A stretch of DNA of 64,000 nt from Halichondria panicea (taxonomy: Eukaryota; Porifera; Demospongiae; Suberitida; Halichondriidae), in contig NC_087393.1 in assembly GCF_963675165.1 (NCBI RefSeq), forward strand, positions 3,663,502 to 3,727,501, given 5' to 3'. The notes below the pieces were generated by a model that saw only the letters and a list, made by a program, of their open reading frames with translations, was not told where the DNA came from and made no database searches. Position 1 is the first letter of the stretch. The number at the start of each line of letters is the position of its first letter. The translations under genes were made by a program, and so were the position numbers. Shown piece by piece: positions 1-64,000 of the stretch.

Positions 1-660
1 TGAGCACTGATTTGTCAGACGGGAGAATTGGCCGTGCTGTATTAGCATAGCTGCTCCCTGTGACCGATGCCATCATCGTCATAGTTACTCTGAACCACCA
101 GTCAACCGTTTTTGTGATAGCAGACTCAGTTGCATCGATCCTACGTAACTGTACCGAGTATTTTCTATTTTCTTTCTTGCTCTGTACACATAGCAACCTC
201 TCCCTCTCGTGAAGTACCAGACGTTGGCGTTGATGAGAGTCGTACTGAGACGTGCAGTCGAGACTATTGGCACTGCTGTTTTGGTCAGGAGTCTGCAGTC
301 AAGTGAGTAACGGCGTCTAGTACTATAATTATTACACTGAACTGCATGTGCAGTTAGTTTCTTGCACAGTCTCAAAGGCGACAAATAATACTGTGTAGTT
401 CAAAAGTTTCTGGGTGTAATAATTATTGTGCCAGTATTGTATTAATTGGTATGTAGTACGCTCTATTGCTTTCAGTGTGATGATGATTTATATATTAGCT
501 CTATCTGTATATGCATTCATTGTATAATTTGATGAGAGACATTCACTCTGAGCACTGAAATTAGAGAATGCATGATCATAATAGTCGACACATTGATGTG
601 CCACTGTTCGATACACGAGAGTGTGCGTATGCATTTCAATATTTCGATATGTTTTCGCAG
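1..660. other. URB1 5' flank, no exon supported
   Basis: This stretch precedes the first exon I can support for URB1. A GTGAGT donor-like site sits near 300, but the open frame before it ends in the wrong phase to join the exon at 661, so I do not call an exon. It is most likely intron; the N-terminal exons of URB1 would lie upstream of the window. Confidence 0.4.
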
Positions 661-3600
661 TTGATTCGTTCCTTGTGACGTATGCTGACAGAGTGTTGAA
701 GTGTCTGCCTGACATCAAAACCCTCATCTCCCTGCACCAGCATCTATCAAAGGGTGTGGTCAGTGGGTGTGCCCTCGATAAGCTGGACCACAGTGATCAG
801 CTCAAAAACGCTGGTAAAGTTATCCTTTGTCATCGATTCTGTTTCCTTTCTAGAGGAGTCATTCCCGTGGTATGACTCCCGTGGTATGCTTTAGTTTTAC
901 ATGGGAGCTAGCATACATGACTTTTGTCACCGATTCTGTTTTCTTTTTAAGCGTGGTATACATTATTCTGCGTGGGAGCTGGCATACAGTGACAGTTTCG
1001 CGCACACTCAATCGTATCCCTACCCTTCCGCTAATAGAGCTTCAAGAGTCACCAGACCTCCTCTCAGTCTGGCTAGAAGTGCTGCGGTATTACCAGACCC
1101 TCTCTCCCACCATCTTCCTTGTGGCCGGCTACAACCTTACCAAACTACTGCCCACGGTGGGTGGAAAGGGAATTCCCTCTGCCGTTGTCATGCCGACAAT
1201 TCAGCTGCTCACAGAAGCTCCAGTCGGGAGCATTAAGTGGACACAGAAGGTGTGTTTGTGGGAGGAGTTCCGTACCTGTTACTGTGACATTGTGCGTACA
1301 TGTATAACAGTAATTTCTATCGTAATTATAATGACTTACATGTACGTGTTACTAAGCTGTGTTCATTGAAAAGAGAAGAGAGGCACCTGCGCTTTGAGGT
1401 GTAGCCGTAAGATTGCATGTCTTGTGATGTACACAGTATCAGTATTCAACTTAAGAATCGTTTTCTATTGAATCGTAGCCATCAGACCGAAGCAAAACAT
1501 GCCTTGAGGCATTAAGCATTCGGGGTGCTTGTGGGGTTTTTGCTTCAGTAATAAAAAAAAAAATGCATTTAAGATCGAGGGTTACATAGGTATGCATTTG
1601 CATAAGATTGTCGTCTATGTCCTTTGTCATTATTGTTGATTGCCTCCACAGGGAGGGTCAGCGCTGAAGAGTGTTCTGTTGCTCATGCTCAACCCTTCAA
1701 TGGAGATAGCAACAATGGCCACTACCCTTGCTCACAAGGTGAGACAGTAAGTATCCAATACTATGTACGCACCTTAGAAACTAGCTGAATTAGCGTACCA
1801 ATTAATGCTCGATTTTAGGTGCCATTACCAGCTTTTGTGATGGAAATTTATAAGCGCTTTTCAAGCAATTAATGAAAACGCGTTAAGAGTTATAGACATA
1901 ACAAAAGGTGCCTATCTTTTGAGTGTGAGTATGAAGTTAATAAACTATAACCTCAAAATGTCAGTACATGTAGTCAAGTTAGTAGTCTATTAGTGCGTCT
2001 ATAGTGTTGACTTGTTGTTATGTGTACTAACACCAAGAACGAAACGAGAGCTAGAGGGAGTATCGAATTTATGCAAAAGTAACGTGACTTCCAATATTGA
2101 CAATAAATATATTGCTGCCTCGAGGCACAAGTAGGGACTCCGGGCACTCAGATTGGTCAGTTACTAAGCAGGCAAGTAGTCGCGTTGCTTTCCGAATAGT
2201 TACATCTGATCAGAGATACAAAAGAAAGGGGATTGGAAACGACCGCCCACCCTATGTAAAAGGACTGACATCCGGTGAAGCACTCCGTGTAATTATTGCG
2301 CTCGCAAATAATTACATGGAAAAGTTTTATATCCCTGGTTTCTAGCTCTCCTATCCACTAGAGATCACTCAGGGCCTGGGAGATACTTGAGAGAAGTAAG
2401 CTTATACCACTGACAAGCTCTAAGTCCGTTGTCTTTACTCTGTTTCCAATTTTTTTGAGTTTAGCTTGAATTACTCTATGTCAACTTTTCTCTGTCCCTC
2501 CTGTGAAGTCAAAACAGCAAAGGACATTGCTTGACTTGGTTATTATGTATCTAAGTGCTACATAGAATGGCTTCATGCTATAGATAAGCTGTACTGTTCA
2601 AAAACGTTTGCAGTATAGTCCTTCAAACTGCTTTAGTATACTTTTAGACACGCCACGGGCCTGTCCCTCCTACGACTTCATAGTAAAGGCTATTTCTTCT
2701 TGCATAGCATTTATTTGTCTAGTAATAGTGGCTACATGGCTTAGTCGACTTTTTAGAGCTAAATTCTCTTTACTTTTTAGAAAAATCAACATTAAAAATG
2801 ATCAATTTCACTGTTTCTATGTACAGCACATTGTAGAGCAGTCAAGACTGGTAATGAGCATGCTGACTATAAATATAATCCTTTGTAGTTTTAGCTACGC
2901 CCTATAACGCGGAATGCTTCACGCAAAAATTTCGTAAAAATTTCGTTTCCAATCCCCTTTCTTTTGTATCTCTGATCTGATACACGGTACTACGTTCAAT
3001 GCTCCTCCTCTTTTAATACGGGCGCTTGCTAATAAAGTCTGACTGTCGCTGGCCATGAAAAGTCATTATACTTTCATTCTTACATACTAAGTGAAGCGTT
3101 TATGTTATCCACCTGCTCTGGTTCTTCTCGTCTCTAAAATACTAATTGTTTGGGTATGACGCTGTAAAAGCCTGGCAATTGGCAATCGAAAGAATCTTAT
3201 GTTCGAAACCAAATAATATTACCGTATTACTAGAATGTTTTGCGAGCATCAAAACATATGCGAACTTTGCGAGGGTTGATCAATTCGCAACATTAAAAAT
3301 CGCAAAACCTAAATTATTACTAGTAAATACTCACGGTCCTTTGCCAGAACGCAATAGTTAGATTGCAAAGGGCCAACATTTCTGCTGATTTGGCTCATTC
3401 GCACAGGTTTTTCACTCGCAAAATATTCTAGTAATACGGTATACTGTTTACATTAATTTGTATAAATAACATTAGTGGTCTATCACATATCTACATGTGC
3501 ACACTAGAACTAGTTTCTGTTCAATATTGAACAAAAGTTAATATTAAGTCACATTGTTCCATGTTTACGCTAGCCAAGACTTGTAGCCTGCTCTTTGTAC

Positions 3601-6600
3601 TGTGACTTTGAAGAGCACGTTTTTCCCACAATAGTCAATTTTGTTTTTCGTACGTAAAGTAGTAAGCTTATTTAACTCTGCTTCTTGTGCACAAATGACT
3701 TTACTCCACTGATCTTGTGTGCATTCGTACTCCGTGTGATTTTGGTCCTCTGTCTGGTTAAGAAGCGTGACCTTGATGCTACCCAAAAATCTTGGCGTAG
3801 CTTTCACATATATCTTCATGTCTGGTTGGGTCTCTCTCTCGAACTTTTTGACATTAAATGTTAGTACTAATTCGCAGTCAGTATGTTTATAATGTAGAGG
3901 TGGACTATTAAATATATTATCGCCTTTAAGTAGCAAAAGTGGGTCTCGTTTCAAAATGAACGGCTCTTTTTCTGATATTGATATTCTTTTGGAAGAATTA
4001 ACTTTGCTAGAGAGGCTGGTTATAACTCTATCTTGTTTTTCAACTGTTTGCATCAACTCAAGTACTTTTTCTTTTGCACCTTGGAGATGTAGCTTGGAAT
4101 CTTCCTCGTGTTTCTTCATTTTTTTTCTCACCTCTTTTTCTTCACAGCCAAGTTTAGCAAACTTGCATGGAGTCGGCTCAAAATCACATTCAGATCGATG
4201 TCTTTCTATATCTTCTCTGTGCATAGGCTGATTGCATCGTATATTTGGGCACTCAACTATCACTTTTTTGCATTCTTGCGGATGATCTTTAGTGATTGTT
4301 TTGAATTCTCCTGTTTTAGAACAGAGCTCGCATTCGTGTGGTCGACGGGGGCACGCATTTTGTTCGTGGTTTTCTAGGTCTCGACGAAGCAATCGTGTAC
4401 AATCACATTCATACATACATGCCGCTATAGCGTAATCACATTTGTCGTGATGGTCCTTTGCATTGCCCAATTCACCTTCCCATAGACACCCATATTCACG
4501 ATTGTTGCACTTCACCTTCAATCGATTCACATCTTGGTCACCTAAATTATGAGTATGTAAGTTTTTAACCTTAAGAATTATTATTTAGCTTATTTTCTTA
4601 CCTCTTCGATCGGGGTAGGTAGTGAACTCTTGTCGACAGTTAGGGCAAGTCGGATTGCTACTTTTCTGTCTGTGATCGTCTACACATGCACTTGTTGCAA
4701 AATAGTTTTCCACATTCCCCGTGCTGTTGAGCTTGTTTCACAACAGAGTGGCATATCTGACACGTTAAGCTATCTGGAAGTACTTCTATAAACTCGTACT
4801 GGGACCCTTCCATTGCTGAACAAATAGTTCATGCAAGTCGTCTTGTTTTGGTTCAAAAGTTAGTATGTTATCACATGACTTTTTAGGGGTGTACGTTTTT
4901 CTGTATTTCACATGATTATTATTCATTGCCTGTTGATGTTTCGTGCAGTGGGTTTAATTGCTGTAGAGATGTAACAATAAGTTTGTGTGCACATTCATTT
5001 CTTATCGTGTCTCAGTACGCTTGCTCATATCAGGATCCTGAATTTTTGTAGCAAAAGTCTTGTTAGTTTGCTCTGCATTTGGCATCAGCCATTATTCACT
5101 TCGCACGTTTATAGCATTACCAACAATCACATTTCCCGTAATTTCCAGCAAAGATTTTGTAAAAATTATTATTTTATACATAATTATGATTTAATTACTC
5201 GTCAGTAAAAAGCTTGCATTGAGGCATCAGCACATAATTATATAGTATTACTAAATAAATAGTTTGTATTGTAACACAATCGTAAACGTGTTTGTGTAGT
5301 TAGGTATGGCATAATTTATATAGCATTTTATTACAATGGTTACATTGTTCATGTGGTACACTCCAGCCATGGCTTGTCCCCTGGGACTTGTACAACGATT
5401 TGAAAGTACAAATTATCATTCCTCAGGTACTGTGTCGCCTTTTTACTATCGTACACTAGCCTGCTGTGTGCAATGAGGCGGGCCTTGCCCCACCCACTAG
5501 ACCTCTCTCCGCCAACCACTACACGTCCATTTATCTCCTCGTCTTCGTCAGTGGGGAAAGCAATGTTAAACTTGAGATGATTCTTATCATCAATCTGGTT
5601 AATCAGCTCCACCACTATGGTGCCTTTGAACGGCCATGTCAAGGAATTGTCGTTGTCTCCCTTCTCAAGATGGACATAAAGAGAGACGTGTGTATTCTTT
5701 CCAACTCCATTGCCGTTTGGCCAGGCTGCAAGAATCAATCTATAACCACCTTGACTCGAGTAGAAAGGGGGGCTGTAAATAACCTTGTTTTGTCGCTTGT
5801 GCTCGGAGAACTTTGTGAATCGGAAGTATATCGGTGCTGTGTATCTCCTGCAGCTGCCAATGCTTTCCTTAATGGCTTCTATGTCTTTGTTCTGCTGCTT
5901 TATCTGAGCTCTGAACATCTTATCCTGCTCTTCAATCAGTTTAGTCAGCTCCAAAACCTTCTCTTTAGTTTTCTGAAGATGTTGATGGTCGTCTTCCTCG
6001 TGAGCTATCAAATCTCTCCTGGGCAGGCGTTTTGTGCAACCAAGCTCGTTAAATTTGCAGCTGCCTACTTCGAACTGACACTCGGATTTGTGTTTCTCCA
6101 ACTCTGAACGTGGGATGCTGTCTTCACATTTGGTTTGTGGGCAGCGAACTTTAACTCCGGGACAGGTTTCGAGGTGTAGAGATACCCTCTCTGCATATAT
6201 CCCAGGTTCCGTGCAATGTGGGCAAATGTATTGTCGTCTCACACATTCGTTTTCCAGGTGGTTCTGAAGACCTTTGCGAGAAATGCGCACCATTTCTTGA
6301 TTCACGGTGCATCCATTTGGGCAGATGACCTGGCTATATTCGCATTCCTTGGTATGCTCATCTAGAGAACTGAGTGCTCCTGTCCACTGGCAGCCATCAT
6401 TTGCACCTGTGCATCCCACCTTTATCGTCTTGATCTCTTGGTCACCTGTGTAAATGTTGTGTTGCAGGCATTGTATACTGCAGGCCATATCTTCTGTAAC
6501 ATTATCAAGATATATTTTTTGCTATTTCAGCTACCGTACTTCTTCTAGAAGAAATAGCCAATGGCTTATGGGATAAATCTGCGCCTTATTAGAAGGGAGC

Positions 6601-9600
6601 CTCTTTTAGAAGAAGTACTGTAGCTTAAAAGTTACAGCAATGCTGAACACTTTAATACATCAAATCTTAGAACATTGTTTGTGCATGCCTATGTAATTGT
6701 TTGGAGCTCACTCTTTCCATCAAAGAAGGTAATTAGCTGGAGATCACAGTTAGGGCATTTGTTGCTTATCTGTCGGTGCTGAGTCAGACAGCTGTTACAG
6801 AAGAGCTTCCACACTCTCCATGTTGTTGTGGCTGCCTGGCTACAGCTAGACAGATGACACACTTGAGCCCATGAGGAGGCTCCTCCACAAACTGGTAGCC
6901 ATAGCCTCCTCTAACTCTAGTGATAGCCATCTTGGTCAGAAATAATAAATTTTGATTTACATGTGACTATTGTGTTTTGAGGTGACCTTATATAGGTGAC
7001 AGTCAACATGTTAATTGAATTCCTGTGGTTGATTTTTAGATAAAATTGGTGCTTTGGCACAAGCAAGCATAATCGTGTGATTCTTAGTTGCCTTTAATTA
7101 GCTTGCACGAAGAGGTGATTGTACGTTTGCATGAAAAACTTGTATTGAAATGAACACAAACTAGTACTTCAGAAGTGGCAATGCCTTAAAAATTATCTAC
7201 TTCCTTTCTGGCCGCTAATACTATAAGCCACATTCATGACGTATCTAATCCTCTTAAGTTATTAGATACGCAATACATTTGACGTATTATTGCAGTTGGT
7301 TTAGGCTGATGCTAATATGTGTTTACCGTTGTTCTGCTAAGGTTTCGTATACATTTTGAAGCGTGAAGCATATAAATCATAATCATTTTGTTGAGTTTAT
7401 AATTGGTGAGGGTATATAAATTTAAATGTGTTTAGTATATAAATCGTGAGGTGTGGAGTCAGCCAAAACATAATATTACCATATACAGCGTACAGCGATA
7501 CAATAGATCATGCAGAGCCTTTTTTAATAGGCTTTTCTACACTAGTAATACGAAAGTACAGCGTGTCACTCCTTAGGTACTGCCTTTTACTTGAGATGTT
7601 TGCCAGTTCTCTGTTAGAGACAAACTGTTCCTTTCCCCAACCTGTTGTGGTCTTGCCCTCAACCATTTTCCCGCTGACGTAGTCAATATTAGGGAAATGA
7701 ATATCATTGCTGAAGTGGTTGCGGTCTTGTAGCTGATTGAGTATCTCGACTTTTACAGAGCCTTGAAACGGCCAGGTTAGGTATTCGTCATCTTGTCCTT
7801 CTGTAATGGCTAGATATACAGAGACGTGTGTGTTTGCACCCTGGTTTCGACCGTTTGCATAAATCACCAATTGAAATCGATAGCCCGTTTTGAGGTAGAA
7901 CTTCGAACTGGCAAATAGCTTGTCTTGCAGCTTGTGCATGTCGAATTCTCTAAACTTAAGAGTAGTCGGTCCTTTGTATCTCACACAAGTGAGCATGCTG
8001 TGATGAAGATCAGCTAGTACTTTGTTTCTCTGTTTAATGAATACTCTGAACCTTGTCTCCCTCTGTTTGAGGATCAGTGTGAGCTCTAGTACGTTCTCTT
8101 TAGTTAGCTGTAGATGGAGTAGGTCATTTTCTTCGTGCTCCTGTAAATCAGCTAGTTTCAGTATAGCAGGACAGCCAACATCCGCAAACTTGCACTGTAT
8201 GGCTTTGTGCAGGCAATAGTTGATGTGGGTATCAAGGTAGCAACGTTGTATGCTTTGGTTGCACTCGGGATAAGGGCATTGAACTTTAGCCTTTGGGCAG
8301 CTGTCAATATGTAGCGTTGTTATCTTCTCGTATGGTCCCAAGATGCTGCAGTGTGGGCACTGGTGTGAACGGTTTGGGCAGATGGCTGAATGTTCGTTCA
8401 AATCTTTTTGTAGTAGTTTAGCGTCCGACTCGAATGTTTTGCAGTTGTTGGGGCATCTCACGACCTGGTAGTTGCATGCTGTGCTGTGTCTGAGCATAAA
8501 GCCCAGATCTCCAACCCATGGACAGCCATTGACCACATTGCTGCATTTCACCTGTAGGGCCTTCACTTCTACATCACCTATAATACTGGTTATAATAACA
8601 ATAACACGGTACATGTACTCACTCTTTCCATTGTAAAACGTGTTTAGCTGGAGATCACAATTAGGGCATTTGTTGTTTTTCTGTCGGTGCTGAGCCAGAC
8701 AGCTGCTACAGAAGAGCTTCCCACACTCTCCATGTTGTTGAGGTTGCCTGGTTACAGCTAGACAGATGACACACTTGAGCTCACGGGGAGGCTCCTCCTC
8801 AAACTGGTAGTCATAGCCTCCTCTAACTCTAGTGGTAGCCATCTTTGTTGTTTTCGATCATTCATTGACTGTCGTTACATAACTCGGGTTTTTGAGTTGA
8901 CCTTTATTAGTTGCTGTCAACAGTTCCATGTGGTTGATTTTTAGATTGTGGTGTTGTCTGCAAGTGCTGGGCGTAATCATGTGATTCCTTACTTGGCACG
9001 AAGAGGTAATTCCATTCTTACTACACAAATGTGTTAAAGAACTTGACATGTAAATTTTGATCAATCAGTTGTGCACCAAGTGTGTGGAACACCCAAAAAT
9101 TTATAACTTTACCATGCTAACTCCAGTCCTGGCGACGCCTACTATAATCCACATCTGGTACCATATATGCCACTTGATCCACTTGCATAGTTTGTTTTTA
9201 GATACACTACTGGTACATGTAGCAGCAGGTCAGGTTTATATCGAGGGTATACATTTTCGTGTTTTTCTCTGATTAAATGTGTACTGTGAATATGCATACC
9301 TACGAATATGAATATCGTATGCATGCATGCGGCAAAAGGCTAATATAGTCCACACAAATTTAATCTGCAAGTGTAAAGCAACATGTAAGTCATAATCAGT
9401 TTGTCCTAGGTGTGATTTCTAATTAACAAGGATATATATATATATATAACTGTGAGAGCTTGTCAAACGTAGGTGTGGAGTCAGCAAAACACATTACCAT
9501 ACACAGCAACACAATAGATCATTGTCTGTCAAACAGAGCCTTTTTTACAGGCTTTTCTACACTAGTAATACGAAAGTACAGTGTGTCATTTCTTAGGTAC

Positions 9601-12600
9601 TGCCTTTTACTTGAGATGTTTGCCAGTTCTCTGTTAGAGATAAATAGATCACTCCCCCAACCTCTTGTGGTCTTACCCTCAACCATTCTCCCACACACAC
9701 AGTCATTGAGGAAAGGAATAGCAATGCTAAAGTGGTTGCGGTCTTGTAGCTGATTGAGTATCTCGACTTTTACAGAGCCTTGAAACGGCCAGGTTAGGTA
9801 TTCGTCATCCTGCCCTTCTGTAATGCCTAGATATACAGAGACATGTGTGTTTGCACCCTGGTTTCGACCATTTGCATAAACCAACAGTTTAAATCGATAG
9901 CCTGTTTTAAGGTAGAACTTTGGACTGGCAAATTGCTTATCTTGCAGCTTATGCATGTCAAATTCTCTAAACTTAAGAGTAGTCGGTCCTTTGTATCTCA
10001 CACAAGTGAGCATGCTGTGATGAAGATCAGCTAGTACTTTGTTTCTCTGTTCAATGAATACTCTGAACCGTGTCTCCCTCTCTTTGAGAATCTTTGTCAG
10101 GTCTAGTACATTCTCTTTAGTTAGCTGTAGATGGAGTAGGTCATTTTCTTCGTGCTCCTGTAAATCAGCTAGTTTCAGTATAGCAGGACAGCCAACGTTT
10201 GCAAACTTGCACTGTACGGCTTTGTGTGGGCAATAGTTGATGTGGGTATCAAGGTAGCAACGTTGTATACTTTGGTTGCACTCGGGATAAGGGCATTGAA
10301 CTTTAGCTTTTGGGCAGCTGTCAATATGTAGCGTTGTTATCTTCTCGTATGGTCCCATGATGCTGCAGTGTGGGCACTGGTGTGAACGGTTTGGGCAGAT
10401 GACTAAATGTTCGTTCAAATCTTTTTGTAATAGTTTAGCGTCCGACTCGAGTGTGTTGCAGTTGTTGGGGCATCTCACGACCTGGTAGTTGCATGCTGTG
10501 CTGTGTCTGAGCATAAAGCCCAAATCTCCAACCCATGGACAGCCATTGACCACATTGCTGCACTTCACCTGTAGGGCCTTCACTTCTACATCACCTATAA
10601 ATTAATAATATGATTTAAGCCTAATGAAGGCACCGCGAGTGCTGATGCCACAGTGGATGTGTCAAAACTACATAACATAAAGCTACTATAGCTGCTAATA
10701 AACATGATGAACATTTTTGCCTAGGGAAACTCAAATCGGAGTGATTGACCACACGATTGTTACTACAAAGGATGCCCAAAGTCTGTAATTAATGGCTACT
10801 GCATCAGTAGAGCATTGCAGCTAACTACTAAGTAGAGTAGTAACACTACATGGAAAGCTTTTGCTACGCACTATTCTGAAAAGGCTGCAATGGCATTCCA
10901 AGTAAGCAGAACTAGGCATAACTCCTAGAAGCCTATAAAAACTCTTCTTGCCTTTCATTGATCCTTGGGCAGACACTGACACACACACAAACTCACTACC
11001 GTATACCGCGCTTGCGTATACACATGCCTAGGCATAATAACACGGTACATGTACTCACTCTTTCCATCAAAGAAGGTGATTAGCTGGAGGTCACAGTTAG
11101 GGCATTTGTTGCTTTTCTGTCGGTGCTGAGTCAGACAGCTGCTACAAAAAAGCTTCCCACACCCTCCATGTTGTTGGGGCTGCCTGGCTACAGCTAGACA
11201 GATGACACACTTGAGCTCACAAGGAGGCTCCTCCACAAACTGGTAGTCATAGCCTCCTCTAACTCTAGTGGTAGCCATCTTGGTTTTCCTTTAGTCACAT
11301 CACATGATGCTATTCATTATCAGATCATCATGAATATTCATACACTCCTGCATGATGTTATTCATAGCATTAGAACAACATGTACAATCATGTAAGTAAA
11401 TTATTAATGTTTAAGAACTGTTGCCAAACTAGATAAATACATGGGTTAAAAAAAAAAACATAAATAATTATAGTACAGTTTTGCGCTATAATAAATGTGT
11501 ATACATGCACCAGTTAGTTCTATGTGTACGTGTGTGTTTATGTGTCCTCGAAACTTCACTTCACATGTCGCACTCTAGCCATGGCTTGTACTCGGGTAGC
11601 TGCGTTGCTACTCTAAACACAAGTTTGTTGTCTTTGAGGTACTGACAGTTCTTACGAGACTTGTGCCCAAGGTGCCTGTGAGCAATGAAGTGTGTTGTGC
11701 CCCATCCCCTTTTCCTGACCATGCCAGTGACACGCCCGCTAACTTCCTCGTCTTGCGGAAACTTGATGGTGTATTGTTTGTGGTTCTTGTCTTCGAGCTG
11801 GTTGAGTAACTCGATGATAACTGAGCCTTGGAAGGGCCATGTGAGGGAATCATCGTTAACCCCCCTCTCCACATGGGCGTACACTGAAACGTGTGTATCT
11901 TCTCCTCCGTCAAGACCGTTAGTATTAACGCTGATGCTCAACCGGTAGCCTTTCGAACTGGAGTAAAAACTGGGACTGTGAAATGGCTTGTTGCCCACTT
12001 TGTACTTTCGATATTTCGTGAGCTCGAACGTCTTGGCTTTATTTGGAGGTGCAGCTGTTAGCGAGTTGATCTTATTTTCTTGTTGCTTGATTTCCTCTGT
12101 GAACTTCACCTCTTGTTTCTCTAGTTGGTCCATAAGCTCCAGCACCTTCTCTTTTGTGCTCTGTAGGTGCAGTCCCTCATCATCTTCGTGTGTTTTCAGC
12201 TCTCTCTTGGGAAGTTCATGATCACATCCAAACCTTGCAAACTTGCATGATGTTCGTTGAAACTCACACTCAGATTTGTGCCTCTCCATCTCACATCGCA
12301 GCACCCTCTCTCCGCATTCTTCGTTTGTACATTCGAGTGTGACCTTTGGGCACCGGTTGAGGTGCAGGTTCATTCTCTCCTCGTATTCACCCATTTCTTC
12401 GCAGTATGGACACTTGTACTGTCGTCTTGGACACTCTGTGTTGATGTGTGTCTCCAGCTGCCCCCGCTGAAGCTTGGTAATCTCTTGGTTGCTCTCACAC
12501 TTGTTAGGACATAGCAGGATAGCGTGGTCACACCTCTTCATGTGGTCTTCAATAGAGTAGAGCTCTCCCTCCCATGCACAGCCATTGGGCTGATTTTCAC

Positions 12601-15600
12601 ACTTCACCTTCAGTGTCATCACATCTTGAGCACCTGTAAATAATTGATATGGTTTGTATATTGCGTAGCTATATAGAAGAGTACAAGTGTAGTTGTTAGT
12701 GTTTAAATTTTGGCGGTTAACTTTGACTGACCACGCCCCTTTATAACTACTTGGACACTAGTGTACGTGTAACTCACTTTTTCCATCATTGAATGTCTCC
12801 AAGTGTTGTCTGCAGTGAGGGCACTTTGGGAACACAAAGCTTGTTTCTCTGTATTCAGTAATGCAGCTGCTACAGAAGAGCTTGCCACACTCTCCATGTT
12901 GTTGTGGCTGCCTGGTTACAGCTAGACAGATGACACACTTGAGTCCATGAGGAGGCTCCTCCACAAACTGGTAGTCATAGCCTCCTCTAACTCTAGAAGG
13001 TGAATCCATCTTGGCTAGCTTCTTTTGACTCTTTTGACTCTTTTCTATTGGGTGAAACAGCATACATAGTATTATTCATAGGCATAGCTATCTAAACTGA
13101 TTGTAACTACCCACTAAGTACTTGTATTCATTCCTTAGCACTATCAAGTTACACTGTTTTGTATGGCCTGCTGGCTGCTTGGAATGCTTCCAATATCTGC
13201 TACAATAGTTTGACACACGTACACCACGTGTTTAATGTTTACTTGAAAGGGCAACTGGCTCTCACCTTGGTAAACAATGGAGTGTTTTTGTTTCAGTACA
13301 CCATCTTTTATGTTTCAACTTCCTAAATTGCTAATCAGTAGTGCTTCGCTTGTAGTAGAGTCAACTGTTCCAGTAGACTCAACAGTACTTAACTACTGTA
13401 CTAATTATTAATACTATTAGTAGACTCTAACTGTACTATAATTATATTGGCATGTACTGTGTTCATGTTTTATCAAGATACGCTCAGTTATCAGTTTATC
13501 CATGTTGTACGTGGCATCAACTTTATTATGTTGTGAAATTCACAGTTTAGATTTTACCTCCCACCTTTATTCTTGGGATCTGACTCTTACACAGTTTACA
13601 GCACAGTTCCTTTCGATAGTGTGTTCCATTTTATGTCAGTCAATCTGAAACAATAGCAATAGTCTAGCTATGTACTATGCATGGTTGCAAGAAGAAACCA
13701 ACAATGCTACCTTGTTATTAGACTCTCTTTACTGAAAGTTAACACTATGAGTGTGCTCTAGCTAGCTAGCTATATTATTATATCTAGCCACTTCACATTA
13801 AACATGAACATCTTGCCAATGTTGAATATTACTTGTTATGGCTTTGCAAAAGTACAAGTACATTCCTACAAAAGCTTTTAGGACAAGCATTTATCCAGGA
13901 AGACTTGTGTTGATATTTAAATTAACACTCTGTAACTGTAACATGCTTACCTAAGAAAATCTTTCAGTTACACTGCACTGCACTAACACTGCACTGTTTA
14001 TTGAACATTGTCTTCCTGTTTGCTGCAGCTGCTGATTTCCATGGAGATGTTCAAAGGATTAGACTGTGAGGTGGACCTGCTCCTGATGAGTCTAAGGGAG
14101 TGCCACACCTACTCTGTTGTTGAGTTTGTGGGTGGGGCTATATTGGAGGCACTAAAGGATGGAAAGGTGCCAAATAGCACAACGGGGACCACCAGTCATG
14201 ATAATTCAATGGAAGCAGTAAAAGAAGAAATGATGAAAGAATCACTAGCTGTCTGTCTCTCAATTTCACTGGACGAAATACTATGTAAAAACAACCTTGA
14301 TTTTTTCGCATTCAAATACATATTTTTTTCGTAATGTAGCTGGTCCTTGTGTTATTCCTGATGCTATTGTGTCACATGATGGCCACGCGGCCAACCAGCA
14401 GCCTAATGGAGTGTTTCCACTACTGCCGGCACTTTTAGTAAACAGCGGTGAGTACTTTATATACATGCAGGTATTGTTTAGTGAATTAACCTGACCAAAA
14501 TGATGATCACAAATAAATAACCTGATGGGTGTGGTCACCACCCCCACTGAGGGCTTGCATGTATTACCTGATTGGTCAAATTTGGTAAATTAATGTATGT
14601 ATCATGTGACTGTACATGTAGCTAAATTGTCGTTTACATGTACACAGATCAAGAAGAACTGAATAGATTCAAAGAGAATTTTCTACAGAAGCTGTTGCTG
14701 GTCGACCCTACAATTGCCAAAAGAATTGCAAAGCCATTATCTCGAGCAGTTTTGACGAGAGCTAATACTTGCATTACCCTTATAGCAGGCTGTGTGCATT
14801 GGGATGAGCATGTTACCTTGGAAATTAATGCTGAGGCTAAAAGTCAGCTGCTTGAGATGTGGAATAGTCTTAGTGCAGGGAGTGCAGATTACAAGTGCTC
14901 TGTTAGGGCTGTCTCTATGTTACTATGGCAACTCTATCAAGAGGAGGAGGTGATTTCATAGTACTCATCACCATTACTATTTACTGCACTTACTTGTAGC
15001 TAGCTGCATTACGCTTAGGTTACACACTCCACTTTCTTTATTATTCAGGAAGATGTGGCCCTGGTTGAGTTTCTGTTTGACCTACTCTCAGAAGCACTGT
15101 TGATACTAAGGACTGTTCCTATTGAGCACAAAACCATCTTCATTAACGTGTGTGAAAGCCCCTTAATTAGAGATTGCTTCCTTTCGGAGAAGATGCTCCA
15201 TACATCCAAAAGAAAACAAACGAAGAAAATGAACCCAATCGCCCTTCTATTCAGTTCCAGAATTGGACAGCTTCTATCCATCGGTTTGAATAGTTTTCCC
15301 GTTCTTAAAGATTCAAAGTGTCTTCAGGCCTGTCGAGACAAGGTCTTCACTGCAATCACAGTTCATTTGAGGTGCCCTGATTCCACAATAGGTAAGCAGT
15401 AGTTTATAACTACAGTAGCTTTATTCAGACCAAAATGATGAATACCGATGATCAAGAACCTGATGGGTGTGGTCACCACTCCCACTGATGTCTAGCGTGT
15501 ATTACCTGATTGGTCATTAAAGGATTCTTACTGTGTTAGTAGACAGATGTGGTACTGTTGAGTTCATGCACACATAATATATACCTGCAGATGAGCTCCT

Positions 15601-18600
15601 CTCTGTGTTACTGGATCACCTCGTGGCCACCATTGACTCAAAAATTGCATCGACATTCATAGAATCTATCCTTGTTCCTCACTCAAGCATTCACCAAGAC
15701 TCAATACCTTTTCTGGCCACTGTTATCTCCATCTTATTAGATGGTATTTCTCTTGAAAATGAAGGATGCACATTTGAGGAATCTGACTCCACTAACCAGG
15801 ATGCTTGTGGTACAGTACACTTTAATGAGCAAGCTTTGGAGGGCCTTGTCAAGTTGGTTATTATGATCCAGGGTACCACTTTAGATAGTATTCTGTACAC
15901 CATCTTGAAGCATCAGCTCGGTAGATCACCAAAGGCGCCGTCTCTCGATCTGAAATCCTCACGTGAACCAAAAGTTGATTCTATTACCTCTAGCATCGAC
16001 TCATTAATGACCTCACTGTTTTCGTCTCACGTAACTACACCACAGGAATCTTCTTTGTTGTCTCCTAGGTCTGATCGGTCGTTAACACAGCTACTAGTTA
16101 CCCCTAGTGATACGTTCATTGTGGACAAATTTGATCGAATTTACTCTTGCCTAACCACTAACTGTACACAGAATCTCCGAGCTAAAAAAATCTTCGAGCA
16201 ATCGCAAATGCAACTCAACAAACACTGCCTCCACAACGAACCTCTTACACAAAAAGTTTGTCACCTATCGAACAAAATTCTGAAAAAACTACTGAAACAT
16301 TATGTTGGCCATATCTCAACAGCCTCTGCTAACATTATAAACATTCTTTTCGAGAGCTCAACTTTTTTGGTTGATTATTTTGAAAATAGTTTCCTGAGTG
16401 TAGTTAGTGAACGCCTCACCACAGGAGGTACCGAAATGGAGATTGACTTTAGTAACGAGCAAGTGTGTATTCTGCGTATGTTGTTGTCGTATCTCACGCA
16501 CTCTGAGGGGAGGTGGGAGGAGGGAGCTGTCAAGATGGCTGCTAAGCAACTGTGGAGTGTGTGCTGTGATCTGCTGTCCTCTGTTTGCGCCAAAGAAGTA
16601 CAGGTCGGTTCATGTGACTGTGAATACCTTGTACTGTATGTCGTTTTTTTATGTTGTGTAAAAAGAGTTCATGGTTTTTTCTCTGTCCGCATACAGGACA
16701 TTTGTGCAGCTATTATGCAGATGCTGTTAAACGTAATGCCTAAAGGTAAAGGATCATATTATTTGTAAAGGCTAGAGGCAGGCAACATTACGTTAATTAC
16801 CCCTTTCTCTTCTAATAGGGCCAAAGAAGGTTGAAAAGTTGCTCCTCAAGTGGACCAAGGAATCCACACTATGGCCACTGTGAGTTGGTGGACTACATTT
16901 TGCTGTGTGTGTTGCAAATGATGATGTCATCTTCTTTCCCCAACTGACCTAATCATGGAGAGAACCAATGATGTTATATAACTGATGCAACACTACAAGC
17001 AGCCATTAGCTGGTGTATGCTATTACCACCCACTGTACTTACAGCAGTCTACAATAATTATGTCACTCTGTTAATTTTGATTGCAGGCCTCAATTGTTTC
17101 TAGCTCTCCATTTTCCTCTCAACATTTCCTGCCTCCCAGTTCTAGAGCAGTCCCTACGCACAATGACCGAGCTGTTTCACACAAGAGGAAGGGAGGGACA
17201 AGAAGAGGTGGACAAGATCTTAAAGGAAACTATCCCTTTTGTCAAGGTTAGTTGCAAAAGTTTATTTTTTTAATATTGGGATCCATGTATAAGTGTCTGC
17301 CTGAAAATGTCAAGGTATAAAGATAGTGACATATATTAATTATTTGTGTACTGTAACTCACATTGCTCTATATCGTGCTGCTGTAAACTTTAGGTATGCA
17401 ATAGCGTTGTATTGTCAGATTGTGTCAGTATCTGTTCCTCCTACATGTACCTTACAGGGTTGCCAAGAGTATAGCAGTGACGATACACCAAGTGCCGATA
17501 CACTCTCTCACTTCATGCACAGTGCACTCAAGTGAGTTCCTCGTGTAAATAGTGTTAATAGTATTTGTTACCTTTGATTGAATTTGTTGCAAATGATGAT
17601 GTCATCTTCTTTCCCCAACTGACCTATCGTGGAGAGAACCAATGATGTTACATAACTGATGCAATATTGTAGATTGTAACTTGTTTTACGTTTCTCAGTA
17701 ACCATTTTTGAGGTTGTTACTTGTCGTTACACAGGTATCGCTTCACTTGCTCGTTGACTATGAAACTTCTATCCTGTTTAGTCAAATTACTCAACAAACA
17801 AGGTGGTGGGTGTGGCTTTGATTTGGATACACTGTTTGAGAGGATGTGGTCTCATTCCAAGTTCATTCCTGTCATGTGCCAGTCGCATGACCAGGAAGAA
17901 GACAATGAATCGACAGAGACGTTGAAAGGTGAGCATGTGACAGGGGAATCTGTTTATTATCAATTGGAATTGAATTTTCAGAGTGTCTGATTGAGCTGTT
18001 AGTGACAGTAGTGGAGAGTAGGCCATCGTTAGGCAACACATCTCATGTCCCTCTCCTGATGAGTGCCTACTCTGCCAGTAGGAGCAAGTCTGGTAAGTGT
18101 ATCTTGGAGGATGATTAACTCGAGCATTGTGTGTACTCTCTTCCTCGCACACAATAGATCGAGGGATACTCTATCTGCTGTTTAAGTACGAGGAAGCTGG
18201 TGTCTCAGTGAACAAGCACAAGTAAGTGCTTATGTTAAATCATATCGTATTAGGAAAATTGTTAGTTCTTTACAGCTCGTGAATTCATTACTGTATTACT
18301 AGAATGTTTTGCGAGTGTCAAACATTATTTTGCGAGGGGGTTGTTTATTTTGCAAAAAATAAAATCACAACACCTAAATTAGTACGGTAAATACGATCCT
18401 TGCCTGAACGCAATAGTTACAGTACCCATCAATAAAAAGTTCCGTTTCTTAAAACACGTATAAACGGTAGCGTTAAACCAGATGTAGAACGGCCACTTCC
18501 TCATTATAAATAAAAACAGTGGCGTCATCATGAAATTGTTTACACAAGATTTGTACAATGAGCTAGCTATTGTAAAGTACGCAGACAGCCAGACATACTG

Positions 18601-19379
18601 ATACAACACTGGAGAAGAGACGACGGTCTTCAAAAACGGTCATTCCAGGTCACAGATGACTTGCATGGAGGGCAACTTAGTAACTTAGTCTTGGGGCTGA
18701 TGCAAGATTGTGATGCAAGATTGAAAACAACTGGTACACTGCTGCAAATAGCATCTATAAGCTAACTAAGAGGATTGAAGCGCTACACAATCAGCTATAT
18801 TGTAGTACACAAGCTAGCTACGCAATCACAAGTTAACGAATCTGCTTACTCAGTGATTGTTCTGCACACGCGTGAAAACCGTAGCTTTTTTGCATATTAC
18901 AATGCGTTTATTGCGCGGTTTTTTTGTGTGCATTTAACTGGGAACGGTGCGTTTTACGCAAACAGAACGGGAACTTTTTATTGAACGGTACTGTAGATCA
19001 CAAAGGGTCAATTTTTCTGCTGATTTGGCTCATTTGCAAAGGTTTTTCATCAGCAAAATATTCTAGTAACACGGTATATCTTCTTTTTCTTTTTACTGTA
19101 GGCCTCTCCTATGGGGACCGGCTGCTGTGGAACATTATAAACAGAGACAGGAAATGGGATGGTTGCTGTGGAAACAGCCTGGCGTACAGGAAGTGATCGG
19201 ACAATTAAAAAGAGATTTGCTAAGTGAATCGATTCACAACTTCTCATCAAACACACCTATAAAGGTATTGTTGGGATCCTAATACTTTACTGCGAAGTGT
19301 ATTAACCTTGTATACAACCCTCCCCCTCCCTCTTACCTCAATCAATTATAGTCTGGTGTTCAGGAAACGAATTCCCCAT

Positions 19380-19419
<40 letters not shown>

Positions 19420-22400
19420 ACACACATACACACACATACACATACATACATATACAGCCAGTCAACCCTTTCTCTGATGAGCGTGGTCTCGACAGTCGAG
19501 TTGAGCTTTATGATCCATGTTTCCTTCTTCCATTGCTGACAAATCAACTTGATACAAGTACGATCTCCACATTATTATTATAACTTAAGGTACCTCTTGT
19601 GTTCCTTAGGCAACTTGGTCGATTGCCGGCGGTTTATTGACTCTGGTTGTCTTGGTTACCTGATTACTGCCCTGAGCTCGAGAGTGGAAGGTGTGCGTAC
19701 CATAGGTGGGTGTGGTCTGGAGCTGTTTGTGGGTCATTTGGAGGGGAGCAGGTTTAGAGAAAAGACACAGGTAATACCAAATTTAATGGGCACAATGTTT
19801 TTCAAGATCATTATTTTATTGTAAAGCATGTCTAATGGTACACGTACATGTAGGCGCCTGAGGACCATTCATTAATTTGAGTGCTTGTAATCAGGTATAC
19901 ACCTAGTTCTAGTCACTTGTTAAAGCAGAATGTTGCAAATGTCATTAACATAATGTGATGTACGTACTTAGGTATCCCTACTACTGGAGGTACTGAGGAA
20001 CACCCTCTCTGAGAAAGATGTTAGGCTGCCCACTATTTTCACTGCCTTCTTCAGTACCACTGCCTCCCTACTCTTGCACCCTGGTGAGTACCCTCATCAA
20101 CCAGGCCAATTTTTGAACCTGCCGTATATGTCTGATCAGAGGCTGCGGCTACTAAATGTTTCATTTGCTGGCAGAGGAGGCCACAATTCGAGAGAGGCCA
20201 TTGTTCAAAAGCGGCGTTTTTTTTCAACAACCTTTGGTTTGTCATCAAAAGCTCTTTTTTCACCTGCATATAAACTCTGCCATGAGAAAGTCTTTGTGAA
20301 GCACTAACAAGCTGCTACCTAGCTACATATAACTAGCTGCTAGTAACTATGGCTGCCACGTGCAGAAATGCTAGAGTTAAGTTGAGAGCGGCTACTACAT
20401 GTTTCATTTTGCTGGCAAAGGAGGCTACTATTTGAAAATCACCGTGAACAAACTTTTTACCCCACAAAAATTACACACTGTTTACACCGCAACAGTAGTG
20501 CCAAGTTTGTACTGATTTCTTGTTATATGAGATTGATTCTTGTCCTCTTCCCCACAGAAAGTCCTCTGTACTCCGTGGTGACTCGCTTCCTGGTATACAA
20601 GCCGGCACTGGGACTGGGGGAAATCCCTATTTTGATGACCATGCTGCATAGCTCTAGTATCGAGGTACACGCATCACACACCCACATCTTTTAATGAAAG
20701 TGCACTATACACACACAATATTTTACCCGAGCCCCGAGCCACGCATGGGCGGCCACAGGTATAGTGGTCGTCTGTTTGTAATGTGTAAGTCTGCTTACCT
20801 GGATGTCATAGCACTGCGTTTACAGCATAGATAGCCTTCACACAATAAGTTATTAGTTTTAACAATGGTAGATTTCGATATTAGAGCTTCGTTGTCGAAT
20901 AAAAGCGAGCAAAAGCTTGAACTTGCACATTGGCAGCTAGCTAACTACACGCGGTCTTTATTCGAGGTTACTTACGTATTTACAGCTAAAGTGATCTTGT
21001 CCCAGGAATGATGGAAAAGGGTCACTACAATAGAAAGCTAGAATTTTGACTGATTTGTTGCTCTGTTAACTGACTCAAGAGCAAGGTTTCATACAGGATT
21101 TTTAGCTGGGAGGGGGAAACGTTTAATCGGAAAATGTTTTGAGGAATGGTTTTAAGAGATGCAATTTGGGTTTTTGTGCATACATTTCACTAGTTTAGTT
21201 CGATTGTAGATATTTTTAAGGAGAAAAATCATACATTTTTATCAGAGACTCCAGGTTTCTTTACTGTGATCCTAGACTAGGACCTAGTCCAGTCTGGTTT
21301 GGTTTTATTGCTCCTGAGTTGCTGTGCTAGACAGCTCAGTCATACATCACTACATGCATGCACTGCATTCTCTTTATAATGTAATTATGTCACCAGCTGA
21401 GGGCTTGCACTTTAGTGGTCTAGTTTTTTAGAACTTTGGTAGATGCCTTTTAGCAACTGTTTGTAACAATCCAGTGACAAAACAAGCATATTCATTTGAT
21501 GTGTTGATCACAGCATAGATTGAGTAGGGAGAGGGATTGGAAACGGAAGTTACCTCAAATTATATCCGCGTTACGCTGGGGTTTAATCGAGGCTATGTAT
21601 CTAACGTTGAGTAAAATCTGTCACCTTCGACTGTCTGCTAGATTATTATCTTGATGCTCACCATTAGGGGGCATGAGAATGACGTTTTAGGGAGGCTCTG
21701 AATATCTTGTAGTGATCATAATTCATGTTGTTTCCCGCATGTTGAGCAACCGTAACACGGATTGACATCAAAGGCTCTCTCTGGTGCCATGCTGCAAATT
21801 CAATGTAAAATGTCACGTGACGCTACTTCGTTTCCAATCCCTCTCCCTATTCAATCTATGATCACAGATACCATATACCAGGTTTTAAATGCGAACTCTT
21901 TTGATAGCAAGTGTTTGTGTATAGAATGCAAATTCGCGGTAGTTAAAAACGAAATAAGGCTTGTACCGTGTCATTCGCAAAATGGTTAACTACGCATTCG
22001 AATCCTGACATACGGTATAATTAATTAATGAAATTGCTCTAGGATTGTCAAGTTATTCTTTTCTGTACATAATGTTATAATTATTGTCACCCTCTGCCGT
22101 TTTCCCTACAATAAATTGTATGTACTTAAACTTCATAATATGCTGTTACATAATCGTGCATCCCCCCCCTTTGCCACACATAGCACAAACTGGAGAGAGT
22201 GTGGATTCTGCAAATTCTAGTGAATGGTATCCGTAGCAACGAGGACTACTCCCTTTATCACAGAAAGAGAATGTTTGATCATTGTCTATCTCTCCTTGTA
22301 ACAGGGATGACTGGGAAGAGGGATCAGGTGAGAGTCATAATGATCAGATTGAGCAATAGATTATGCAATTTTTTCTCCACGCGTGTATACAGGCTCTGAT

Positions 22401-22518
22401 TTTGGACTTATTGTTGACAGGTGTGTCAATACCTGAAGTTGCCATGGATCTCGTAATGAATAAAGGGTTAATGACAACATTAGAACTTGTTCGGCCTATA
22501 ATTACATCTTATTTGTAA
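661..22518 (+). CDS. URB1: URB1 homologue (nucleolar pre-ribosomal-associated protein 1), 5' partial
   Basis: URB1/Npa1 is a nucleolar scaffold for early 60S pre-ribosome assembly. Twenty-two exons are traceable: 661-813, 1038-1249, 1652-1738, 14029-14284, 14340-14447, 14648-14949, 15049-15391, 15591-16603, 16697-16745, 16819-16879, 17087-17246, 17458-17531, 17735-17928, 17982-18092, 18158-18221, 19102-19264, 19458-19557, 19610-19770, 19972-20083, 20558-20664, 22184-22327, 22393-22518. All have GT-AG borders and matching phases, giving about 1366 codons and a TAA at 22516. The C-terminal part resembles URB1 as I recall it, for example KPLLWGPAAVEHYK, YDPCFLLPLL, VDCRRFIDSGCLG and HLEGSRFREKTQ. 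The 12.3 kb intron 1739-14028 holds five antisense TRAF-like genes. The 93-nt intron 16604-16696 is a multiple of three without a stop, so its retention would keep the frame. Identity is firm for the C-terminal half; the first three exons are assigned by phase and order. Confidence 0.85.
2211..2974. mobile_element. E1: 764-bp DNA element, 7-bp TSD ATCTGAT
   Basis: The ends are near-perfect terminal inverted repeats starting CAGAGATACAAAAG and running into GGGGATTGGAAACG. ATCTGAT flanks both sides (2204-2210 and 2975-2981). The other arm of the inverted duplication has a single ATCTGAT (complement at 40977-40983) and no element, which proves insertion after the duplication. It contains no recognisable transposase, so it is non-autonomous. 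The GGGATTGGAAACG core is shared with E2, E4 and E5. The 7-bp TSD would fit a P-like superfamily, but this is only a suggestion. Confidence 0.85.
3222..3439. mobile_element. TA-flanked mariner-like MITE
   Basis: Inverted ends CCGTATTACTAGAAT with the following TTTTGCGAG, flanked by TA on both sides (3220-3221 and 3440-3441), give a 218-bp element. Related copies lie at 18291-19074, at 34860-34867 joined to 40516-40727, and as a degraded copy near 59125-59275. An open frame over it (from 3146) is chance, since it extends through the element and also appears in the other copy. Confidence 0.7.
3565..4813 (-). pseudogene. TRAF-like gene A: zinc fingers and divergent MATH, RING exon frameshifted
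   Basis: Two exons: RING exon 4602-4813 and main exon 3565-4541. The main exon is open for 321 residues and encodes Cys/His pairs of TRAF-type zinc fingers, a short coiled coil (about residues 150-185) and a divergent MATH-like end finishing GYKSWLA. The RING exon starts MEGSQYEF. Compared with A' (33225-33438) it carries a 4-nt insertion after the codons for FCNKC, which shifts the frame and gives a stop 13 codons later. A full RING-TRAF protein cannot be made from this copy unless the insertion is a sequencing error. A downstream start could give a RING-less protein. It lies in the URB1 intron, antisense to URB1. Confidence 0.75.
5349..6930 (-). pseudogene. TRAF-like gene B: intact zinc-finger/MATH exon, RING exon frameshifted
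   Basis: RING exon 6712-6930 and main exon 5349-6445. The main exon encodes TRAF-type zinc fingers, a coiled coil and a MATH domain (HVSLYVHLEKGDN, LTWPFKGT, ending KPWLECTT). In the RING exon one G is missing in the ECGK codons (GTGTGGAAG against GTGTGGGAAG in B' at 30512), which shifts the frame. An in-frame ATG at 6488, inside the intron just before the acceptor, would give a 379-residue RING-less protein; the same ATG is present in B'. The gene may therefore be a RING-less expressed copy or a young pseudogene. Confidence 0.75.
7508..8842 (-). CDS. TRAF-like gene C: RING, TRAF zinc fingers, coiled coil, MATH
   Basis: Predicted cytoplasmic adaptor or E3 ligase of the TRAF type. Exon 1 is 8623-8842 and exon 2 is 7508-8577. 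The 45-nt intron between them has GT-AG ends, is a multiple of three and contains no stop, so spliced (429 aa) and unspliced (444 aa) forms are both open. RING cysteines are C24, C27, C40, C45, C48, C59 and C62, with Lys at 42 where C3HC4 RINGs have His. Zinc fingers follow at about 80-215, a coiled coil to about 255, and MATH at about 265-420 (LTWPFQGSVKVEILNQLQD). The tandem neighbour D is about 90% identical in exon 2, and C' at 28626 is the inverted-duplicate copy. Confidence 0.9.
   Translation of the reverse strand: MATTRVRGGYDYQFEEEPPRELKCVICLAVTRQPQQHGECGKLFCSSCLAQHRQKNNKCPNCDLQLNTFYNGKSEYMYRVIVIITSIIGDVEVKALQVKCSNVVNGCPWVGDLGFMLRHSTACNYQVVRCPNNCKTFESDAKLLQKDLNEHSAICPNRSHQCPHCSILGPYEKITTLHIDSCPKAKVQCPYPECNQSIQRCYLDTHINYCLHKAIQCKFADVGCPAILKLADLQEHEENDLLHLQLTKENVLELTLILKQRETRFRVFIKQRNKVLADLHHSMLTCVRYKGPTTLKFREFDMHKLQDKLFASSKFYLKTGYRFQLVIYANGRNQGANTHVSVYLAITEGQDDEYLTWPFQGSVKVEILNQLQDRNHFSNDIHFPNIDYVSGKMVEGKTTTGWGKEQFVSNRELANISSKRQYLRSDTLYFRITSVEKPIKKGSA
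9519..11278 (-). CDS. TRAF-like gene D: RING, TRAF zinc fingers, MATH
   Basis: Exon 1 is 11059-11278 and exon 2 is 9519-10594, with a 464-nt intron (donor GTGAGT, acceptor TTTATAG). Exon 2 (zinc fingers, coiled coil, MATH) is nearly the same as in gene C, so C and D are a tandem duplication. Exon 1 instead resembles gene B: LTQHRQ and LITFFDGKS match B', where C has LAQHRQ and LNTFYNGKS. The gene thus looks like a B-type RING exon joined to a C-type body, by unequal crossover or gene conversion. Lys again replaces the RING His. It lies in the URB1 intron on the opposite strand and has no copy in the right arm. Confidence 0.88.
11561..13009 (-). CDS. TRAF-like gene E: RING, TRAF zinc fingers, MATH (divergent paralogue)
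   Basis: Exon 1 is 12778-13009, starting at the ATG of MDSPSRVRGG because this aligns with the other paralogues; an upstream in-frame ATG at 13063 is possible. Exon 2 is 11561-12633. The first 45 codons of the RING are almost identical to genes B-D, but the second half (ITEYRETSFVFPKCPHC) and the whole of exon 2 are clearly diverged. Zinc fingers (CAWEGELYSIEDHMKRC), a coiled coil around KFTEEIKQQENKINSL and a MATH domain (DTHVSVYAHVERG, LTWPFQGSV) follow, ending KPWLECDM. It is the most 5' gene of the antisense array in the URB1 intron. Confidence 0.9.
13064..14028. other. End of the 12.3-kb URB1 intron, no gene seen
   Basis: AT-rich sequence between TRAF-like gene E and the next URB1 exon. 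I see no coding potential or clear repeat. It should hold the promoter of gene E on the - strand and the polypyrimidine tract plus acceptor TGCTGCAG for the exon at 14029. Confidence 0.5.
16909..17670. repeat. Paired direct repeats in neighbouring URB1 introns
   Basis: A block of about 80 bp containing GATGATGTCATCTTCTTTCC and GGAGAGAACCAATGATGTTA occurs in the intron after exon 16819-16879 (near 16912) and again in the intron after exon 17458-17531 (near 17589), same orientation, with few differences. A second pair (CCTGATGGGTGTGGTCACCA, then ATTACCTGATTGGTCA) lies in introns near 14496-14578 and 15428-15513. These are probably short dispersed repeats. Confidence 0.7.
18291..19074. mobile_element. 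TA-flanked MITE interrupted by a Tc1/mariner-like element
   Basis: The ends match the element at 3222-3439 (starting CTGTATTACTAGAATG and ending ATTCTAGTAACACGG, TA on both sides). The copy is split by the insertion at 18420-18993. Both lie in the URB1 intron 18222-19101. Confidence 0.65.
18420..18993. mobile_element. 574-bp Tc1/mariner-like non-autonomous element
   Basis: Inverted ends CAGTACC with AATAAAAAGTTCC a few bases inside, flanked by TA (18418-18419 and 18994-18995). Ends beginning CAGT and TA duplications are usual for Tc1/mariner. No transposase is visible. It is nested in the MITE 18291-19074. Confidence 0.65.
19382..19456. repeat. (CA)n microsatellite at a URB1 splice acceptor
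   Basis: A run of CA with CATA variants ends directly at the acceptor TATACAG of the URB1 exon 19458-19557. It therefore takes the place of a normal polypyrimidine tract. Confidence 0.85.
21088..21140. mobile_element. Fragment of the GTCATACAGG MITE
   Basis: TTTCATACAGGATTTTTAGC followed by a G-rich stretch resembles the left end of the element at 49382-49594. Only one end is recognisable, so it is a fragment inside a URB1 intron. Confidence 0.4.
21514..21860. mobile_element. E2: 347-bp DNA element, 7-bp TSD ATCACAG
   Basis: Inverted ends CATAGATTGA(G/A)TAGGGAGA are followed by GGGATTGGAAACG. ATCACAG flanks both sides (21507-21513 and 21861-21867). It is non-autonomous and lies in the last long URB1 intron (20665-22183). 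Confidence 0.85.
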
Positions 22519-23169
22519 ATAATCCTTATAGAGCCAATCTGTCTGAGAAAAGTGTATAATTTTAATAGTAAAGTTAACTTATATATAACTATTGTGTGTT
22601 TGTGGCCCATTGAGTGGGCAAATCAAAGCAATCTAGTGCTCTGTGTATGGCATGTTGCATCACCACCATAGCAATATATGGCATTTGCACTCTGTGCTGG
22701 GCAATAACTATCTTTTAAGTGATAAATTCAAGGATAGTTCATGAAAAATAATTATATTGTGCAGAAAAAAGAGATCGAAATCATTTCAGGTTCACATTCA
22801 TAATTATGTACATGTAAATCATGACATCAATTTAAGAGCATACTGTAGTGGTATCTCTTCAACTTGCTATAACTCTTGATGTAGTTAGCTGAATTTCTGA
22901 TCAAAACTCACTCTCTATATAGCTGCTGCTTCTTTTTTTTTTTTTTTACCCATTAGACGACTTCACCCATCACGATTAAAATATTTTGTGGTACTGTATT
23001 GAAAAACGGGTTATTATAATTAAGTATCAAAATGTAACTGCTGTAACTGTCATGCATGGCTGTGCACTCTAATTTTTGGACTGAACATAATAATTATGAC
23101 AGAAAAGTGAACAGTATACATTTTGTGCAGAAACTAATTATTATAGAAGGTATCAATTTTCCAGTTCAA
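22519..23169. other. URB1 3' flank, no gene seen
   Basis: AT-rich sequence after the URB1 stop. It includes a repeat (near 22600-22685, GGCATGTTGCATCACCACCA) that also occurs near 24880-24915 and, inverted, near 44050. From about 22805 it matches the 3' flank of F2 and F3. Confidence 0.5.
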
Positions 23170-24095
23170 TATCTAGTAGAGTTGAGCTCCCTTCCACTGA
23201 GTGGTTAGGTACATACAGTGCCACTATAGTTTCTTGTGGAATTCTTCAGCTTTGCTAACTGTGTCTAGTCATCGTGACACTTGCTGCTTAACTATAGTAA
23301 TCGCATTCTCAAGCCTCTTCAAGTTGCTTTTGAGTCCTTTAAGCTGAATTTTCTGATCAAAATTCAGGCTCTCTGTCATGGCCAAGATTCTGCCTTGCTT
23401 CCATTTACATTTGCTTTCCATCCACGCCAACTTTTCTTTGAGCTCATACACTCTGTCCTTCTGAGCAACAGACATATCCATGTATTGTTTGGCGCTCGCT
23501 GCTTGCTTTGTATCCAAGTGCACGGTGTACCGGTCTGTGGAATATCTGTTTTCCTCCCAGCACCTTGGTGCTAAGAACTCTGGTGCGGGTGTCTTGTTTG
23601 AAGATGCCTTCTTTTTGCCGACATCAATCCCAAACAGGTTGACGGTGATTCGTCGTCGTCGGAGCTCAGTGTTTACGGCAAATATTTTATCCTCCAACCT
23701 CTTCGAGCTGTTCTTGAGAGCCTTGAGCTGCATCCTTTCATCAAAAGTGAGGTGCTTGTCCTCCATGTCTTCGATTCTCTTCTCCTTTCCTTCTTGCTTT
23801 CTCCATCCATTTCATTTTGACCAGGAGCTCAGCAATCTTTTCCTTTTGAGAGAGGTACACTCGGTAATCGGCCTCCTGCTCTTCTATGAGCTTTGTTTCA
23901 GGATCAGTGCATTTGTTGTGCTTTGTTAGGACCCCCTTCATCATCGATTTGAGAGACTTCTTTTTTCTCTACAGAATCCACCTCGTGAATCTCCTCAAAG
24001 ACAGTGACTTTGTTGCGATGAAACAGCTTGCTGCCACGACCCATTCTGTTTAAGTAGTCAAAAGTTGAAGCTTCTTCTACAGTCACAATGTTTCT
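23170..24095 (-). pseudogene. F1: decayed copy of the coiled-coil ORF family
   Basis: This copy aligns along its length with F2 (41451-42359) and F3 (44552-45460) but is broken: a CGA to TGA change after QQVSR near 23268, an 8-nt deletion near 23965, and a 2-nt deletion near 23800. The middle part is open for 165 residues. The family is described under F3. The remains of a retroelement 3' end lie just upstream on the same strand, as in F2 and F3. Confidence 0.75.
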
Positions 24096-24454
24096 CTGAA
24101 TGAAAAATGACTCTGTATAGCTACTAGATACGCGTGTCTAAAAGTGGACGCGCACGCGCAGATGATCCCGCGGGGTAATTCTGAACCATCTTCTAGTGAA
24201 AGTTCTCCAGTGAACCTCTTATAATAATTATTATTATAAGGGACTCTCTAAATAGTGGACCCCTCTGTTATAGCGGACAGCATGCCTTGTACCTGTAACC
24301 GTACTATCTAACTCGCATCCAGAACTACGGCATGAGGGTCACCCTGGGCTAGGACTCGAAGGTTTTTTGTTTCGTTTTTTGCACTCCATCTCGGGGCGTA
24401 AAAAACAAAAGCAAAAACAGAAAAGGATTATAACAAGTTACACAAGTAAGGTGT

Positions 24455-24745
24455 TCATTGTTGCAGTATTGATTCCATTGTGTATAGCCAGCTCCGCAGC
24501 GATAACTGCCTTACGGCGAGAGGATCTAAGCAATGAAAGGAGAGGCGGCATCTTAACCAGTTGAGAGTCTTGCAGTAAGGGTTGTCCCATTTGTGCGAGA
24601 GCAGGGAAGCCAATCTTTTATAGAAGGTTGTGGCCTCTCTGCCCATCCCTCCAGTGGTAGACATTACCAAAGGTGTGAATGATGCATATTCTATTTCTCG
24701 TACTCTCTGTTCGTAGGATATTTTCTTTTCTCTCGTGTTTCTTAT
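24455..24745 (-). pseudogene. Retroelement C-terminal fragment (copy with F1)
   Basis: The translation includes STTGGMGREATTFYKRLAS and WDNPYCKTLNWLRCRLSF. These match what I know of the C-terminal end of a widespread invertebrate RT retroelement family whose core motif is TTQG(D/C)PL. It is truncated and frameshifted. The same fragment accompanies F2 and F3. Confidence 0.65.
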
Positions 24746-24809
24746 AGCAAGCCATTAGTGATTAGCCTCGATTACCCAGTGAGTGGGTAGATCAAAGCAA
24801 TCCAGTGCT

Positions 24810-24869
24810 TAGCCTCAATATCCACGCGGATTAAAATACGTATTTTAATTGGCCTGGATTCGAGGGCTA
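24810..24869. mobile_element. M4: 60-bp micro-element, 9-bp TSD TCCAGTGCT
   Basis: The element starts TAGCCTCAATATCC and ends CGAGGGCTA, and TCCAGTGCT flanks both sides (24801-24809 and 24870-24878). It occupies the same relative site, inverted, as M3 at 44092-44145. Confidence 0.75.
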
Positions 24870-24927
24870 TCCAGTGCTCTGTATTATGCATGGCATGTTG
24901 CATCACTACCATAGCAACCATACATAA

Positions 24928-26726
24928 GGCCACTCCAAGTGATACTCTGGTTTCTGGTCCACCTCCCGCATCAGATTTTATTCTTGGATTTCTATCTCAT
25001 TATTTCTACTACGCATGCGCAGAATGGTCCATGTGGTACAAAATAGTGTGATAATGATAAATTATTCATTTGCAAAATAATGAGATTCATAAGGTGAAAT
25101 TGATAATGACATAATGAGAAAAGCCGCCCGCCCGCATGCAATTAGAAAAACTTCAGGACCAGAAACCAGAGTGTCACTTGGAGCATAGATAGTAGAGGAA
25201 GGGGATTGTGAACGAGATCACGTGCGCTATAGATCATACATGAGAGCTGAGGTCTATCCGCGTTAGACCGCGAATTGACTAATTTTGAGCGGGCTAAAGA
25301 CTTTTCAGAGTTTTACTCGGTTCTAAAGGTAAGAAACGACTATCTAAGAGCCTTAATGTCAGTAGTAATCTATACTAACAATATTTTGAGCGTTTTAAGT
25401 AATAAGATATACCTGTTGAGCTACAAGTTAGCTATGACTCACCATTTACCTGTTTTTAGCACTGTTTGGGGAGAATCTAGTTTCTGATACACTTTTAGAA
25501 GCTAGTAAGCATATTGGCTGTTTCCTTGACTTGAGCTTTAACAGGATAGCCCCTTTTTTTGATATATAAGCTTTTTGTTGTTCTCCAGTGTTGTGAAATA
25601 AGTCGAATGGGGTGCCTTCTTTGTGTGGGGTGTCCTGATCTGACCGTTCACAATTGAAAGTTTTAGTGTGCATTTTCTGATTCTTTTAGCTTTACTCTAT
25701 GAGAATAGCTATTACATAGTAGCTGTACTAACTCGAAAGAATAATTTTGCCTCAATGAAAAAGTGTGAAAATGTCATGTTGCTCTTTTCCCACACAGGTG
25801 TGATTGTAAACAATGGGCATGGGAAGTCAGAAATTGCGTTTTTTCAGCGATAGAAAAGCAAGAAGCAGCAGACATCCCCCGTCTGCTCTCATCAGCCTTT
25901 ACCTGAGTCGACCAGCAACTCTTGAATCTCTCCACTTCTTGGTTGCCAAGTCAGTGTTGAACTAATTGCCGTCAAGAACGTGCTCACCATTGTCAAGCTA
26001 CCAAGAGTTGATGTCATCGTCACCTCGTGTGTTCAGTGCCAGCTCATTTGGAATTTGTCAGTACGTTCTGAATACACCCTTATACCCCCTCTCTCAACTC
26101 ATCACTCCAGTTCTTTACCAGCGTGCTGTGCTATTTTGATTGAGATACATCGATTCCCTGAACTTTTGTGATGAAAATCCTGGCCTTAAATGTTTAATTA
26201 GATTTGTGAAAGCATCACTCTTCTACACTTATTATAGTTGATCAGGTAAGTTCTGTCAAAAAATTGTTCACGAACCGTTACCCAAACGCAGAAGACCGGA
26301 CTCTGACAACACATTCTGACTCATATCATTCATAATGTACGTGTATCTTTACAATGTCATAGCTTGCGCTTGTCTGCAGTTCATAATAATGTTATATAGA
26401 TGATGAGTTGTCATGGATATTATATATTGTATAATTGTAGCATGGACACATTTCCAGAGTAGAAAGAACCTACAAAAAAAAGAATTTCAAAACTAAAAGC
26501 TTGCATACACACATAGCTCAGAGTCCTACTTCCTTGATATGTCTTCACTAGCAGAAGGGCCCACAGAGGAGGCTGCAACCATACCCAGCAACACAGATCT
26601 ATATACTTCCTGTCTACTTCCGGCCATTCTGCTAATGCTTCCGTCTAACACGGACAGTCCATGAAATTGAGTTCACGTGATCTCGTTCACAATCCCCTTC
26701 CTCTACTATCTATGCTTGGAGTGGCC
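24928..26726. mobile_element. H1: Harbinger-like MITE, TSD TAA, carrying E3
   Basis: Inverted ends GGCCACTCCAAGTGA(T/C)ACTC are flanked by TAA on both sides (24925-24927 and 26727-26729), which fits PIF/Harbinger. The MITE itself is about 260 bp and is interrupted in its right end by E3 (25184-26714). Other copies: H2 34472-34743, H3 36132-37420, H4 39258-39468. Confidence 0.85.
25184..26714. mobile_element. E3: 1531-bp DNA element, 7-bp TSD CTTGGAG
   Basis: Inverted ends CATAGATAGTAGAGGAAG run into GGGGATTGTGAACGAG and ATCACGTG. CTTGGAG, part of the H1 terminal repeat, flanks both sides (25177-25183 and 26715-26721). I recognise no transposase; internal open frames are short. Confidence 0.85.
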
Positions 26727-26937
26727 TAATCATTGAGTCTTGACATACTGTACTACTCGCTGAAGAAGATAGAGACATCATCGTAGACCGACCAGGTGCG
26801 ATTAATAAATTATAAGCTCACGTGTAGAACAATATTTAGCGGCATGCCCGTTTCTGGTTTCTACTCCATAGCACTACTATACTTGCAGGCAAAGCAGCGT
26901 TAGCTGCAGATCGAGCCCCACCCGTACCCAGTAGAAC

Positions 26938-28189
26938 CATAGATACTGTACACTCCGTGGATGTGAAACACTTCCGCCCACTACCAAAAGTCCTGAAACA
27001 CTCATTGCAACGGATGACACGGACCGAGTATCCGGAATTCCCTATAGTATACGGAACTACTGCATGGATACAATAATAACAGTAACTACGTGTGAGTGAT
27101 CAGATAACTGAAGCTCCCAGTCCAAGTTCTTCCAGTGCTAACTGATTCTCTGCGCAGGGAGAGCCAAGAGAGATGTTCATGAATGAAAGTGGATGCAGAA
27201 ATCATATTGGAACCTGATCTAGCTACATGTACACTGCTTACTTAATTTTGTGATGACATTGTATATATAGCACAGCATGTATGCACACAGAATATTATAT
27301 AGGCAGGCATCCATGCACGGAGATAGACTTAGTAATAGACAACTAAATGGACAACTAAAACTGATTTAAAGTTGAAGGAGGATTCTTCTTCGTCTTATCG
27401 CTACTTGTGCTCGTACACTTGTTTGTTAGTCTTGCATCAGGGAATAATTATGCTCCTTTCCGCTTCCTTTGGTGATAGAGCATTACCTAAATTAAAAAAG
27501 TATGTTAGTAATAATAATTTACTCAGGCCGCTGTTGTACGATCATGTATGCATCATCATCATACAGTACATTTGTATGAGTAAACATGTTCACCACAAAA
27601 AGACACGCTTTCCTGAAATAACAAAACATTTACTGAGGGTCAAAATAGATTCTCCTGGTATAAGGACATCTATATTATTGAATGACCACATCATTTAAGT
27701 GATGGAGCTTTTTGTTGGCAAGATCGCCTAACCACAAGATAGGTACTGTTGAACACCTATTTTTGACCTATCATTCAGTTTGCTGCTAGCCTTATACATT
27801 TCCTTAAGTGCTGAACACATTCTCCCAGTACTTCACTTCATAGACTAACAGGAAAGCAAAGCGAAATGTTCCAACCATAAACCCAACCAAAGATCGCCTA
27901 ACCACAAACTTGTCACCTAGTAAGTTACAGACAAAAATGAGCTCCAAAAGGCTATCCACTAATAATGTAGGCTCAATATACATGCTCTATGATAGACTTA
28001 CCTCCCACCTACGAGTACAGCAAGCCTTCTCCTCAACTGAAGCCACAAGTGCGCAGCTGTGCAAGAAAAACAACACTAAAAGTGTCCATTTCTGCAGCTG
28101 GGTGCCGTTGCATTGAGTGAACATGAATACTCCGTAATCTACCCGTATACTACCTACGTTTCACATCCACGGAGTGTACAGTATCTATG
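26938..28189. mobile_element. E6: 1252-bp DNA element, 7-bp TSD GTAGAAC
   Basis: Inverted ends CATAGATACTGTACACTCCG and then TGGATGTGAAAC. GTAGAAC flanks both sides (26931-26937 and 28190-28196). It shares only CATAGAT and the TSD length with E2-E5. An open frame of 108 codons (27372-27698, +) inside it is not recognisable. Confidence 0.8.
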
Positions 28190-28625
28190 GTAGAACTGAC
28201 GAAAAGTTTTTAAAAGAATGCTGATTCAGCAACAATTGTGCACAGTCAGCAATAATTAGCCTCGATTCCAGGCCGCACTGAAGATTATGTGCATAATTAT
28301 TGCTGAATCAGCATTATTTTTGTCAGCTCTCTAGTGCTCACTAGTTACAGTTGTGCCAAGAAGTATTGTTTAGTGCTAGTAGTTTCAATGCTTAGTAAGC
28401 GTGTAGTAAGGATGGAATTACCTCTGCATGCCAAGTAGAGAATCACATGATTACGCTCAGCACTGCAGACAAAACCACAATCTAAAAATCAACCACATGG
28501 GAATGGTAGTCTCGATTTCCAGCCTCTAAAGTATGGGAGGGCGTGGCCAGACTAATGGAATGGACAGCAAAAAGGTCAACTCAAAAACCTGAGTTATGTA
28601 ACGACAGTCAATGAAAACAACAAAG

Positions 28626-29960
28626 ATGGCTACCACTAGAGTTAGAGGAGGCTATGACTACCAGTTTGTGGAGGAGCCTCCCCATGAGCTCAAGTGTGTC
28701 ATCTGTCTAGTTGTAGCCAGGCAACCTCAACAACATGGAGAGTGTGGGAAGCTCTTCTGTAGCAGCTGTCTGGCTCAGCACCGACAGAAAAACAACAAAT
28801 GCCCTAATTGTGATCTCCAGCTAAACACGTTTTACGATGGAAAGAGTGAGTACATGTACCGTGTTATTGTTATTATAACCAGTATTATAGGTGATGTAGA
28901 AGTGAAGGCCCTACAGGTGAAATGCAGCAATGTGGTCAATGGCTGTCCATGGGTTGGAGATCTGGGCTTTATGCTCAGACACAGCACAGCATGCAACTAC
29001 CAGGCCGTGAGATGCCCCAACAACTGCAAAACATTCGAGTCGGACGCTAAACTACTACAAAAAGATTTGAACGAACATTTAGCCATCTGCCCAAACCGTT
29101 CACACCAGTGCCCACACTGCAGCATCTTGGGACCATACGAGAAGATAACAACGCTACATATTGACAGCTGCCCAAAGGCTAAAGTTCAATGCCCTTATCC
29201 CGAGTGCAACCAAAGTATACAACGTTGCTACCTTGATACCCACATCAACTATTGCCCGCACAAAGCCGTACAGTGCAAGTTTGCGGATGTTGGCTGTCCT
29301 GCTATACTGAAACTAGCTGATTTACAGGAGCACGAAGAAAATGACCTACTCCATTTACAGCTAACTAAAGAGAATGTACTAGAGCTCACACTGATCCTCA
29401 AACAGAGGGAGACAAGGTTCGGAGTATTCATTGAACAGAGAAACAAAGTACTAGCTGATCTTCATCACAGCATGCTCACTTGTGTGAGATACAAAGGACC
29501 GACTACTCTTAAGTTTAGAGAATTCGACATGCACAAGCTGCAAGACAAGCTATTTGCCAGTTCGAAGTTCTACCTCAAAACGGGCTATCGATTTCAACTG
29601 GTGATTTCTGCAAACGGTCAAAACCAGGGTGCAAACACACACGTCTCTGTATATCTAGCCATTACAGAAGGACAAGATGACGAATACCTAACCTGGCCGT
29701 TTCAAGGCTCTGTAAAAGTCGAGTTACTCAATCAGCTACAAGACCGCAACCATTTCAGCAATGATATTCATTTCCCTAATATTGACTATGTCAGCGGGAA
29801 AATGGTTGAGGGCAAGACCACAACAGGTTGGGGAAAGGAACAGTTTATCTCTAACAGAGAACTGGCAAACATCTCAAGTAAAAGGCAGTACCTAAGGAGT
29901 GACACGCTGTACTTTCGTATTACTAGTGTAGAAAAGCCTGTTAAAAAAGGCTCTGCATGA
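28626..29960 (+). CDS. TRAF-like gene C': inverted-duplicate copy of gene C
   Basis: Exon 1 is 28626-28845, then a 45-nt intron 28846-28890 (multiple of three, no stop), then exon 2 28891-29960. An ATG at 28611 gives five extra residues; I choose 28626 because MATTRVRGG is shared by the paralogues. Domains are as in gene C: RING with Lys in place of His, TRAF zinc fingers, coiled coil and MATH. It differs from C at only a few residues (for example VVARQ against AVTRQ in the RING). All expected reading frames are intact, so this arm holds a working copy. Confidence 0.9.
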   Translation: MATTRVRGGYDYQFVEEPPHELKCVICLVVARQPQQHGECGKLFCSSCLAQHRQKNNKCPNCDLQLNTFYDGKSEYMYRVIVIITSIIGDVEVKALQVKCSNVVNGCPWVGDLGFMLRHSTACNYQAVRCPNNCKTFESDAKLLQKDLNEHLAICPNRSHQCPHCSILGPYEKITTLHIDSCPKAKVQCPYPECNQSIQRCYLDTHINYCPHKAVQCKFADVGCPAILKLADLQEHEENDLLHLQLTKENVLELTLILKQRETRFGVFIEQRNKVLADLHHSMLTCVRYKGPTTLKFREFDMHKLQDKLFASSKFYLKTGYRFQLVISANGQNQGANTHVSVYLAITEGQDDEYLTWPFQGSVKVELLNQLQDRNHFSNDIHFPNIDYVSGKMVEGKTTTGWGKEQFISNRELANISSKRQYLRSDTLYFRITSVEKPVKKGSA

Positions 29961-30511
29961 TCTATTGTGTCGCTGTACGCTGTATATGGTAATGTTATGT
30001 TTTGGCTGACTCCACACCTCACGTTTTATATACTAAACACATTTAAATTTTATATCTACCCTCGCCAATTATAAACTCAACCAGAGACAAAATGATTATA
30101 ATTTATGTAATTATGCTTCACGCTTCAAAATGTATACAAAACCTTAACAGAACAATGGTAAACATATATTAGCACCAGCCTAAACCAACTGCAATAATAC
30201 GTCAAATGTATTGCATATCTAATAACTTAAGAGGATTAGTAGCTTAATTATACGTCATGAATGTGACTTATAGTATTAGCGGCCAGAAAGGTAGTAGAGT
30301 TGGCTACGGTAGATGATTTTTAAGGCATTGCCACTTCTGAAGTACTAGTTTATGTTCATTTCGATACAAGTTTTTCATGCAAACATACAATCACCTCTTC
30401 GTGCAAACCACAGGAATTCAATTAACATGTTGACTGTCGTCTATATAAGCAAAACACAATACATGTAGTCACATGTAAAATTATATTCAAAATTTATTAT
30501 TTCTGACCAAG

Positions 30512-32092
30512 ATGGCTATCACTAGAGTTAGAGGAGGCTATGGCTATCAGTTTGTGGAGGAGCCTCCTCATGGGCTCAAGTGTGTCATCTGTCTAGCTGT
30601 AGCCAGGCAACCTCAACAACATGGAGAGTGTGGGAAGCTCTTCTGTAACAGCTGTCTGACTCAGCACCGACAGAGAAGCAACAAATGCCCTAACTGTGAT
30701 CTCCAGCTAATCACCTTCTTTGATGGAAAGAGTGAGCTCCAAAAATTACATAGGCATGCACAAACAATGTTCTAAGATTCGATGTAAGTGTTCAGCATTG
30801 CTGTAACTTTTAAGCTACAGTACTTCTTCTAAAAGAGGCTCCCTTCTAATAAGGCGCAGATTTATCCCATAAGGCACCATTGGCTATTTCTTCTAGAAGA
30901 AGTACGGTAGCTGAAATAGCAAAAAATACATCTTGATAATGTTACATAAGATATGGCCTGCAGTATACAATGCCTGCAACACAACATTTACACAGGTGAC
31001 CAAGAGATCAAGACGATAAAGGTGGGATGCACAGGTGCAAATAATGGCTGCCAGTGGACAGGAGCACTCAGTTCTCTAGATGAGCATACCAAGGAATGCG
31101 AATATACCCAGGTCATCTGCCCAAATGGATGCACCGTGAATCAAGAAACAGTGCACATTTCTCGCAAAGGTCTTCAGAACCACCTGGCAAACGAATGTGT
31201 GAGACGACAATACATTTGCCCACATTGCGCGGAACCTGGGGTGTATGCAGAGAGGGTATCTCTACACCTCGAAACCTGTCCCGGAGTTAAAGTTCGCTGC
31301 CCACACCCCGAATGTGAAGACAGCATCCCACGTTCCGAGTTGGAGAAACACAAATTCGAGTGTCAGTTTGAAGTAGGCAGCTGCAAATTTAACGAGCTTG
31401 GTTGCACAAAACACCTGCCCAGGAGAGATTTGATAGCTCACGAGGAAGACGACCATCAACATCTTCAGAAAACTAAAGAGAAGGTTTTGGAGCTGACTAA
31501 ACTGATTAAAGAGCAGGATAAGATGTTCAGAGCTCAGATAAAGCAGCAGAACAAAGACATAGAAGTCATCAAGGAAAGCATTGGCAGCTGCAGGAGATAC
31601 ACAGCACCGATATACTTCCGATTCACAAAGTTCTCTGAGTACAAGCGACAAAACAAGGTTATTTACAGCCCCCCTTTCTACTCGAGTCAAGGTGGATATA
31701 GGTTGATTCTTGCAGCCTGGCCAAACGGCAATGGAGTTGGAAAGAATACACACGTCTCTCTTTATGTTCATCTTGAGAAGGGAGACAACGACAATTCCTT
31801 GACATGGCCGTTCAAAGGCACCGTAGTGGTGGAGTTGATTAACCAAATTGATGATAAGAATCATCTCAAGTTTAACATTGCTTTCCCCACTGACGAAGAC
31901 GAGGAGATGAATGGACGTGTAGTGGTTGGCGGAGAGAGGTCTAGTGGGTGGGGCAAGGCCCGCCTCATTGCACACAGCAGGCTAGTGTACGATAGTAAAA
32001 AGGCGACACAGTACCTGAGGAACGATAATTTGTACTTTCAAATCGTTGTACAAGTCCCAGGGGACAAGCCATGGCTGGAGTGTACCACATGA
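30512..32092 (+). CDS. TRAF-like gene B': intact inverted-duplicate copy of gene B
   Basis: Exon 1 is 30512-30731 (RING, MAITRVRGGYGYQF), donor GTGAGC; exon 2 is 30996-32092, after acceptor TTTACACAG. Zinc fingers begin at CTGANNGCQW, then a coiled coil (QDKMFRAQIKQQNKDIE) and a MATH domain ending KPWLECTT. Unlike gene B the RING exon is open. An ATG at 30953, inside the intron and in frame across the acceptor, could start a RING-less form of 379 residues. Lys replaces the RING His, as in all paralogues here. Confidence 0.9.
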
Positions 32093-32308
32093 ACAATGTA
32101 ACCATTGTAATAAAATGCTATATAAATTATGCCATACCTAACTACACAAACATGTTTACGATTGTGTTACAATACAAACTATTTATTTAGTAATGCTATA
32201 TAATTATGTGCTGATGCCTCAATGCAAGCTTTTTACTGACGAGTAATTAAATCATAATATAATAATTTTTACAAAATCTTTGCTAGAAATTACGGGAAAT
32301 GTGATTGT

Positions 32309-32909
32309 TATGGGGGGTGATCAGTGCCAAAACCTCCAGCTCTTTGGTTTCAAGTCAATGCAAATATATATGAGAGTGTCATTGTAAAACTAACAAAGCT
32401 TATCATTTGCCATGCAGCGTTATTTGTATGTAGAACTTCTCATTTGTATGTAGAACTTTCATCGTGTGTAGAACTTCACCATGCAAATAAGAGTATCATT
32501 TATATGTAGAACTTCACCATGCAAATAAGAGTATCATTTGTATGTAGAAAATCACCATGCAAATAAGAGAGAGCGTGTCATTTGTATGTAGAACTTCACC
32601 ATGCAAATGAGAGTATCATTTGTATGTAGAACTTCACCATGCAAACAAGAGAGAGCATGTCATTTGTATGTAGAACTTCACCATGCAAATGAGAGTATCA
32701 TTTGTATGTAGAACTTCACCATGCAAACAAGAGAGAGCATGTCATTTGTATGTAGAACTTCACCATGCAAATGAGAGTATCATTTGTATGTAGAACTTCA
32801 CCATGCAAACAAGAGAGAGCGTGTCATTTGTATGTACAACTTTACCATGCAAATAATTTTAGTACTAAATAAAAAGAACTGGAGGTTTTGGCACTGATCA
32901 CCCCCCATA
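32309..32909. mobile_element. G2: TATGG-ended element with internal minisatellite, 6-bp TSD GATTGT
   Basis: The 31-bp inverted ends start TATGGGGGGTGATCAGTGCC and are flanked by GATTGT on both sides (32303-32308 and 32910-32915). The left arm has one copy of this site (complement at 5123-5128) and no element. The interior is an array of roughly 37-45 bp units containing ATTTGTATGTAGAACTTCAC and CATGCAAA(T/C). No coding capacity is visible. Confidence 0.85.
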
Positions 32910-33224
32910 GATTGTTGGTAATGCTATAAACGTGCGAAGTGAATAATGGCTGATGCCAAATGCAGAGCAAACTAACAAGACTTTTGCTACAAAAATTTAG
33001 GACCCTGATATGAGCAAGCGTACTGAGACACGATAAGAAATGAATGTGCACACAAACTTATTGTTACATCTCTACAGCAATTAAACCCACTGCACGAAAC
33101 ATAACAGGCAATGTGATAATAATCATGTGAAATACAGAAAAATGTACACCCCTAAAAAGTCATGTGATAACATACTAACTTTTGAACCAAACAAGACGAC
33201 TTGCATGCACTATTTGTTTAAGCA

Positions 33225-34450
33225 ATGGAAGAGCCCCAGTACGAGTTTATAAAAGTAGATCTACTTCCAGATAGCTTAACGTGTCAGATATGCCACTCTG
33301 TTGTGAAACAAGCTCAACAGCACGGGGAATGTGGAAAACTATTTTGCAACAAGTGTGTAGACAATCACAGACAGAAAAGTAGCAATCTGACTTGCCCTAA
33401 CTGTCGACAAGAGTTTGCTACCTACCCCGATCAAAGAGGTAAGAAAATAAGCTAAATAATAATTCTTAAGGTTAAAAACTTACATACTCATAATTTAGGT
33501 GACCAAGATGTGAATCGATTGAAGGTGAAGTGCAACAATCGTGAATATGGGTGTCTATGGGAAGGTGAATTGGGCAGCGCAAAGGACCATCACGACAATG
33601 TGATTATGCTATAGTGGCATGCATGTATGAATGTGATTGTACACGATTGCTTCGTCGAGACCTAGAAAACCACGAACAAAATGCGTGCCCCCGTCGACCA
33701 CACGAATGCGAGCTCTGTTCTGAAACAGGAGAATTCAAAACAATCACTAAAGATCATCCGCAAGAATGCAAAAAAGGGATAGTTGAGTGCCCAAATATAC
33801 GATGCAATGCACAGAGAAGATATAGAAAGACATCGATCTGAATGTGATTTTGAGCCGACTCCATGCAAGTTTGCTAAACTTGGCTGTGAAGAGAAAGAGG
33901 TGAGAAAAAAATGAAGAAACACGAGGAAGATTCCAAGCTACATCTCCAAGGTGCAAAAGAAAAAGTACTTGAGTTGATGCAAACAGTTGAAAAACAAGAT
34001 AGAGTTATAACCAGCCTCTCTAGCAAAGTTAATTCTTCCGAAAGAATACCAGAAAAAGAGCCGTTCATTTTGAAATGAGACCCACTTAAAGGCGATAATA
34101 TATTTAATAGTCCACCTCTACACTATAAACATACTGACTGTGAATTAGTACTAACATTTACTGTCAAAAAGTTCGAGAGAGAGATCCAACCAGACATGAG
34201 GATATATGTGAAAGCTACGCCAAGATTTTTGGGTAGCATCAAGGTCACGCTTCTTAACCAGACAAAGGACCAAAATCACACAGAGTATGAATGCACACAA
34301 GATCAGCGGAGTAAAGTCATTGGTGCACAAGAAGCAGAGTTAAATAAGCTTACTACTTTACATACGATAAACAAAATTGACTATTGTGGGAAAAACGTGC
34401 TCTTCAAAGTCAAAGTACGAAGAGCAGGCTATAAGTCTTGGCTAGCGTAA
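33225..34450 (+). pseudogene. TRAF-like gene A': intact RING exon, broken zinc-finger/MATH exon
   Basis: RING exon 33225-33438 is open (MEEPQYEF, QHGECGKLFC). The second exon, 33499-34450, is broken relative to gene A: a 1-nt deletion near 33597, an 8-nt deletion near 33807, a 1-nt loss in an A-run near 33910, and an in-frame TGA in place of CGA near 34076. A 9-nt deletion near 34087 adds to this. Only the last 84 codons, including the divergent MATH end, are open again. Gene A has the opposite damage (broken RING, intact body). Confidence 0.85.
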
Positions 34451-34471
34451 ACATGGAACAATGTGACTTAA

Positions 34472-34743
34472 GGCCACTCCAAGTGATACTCTGGTTTCTG
34501 GTCCACCGCCCGCATCAGATTTTATTCTTGGATTTCTACATGTATCTCATTATTGGATTTCTATCTCATTATTTCTACTACGCATGCGCAGAATGGTCCG
34601 TGTGGTACAAAATAGTGTGATAATGATATTCATTTGCAAAATAATGAGGTGAAATTGATAATGACATAATGAGAAAAGCCGCCCGCCCGCATGCAATTAG
34701 AAAAACTTCAGGACCAGAAACCAGAGTGTCACTTGGAGTGGCC
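34472..34743. mobile_element. H2: complete Harbinger-like MITE, TSD TAA
   Basis: This 272-bp element has inverted ends GGCCACTCCAAGTGATACTC and TAA on both sides (34469-34471 and 34744-34746). The left arm of the duplication has GTGACTTAATATTAAC (complement) with no element, so this is a confirmed insertion just after pseudogene A'. Confidence 0.9.
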
Positions 34744-36131
34744 TAAGATTAACTTTTGTCCATTATACATAATATTGTACAGAAACTAGTTTTAGTGTGC
34801 ACATGTAGACATGTGATAGACCACTAATGTTATTTATACAAATTAATGTAAACAGTATACCGTATTAGTACAACCAGTAGGTTAGCACAACCAGTAGGTT
34901 GTACCATAGATGTAGGAGAGAGGGATTGGAAACGGAAGTGGGCCTCGGAAAACATCCGCGCCTCGCTTTCTTGTTCTCTTTTCTTGAGGAAAACTCATTG
35001 CATAAGCAGTGAAACAAGAGGGAAAGAGACACGATCAACAGTGTGTCGGTACATGGTAATAGTAAGGAGAATGTGCAGAGCTAGTGGTATTGGATACTTG
35101 TTTCCCAGTAGATATAAAATCATCAGAGGATGCTTAGTTCCCTGAAATTGTGAATGTATTTGTGACTGTCAGAGGCTTCTCTTTTGCTGCCAACGAAAAA
35201 GAAAACCATCAAGAAGTCCACTAGTTTGAGGCAATAACCATGATCATTCACACGACAAGATACATAATACACCATGTAACTTTCTTAATAATTGTTTTCA
35301 CTTTTGATGAATCAATTGTACAAAGTTTCTATATATACTAGGCTGGTGAGCATACATTTCAATTTCCAATTCATTAAGTATAATTACATACACTTGGAGA
35401 CAGTAAAACACTCCACAGCACTGCTAGTTGTTTTCTAAGTGTAAAACGAGTGGGATCAAACCGAACAACATTAACAAAAACTTACACGATAAAAATGATT
35501 ATTACAGCTATAATTATGATTAGTTTAGCACTCTAATCAGACAGTCTTAGATGGAGAGAAGCTGGTGAGGTATACAAGGGTGTATATATAGCCGGAACAG
35601 CCGATAACATTTACGAGGGCGGTGACGTGTAGGGGTGTAGAGAGGAGGGGTATTCTTCTGTCTTCTTTTCTTCAGCGTACTCATGGCTTGCGAGGTATTG
35701 CTATATAAAATATAGATGAAACAGCATTTGTAGTAGTTAAATATCTCAGGCCTACAGGCCCTTCACCACAATCTACTACCGGGCCAATAACAATTATGAG
35801 GTAAAAATAGATGACTACACATTCATGCACACAAAAGCTATACATCCACCTGATCCAAAACTAATGCTCTTGGGGTGATCACCAATCATAAGGGAATGTA
35901 TGCCTAAAATTAAAATTTCTGTAACGCTTAGCGTATTCCCAAAAAAGCGATCTTTAGTGGTGCTCTTTAATTCAACTTTTTTCTAGCACTAAATTCTACC
36001 AGCTGATGTATGACTAATTTTCTTTGGCTTGGGGTGATACCACATGATTTACCAACAAGCATATTGAAGTATACGACCTAAACATTAATCATTTCAGAGA
36101 AAAAGGGATAAATGTGTACAATACAAGATTA

Positions 36132-37420
36132 GGCCACTCCAAGTGACACTCTGGTTTCTGGTCCTGAAGTTTTTCTAATTGCATGCGGGCGTATGGCGCG
36201 CCGTGTGTTTCAATAACAATGTCTGCATATACATAGGAGTGTCCTGGTGTGAATATACAGACATAGCATGCACGTGCAATGATCGCCTTATGCAGTGATC
36301 ATGTCTGCACATGCAACCATTAGTCTCTGCACATGCAGTGATCATGTCTGCACATGCAGTGATCATGTCTGCACATGCAACCATTAGTCTCTGCACATGC
36401 AGTGATCATGTCTGCACATGCAACCATTAGTCTCTGCGTGTGCAGTGATCATGTCTGCACATGCAACCATTAATCTCTGCACATGCATGCAGTGATCATG
36501 TCTGCACATGCAACCATTAGTCTCTGCACATGCAGTGATCATGTCTGCACATGCAACCATTAGTCTCTGCACATGCAGTGATCATGTCTGCACATGCAAA
36601 ATGTGTTCCAGCCGAGTACTTCAATGGCAGATTCGTCTTCATCCATGTCCATATCATCTATTATATCCATCATTAATTTTTAATACATCTTTGATACACG
36701 TGCTTTAAATAGAGCTGCTGCATCAGGTCAAAGTATATGTTTCTCAATGGGACTCAGGTACACCTATACTGTACTGCATGTGCAGAGATTAATGGTTGCA
36801 TGTGCAGACATGATCACTGCATGTGCAGAGACTAATGGTTGCATGTGCAGACATAATCACTGCATGTGCAGAGATTAATGGTTGCATGTGCAGACATGAT
36901 CACTGCACACGCAGAGACTAATGGTTGCATGTGCAGACATGATCACTGCATGTGCAGAGATTAATGGTTGCATGTGCAGACATGATCACTGCATGTGCAG
37001 AGACTAATGGTTGCATGTGCAGACATGATCACTGCATGTGCAGACATGATCACTGCATGTGCAGAGACTAATGGTTGCATGTGCAGACATGATCACTGCA
37101 TAAGGCGATCATTGCACGTGCATGCTATGTCGGTATATTCACACCAGGACACTCCTATGTATATGCAGACATTGTTATTGAAACACACGGCGCGCCATAC
37201 GGGCGGGCGGCTTTTCTCATTATGTCATTATCAATTTCACCTTATGAATCTCATTATTTTGCAAATGAATATCATTATCACACTATTTTTGTACCGCATG
37301 ACCATTCTGCGCATGCGTAGTAGAAATAATGAGATAGAAATCCAATAATGAGATAGAAATCCAAGAATAAAATCTGATGCGGGCGGTGGACCAGAAACCA
37401 GAGTATCACTTGGAGTGGCC
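36132..37420. mobile_element. H3: Harbinger-like MITE, TSD TTA, carrying G1
   Basis: Inverted ends GGCCACTCCAAGTGACACTC are flanked by TTA (36129-36131 and 37421-37423). It lies inside E4 and is itself interrupted by G1 (36192-37199). It is reversed relative to H2. Confidence 0.85.
36192..37199. mobile_element. G1: foldback element with minisatellite arms, 6-bp TSD CGGGCG
   Basis: Ends start TATGGCGCGCCGTGTGTTTC and are flanked by CGGGCG (36186-36191 and 37200-37205); the uninterrupted H2 sequence supports the duplication. The two arms (about 36192-36600 and 36770-37199) are mirror images made of a repeated unit with TCTGCACATGCAACCATTAG and CAGTGATCATG, so the element can form a long hairpin around a centre of about 170 bp. 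Open frames over the arrays are artefacts of the repeat. Confidence 0.85.
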
Positions 37421-38062
37421 TTAAACTTACCTAAATTCAATGAAGAAGATAGTTGCAACGGTAAATAGAGCTTGAATAATGGTTATTCACTATCTATATA
37501 AAGCACAGTTGCACTGGATACTGGAAAACTTGACAGAATACTAGTGACAACCTAGATTTGCAATAATCTCAGTTACCTGCGAAGTTCCTGGGGAATAGAT
37601 TAGCCCTCATTAAGCGAGGCGCGGATGTTTATCGAGGTCATATGTGAAGTACATTGAAATCTACTTCTGTTTCCAATCCCTCTCTCCTACATCTATGGTT
37701 GTACATAGGATTGACAGTGCAGTTGTGTGTTTTCAATTATTGCACAAATTTTGACTCGTGTTTAGACTGCTCTATTTCTGCAGGGAAGGGCCACAGCAAG
37801 AAACTGAGTTGACAGATAGCTTAGTTAGCCTTTTATCTGTCTAAATGTGTGAAATTATAGTCAATGAATATTCTCATGCATTACTATTGATATTTGAAAA
37901 ATTGCGCTATTTTCATATTTCACCGCGTTTCGTCTGACTGACTAAGTAAGTTAGTAAGTAAGTTAGTAAGTAACTTTCTTGGAAAGAATTTCCTCCTTGT
38001 ACAGACATGTTCAGAAGATTCTAGATACAGCCTCTAGTCGACTAGAACCCGGACCATGGGCG

Positions 38063-39258
38063 TTAACAATAGCGAAGGTTGATGTGGTCATGAAAATCTG
38101 CTTTGGCATCAAAGAAAAATCCGTGCTCTGCAACAGGTATTGTATTAAGTGTGCTTGAGCCCCCTTTCTCACGTGCTAGGGCCATAGCGCGTTGTTGGGG
38201 TTCTGGTAGGCGTCTCTGTAGATCATCTGCCTTTATTTTGTACAATATGTCGTGACGTTGCCGCACGGCCATCTTTTGATTTTTAGGTCCTGGTCAATGC
38301 TCATCATGACATCTGTCCCGTTGTCAGTAATCAGCTGGGTGAGTTTTGCTGTGCATTCAATTGAGTCAGCGTGTTTGCTCCTTGAATCCTTAACAGGATC
38401 GTTAAACGATATACCTCCCAGCCGTGTAGGCAGTGTCATCAGCTCCAGCTCTGTGTCATTTAGTTCATGTTTCACTATTTTTGGTATTAGTTTGTGATCA
38501 ATAGCGTCCTTCAGTGGTTGAATGTGGTCCTCCGCGGTAGGCATGGTTCTTTGAATAAATGTCCATCGATGCTGTAGTCCAAACACGAAACCAGTGTATG
38601 CAGCATGGGGTTGGGTAGAGGCAATGTCAGCAAGCCGAGACACCTGTTCCACCCAAACGGTAACTTTTCCTCTAAGTATGTGGCAACAAATGCTGGGGAC
38701 CCAATCGCTGCACCCAGGTGACGCTGTCCTGACTTATTTGCTAAATCTTCTCCATCCTCAGACATCTGGATGCCTGTGCCTTCGAATTCTTTGACTGCTG
38801 CTGTTCGGCATTCTGGTTTCAGTACGAGGAACGTTTTTGATGGTTTTGGGAAGTACCCATACGCAGGTCCTTGTTGCAGTAGGATGTCCCAGTAGTTGCG
38901 TAAAATCTTCAGGTTCCCTCCAGCTGCGGCGTCATCGGCATACCATATTTGAACTGCACTGGGATAATCAACTGTGGTTAGCACACTCCTGCATTTGTCT
39001 ATTAAAGGTACAGTGCTTAGTGCATACATCGCCATGGACAGGGGACATCCCTGGGTGGTACCTTCTTCTGAGGACAGTTCCATTCCTCCTGGCCACTGCA
39101 CGATTCAGACGATTAAATGCATTATCTGCGTCAACCAGCAAAACGGCGTCTGTGCCTGCTGAAGCAAATACCTTTCTCAATGCATGTATAGCAGCTTCAC
39201 AACCAGACGGGTGGCCTGCACATACTTGCGTAGATCCTGCAGCTTTGGTAATATCCAA
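38063..39258 (-). pseudogene. Reverse transcriptase fragment of a retroelement
   Basis: Frames on the - strand show DADNAFNRLNR, TTQGCPLSMAMYALSTVPLI and WYADDAAAGGN, the RT active-site region (YADD), then ASTQPHAAYTGFVFGL and LPTRLGGISF further on. Several frameshifts separate the pieces, so it is dead. It matches a family common in invertebrates (motif TTQGDPLAMPMYAL), for which I do not give a clade. The C-terminal part of a similar element is found beside F1, F2 and F3. Confidence 0.8.
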
Positions 39259-39468
39259 TCCTCATTATTGGATTTCTATCCCATTATTTCTACTACACAT
39301 GCGCATAATGGTCCATGCGGTACAAAATAGTGTGATAATGATTATTCATTTGCAAAATAATGAGATTCATAAAGTGAAATTGATAATGACATAATGAGAA
39401 AAGCCACCCGCCCGCATGCAATTAGAAAAACTTCAGGGCCAGAAACCAGAGTGTCACTTGGAGTGGCC
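39258..39468. mobile_element. H4: truncated Harbinger-like MITE
   Basis: Only the right part is present, ending GTGTCACTTGGAGTGGCC and then TAA at 39469. The left end is missing and the RT fragment adjoins it directly. Confidence 0.75.
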
Positions 39469-39931
39469 TAAACACAAAACCTCCTTTCTTTAGCTCAGCT
39501 CTCCATTCTCTCACTTCAGGTATGCTATTTATGCTAGACGCACTGACTGGATCTACCATAGGCCTCCATGCTTTTGCACTTGGAAGTACATCTACATGGC
39601 TGCCATTATTTTTATCATAGATAAATGACTGAATAAAATGCTGAATAATGTTTATTCCAGTCCTGTCTTCTCTTCTTGAACTTCTCTTGCTTCTTAATGT
39701 AGGTATTTCACTTTCATTATTGAGAAAAGAAGGCCGGTGAAGGAGGCTAACTCCTCAATTCCCTGAGTGAAGTGCGGCCTGGGATCGAGACTATTGAGGA
39801 GTATAATATAATTCTGTCCAACGATCACTTATATATTATCTTCAACAAGATTACAGGACGATGACGAATTAATCAACGTCACACTAATTTTATCTTATCA
39901 TTAATGTACTACTGTATGAAAAAAGAAAGGG

Positions 39932-40515
39932 AATCAAAACTAAAAACATTTGCAATGTGAACGTTGCTAGGATTGCCAGGAAAAGAATAGCCTCGAGACC
40001 AGGCCGATTTGGATTCGAGGCTAGGAAAATAAAAGCGCGAAAAAGCGAAGAAACAAGAAATTCGGCGAGTGCATAACTCCAATCCGTTACAACGTCATGA
40101 ACATGTACCTACTGTTGATAAGGAATTTTAAAATCGAAATACAGGTTGGGTAAATACACAGTCATTGGTCTTTATCTGCTGGTCATGAATAACTTGGAAT
40201 ACTTCCACCCACACATCCAACACTTGCGTGTTTGCTCAACACTGTAAGGGAGTCATAAACACATAACTATAGCCTGCAAAAAATGCACATAATTAACATC
40301 ACTATAATTATTACTTGCAATGTGAAAGGATTGGCCAGGAAAAGTACCGAAACAAAAATAATAATTATAACTTATTGAAACAGTACACGTGAATGAAGTT
40401 GTAACGGATTGGAGTTATGCACTCGCCGAATTTCTTGTTTCTTCGCTTTTTCGCGCTTTTCTTTTCCTGGCAATCCTAGCAACGTTCACATTGCAAATGT
40501 TTTTTAGTTTTGATT
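39932..40515. mobile_element. Foldback element with ends of about 150 bp
   Basis: The sequence from AATCAAAACT through TGCAATGTGAACGTTGCTAG to TAACTCCAATCCGTTACAAC is repeated in reverse at the other end (40370-40515). The left arm is interrupted by micro-element M2. No coding capacity is visible. Confidence 0.75.
39988..40023. mobile_element. M2: 36-bp micro-element, 9-bp TSD
   Basis: TAGCCTCGAGACCAGG to TTCGAGGCTA is flanked by GGAAAAGAA (39979-39987) and GGAAAATAA (40024-40032), one mismatch. The matching arm of the host foldback element lacks it, which shows it is an insertion. Confidence 0.8.
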
Positions 40516-41450
40516 ACTAGAATATTTTGCGGGTGAAAAACCTATGCGAATGAGCCAAATCAGCAGAAATGTTGGCCCTTTGTGATCTAACTATTGCGTT
40601 CTGGCAAAGGACCGTGAGTATTTTACTAGTAATAATTTAGGTTTTGCGATTTTTATTGTTGTGAATTGATCAACCCTCGCAAAGTTTGCAAATGTTTTGA
40701 TGCTCGCAAAACATTCTAGTAATACGGTAATATTATTTGGTTTCGAACGTAAGACTCTTTCGATTGCCAATTGCCAGGCTTTTACAGCGTCATACCCGAA
40801 CAATTAGCATTTTAGAGACGAGAAGAACCAGAGCAGGTGGATAACATAAACGCTTCACTTAGTATGTAAGAATGAAAGTATAATGACTTTTCATGGCCAG
40901 AGATAGTCAGACTTTATTAGCAAGCGCCCGTATTAAAAGAGGAGGAGCATCGAACGTAGTACCGTGTATCACGTGTATCAGATGTATCTATTCGGAAAGC
41001 AACACGACTACTTGCCTGCTTGGTAACTGAAGCACTGGATTGCTTTGATCTACCCACTCACTGGGTAACAAATACATGCACTATCCATGAGGACCATGAC
41101 GTCAATTAAGAGCACTTAAATTATACTCGGTGCAGGTATCTCTTCAACTTGCTATAATTATAGCTCTTATTGATGTAGTTAGCTGAATTTCTGATCAAAA
41201 CTCGCTCTCTATATATAGCTGCTGCTTCTTTTTTTTTACCCATTAGACGACTTCACCCATCACGATTAAAATAATTATGTTGTGGTACTGTATTGAAAAA
41301 CGGGTTATTATAATCAAGTATCAAAATGTAACTGCTGTAACTGTCATGCATGGCTGTGCACCCTAATTTTTGGAGTGAACATAATAATTATGACAGAAAA
41401 GTGAACAGTATACATTTTGTGCAGAAACTAGAAGGTATCAATTTTCACGT

Positions 41451-42359
41451 TCAATTTTCCAGTTCAATATCTAGTAGAGTTGAGCTCCCTTCCACTGAGT
41501 GGTTAGGTACATACAGTGCCACCAGTTTCTTGTGGAATTCTTCAGCTTTGCTAACTGTGTCTAGTCGTCGTGACACTTGCTGCTTAACTATAGTAATCGC
41601 ATTCTCAAGCCTCTTCAAGCTGCTTTTGAGTCCTTTAAGTTGAATTTTCTGATCAAAATTCAGGCTCTCTGTCATTCTTTTCATGGCCAAGATTCTGTCT
41701 TGCTTCCATTTACATTTGCTTTCCATCCACGCCAACTTTTCTTTGAGCTCATACACTCTGTCCTTCTGGGTAACAGACATATCCATGTATTGTTTGGCGC
41801 TCGCTGCTTGCTTTGGATCCAAGTGCACGGTGTACCGGTCTGTGGAATATCTGTTTTCCTCCCAGCACCTTGGTGCTAAGAACTCTGGTTCAGGTGTCTC
41901 GTTTGAAGATGCCTTCTTTTTGCTGACATCGATCCCAACCAGGTTGACGGTGATTCGTCGTCGTCGGAGCTCAGTGTTCACGACAAATATTTTGTCCTCC
42001 AACCTCTTCGAGCTGTTCTTGAGAGCCTTGAGCTGCATCCTTTCATCAAAAGTGAGTTGCTTGTCCTCCATGTCTTCGATTCTCTTCTCCTTTCCTTCTT
42101 GCTTTCTCTCCATCCATTTCATTTTGACCAGGAGCTCAGCAATCTTTTCCTTTTGAGAGAGGTACACTCTATAATCGGCCTCCTGCTCTTCTTTGAGCTT
42201 TGTTTCAGGATCAGTGCATTTGTTGTGCTTTGTTAGGACCCCCTTCATCATCGATTTGAGAGACTTCTTTTTCTCTTTCTTCTCTACAGAATCCACCTTG
42301 TGAATCTCCTCAAAGACAGTGACTTTGTTGCGATGAAACAGCTTGCTGCCACGACCCAT
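41451..42359 (-). CDS. F2: coiled-coil ORF, unknown function
   Basis: Open for 302 codons from ATG (MGRGSKLFHRNKVTVFEEI), rich in Lys and Glu and predicted to be mostly helical and coiled-coil. Two halves repeat each other: QKEKIAELLVKMKWME with FDERMQLKALKNSSKRLE, and QKDRVYELKEKLAWME with FDQKIQLKGLKSSLKRLE. I do not recognise the family. It has no signal peptide or membrane segment. In F3 the frame continues upstream to a TTCATTCAG acceptor-like site; F2 has a small insertion there. It could be the last exon of a gene or a passenger of a repeat. Confidence 0.6.
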   Translation of the reverse strand: MGRGSKLFHRNKVTVFEEIHKVDSVEKKEKKKSLKSMMKGVLTKHNKCTDPETKLKEEQEADYRVYLSQKEKIAELLVKMKWMERKQEGKEKRIEDMEDKQLTFDERMQLKALKNSSKRLEDKIFVVNTELRRRRITVNLVGIDVSKKKASSNETPEPEFLAPRCWEENRYSTDRYTVHLDPKQAASAKQYMDMSVTQKDRVYELKEKLAWMESKCKWKQDRILAMKRMTESLNFDQKIQLKGLKSSLKRLENAITIVKQQVSRRLDTVSKAEEFHKKLVALYVPNHSVEGSSTLLDIELEN

Positions 42360-42779
42360 TCTGTTTAAGTAGTCTAAAGTTGAAGCTTCTTCTATACAGT
42401 CAGTGACAATGTTTCTCTGAATGAAAAATGACTCTGTGTAGCTACTAGATACGCGTGTCTAAAAGTGGACGCGCACGCGCAGATGATCCCGCGGCGTGAT
42501 TCTGAACCATCTTCTAGTGCAAGTTCCAGTGAACCTATTATTATAAGGAACTCTTTAAATAGTGGGCCCCTCAGTTATAGCGGACAGCATGCCTTGTACC
42601 TGTACCCATACTATCTAACTCGCATCCAGAACTACGGCATATGAGGGTCACCCTGGGAGGACTCGAAGATTTTATTGTTTCGTTTTTTGCACTCCATCTC
42701 GGGGCGTAAAAGACGAAAGCAAAAACAAAAAGGATTATAACAAGTTACACAAGTAAGGCGTTCATTGTTGCAGTATTGA

Positions 42780-43240
42780 TTCCATTGTATATATAGCCAG
42801 CTCTGCAGCGATAACTGCATTATGGCGAGAGGATCTGGCTCCTCGTATTGCCTGGATCAAGGATCTAAGCAATGAAAAGGAGAGGCTGCATCTTAACCAG
42901 TTGAGAGTCTTGCAGTAAGGGTTGTCCCATTTGTGCAAGAGCAGGGAAGCCAATCTTTTATAGAAGGTTGGCCTCTCTGCCCATCCCTCCAGTGGTAGAC
43001 ATTACCAAAGGTGTGAATGATGTATGTTCTATTTCTCGTACTCTCTGTTTGTAGGATATTTTCTTTTCTCTCTCGTGTTTCTTATAGCAAGCTGTTAGTG
43101 AGCCTTTATTTGATGGGGCATGGGGATTGAACACTCTTACATCAAAGTAGGTCTTTTCAAGTCTGCCTCCCCATACCCCATTTGCTGAGATGTCAAGATG
43201 AGCTCCTTCTTGACTATTGCATTCTGGAGTGTTTCTTCAT
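42780..43240 (-). pseudogene. Retroelement C-terminal fragment beside F2
   Basis: The - strand shows DISANGVWGGRLEKTYFDV, FNPHAPSNKGS and KRLASLLLHKWDNPYCKTLN, the C-terminal end of the RT retroelement family seen at 38063-39258. It is frameshifted near 42967 and truncated. F2 lies about 400 bp downstream on the same strand. Confidence 0.65.
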
Positions 43241-43254
43241 TAATTGATTGGCTG

Positions 43255-43600
43255 CAGGTGCGGTTCTATTCAAACATCGTTGCATACTTCAGGACTCCAA
43301 GTTCATCGTTGCGTATCCAGCTAGGACGGACTACTCTTGAACAGCGTAGAGAAGAGCTAATGCTGGTACAAGTCCACCGCAGCATGATTAAAGATGCACC
43401 TAAGTACATGCAAGAACTTTTCACCAAGACTTCTGAACATAGACAAGCACAAGTGTCAACTCGTGGACATGATAACCTCCACCTCCCAAGACTATCCACT
43501 GAGCACTCAGGAAAGGTTTCGAGCAATAAAGTATAACTCACTTCCTCAAGAGACAGTATACCAGCGTTCACTTCAATGTCTGACTGCACCTATATAACTA
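43255..43600 (+). pseudogene. LINE-like 3' fragment beside F2
   Basis: The + strand shows EELMLVQVHRSMIKDAPKYM, then DNLHLPRLSTEHSGK and, after a frame change, RFRAIKYNSLPQ. This pattern resembles the C-terminal end of invertebrate LINE ORFs. It is antisense to the retroelement fragment and is repeated in unit 2 (46375-46710). Confidence 0.5.
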
Positions 43601-44091
43601 ATAACTAAAACTCCATACTTTTTGTTTTTGTTTTTGTTTTGACAGGGACATGCATTAAAACCCACACTGTGGATGCAGCATTTCCTGTCCAAGTAAAAGT
43701 TATCTAACCCCGAATAGCGGACACCTCTAAACAACGGACAACAGCTTGCACGAAAGATACATGGTTTTTCATGGGAATGGGTGTGGTTAGGAAGGGCTGG
43801 TACGAAAAACCAAAATCGATGGTGTGACAGTTATCGGTATATCAGAGATGGATAATGTGTGACACATCCTGTTTCCCATCAAATGCAATGGAGTAGAAAC
43901 CAGAAACGGGCATGCCGCTAAATATTGTTCTATACACATGAGATTATAATTTATTAATCGCACCTGGTCGGTCTACGATGATGTCTCTATCTTCTTCAGC
44001 GAGTAGTACAGTATGTCAAGACTCAATGATTATGCATGTATGGTTGCTATGGTAGTGATGCAACATGCCATGCATAATACAGAGCACTGGA

Positions 44092-44145
44092 TAGCCCTCG
44101 AACCCAGGCCGATTAAAATACGTATCGGCGTGGATATCGAGGCTA
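44092..44145. mobile_element. M3: 54-bp micro-element, 9-bp TSD AGCACTGGA
   Basis: TAGCCCTCGAACCCAGG to TATCGAGGCTA is flanked by AGCACTGGA (44083-44091 and 44146-44154). It is the inverted counterpart of M4, at the same position of a duplicated flank. Confidence 0.8.
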
Positions 44146-44551
44146 AGCACTGGATTGCTTTGATCTACCCACTCACTGGGTAACAAATACATGCACTATC
44201 CATGAGGACCATCACGTCAATTAAATTATACTCGGTGCAGGTATCTCTTCAACTTGCTATATAGCTCTTATTGATGTAGTTAGCTGAATTTCTGATCAAA
44301 ACTCACTCTCTATATATAGCTGCTGCTTCTTTTTTTTTTACCCATTAGACGACTTCACCCATCACGATTAAAATATTTTGTGGTACTGTATTGAAAAACG
44401 GGTTATTATAATCAAGTATCAAAATGTAACTGCTGTAACTGTCATGCCATGGCCTAATTTTTTAGAGTGAACATAATAATTATGACAGAAAAGTGAACAG
44501 TATACATTTTGTGCAGAAACTAATTATTATAGAAGGTATCAATTTTCACGT

Positions 44552-45460
44552 TCAATTTTCCAGTTCAATATCTAGTAGAGTTGCGCTCCCTTCCACTGAG
44601 TGGTTAGGTACATACAGTGCCACCAGTTTCTTGTGGAATTCTTCAGCTTTGCTAACTGTGTCTAGTCGTCGTGACACTTGCTGCTTAACTATAGTAATCG
44701 CATTCTCAAGCCTCTTCAAGCTGCTTTTGAGTCCTTTAAGTTGAATTTTCTGATCAAAATTCAGGCTCTCTGTCATTCTTTTCATGGCCAAGATTCTGTC
44801 TTGCTTCCATTTACATTTGCTTTCCATCCACGCCAACTTTTCTTTGAGCTCATACACTCTGTCCTTCTGGGTAACAGACATATCCATGTATTGTTTGGCG
44901 CTCGCTGCTTGCTTTGGATCCAAGTGCACGGTGTACCGGTCTGTGGAATATCTGTTTTCCTCCCAGCACCTTGGTGCTAAGAACTCTGGTTCAGGTGTCT
45001 CGTTTGAAGATGCCTTCTTTTTGCTGACATCGATCCCAAGCAGGTTGATGGTGATTCGTCGTCGTCGGAGCTCAGTGTTCACGACAAATATTTTGTCCTC
45101 CAACCTCTTCGAGCTGTTCTTGAGAGCCTTGAGCTGCATCCTTTCATCAAAAGTGAGTTGCTTGTCCTCCATGTCTTCGATTCTCTTCTCCTTTCCTTCT
45201 TGCTTTCTCTCCATCCATTTCATTTTGACCAGGAGCTCAGCAATCTTTTCCTTTTGAGAGAAGTACACTCTATAATCGGCCTCCTGCTCTTCTTTGAGCT
45301 TTGTTTCAGGATCAGTGCATTTGTTGTGCTTTGTTAGGACCCCCTTCATCATCGATTTGAGAGACTTCTTTTTCTCTTTCTTCTCTACAGAATCCACCTC
45401 GTGAATCTCCTCAAAGACAGTGACTTTGTTGCGATGAAACAGCTTGCTGCCACGACCCAT
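44552..45460 (-). CDS. F3: coiled-coil ORF, unknown function, best-preserved copy
   Basis: 302 codons from the ATG of MGRGSKLFHRNK; the frame stays open upstream to about 45516, where TTTCATTCAG could be a splice acceptor, so this may be a terminal exon. Composition is Lys/Glu-rich with two related helical halves, as in F2. The centre (TELRRRRITINLLGIDV, then PEFLAPRCWEENRYSTDRYT) is not repetitive and could be a small folded part. No known domain is recognised. Nearly the same as F2; F1 is broken. Confidence 0.6.
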   Translation of the reverse strand: MGRGSKLFHRNKVTVFEEIHEVDSVEKKEKKKSLKSMMKGVLTKHNKCTDPETKLKEEQEADYRVYFSQKEKIAELLVKMKWMERKQEGKEKRIEDMEDKQLTFDERMQLKALKNSSKRLEDKIFVVNTELRRRRITINLLGIDVSKKKASSNETPEPEFLAPRCWEENRYSTDRYTVHLDPKQAASAKQYMDMSVTQKDRVYELKEKLAWMESKCKWKQDRILAMKRMTESLNFDQKIQLKGLKSSLKRLENAITIVKQQVSRRLDTVSKAEEFHKKLVALYVPNHSVEGSATLLDIELEN

Positions 45461-45724
45461 TCTGTTTAAGTAGTCTAAAGTTGAAGCTTCTTCTACAGTC
45501 ACAATGTTTCTCTGAATGAAAAATGACTCTGTACTGTGTAGCTACTAGATACGTGTGTCTAAAAGTGGACGCGCACGCGCAGATGATCCCGCGGCGTGAT
45601 TCTGAACCAACCTCTTATATTTATCACTAAATAGTGGACCCCTCTGTTATAGCGGACAGCATGCCTTGTACCTGTAACCATACTATCTAACTCGCATCCA
45701 GAACTACGGCATGAGGGTCACCCT

Positions 45725-45774
45725 TAGCCTCGATCCCAGGCCGCACTTCCCGCTAGGGACGGTGGAGGAGGCTA
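45725..45774. mobile_element. M1: 50-bp micro-element, 9-bp TSD GGTCACCCT
   Basis: TAGCCTCGATCCCAGG to GGAGGAGGCTA is flanked by GGTCACCCT (45716-45724 and 45775-45783). The matching sites near 24337 and 42650 have one GGTCACCCT and no element. Confidence 0.88.
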
Positions 45775-45889
45775 GGTCACCCTGGGCTAGGACTCGAAGG
45801 TTTTATTGTTTCGTTTTTTGCACTCCATCTCGGGGCGTCAAAAAAAAACAAAAAAGGATTATAACAAGTTACACAAGTAAGGCGTTCAT

Positions 45890-46355
45890 TGTTGCAGTAT
45901 TGATTCCATTGTATATAGCCAGCTCTGCAGCGATAACTGCCTTACGGCGAGAGGATCTGGCTCCTCGTATTGCCTGGATCGAGGATCTAAGCAATGAAAA
46001 GGAGAGGCGGCATCTTAACCAGTTGAGAGTCTTGCAGTAAGGGTTGTCCCATTTGTGCGAGAGCAGGGAAGCCAATCTTTTATAGAAGGTTGTGGCCTCT
46101 CTGCCCATCCCTCCAGTGGTAGACATTACCAAAGGTGTGAATGATGTATGTTCTATTTCTCGTACTCTCTGTTTGTAGGATATTTTCTTTTCTCTCTCGT
46201 GTTTCTTATAGCAAGCTGTTAGTGAGCCTTTGTTTGATGGGGCATGGGGATTGAACACTTTTACATCAAAGTAGGTCTTTTCAAGTCTGCCTCCCCATAC
46301 CCGGTTTGCTGAGCTGTCAAGACGAGCTCCTTCTTGAGTGTTGCATTCCGGAGTG
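45890..46355 (-). pseudogene. Retroelement C-terminal fragment beside F3
   Basis: Open from RLEKTYFDVKVFNPHAPSNK through EATTFYKRLASLLSHKWDN and SFSLLRSSIQAIRGARSS. This is the clearest copy of the C-terminal end of the RT family. It then runs on to a short unrelated tail and stops about 350 bp before F3. Confidence 0.7.
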
Positions 46356-46374
46356 TTTCTCCATTAATTGATTG

Positions 46375-46710
46375 GCTGCAGGTCTGGTTCTATGCGAACA
46401 TCGTTGCATACTTCAGGACTCCAAGTTCATCGTTGCGTAGCCAGCTAGGACGGACTACTCTTGAACAGCATAGAGAAGAGCTAATGCTGGTACAAGTCCA
46501 CCGCAGCATGATTAAAGATGCACCTAAGTACATGCAAGAACTTTTCACCAAGACTTCTGAATATAGACAAGCACAAGTGTCAACTCGTGGACATGATAAC
46601 CTCCACCTCCCAAGACTATCCACTGAGCACTCATGCAGGAAAGGTTTCGAGCAATAAAGTACAACTCTCTTCCTCAAGAGACAGTACCAGCGTTCACTTC
46701 AATGTCTGAC
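46375..46710 (+). pseudogene. LINE-like 3' fragment beside F3
   Basis: Same content as 43255-43600 (LGRTTLEQHREELMLVQVHR, then DNLHLPRLSTEHS), ending before a T-rich stretch. It is part of the duplicated unit. Confidence 0.5.
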
Positions 46711-46957
46711 TGCAACTAAACTAATAACTAAAACTTAATACTTTTTGTTGTTTTTTTGACAGGACCTGCATTAAAACCCACACTGTGGATGCAGCATTTC
46801 CTGTCCAAATAAAAAGTTATCTATCTATCTAACCCCGAATAGCGGACACCTCTAAACTCCGAACAACACTTGCACGAAAGATACATGGTTTCATAGGAAT
46901 GGGTGTGGTTAGGAAGGGCTGGTATGAAAAACCAAATCAATGGGTGTGACAGTTATC

Positions 46958-49381
46958 AATTAACGTCATCATTGCCCAGATGAATGCTCTCTAGAAACTG
47001 TGTTGGAAAAACAATACCTAATGTGAACTCTTAAATTATTGAAAACTAGTTGAACTTGAGTAGTGTAGTCAAAATTGCCATATAATGATGATGCTGTGAT
47101 TGATTCAGGATAGACACACTTTTTATGTGAGTAACATCCATGGTACTTAGCTAGGTAAGTTACTCATTAAATATGCCGTAAAACGTATTTTTCGTAGCAC
47201 TGACGACGAGGACATCTGACTGTTGATGTATTATACAAAATGTGGCTTATTTTGTGCTCACGTCTCTCTTGACTAGTACGTCTCGACTCTCAATGAATTG
47301 ACAGGAACAATTTTACATGTTATGTGGGAATGGCACTCAACATGTTATATACCCAATTAAAAAAGTGTCAACTATTATTCAATCAGTCTGATTTTGATTT
47401 GCTGGTGGTGGTTGGTGGACAGGGGATGCCCAAGAACTTGCACACCTCGGCCTGTACTCTCTGGTGCTCTCTGTGAGGGGGCGGTATGTGATTGGTCAAC
47501 ATTCCACATAGACCTACTACTGTATAGCGCGAAATATTTGAGGCACTTAAATTTCGTGGAATCGCCTTTAAAAATAATACATTTCGTGGGCAATCTTTAG
47601 AATTTTCTTGAACACTAGTTACTGCAACTAGGAACCACTACATGTAAAACTAACGGAATCAGTTCAGTATTTAGATCGTAGTGTAGTCAAAATTGCCATA
47701 TAATTATTGCTGTGATTGATTCAGGATAGACACACTTTTTATGCCTCGATGCGCATGCGCAAGCGAGCTATACGGTAGTGTGTTTGTGTGTGTCTGTAGA
47801 CTGCTACAGCTGCTCAAGGATCAATGAAGTGCAAGTAAGAGTTTCTATAGGCTTCCATGCAGTCATGTTTTCGTGGATTTTAATTCGTGGATTTACAAAA
47901 TAATGCTAGAGTTATGTCTAGTTTTGCTTACTTGGAATGCCATTGTAGCCTTTTCAGAAGAGCATGTAGCCAAACTTGTTTACCGAGTGTTGCTACTCTA
48001 CTAAGTAGTTAGCTCTACACTAGAACGCTACCTATTAGTAGCTGCAAGAGTGAGAAGAGAGCTGCAAGGCTCTGCTGATGGCATCATAGATAGAGTAGAG
48101 AGGGATTGGAAACGGAAGTACCCTCAAAGTACCATCCGTGTATCTCCGCGGTTTTAATCGAGGCTTACTTTTTAACACAAGGGCTAAACATGAATAATTC
48201 ATGAGAATTGTCTGTAAGAAGTCCACGAGCAGTTCTGCTGTTAAACATAAACTTTCATTTCATACTTAAGGCCATTTGGGACACAGGACACTATTTAGTT
48301 ACACAGCCTTAGCTATATCAAAGGTACTATAGGAACACAAGCATGAAAAAGCGCTCTGTGTATCTCTAGCTACTTCACGACAATCAAGATTATATTTTCT
48401 TCGTTTCCAATTGATACTTACTATCAGGGGACATGTGATTCAGTAATGGGGGTAGCTCTGAGATGTATGCATTGGACACAACAAGTTTCCCAGGATTTTT
48501 GCGGGAGTTATGAGGAGATACACAGATGGTCCCAGAGCCACTACGTAGACTTCATTGTAAAACATTACGTGAATCACTTCCGTTTCCAATCCTCTCTACT
48601 CTATATATGATGGCATAGACTTGAACTTTTGCCATCGATCGTTTTTAACAACAATCATGGTCGATCATTACCCACTCTTTGAGTTTGCATGCATCAAATT
48701 GAAAAAATGTTCATCATGTGTATAAAATTAAGCTTTATGTTATGTAGCCTTGGCATCTCCACCGAGGCATCAGCACCTGCGGCGCTTTCATTATAACATT
48801 ACCCTTCCACTTAGGTATTATAACTAGCGAGGTTTCTCATTAAATACGACACGTAAAAAGTATTTTTGTAGCACATAGCTGGATGCAAGTATACACGACG
48901 CGGAGGACATCTGACTGTTGATGTATTATACAACATGTGGTTTATTTTGTGCTCACGTCTCTCTTGACTAGTACATGATGCATTTCTTGACGGCCTACAT
49001 GTAGAACTAACGGAAGCAGTTCAGTATTTAGTTCTAGAACTGTAATTATGATAAATAATGGCTTTTCTACTTATGTAGATCTAGCCAAGCTATTAAAATG
49101 ATGTGTAATGATAAGTACAAACGTTTGCCATACGCTGCCAGGTACGGAGATGTCTTTCTCATAACTACACACAGATGCATAAATTAACATTTCAAAACTA
49201 CACTTTGTATAGGCCATTATGTGAATTGCATGGACCATACAACTAATAATTAGACATACGTTTTGTTCCCGAACGTGCACTGAGCGGTGAGGGAGAGAGT
49301 GAGCCCCGACAGGAACACCAAAACAACCTGAATTGGTGCAATTCCTAAATGACCACTTATCTGCACATAATTACACTATAC
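46958..49381. other. Gene-poor stretch with direct repeats and E5
   Basis: I see no gene. Two direct repeat pairs are present: about 47064-47127 with 47681-47742 (GATTGATTCAGGATAGACAC), and about 47150-47278 with 48823-48976 (GGACATCTGACTGTTGATGT). Element E5 lies between the members of the second pair. Confidence 0.6.
48085..48609. mobile_element. E5: 525-bp DNA element, 7-bp TSD ATGGCAT
   Basis: Inverted ends CATAGATAGAGTAGAGA lead to GGGATTGGAAACGGAAGT, with two small differences at the right end. ATGGCAT flanks both sides (48078-48084 and 48610-48616). No coding capacity. Confidence 0.85.
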
Positions 49382-49594
49382 AGGGTGTCATACAGGATTT
49401 TGAAGTAGAGGGGAGAAATAAGGCATGCTTTTTAAAGTAACCAGAACATGTTGCTAAAAAAAGGTCAACTGTTATTTCAATTGGCAGCTATGGACACTCA
49501 GTCATACAACTAGTACCTAAATGCAAATTTTAGGGGAGGGGATTGGAGCCAGAGGGGGACATCCTCCCTTTCCCCCTCCCCTGTATGACACCCT
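49382..49594. mobile_element. 213-bp MITE with AGGGTGTCATACAGG ends
   Basis: The inverted ends are AGGGTGTCATACAGG. ACTAT occurs near both edges, but I cannot fix an exact target duplication. Ends of the CAGGG(T)GTC type recall hAT elements. Its right half forms the last codons and stop of the CYBC1-like gene. Confidence 0.7.
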
Positions 49595-50725
49595 AACTAT
49601 AATTATATTATTATGGTTTCTCTGTGTCCACTTAATGGGTATATTATTTGTAATACGGATAATTATCATGGTCTCTAGGCTTCTAGTTATCAGAGGTGGT
49701 AAATCGTTAATGGTCTCAAATAAGGTACACACATACGGTAGAGTGTGTGGAGAGTATACCGTGTATCCAGTTCCCCCAGGAGAGACCTTTTGCTCGTCAA
49801 TCATCACAGTCATTATCTCACTCAGCTCACTTACAACTACAATGGAGACACATAGTGTTACTAAAATCCAACCTCTTGGGGGAGCTTTATTGGGAGTACC
49901 CCAGAAATTAAAATCCTCCATGAAGCCAATCGACCTATCTGTACAATACTGACGGTTATACGTGTTACATGTAACAAATACGACACTAGACACTTATTAC
50001 AATGACTGTGGTTACGATCGAGTTACAAAATTAAGGGATACTACTATAAAGGCCTTGGACAAGTTGAAAACTACTTACTTTGCCTGCGATAGCCAAGTAA
50101 GTGTTTCCCTAGGAATCTAGAGTTCATGAGTGAAACCGTGCCCTTGTTTTTGTCAAATATCACCTCCTGCAGAGATTATCTTTTAATGACACAGGAAATA
50201 ATACCTGTCTTACAAACTGACAAAGAAACACACACACGCACACGCACAGTATAACCATTTAATGCAGAAAGGTGTAGTAAAGTCAACATACTTAAGGGAA
50301 CAAAGTAGCTGGATAATCACAGATTTAATATACCTCATACTTCTCCGTGGCAATGTAACTAAAGTATACTCCTAATGCATAGCACACATACCCCAGGTAG
50401 GGTATTTCTGTTGAGAAAAAACGGCATGATTGTGATTAGATCATACGAATGTGGACTTACCGGCTTGAGTTGATATGTAGTGTGTTAGGGCAAAAAATAC
50501 TGTAGGGAATAATGATTATACATGTACAGGTGTTTTAGATATAAATGTGGACAGTGTGTAAACACATAAGCTAGCTATTGTACTGTCATTATTACCAAGG
50601 AAGAGAAGAAGTGAGCGCCATGTTGGATTTCTCCTGTAGTGCAGCACAGTAGTGTCCCTTTGAACAGTATGTAAGAAGTAGGAAGAACCGAACAGCCTTG
50701 CTAGCAAGCTGCCCATGATATGCAT
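49517..50725 (-). CDS. CYBC1: CYBC1/EROS-like protein (cytochrome b-245 chaperone homologue)
   Basis: In vertebrates CYBC1 (EROS) is an ER membrane protein needed for stability of the NOX2 oxidase heterodimer. Five exons fit in phase: 50596-50725, 50461-50499, 50334-50407, 50079-50166, 49517-49836, giving about 216 residues (human protein 187). The order of motifs follows human CYBC1 as I recall it: RRNPTWRSLLLFL (for RAPGIRSWSLL), a second hydrophobic segment (YLGYVCYALGVYFSYIA), EEVIFDKNKGTVSL (for EEAIFDKSTGKVVL), and VMIDEQKVSPGGTGYTVY (for VSVEEEKVRYFGKGYMVV). Both hydrophobic segments lie in the first half. The last 24 residues and the stop are read from the MITE at 49382-49594. The start at 50725 is the first ATG in frame; the N-terminus is less certain. 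Confidence 0.75.
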
Positions 50726-50883
50726 ATAGCGCTAAGAGATAGTAAAAATTGTAATGGGGTAAAGGTAGAAAACTCAATAACCATGACTGTTCAAATTCGG
50801 ACATTTAGCGATCTTTACCAAAACAAAACAATGTACATTAAATTTTATTTTGATTCATAAATAATAACATGTAAACACTTATG

Positions 50884-53800
50884 CTAGCTAGAGACAGAGC
50901 TAACAGTATGTAACTGTTCAGTTCCGAGCTCTGTCTCTTTTGCATTTGGCTCATGTGCATCTGTGAGCTGGTGTTTGCTTGTAAACCTGTGCCCTGGAAT
51001 AAAACAATATAGGTGAATAGGACGGACAGTGGGAGAAAACACAATGTCTGTTCACATACCTGGACAGTCCAATCTCTCAGTGCGACACTTGATACGACAG
51101 CACACTTTGCACAGGTTGTGAACACACTTCAAGCCCTGGGAGAGGTACAAGTATTCGTAAAACTTACAACACAGCTAGGCAAATGACTACCTTGGGGTTC
51201 CCCTTGCAATTAGCACATGTAATCCACTGCTTTTCTGTCCATAATGAGTGCATGATTAAATTATGCTCGCAGTTACTAATGAACTCACTGTTTGGGGTGG
51301 TGGGATTACCAACTTTGTTTTCTTTCTTTAGTGCATCTCGTTTGTTTTTCTGTCGCTTGGTAATCATGGCAGCCAGTTCAGCAGAGTCTGGCTCCCCCTC
51401 TCCCCCAGAAATGGACCTTGACCTCTTATGAGCTATTGACTGAGCCTCACTAAGTGGGGGGCTACAGGAAACATTATAAAGGCGAGAGATTACAACTAAT
51501 CTGAATCAAAGAAAGTAAACATGCCAGCATCAGAACAAAATGCGAAAAGTAAGTCTCAGAATCAATGGCTTATATGCTAAAAACAGTTAGACGGTGTATA
51601 CTGGTGTACAGTAGCTGTAGCATTCTCATTTTTCTTTTTCAGAGGTCTCATAACTTCTAGCTAGGTGAGAATAATTGTACCCTTGTACCCTTGTAATGTT
51701 ATACACACATTGGTCTGATGTAGGGCTGACACCTCCAATACGGTATAGCATCCAGAGTGAACTCTGACTTCAGCTCCTCCTCACTCAGTCTAGCCTGCAA
51801 AAACAAAATGATAAGCTCACACGAGTTCATGTCTCAATAGATTTTTCTCAGCTAAAACAACTGCCGCACTAAAATGTGACCTTGGAAAATTGAGAAAGAG
51901 AGACAAGCATTTAATTGAAAAAGCTACTGCGCTGTAAATGTGGGTACCTACCTCAGCCTACATGTGCTGTATGTCAACTTTGACTATTGTATTGCAACAA
52001 GTTGTGAGAGTACATCAAACAGCACCCACCCAAACAGTATACTCACTAGAAGCAGTGCTTTCATCTCCCCGGTGATTTCCTCCATGGTCTCTAAGCTCCT
52101 GGCCACACCCATACGCTCTCGGAAACAATGGAACTCAGGTTGCTTCATCCTAGCAGACAAAACAAAAGCATGCAACCATATGACAGTAACTACTACAGTA
52201 CATGATGTCTATGGTGTGTAATCAAATCATACTCACACACACAAGGAAACTTTACCCTCAGAAAGTTACTATATACCGTATTTATCGGACACTCTTCTGG
52301 GCAATTTTCGTTGTCGTTGTTCTAATACAACAGACACTCCGGGCTAGTGCAACTATTCAGTTGCACACTGTTCTATTAAACTTAGCTAGCTCGCATGCAG
52401 CTGCTTGCTTGTTCTACGGACACTTTCTATTTTGCTGTCCGATAAATTATAAGATATACGGTACATACGAAACAATGCTCAATATTGTGTACAAGTGTGT
52501 GTTGGTGCATATTATGGTGTGGGTATGACATTAATTTGAACGGTCCGTTCCCTGCTGGTTTAAGTTCTCTTGTGTGGGTGAGGGAAGAGTTCCTCTTTGA
52601 GTATGCTTGGATATGACTTTTTGGGGTATAGTTTCCTTGTGTGTGTGTGTGTGTGTGTGAGTAAGCTTTTCTGCTGGGTATACTTTCATTGTGTGTGTGG
52701 ATATGCCTTGTGTGTGTCACTGTATCTGTTTCCTAGTCTGTTTCCTAGTAGTGGCCATCCTTTTCCGTCACTTTCTACTGTCAGCATTTTAGGGTCCAGT
52801 CTTGGTAGGCCCATTTAATTTAAACTAGCTAATTTTGTCAATGACAGTCTATATGGGGATAATAGCTCTCTGGTCAATCCTTTATGAGAGAATATCGATT
52901 TTGGGGTGGCATAATATACATAAAGTCTCTAGAAGTGATAATCACATTAAAGAATCAATGCAGACTAAATGAGCCACGCTAATACCGCCACACACTCACA
53001 CGTGAAACCAGATCTTGAAGAGGTGACCTCTAACAAAGGAGATGGGACAGGGGTGTGTCCTCACTAATTGCAGGTACTCCTCGCTCACCCTCCAACATGG
53101 CGGCTGCTCCCCGGAAAACAAGGCAGGGTTGAACAGGTTTCCCTCTGTAGAGGAGATAACAAAATAACAGAATCAACCTTATTCTACAGTACACTGTTGC
53201 AGTACATGAATATTGATGGTTAACCTTTAGAGAGGCGACATCCTTTATAAGCAAACACCTAATGTAATTTTAAGCAATCAGCACACATGTCAAATAACCA
53301 CACTTGGGCAAGACTGCTGCACAGCTGTTAGGTTGTCACTTCGCCACAACGTCATACATGCCTAGCAAATGATAATGTTTAGCTATGCAAGTGAGTAACC
53401 GCAGTTTTTTCTATATCTTTGACCTACATGTACATAATATACACATGTTACAGTAGCTGATTTTAAAGAAGGGGCAGGATCATTTGATAAAAATTTAGCG
53501 ATACCATATCACAACATTCTTATGTTAAATCAAAATCACTGACAAAAAAAGGTCCTGCCGAGACTTGAACTCGGATCTTTGGATTCAAAGTCCAAGGTGC
53601 TAACCATTACACCACAGGGCCACACAGAGACTTTGTGTATATACGTGCATGTACATACCAGGGACTCACCAGCTGCCATGACTCCATCCACTCCGGTTGC
53701 TGTGAGACACCTTTCCACATCGCCATGGTACTGGATGTTGCCATTAGCAAACACTGGGATGGATACACTCTCTCTGTATAATGGGAAAGCGGGAAACATT

Positions 53801-55896
53801 GTTCAAGCTCACAGTTATGACTTTGGCATAATTTACATGTATATCACACCACCTCACAAACTGCAGCCCTACTGTGACAACATGCTTGTCCCTAGGATAT
53901 AAGATATCCAGGGGAGACTGACAATGTATATGTATACACGGTATTTTCATCCCAGGAATAATTAAACATGGTATGTCCCAAACTTGCTATCCCAAAACAG
54001 GTCCAGAGACATAATTATGTAATGTGCTCTCTGTCCCATAAAGTACTTAATTAACTACAGGTGTACAGAAACCAGTAGAATTTAACAGACATTCTTATAA
54101 TGCCGCTCTACTCACCTGACTGCTCTGACGTGCTCCCAACTAGCCAGCCCCATCTTCATTCCCCTCTGGTCCCTCGTCCGTCCATGCACCGTTAACAACT
54201 GCATGGAGAAAGAACAAACGAAAAAGTCACTACATACAACCAAGAGTTCATTAGGAATTCTTGATACAACATGTACATGTATATCCACCATTGCAAATAT
54301 TATTGTGTTGCAGTGGGAACCCTCCCACTAAAGGACAGCGTCTCTAAAAGTCAAAGGGGGTGCTCTAAAAGTATCTGAAGCTCGCTGGATCGAGCTACTG
54401 TGCCAGACTCCTCCTTAGGGGTGGACCAAGACTCGTGATATAGGAACTGTATGGTGCAATTAAGAGTCACAGGGGACTCCTCCTCACCTGGCAACCAGAT
54501 TTCTCTAACATCTTAGCGTACTGTACTGTCTTTTCAACTTCCTCAAACACTCTTATCTTACACGTTACCGGGACAGAGAGATCTCTATGAAGGAGGCCAA
54601 CTGTGTGTGTGTGGAGGGGGAGAGGGTAGTGTGAGTGGATGAGTGTGTGCGGGGTGTGTGTGTGAGGAGTGTGAGTGGATGAGTGTATGGGGGGGGTGTG
54701 TGTGTGAGGAGTGTGTGTGGATGAGTGTGTGTGGGGGGGGGAGTGTGTGTGTGAGGAGTGTGAGTGGATGAGTGTGTGGGGGGTGTGTGTGTGAGGAGTG
54801 TGAGTGGAGGAGTGTATGGGGGGGGGGTATGTGGGGATCGAGAGAGATATGCGCTGTGCGTGGAGAGATCTCTATAAAAAAGGGTGGATAAGTGTGTGGG
54901 GGGGTGTGTGTGTGTGAGTGTGTGGGGGGGTGTGTGTGTGAGGAGTGTGAGTGGATGAGTGTGGGGGGGTGTGTGTGAGGAGTGTGAGTGGATGAGTGTG
55001 TGTGGGGGGTGTGTGTGAGGAGTGTGAGTGGATGAGTGTGTGGGGGGAGGGGAGTATGTGTGTGAGGAGTGTGAGTGGATGAGTGTGTGTGGAGGGGGAG
55101 AGGGGAGTGTGAGGAGTGTGTGGGGGTCGAGAGAGATATGCGCTATGCGTGGAGAGACCTCTATAAAGAAGGCCAACTGGGAGTGTGTGTGTGTGTGGAG
55201 TGTGAGGGAGAGGGATACGTGCTGTGCGTGTGGGATCGACCATGACGTGTAGTTGAAATACATGTTATGGAGATGTTAGCATGTACATGCATGTACTATT
55301 GTGGGTCACCTGACCTGCTTATAGGGTGACCACACACAATAGACAGGTTTCACTTTAAGCAATAACTGCTTACCCATTCGTGATATTAAGTCCCACTCAT
55401 CTTGAAGGAAAGCTCCATAATGCCCTGCACAAATACACATTCAGCACACAGTCACATAACAGTCACATAACAAACAGCCAGTAACTTCACACCTTTTTTA
55501 GCAATGATCTGCGGACAGCCTAAATTGAGGTCCACTGCATCACAGTAGGGGGCAACCATCTTGGCAGCTTCCAGGAGAATAGCAGGGTCATTAGCGCAAA
55601 ACTACGGAGAAAAAACATCGTCTCAGTGTGAATTCACCAAACTAATTTTCATCTGAATAATCTACCTGTACTATAAGAGGTCTATCTTCAGGGCACACGA
55701 CCAAATTATCTTTTCGGTAATTGGGATCTCTACGAAACACAGCAGCGTGTAGCATCGGTGTGTAACAAAGTTCTGCTCCATATTTCCGACTTAACATTCG
55801 CCAGGCCAGCTCAGACTGGTCCACCATGGGAGCCACAATGTACTTGGCTCTGTTTAGGGCACCACTCCATAGTTCATAGCCTTTGAATTTGCTCAT
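50884..55896 (-). CDS. DUS1L: DUS1L homologue, tRNA-dihydrouridine(16/17) synthase
   Basis: FMN enzyme reducing U16/U17 in the tRNA D-loop. Thirteen exons in phase: 55666-55896, 55493-55601, 55374-55424, 54488-54600, 54116-54198, 53670-53773, 53000-53144, 52047-52149, 51709-51794, 51289-51461, 51191-51234, 51060-51135, 50884-50993; 475 residues (human about 473). The barrel shows [26 protein letters not shown] (catalytic Cys about 106), [37 protein letters not shown] and PVFANGNIQ. The C-terminal Cys cluster, [10 protein letters not shown] to [16 protein letters not shown], matches the DUS1L tail. An intron contains a tRNA-Gln gene, and the intron 54601-55373 an expanded minisatellite. The ATG at 55896 ([10 protein letters not shown]) is the only suitable start. 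It is head-to-head with the monooxygenase gene. Confidence 0.93.
52637..52662. repeat. (TG)n microsatellite in a DUS1L intron
   Basis: A short run of GT repeats in the intron between exons 52047-52149 and 53000-53144, with no other feature. Confidence 0.8.
53550..53621 (-). tRNA. tRNA-Gln: tRNA-Gln (anticodon TTG)
   Basis: The - strand folds as a standard tRNA: acceptor GGCCCTG with CAGGACC (one C-A mismatch at pair 3), D-arm GTGT/GCAC, anticodon stem TTGGA/TCCAA around loop CTTTGAA (anticodon TTG), and T-arm CGAG/TCGG with TTCAAGTC. The internal A and B boxes are present (TGGTGTAATGGTTAGCA and GAGTTCAAGTC). A run of seven T follows directly (53550 down to 53544) as a Pol III terminator. It has no intron. 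It lies in a DUS1L intron on the same strand. Confidence 0.93.
54601..55200. repeat. GT-rich minisatellite with copies of an exon edge, in a DUS1L intron
   Basis: Roughly 45-50 bp units built from GTGTGTGTGAGGAGTGTGAG and TGGATGAGTGTG. It adjoins the DUS1L exon 54488-54600 and supplies its acceptor tract on the - strand (ACACACAG). Near 54860-54885 and 55150-55175 the array contains GAGATCTCTATAAA and GAGACCTCTATAAAGAAGG, with GGCCAACTG in the second: copies of the 5' edge of that exon, the second with its CAG acceptor. Long frames through the array are artefacts. Confidence 0.85.
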
Positions 55897-56930
55897 GGTA
55901 CCATGCACCTTTTGGCTTTGACTTTACTACTAGTAATGACGACCATGACCAGCTAGCTACACAGGGTGACCTTTAGTTGAACTTGCGTGGGATGTATTTT
56001 ACAGGCCTTGTATGGTTTCTGTGAGCTGAGCAGAGATATTAAACCTTCAGCATTTAATATGCATGTTCACTTGCCAGTCACTAACTTGAACTTACACTTA
56101 GTAATAGCTAGGCTAGTTGAAAACCAAGTTGGCTCACCACTTAACTGCTTTTCTGCTAAGTGGAATCATATGGGAATTGAGTTTTGATTAATTCATGATC
56201 AGCATAAAAGGACATCACTGGGAAGAGAGTCAGCAGAGTGCTCAACAAAATCACCCCAGATGCTAAAAAACAGTGTCAGAGATTACAAGCTAAGGTGAGT
56301 GATGTGATACCATCTTTGATACAACTAGAGTTCAAGGGCCATAATTGTGTGCTCTACTGTTGTGTGCACAACCAATCAAAAATATCACTTGTCAAATAGT
56401 TTGAATTTGTGAACTACTTGCGAATAACACTAACAGAGTGTCAGATTTTATATTACCAGTAGTAGATCAATGTTTACTTATAATATGGTAGTCAACTAGA
56501 ATAGCACCACCAGCTAGTCCTTCATCATAAGAACCCGTTGTACCTAACTACTCAGCAATGCATTATTGGGGGTATCCTATGGCCATAATTATTAATCAGC
56601 CAAATTATACTTAAGTATCAATGACAACATTTTATAGGTTATTGCAATGTTCTTGTGACAAAATAGGTGCTGCTGTGATCTGCACGGAAATCATATGTAG
56701 GGTCTAATAGGATCTAGCGGGGGAAATGTCGACACTAGCGTCTGTGTAAACCCCATTGAAAACATTAAACGTTTACTTAACTTACCTACTTTCAATTTCT
56801 CACACACACGGAAGTGGTGCAAACGAAACTACCCAATGACAGTGTATAGAATACATATAACTTGTATTGGTGCATGACCCCCTCACTATAATTGATGGTT
56901 TCTTATGCAGAAAACCATTGAAGCTCAACA
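55897..56930. promoter_or_regulatory. Shared head-to-head promoter region of DUS1L and the monooxygenase gene
   Basis: The two start codons point away from each other about 1.0 kb apart. On the + side a possible 5' UTR exon ends at the GTGAGTG donor after 56293 and joins an acceptor TTCTTATGCAG just before 56911, 20 nt ahead of the ATG. I see no clear TATA box. No other gene is visible here. Confidence 0.5.
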
Positions 56931-58775
56931 ATGGCTTCACTACCGACAATGGCAGAGGAAGGAAATGTGTGCTACCATGATGTCACTGTCATTGGAGCTG
57001 GTTGGTCAGGCCTTGTTGCGTGCAAGTACATGAAAGAGGAGGGGCTATCAGTGGTATGTATCGAGAGGAAAGGGGATATTGGAGGGGTGTGGCTGTACTC
57101 AGACGACTCGACTATTCCCACGGTGATGAAATCAACTCGTTGTACATCCTCCTCCACTGTAACTGAAATGTCCGATTTCCCAATGCCTCTTGAAATAGGG
57201 ACTTTTCCCACCCATGATTCCATTATGCAATACCTACATGACTATACCAATTGCTTTAAATTGATGCCTCACATTCAACTCAATACTGAGGTGGCACTTG
57301 TCGAGAAAAAAGATGCTACATGGTATACTACGTGCTCCAATGGGACCGTGTACTCAAGCAGGAATCTAGTCATAGCTACCGGTGTTGTACAGCAACCAAA
57401 TAGGGAGCTTGAAGATTCCCTCCTCAGTAGCTTCACCGGTAAAATCTACCACGCAAGCGAGATCAAGGCCCCTCTAGAAAAGCATCGAGAGCAGAGACTA
57501 CTCGTCTTGGGAGGGGGAGAAACAGCGAGCGATATTTGCACAGAGTGGAGAGATCTAGTCGACTTCACATACTGGAGCATCCCAAGAGGACAACACTTTT
57601 TCAGAAAGTACGCTAAAGTTGTTCCGTGGGGAAAACCCCAGGCTCTGGATAAAGCATCATCTAGAATGATGAAAGCACTTGCGCCATACCATCGAGGAAA
57701 GCCTGGACTCTCTTGGATCTGCAAGTGGACAACGAATGGATCGCTATTGGCCTATCAAGGTCATGGAATTTCCGAGTGGAAAAACGATGCAAAGTTTTTT
57801 CATTTCTTCTTTAACAAGAATGGCAAGGTCTTGGATTTAGTTGACTACAAGCGTCTTGTGCCTAAGGGTGGAATTACAAAATGTGAAGGAAAGAAAATCA
57901 CATTTGTCGACGGTACCTCTCAAGAATTCGACCTCATCATCACCTCAACAGGGTACAAAGTGCAGTATCCCTACCTACCAAAGCGCTACTCAGACGTGAA
58001 AATAATTAGTAGGCACAAGTTCGTTTTTGATGTTGAGGATCCATCGATTGCTTTTATTGGTCTTGCTCGACCTATTGTTGGCTCCATTGTAGGAATTTCT
58101 GAGCTCCAGGCCCGATGGTCGGCCAAAGTGTACAGTGGGTACATTCCCCTGAAGAGTCTGGAGGAAAGGCGAACAGACGTAGCAAAGGACACAGCACACT
58201 GGCAGGAATACTTCCGGGAATCTTCGCAACGAATCGAAGGTCTGGTTGAGGGGTACACCTATGTGGACGACTTAGCCAAGCATGCTGGAATCTATCCCAA
58301 TTATTGGGAGCTGTTCAAGACTAACCCGCGACACTGGTACATCGCTGTTTTCTCACCGTACAATTCTGCAAGTTATCGAATAAGCGAACCACAACACAGG
58401 GAGCAAGCTATTGCCACACTGAACAGCCATCGTAAAGGTACACTCACTCCTGCACACCTCTTCTTGATTCTTTTCCTGCGAATCATTTGGTTCGATTGGT
58501 GGTTAATTCAATTGAGCACTATCAAGTATCGTATTCAGAGTGCCAGCTGGTGGCCACGTATCCGAGATACTCGTGCAATGAGAGCAGTCAACCATGTATG
58601 GACGTACCCCAAAAGAGTTATGTTTGACAACATATCGAGCGATCGCAATGAAGAGTTGACGCTAAGAAATGGACACCACCTGTCGCCAAAACAGAATGGA
58701 CATGTGTTGACTGGTGAAAATGGAATGTGTGTACACAATAAACAACAAACACTTAGTAAGAGACCACACACATAA
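56931..58775 (+). CDS. Flavin-containing monooxygenase-like protein, intronless
   Basis: FAD- and NADPH-dependent oxygenase fold, 614 residues. It shows the FAD-binding GAGWSG (22-27) followed by IERKGDIGGVW, FPTHDSIMQYLHDY, the FMO signature region FTGKIYHASEI (about 168-178) and the second Rossmann motif LVLGGGETASDI (about 190-201), then ITSTGYKVQYPYLPK. It is longer than typical FMOs (about 530), with a C-terminal extension that includes a hydrophobic segment (LFLILFLRIIWFDWWLI, about 512-528) and a polar tail; this may anchor it to membrane, as in animal FMOs. The coding region has no intron, unlike its neighbours. A second ATG (codon 7) could also start it. Substrate is not known. Confidence 0.9.
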   Translation: MASLPTMAEEGNVCYHDVTVIGAGWSGLVACKYMKEEGLSVVCIERKGDIGGVWLYSDDSTIPTVMKSTRCTSSSTVTEMSDFPMPLEIGTFPTHDSIMQYLHDYTNCFKLMPHIQLNTEVALVEKKDATWYTTCSNGTVYSSRNLVIATGVVQQPNRELEDSLLSSFTGKIYHASEIKAPLEKHREQRLLVLGGGETASDICTEWRDLVDFTYWSIPRGQHFFRKYAKVVPWGKPQALDKASSRMMKALAPYHRGKPGLSWICKWTTNGSLLAYQGHGISEWKNDAKFFHFFFNKNGKVLDLVDYKRLVPKGGITKCEGKKITFVDGTSQEFDLIITSTGYKVQYPYLPKRYSDVKIISRHKFVFDVEDPSIAFIGLARPIVGSIVGISELQARWSAKVYSGYIPLKSLEERRTDVAKDTAHWQEYFRESSQRIEGLVEGYTYVDDLAKHAGIYPNYWELFKTNPRHWYIAVFSPYNSASYRISEPQHREQAIATLNSHRKGTLTPAHLFLILFLRIIWFDWWLIQLSTIKYRIQSASWWPRIRDTRAMRAVNHVWTYPKRVMFDNISSDRNEELTLRNGHHLSPKQNGHVLTGENGMCVHNKQQTLSKRPHT

Positions 58776-59396
58776 CCTTGCATGTGTCGGGAAGTAGCAA
58801 CCATTTCATTAGCTCAATATACATGCCATGCATTCTTCTCATACCATTCACCAAATTAATAGTAGTATTCATTGTCATGAAATCCAATGTGCAACAAAAA
58901 ACATTGTCATTATTTCCCATAATAGCAGTGAATATTTTTATAGGATTGATGCATGTTTTTTACAGATGCCAAATAATAATTGTAAGCACTGCAATTGTAC
59001 TATATAATGTAATTACATGCAGATGTCTAATAGCAATTAGAATTCTATACTATAATTATATTAAATATTGTAAACAAATGTAACGTAATCACAAACTACA
59101 TTGAAAGTCAGCAACTTTTAGTTACCGTATTACTAGCGGGTGAAAAACTTTTGCGGATCTGACAAGGATCGTGTGTATTTACTAGTTAAGTTTTGGATTT
59201 TATTGTTGCGAATTGATCAACCATCGCAAGTTCGCAAATGTTTGATGCTCGCAAAACATTCTAATAATATACGATACACTGTTTATAATTTATCGCTCTA
59301 AAGTAATAAATTTCAGTAGCACTGTACAATCTTGTCATAACTAGTAAAGCACTCGCAACAGTTTATTATAGAAAGTGCAAAGTTAGCTCTAACACT
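58776..59396. other. Intergenic, degraded TA-MITE
   Basis: Between the convergent monooxygenase and eIF3b genes. A decayed copy of the TA-flanked MITE is recognisable at about 59125-59275 (CCGTATTACTAG at one end, GATGCTCGCAAAACATTCTA near the other). The rest is AT-rich without features. Confidence 0.6.
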
Positions 59397-61654
59397 CTAT
59401 TCATTATTGTTCACAGTTTCTTTTGTCTCGTTCACAAGGATATACAAGGTTTCCTCTTCGTAGTCTAACTCTGCCTGCCCCTCCTCCCCCACGTCCACAC
59501 CTGTACGACAAGAAGTGACAGTATTAACAGGAGCTGATCCTGGTATTAGGGTGTTTCTTTAGACGTGAAATACATGAAGAGTGTATATAGAACTAAGAGA
59601 GCATATATAGCTATATGGTATTCAAAAGGTGTGTAATAATGTGACTCTTGTATAACACACCATCTTCTATCAGCATCTTCTTTGTCTTTCTCGCCTCCTG
59701 CTCCGCCTTACGGCGGTATTCCTTGTACTGTGACATCATCTTCTTTCTCTTCTCAAGAAGTTCCTAGAGGGGAGAGAACAGCAAGTTAATACACACAGTT
59801 TACCCTGACCACAAGTTCAATAGCTCAGACTAGCTACCAAGGACCATTCTACACTGCTCACACTTGAGGCCACTTCTATAGAAACACTAGTGTACATAAG
59901 TTGTTGCTACATCAGCCGGTTCCACTGTACTGTCATGCATAGCTCCAATGTTTAGTAATTGTAAAGATCAGAAATAAAATTTGAGTGTTCACATTAATGA
60001 GTAATGAGTGTCACACTAAGCTTTAGGCCACGTACTGGTGTTCTCTAATAGGGTCATAAATGAACACACACCTTGGATGCTTTGCTCTTGGAGGTCCTGT
60101 CTCTCTGTTCGAACATGTGAGAGTACTTCTTCTGGTCTTTCTTGATCAGCTACACGCATGGAGTGAAAAGTTAGCAATGGATAGGAAAAAACCTTTCAAG
60201 AGGTGAACTGAACACAATTAGTTAAAGCAAATACAAAAGGAAGTGTATAAGTTATAATAACATCAGTTTTGTTGCTACAAGTAAAGTAACACTTGACACT
60301 AAAAGCGAGGCAAACATAAATTTTGCGGAGCTCCTAATTAACTATGTAGTAGATATCAGCAGTACGTACTTTGAGGTGCTCCTCGGCGAGCAATGTGGGG
60401 GGTCTTGGTCGCCACTGGTGTTGACAGAACTTGTCTAAGCTAGGGGGGCTGCGATAGAGTGACCGTCCTTGGAACGACCACATGCAGAATCCAGTGTCCA
60501 TCTATAGTGTATTAATATCAGCACACACATCATTACAGGCTCTGCTATACAGCAACAACGAAAGCCACACTGTAATAACAGAAGACGTCTAAATGCCAAT
60601 AGGGCGTATAGACATTGTGTGTGTGCGTGCAATTCACCTTCTGCTTCCAGACGCTGACAGAGGTGACAACGTATCTGCCTGAGGGGTCCCACTCCAGATC
60701 AGAGGCCTGCTGGTGCTGGGAAGAGTTCATCAAGGTCATTGACCCCGTGTCCCAGAACTCTAGGTGACCACTCTCAGGGCTAAGGGAGAAACAGGTGCAG
60801 TGAAACTCGCATACAACTGGGCAGACTAACAGTGGGTGTACTAAAGAAGTGGCCTGCTAAACGCAAATTGAAAAACAATATGCTAGAGAGAATTTGGAGA
60901 TTACAATTATAAGGATGGGTGACCACAATCGACAGCTAGCTTTCACTTTATGCTATCTAAACTGATTTTATGTACACCTAGGGTAACAACGAGAGATTGA
61001 AGGCATTAATGCTATACAAGACTGTAGTGAAGCGCTTGTCACACTTGGTTCACTGAATTAAGTACATGTATATACCACAACGTATACAGGTAATTACACA
61101 ATCGAACTACAAGATTATAAACGACACAAGGGAATCAAACTGTAGTATATACAATTTGGAGTGGTACCCCAGGATATAGGATACCCAAAGATGTTAGTCA
61201 CAACCATTATAATTATAGACATGTAGTTAGATAGTTGACAGGCTCAACTCTGTAGCTGCCCGCCCACTTACCCCTTTAGGTTGGCCAGCACCACAAACTG
61301 TCCACTAGGAGACCAGAAGATGTTGTTGACAGCTGTGTTCTCCAAAATCTCGAGGGTCTCTATAGCAACAAATATGACTGTTACACATGGTGTTAATTTT
61401 AAACCGATTTCAAAGATTATGCAGAGTGTGTAGAATAGGTTTCCCGAGTTCTACCTCTCTCTAAGACTTAACACATTTATTGGTATAATGAGCCAATTAA
61501 CATACAGTCACGGGGGGGGGGGTCTTACTGATTTGGGTGGGCTTTCCCCCCTTGTTGATTTGATAGAAGGTGGTGTGTATTCGTAAGGGGGGCTCCCCAT
61601 GGATGACTGCCAGCTTTGACCCCTGAGGCTCCAGAGCAAACGCCACAACCGGTT
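59397..61654 (-). CDS. EIF3B: eIF3b, C-terminal third only
   Basis: eIF3b is a scaffold subunit of translation initiation factor 3. Seven exons in phase: 61529-61654, 61272-61359, 60638-60779, 60370-60501, 60072-60149, 59661-59763, 59397-59500, giving about 256 codons and a stop. The sequence follows the end of the beta-propeller and the C-terminal tail: VVAFALEPQGSKLAVIHGEP, NNIFWSPSGQFVVLANLKG, ASDLEWDPSGRYVVTSVSVW, CQHQWRPRPPTLLAEEHLK and LIKKDQKKYSHMFEQRD. The first exon seen begins in mid-codon at an acceptor, so upstream exons are expected. None is visible in the 690 bp before the next + strand gene. The RRM and most of the propeller are therefore missing from the window: either they lie beyond it across a long intron, or this copy is truncated. 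Confidence 0.9.
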
Positions 61655-62341
61655 CTGGGGAATACAAGATATCCGATATTATGTAATGCAATGCAACAGC
61701 TGCATATGTAATTATAGTATGAGCGATTTGCATGATAATTATAACGCACCATAAACCACTTAAAAGGAGAACAGCTGGGTTTATTGTTACCAGTTATTAA
61801 AGAACTAAAGTCGGAAAGCGTGTATAGGTGGTTCTATTCAAATAAGAGTTACGGCAATAAAAAAAGAGCGATCAGGGCAAATATTGATCAACTTGTCATT
61901 CTCAAAGCTTCTGAAGTGATGCAATAGTTTTTTATGGCCTCGTTTCTGCTGACTGAGATGGAGGAATCGTGTTAAACTACCATAAAGTGATTCCTTGGGT
62001 TTTCATAATGTGGCACAGGCCGGACATAAACAAGATAAAAAGAAGACAACTCATGCACTTGTCGACTGCGACAAACAGGATGCACATCCAACCACGAATC
62101 CCCCCAACACAGAAAACTACACAATTTTGCACACTAGCTCATGCAATCAAGTAATTACAGCCCCCTGCAGCCAGGTTAGACTAACCACAGACAGGATGTT
62201 AGAGCATAAAATGACTTTGATCACTACAAATGAAATTCATAAAATTATTGCGCAATTACGACATAGCAACCAGCCTTGTATAAAAATAGCTAGTGTAGCA
62301 TCAACGCCATCATCAACAATAATTTGTCATTTCTCAAGAAG
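61655..62341. other. No exon seen between eIF3b fragment and the next gene
   Basis: I looked on the - strand for the missing eIF3b exons and found stops in all candidate frames next to donor-like sites. The + strand frames here do not look coding. It should contain the promoter of the gene at 62342. Confidence 0.5.
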
Positions 62342-64000
62342 ATGCAGTTGGCCATGGACAAGACTATAATTACACTGTTGGCTTCAGCATTTGTAATTGG
62401 TAAGCGTATGCACATGCATGAGGCATCTTTTTGCTTGCATGGCCCAGATGTTAAATTCATTCATGTTATAATATCTTGAAACGTACTCCCGTTAACTGTG
62501 CCCATCCCTAGACTTTCTGGATACCAGTCTCGAGAGTGTTCAATTATTTTTAGTATACAATAACACAATTAATCTCTCACACGCACGCTTGTTTTTTCTA
62601 CAGCTGTTTTAGGGGTTCGTTGCTCCAATGCCATTTGCAGTCAACAGTCTTTTCCTTCCACGTTTGACCTCAGGGCATTTCTCCCCTCAGTAGGCCAGCT
62701 GCCCCATCCCAGTGATATTCTTGTCACCTCTTACAGGTACGCAGTACAAGAGAGTTGATGTCATATAATAATAATAGTGCCAAATAAGTTGATAATGTGA
62801 ATTGTCTTAATAAAAGACTCGGAAATTGTGTTGTTTTAGAAAAAAGCCCACTGAGGGCTAAAAAGTTGTTTGTTGACGTCAAAAAAATAATGGGTAAGTT
62901 CATTAATAATTATTTATACTTTCTCAAGCTACGATTCAGCAGTCTCAAGCCCGTCCCCCTACAGGTTCACTTGTGAAGGCACCATCACTCACTGGGAGGC
63001 CTACACTACAGGCACTGGGTCACATCCAATGGAGTTCCAAGTATGGCGGGAAGCTCCTGAGCTGCTAAGATACAATCTAGTCGGTAACAATATTTTCCCT
63101 ACCGCTTCTCCGACCAATGGGATGCTTCGACTGGGCGTCCCTGTAGACCAACAAATCACTGCTATGCCCGGAGATTTTGTGGGGGTGAGAACAATACAAG
63201 GAAACGAAGATGACCCGTTTCAAATTCTTACTATCCTTGGCTACTACCTTAATTATAATCTAACGGACCGTGGTTTCGATAGCACTCCTGCACAGCTGCC
63301 ACTGGGCTCATTGTTTGGCTTAGACTGCTTTACACCTAGCAACAGCCTGCCTACTAACATCAGCATAACTCCATTGATCAATGCAGTGCTTAACAGTGAG
63401 TTCATGGCAGTAGCTAGGTTTCAGTCTGAGAGGTAACAAACACTAAAGGTGTTCAGCATCCTTACTAAGAACTTTGTCCGCAGACAGGGTAATCCAAAAT
63501 GTACTAACATAATTATACATGACTTACAAAAATTGAAGGTTTTCAAGCCTTACTAGTTATATGCACACTAACGTTGTAGTAACAAAACAGTGGGAGTTGT
63601 CTAAGCAACAGACAAGAATGGCTGGTTACACAAATGAGTACATTAAGTCTAAGTATCAATAGAGAGCATACACTAGTGCATGCACTAGCTAACAAATACA
63701 CACACTAAGTTAAGGTGAGTGTTTCCAATACTATGCACTTTTACGATACTACAGGTACCTCTGATGTATGGACCCCTGAACCCTCAAACTCTGACCCCTC
63801 CACCCCTCCGCCAGACGAGCCAGCTACCTCACAAGCACTCCTCATTGCTACAGGAGTATTAGCAGGCCTGCTACTGACTCTATTAATTATCTTGGTTGTC
63901 ACGGTGACTCTGTTTTGCTGCTACATGCAACACAAGAGAGGGGGGAACACTGTCAAGGAGCCAGCAATGACCTCCAACACTGCGTATAATGGTGTGAGGG
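62342..64000 (+). CDS. Single-pass membrane protein, unknown family, 3' partial
   Basis: Exons in phase: 62342-62399, 62604-62736, 62965-63395 and 63755 to the window edge. It starts MQLAMDKTIITLLASAFVI, a signal peptide split by the first intron. The extracellular part has a few Cys (CSNAIC, RFTCEGTITHW, LFGLDCFTP), resembling a small beta-rich ectodomain. A Pro/Ser-rich stalk (TPEPSNSDPSTPPPDE) leads to a membrane segment (LIATGVLAGLLLTLLIILVV) and a cytoplasmic tail beginning CCYMQHKRGGN. I do not recognise the ectodomain. Similar signal-ectodomain-stalk-TM proteins are common in sponges, but this is an analogy only. Confidence 0.75.

Follow-up and report, generated by a model that had tools for sequence, protein, structure and literature searches.

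Short P-superfamily transposons of the sponge Halichondria panicea with paired ends that differ between subfamilies

The 64,000-nt stretch of Halichondria panicea DNA analysed here (the window) carries six short elements, E1 to E6, in which the outer bases of the two ends agree within an element and vary from one element to the next. This raises the question of how the two ends of an element come to carry the same bases while those bases differ among relatives. The exact 7-bp target site duplications (TSDs) that an earlier note had claimed for the six elements were confirmed for each of them (Table 1). The near-perfect agreement of the ends described there was also found, with all 20 outer bases matching in four of the six (E1, E3, E4 and E5), 19 in E2 and 18 in E6. 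The tip of E1 is CAGAGAT and not CATAGAT, and the right tip of E6 also deviates. When the whole window was scanned for CA..TG termini combined with an exact 7-bp TSD and 15 or more matches among 20 inverted bases, seven hits were obtained, E1 to E6 and one at 32617-32773 that sits in a tandem array and was taken as false. The signal is the combination of inverted ends and TSD, CATAGAT by itself being at chance frequency in the window (12 occurrences against 11.1 expected). The core sequence described below, allowing up to three mismatches, occurs 22 times against 9.7 expected, and none of 100 shuffles gave as many.

Table 1. Elements of the window and loci discussed in the text
Feature	Position in window	Strand	Length (bp)	TSD	Description
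E1	2211-2974		764	ATCTGAT	Non-autonomous element; end CAGAGATACAAAAGAAAGG at both ends
E2	21514-21860		347	ATCACAG	One mismatch between ends in the first 20 positions
E3	25184-26714		1531	CTTGGAG	41-bp identical ends, CACGTG at both
E4	26938-28189		1252	GTAGAAC	Second core type GTGGATGTGAAAC
E5	34905-37697		2793	GTTGTAC	Interior with 43-bp tandem arrays in inverted orientation
E6	48085-48609		525	ATGGCAT	Right end with CATATAT and a 1-base deletion
L018, L031, L032, L033, L034, L036, L039, L045, L046, L049				exact	PF21787 match inside a complete element with CATAGAT ends
L051, L052, L058, L059, L064, L067, L062/L068					One-sided changes in the E1 family; L062/L068 look like one duplicated locus

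The six elements are short non-autonomous transposons of the P superfamily. They show its traits, namely a terminal inverted repeat (TIR) of near 30 bp starting with CA and a TSD whose 7 bp lies within the 7-8 bp range. The TIR of the Drosophila melanogaster P element begins with CAT. A tblastn search of the window with six transposase frames and five proteins of the second gene described below detected no transposase, the sole match being a trivial one of 26 residues (E 0.005). Searching the genome with PF21787, the P-type RNase H domain, gave 46 matches with a best E of 7.8e-27, ten of which lie within complete elements that have CATAGAT ends and are flanked by exact TSDs (Table 1). The earlier guess at a P-type transposase was thus borne out, and autonomous P-type members exist in this genome, for example L045. 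Out of 20 regions around PF21787 matches (L031-L050), eight are enclosed with well-matched ends, as is L036, whose ends differ by one base in length and whose enclosing element was found by a looser scan. No enclosing CATAGAT element was found in the other 11 of these regions; at L035 a CATAGAT element adjoins the transposase instead of enclosing it. All four transposase frames scanned against Pfam contain PF21787 (E 5.3e-14 to 1.8e-27), and a downstream frame of L031 matches PF21789 (E 2.1e-7). The same four frames gave no match to a THAP domain; the genes look exon-split and N-terminal exons may be missing. Stops occur within some of the transposase matches (L032, L046). E1 to E6 presumably owe their movement to the P transposases of such relatives, which are 4-6 kb long and reside in the same genome. 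The right half of E4 matches part of L047 at 90% identity, and E5 aligns with L017 in four pieces that together cover about 1.4 kb at 91-95% identity.

Each end consists of a TIR of about 30 bp with the tip CATAGAT, a purine-rich spacer of 10-16 bp and a core that is nearly fixed (GGATTGGAAACG or a close variant). The core of E4 is of the same type as that of the autonomous L045, so that two related core types share the tip CATAGAT. The pattern CATAGAT-N(6-14)-GGGATTGG has 1513 matches (756 + 757) in the 131-Mb genome and its reversed control four. The first 20 regions fetched were picked as facing pairs of such matches delimiting elements of 0.5-6 kb, and 17 of them have exact 7-bp TSDs. The TSD consensus, GTnnnAC, was drawn from 43 copies, of which L062 and L068 are perhaps one locus counted twice, and has T at position 2 in 78% when both orientations are counted. 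An apparent 8-bp TSD in L037, TCACGTGA, was judged an internal motif. For comparing the two ends we used 27 distinct end pairs from 35 elements (32 with an exact TSD), the criterion for acceptance being 14 or more matches among the 20 outer bases, or pattern matches at both ends. In the 54 ends of these 27 distinct elements the spacer, read inward, is 85% purine, and position 13 is A without exception. Tip and spacer together measure 17-23 bp, and the two ends have equal tip-to-core lengths in 24 of the 27 pairs. The left-right mismatch is 0-0.22 at positions 1-17, and between elements it is 0.27-0.69 at the variable positions. Left-right matching is gone 11-14 bases past the start of the core, about 30 bp from the tip, and the ends are unrelated further in. 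Tip and core are probably read by the transposase.

The earlier note had described the variable bases as private to each element. This was overstated, since the spacer is common to the members of a subfamily, besides its purine bias and its fixed A: each subfamily has its own spacer and its copies inherit both ends by transposition. Of 486 candidate places for a 696-base query from the interior of E1, 40 were scored, E1 itself being one of them, and all were 99-100% identical over the full length. In this family 172 ends match the left-end pattern with a CANAGAT tip, and hand counting among the 100 listed gave 66 with the end of E1 (end a, at least three of them with point changes), 26 with end b (CATAGATTGAAAAGGAAGG) and 8 that are c-like (CATAGATAGAACA...). 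The end of E3 with the inner sequence GAGATCACGTG occurs at 46 places. Likewise, 20 copies of the E6 family, a sample from 40 listed hits, carry the end of L008 or variants of one to a few bases; exact TSDs are present in 19 of them, and E6's own form, one A shorter, accounts for four of their 40 ends. Ends and interiors are also common within the groups L001/L006/L019, L002/L016, L003/L017/E5, L007/L011 and L033/L034. Sharing of outer bases among copies, which the earlier note had set against its own reading should the copies fall into a few ordinary subfamilies, was therefore seen, but the subfamilies are many and not few, with 27 distinct end pairs among 35 elements.

We then considered changes confined to single copies, which are the newer ones and are one-sided in the two families examined (E1 and E6). 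Twenty E1-family loci were examined, the first ten chosen for a deviating left end and thus not a random sample; those with both ends readable show seven one-sided changes (Table 1), and no change is present at both ends. L053, L054, L055, L056, L057 and L069, in which the second end is absent or decayed, fall outside this count. In the E6 family the ends are identical over the 34 bases shown in 8 of the 20 copies (L095 and L097 have the same TSD and may be one duplicated locus). Changes are present in the other 12, none common to both ends except in L119, whose shorter form at both ends is that of E6 and L012. These observations bear on the wording of the earlier note, which had proposed end-to-end conversion or copy-specific transposase pairing. 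Acting copy by copy, either process would account for the agreement of the two ends of one element in most cases, yet it is highly improbable given seven private events in one family and 12 changed copies in the other. Pairing specific to a copy does not describe ends that come from the subfamily founder and later change on one side only, and conversion is supported for subfamily founders alone, as in the E3 family below, and not for single copies of the E1 and E6 families.

In contrast to these newer changes, both ends change together when a new subfamily forms. The left-right edit distance summed over the 27 distinct end pairs is 25, and shuffled partners gave a mean of 139.5 and a minimum of 103, with none of 3000 shuffles as low. 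Because most elements had been accepted on at least 14 of 20 matching bases, the shuffle was repeated with selection-limited partners, drawn only from those cross pairs (800 out of 1404) that satisfy the same filter; the mean was then 109.7, the minimum 79, and none of 20000 shuffles was as low. Subfamilies could also be plain lineages lacking any concerted change, with spacers that mark old lineages and ends that were identical when each lineage began. Such lineages would indeed have ends common to their copies and recent changes independent at the two ends. However, sister subfamilies share their left and right interiors and yet differ alike at both ends, and independent change predicts a left-right distance at least as large as the distance between subfamilies, whereas the observed one is far lower. 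The concordance of all 18 complete pairs of the E3 family strains this explanation further, and we consider it quite unlikely.

The matching of the two ends is not strict, since at least one base differs between the ends in 13 of the 27 distinct pairs and some mobile subfamilies carry fixed end differences. L033/L034 differ at two positions between their ends and have spread, in the c subfamily one end has A where the other has G, in five of five complete hand-made pairs, and L073 shares fixed left-right differences with L082, L073 having different ends with a matching TSD. Some of these cases also speak against selection for symmetry, by which a synaptic complex would need equal spacers and only copies with compensating changes would found subfamilies. 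The equal tip-to-core lengths of the two ends in most pairs agree with such selection. Nevertheless, unequal ends have spread both in the c subfamily and in L033/L034, to which six loci with an RNase H match of the same score can be added; the unequal end pair of L020 is listed a second time in the genome; and one-end changes occur in E6-family copies with exact TSDs, though these perhaps arose after insertion. We regard selection for symmetry as unlikely.

Two families were informative about how a founder may acquire its ends. In the E3 family 36 of the 46 ends form 18 complete pairs (paired by hand): 16 carry TG, the changed core, on both sides, two carry GA, the usual core, on both sides, and none is mixed; the ten unpaired ends, five TG and five GA, are uninformative. 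The CACGTG-bearing stretch, found at both ends of E3, is present at one end only in L001, L006 and L019, which share the outer end of E3. Both ends of E3 align with this same end of the three elements over 45 bp at 91%, and with their other end over 25 bp only. As both E3 ends resemble one end of these relatives, the founder of the E3 family probably had one of its ends overwritten by a copy of the other, over at least 41 bp.

In the E1 family, ends a and b and ends b and c are separated by four events each, which are the same at both ends, c having one extra one-sided change; when aligned, the b-to-c change comprises three substitutions and one insertion. Two elements with end pair b, L058 and L065, have interiors that are 95.8-97.0% identical to those of five c-end elements and 90.0-93.6% identical to those of eight other b-end elements, these ranges being read from the matrix with L057 and L069 classed by their left end. 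L054, L055 and L056 were poorly aligned and left aside, and these and L068 are outside the interior tree. This tree places L058 and L065 in a clade with the c elements, apart from the other b elements. The support of 92/96 is below the tool's star threshold; branches within the clade are weak, and the c elements alone form one group in 42% of bootstrap trees. The end labels need only two changes on the tree, the least possible, so that c may derive from an ancestral b by one change. L058 and L065 may thus need no exchange, and one b-to-c change also fits, yet even then the two ends changed alike. A donor lineage combining c ends with an unrelated interior was looked for and not found; L071, one further c end whose inside was read, has the same interior.

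We favour the reading, with a probability of roughly 0.6, that subfamilies are founded by gap-repair exchange or by copying of one end onto the other, and that their copies then inherit the matched ends. The most likely route would be repair of the gap left when an element excises. In Drosophila, such gap repair can substitute one P element for another at the same site. The cut made by P transposase lies 17 bp inside the TIR and leaves 17-nt tails (PMC7776569), and ectopic repair templates for P elements are cited in PMC1562414; for these and the other papers cited here we draw on excerpts. Were the transposase to cut one strand 17 bp inside the TIR here, both donor flanks would retain the outer bases of the departed element. 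A gap carrying both outer tails of an element A and repaired from a relative B would then give the paired ends of A around the interior of B, and a copied tract running from one end into the other would give longer identical ends, as in E3. The matched stretch of 41 bp in E3, which exceeds 17, counts against the route through 17-nt donor flanks.

The closest known system is Galileo of Drosophila, also a member of the P superfamily, which has a P-type transposase and 7-bp TSDs like the elements described here (PMC3573991, PMC4168063). The TSD consensus is GTANTAC in Galileo (PMC4168063) and GTnnnAC here. In Galileo, as here, TIRs define subfamilies (PMC3573991). The TIRs within one Galileo copy are 98-100% identical (PMC3573991, PMC4168063), and in chimeric copies both TIRs belong to one subfamily and the centre between them to another (PMC3573991). 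The TIRs of Galileo in D. mojavensis average 668 bp, however, against about 30 bp here and 41 bp in E3 (PMC3573991, PMC4168063). The D. melanogaster P element shares with our elements an RNase H transposase and a short TIR (31 bp), and its 17-nt staggered cut would here take in the tip and the greater part of the variable spacer, but its TSD is 8 bp and not 7 bp (PMC7776569). As in the sponge, many P subfamilies coexist with short derivatives in Anopheles gambiae, where ectopic gap repair was proposed and one composite MITE was reported; these elements and P-MITEs differ in their 8-bp TSD and in TIRs of 27-31 bp that form two clades with 6-8 mismatches (PMC1562414). The P-like element Pdre2 of zebrafish has a TIR that begins with CATA, as here, but is 13 bp long, and an 8-bp TSD (PMC10983969, preprint).

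The transposase is accompanied by a second reading frame, about 320-380 aa long and arranged tail to tail with it. Matches to this second frame (E 1e-4 or better) were found in 20 of 21 transposase loci (L018 and L031-L050, all but L048), each of the 20 having its main match on the opposite strand from the transposase; these loci are not all independent, L033/L034 and L049/L050 being near-copies, and several frames are broken. The protein of L031 is 27-33% identical to four others and 23-46% identical to 13 others. These reading frames represent a conserved second gene that is convergent with the transposase. The predicted protein matched no Pfam family above the cut-off, and a comparison with PDB sequences gave nothing usable. 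It may have a link to the C-terminal domain of P transposases; PF12596 gave one chance-level match to it (E 0.21), and the THAP9_C profile gave nothing usable in this genome, the control genomes also being without signal. Its structural model is all helical (pLDDT 76), and a PDB fold search with this model gave nothing usable, the best match having an E of 0.7. No literature on such a second gene was found in titles and the openings of abstracts, and none is described for the D. melanogaster P element in the excerpts of PMC7776569, unlike the situation here. Tentatively, and with some doubt, the elements could represent a two-gene P branch, with a transposase and a conserved convergent protein, in which the outermost ~17-20 bp are exchanged as a paired cassette because these bases stay behind on the donor flanks after the staggered cut. 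If the second gene is a true partner of the transposase, it would be a component not expected in P elements.

As far as the literature consulted in part shows, the kind of behaviour seen here is already known from Galileo, and what differs is its short scale. The concerted change of ends was reported earlier for the very long TIRs of Galileo and occurs here in TIRs of ~30 bp; with such short TIRs and 1513 pattern-matching ends in one genome, a comparison of the exchange tract with the 17-nt cut becomes possible.

Examination of 21 transposase loci of the same genome revealed, in 20 of them (the five listed with this gene in the table and 15 others), a conserved second protein whose gene is convergent with that of the P transposase. 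It carries the motifs RYxAGYV, DRGGLF and WITIRGFS, and a Pfam scan and a PDB fold search of its model matched it to no known family and no known fold. The 1332-aa open frame also listed looks like the gag-pol of a nested retroelement.

Reading frames in numbered regions (L0nn) of the genome, with coordinates counted within each region
Feature	Location	Strand	Remark
Second-protein gene	L031 6496-7521	-	convergent with P transposase
Second-protein gene	L033 1216-2343	+	convergent with P transposase
Second-protein gene	L039 1932-2891	+	convergent with P transposase
Second-protein gene	L045 6938-7999	-	convergent with P transposase
Second-protein gene	L049 6165-7151	-	convergent with P transposase
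1332-aa open frame	L016 1652-5647	-	within 6-kb CATAGAT element, exact TSD

In the window, the P-superfamily elements E2-E4 sit between long reading frames (3565-12757) and their recurrence in inverted orientation (28602-34450), both of which appear to code for TRAF-type zinc-finger/MATH proteins. Inside E5, positions 36190-37201 hold 43-bp tandem arrays inverted relative to each other, with 298-bp arms and 97% complementarity. Elsewhere, six c-type ends (one of three variants in E1's family) lie in one orientation 267-268 bp apart (G000:C15:462269-463632), apparently as part of a tandem array whose repeat unit takes in a transposon end.

CACGTG is far commoner within bases 26-75 of element ends than across the window. 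Of the 27 distinct elements, 10 have it there at a single end and one (E3, judged by sequence) at both; it may be a promoter or host-factor site.
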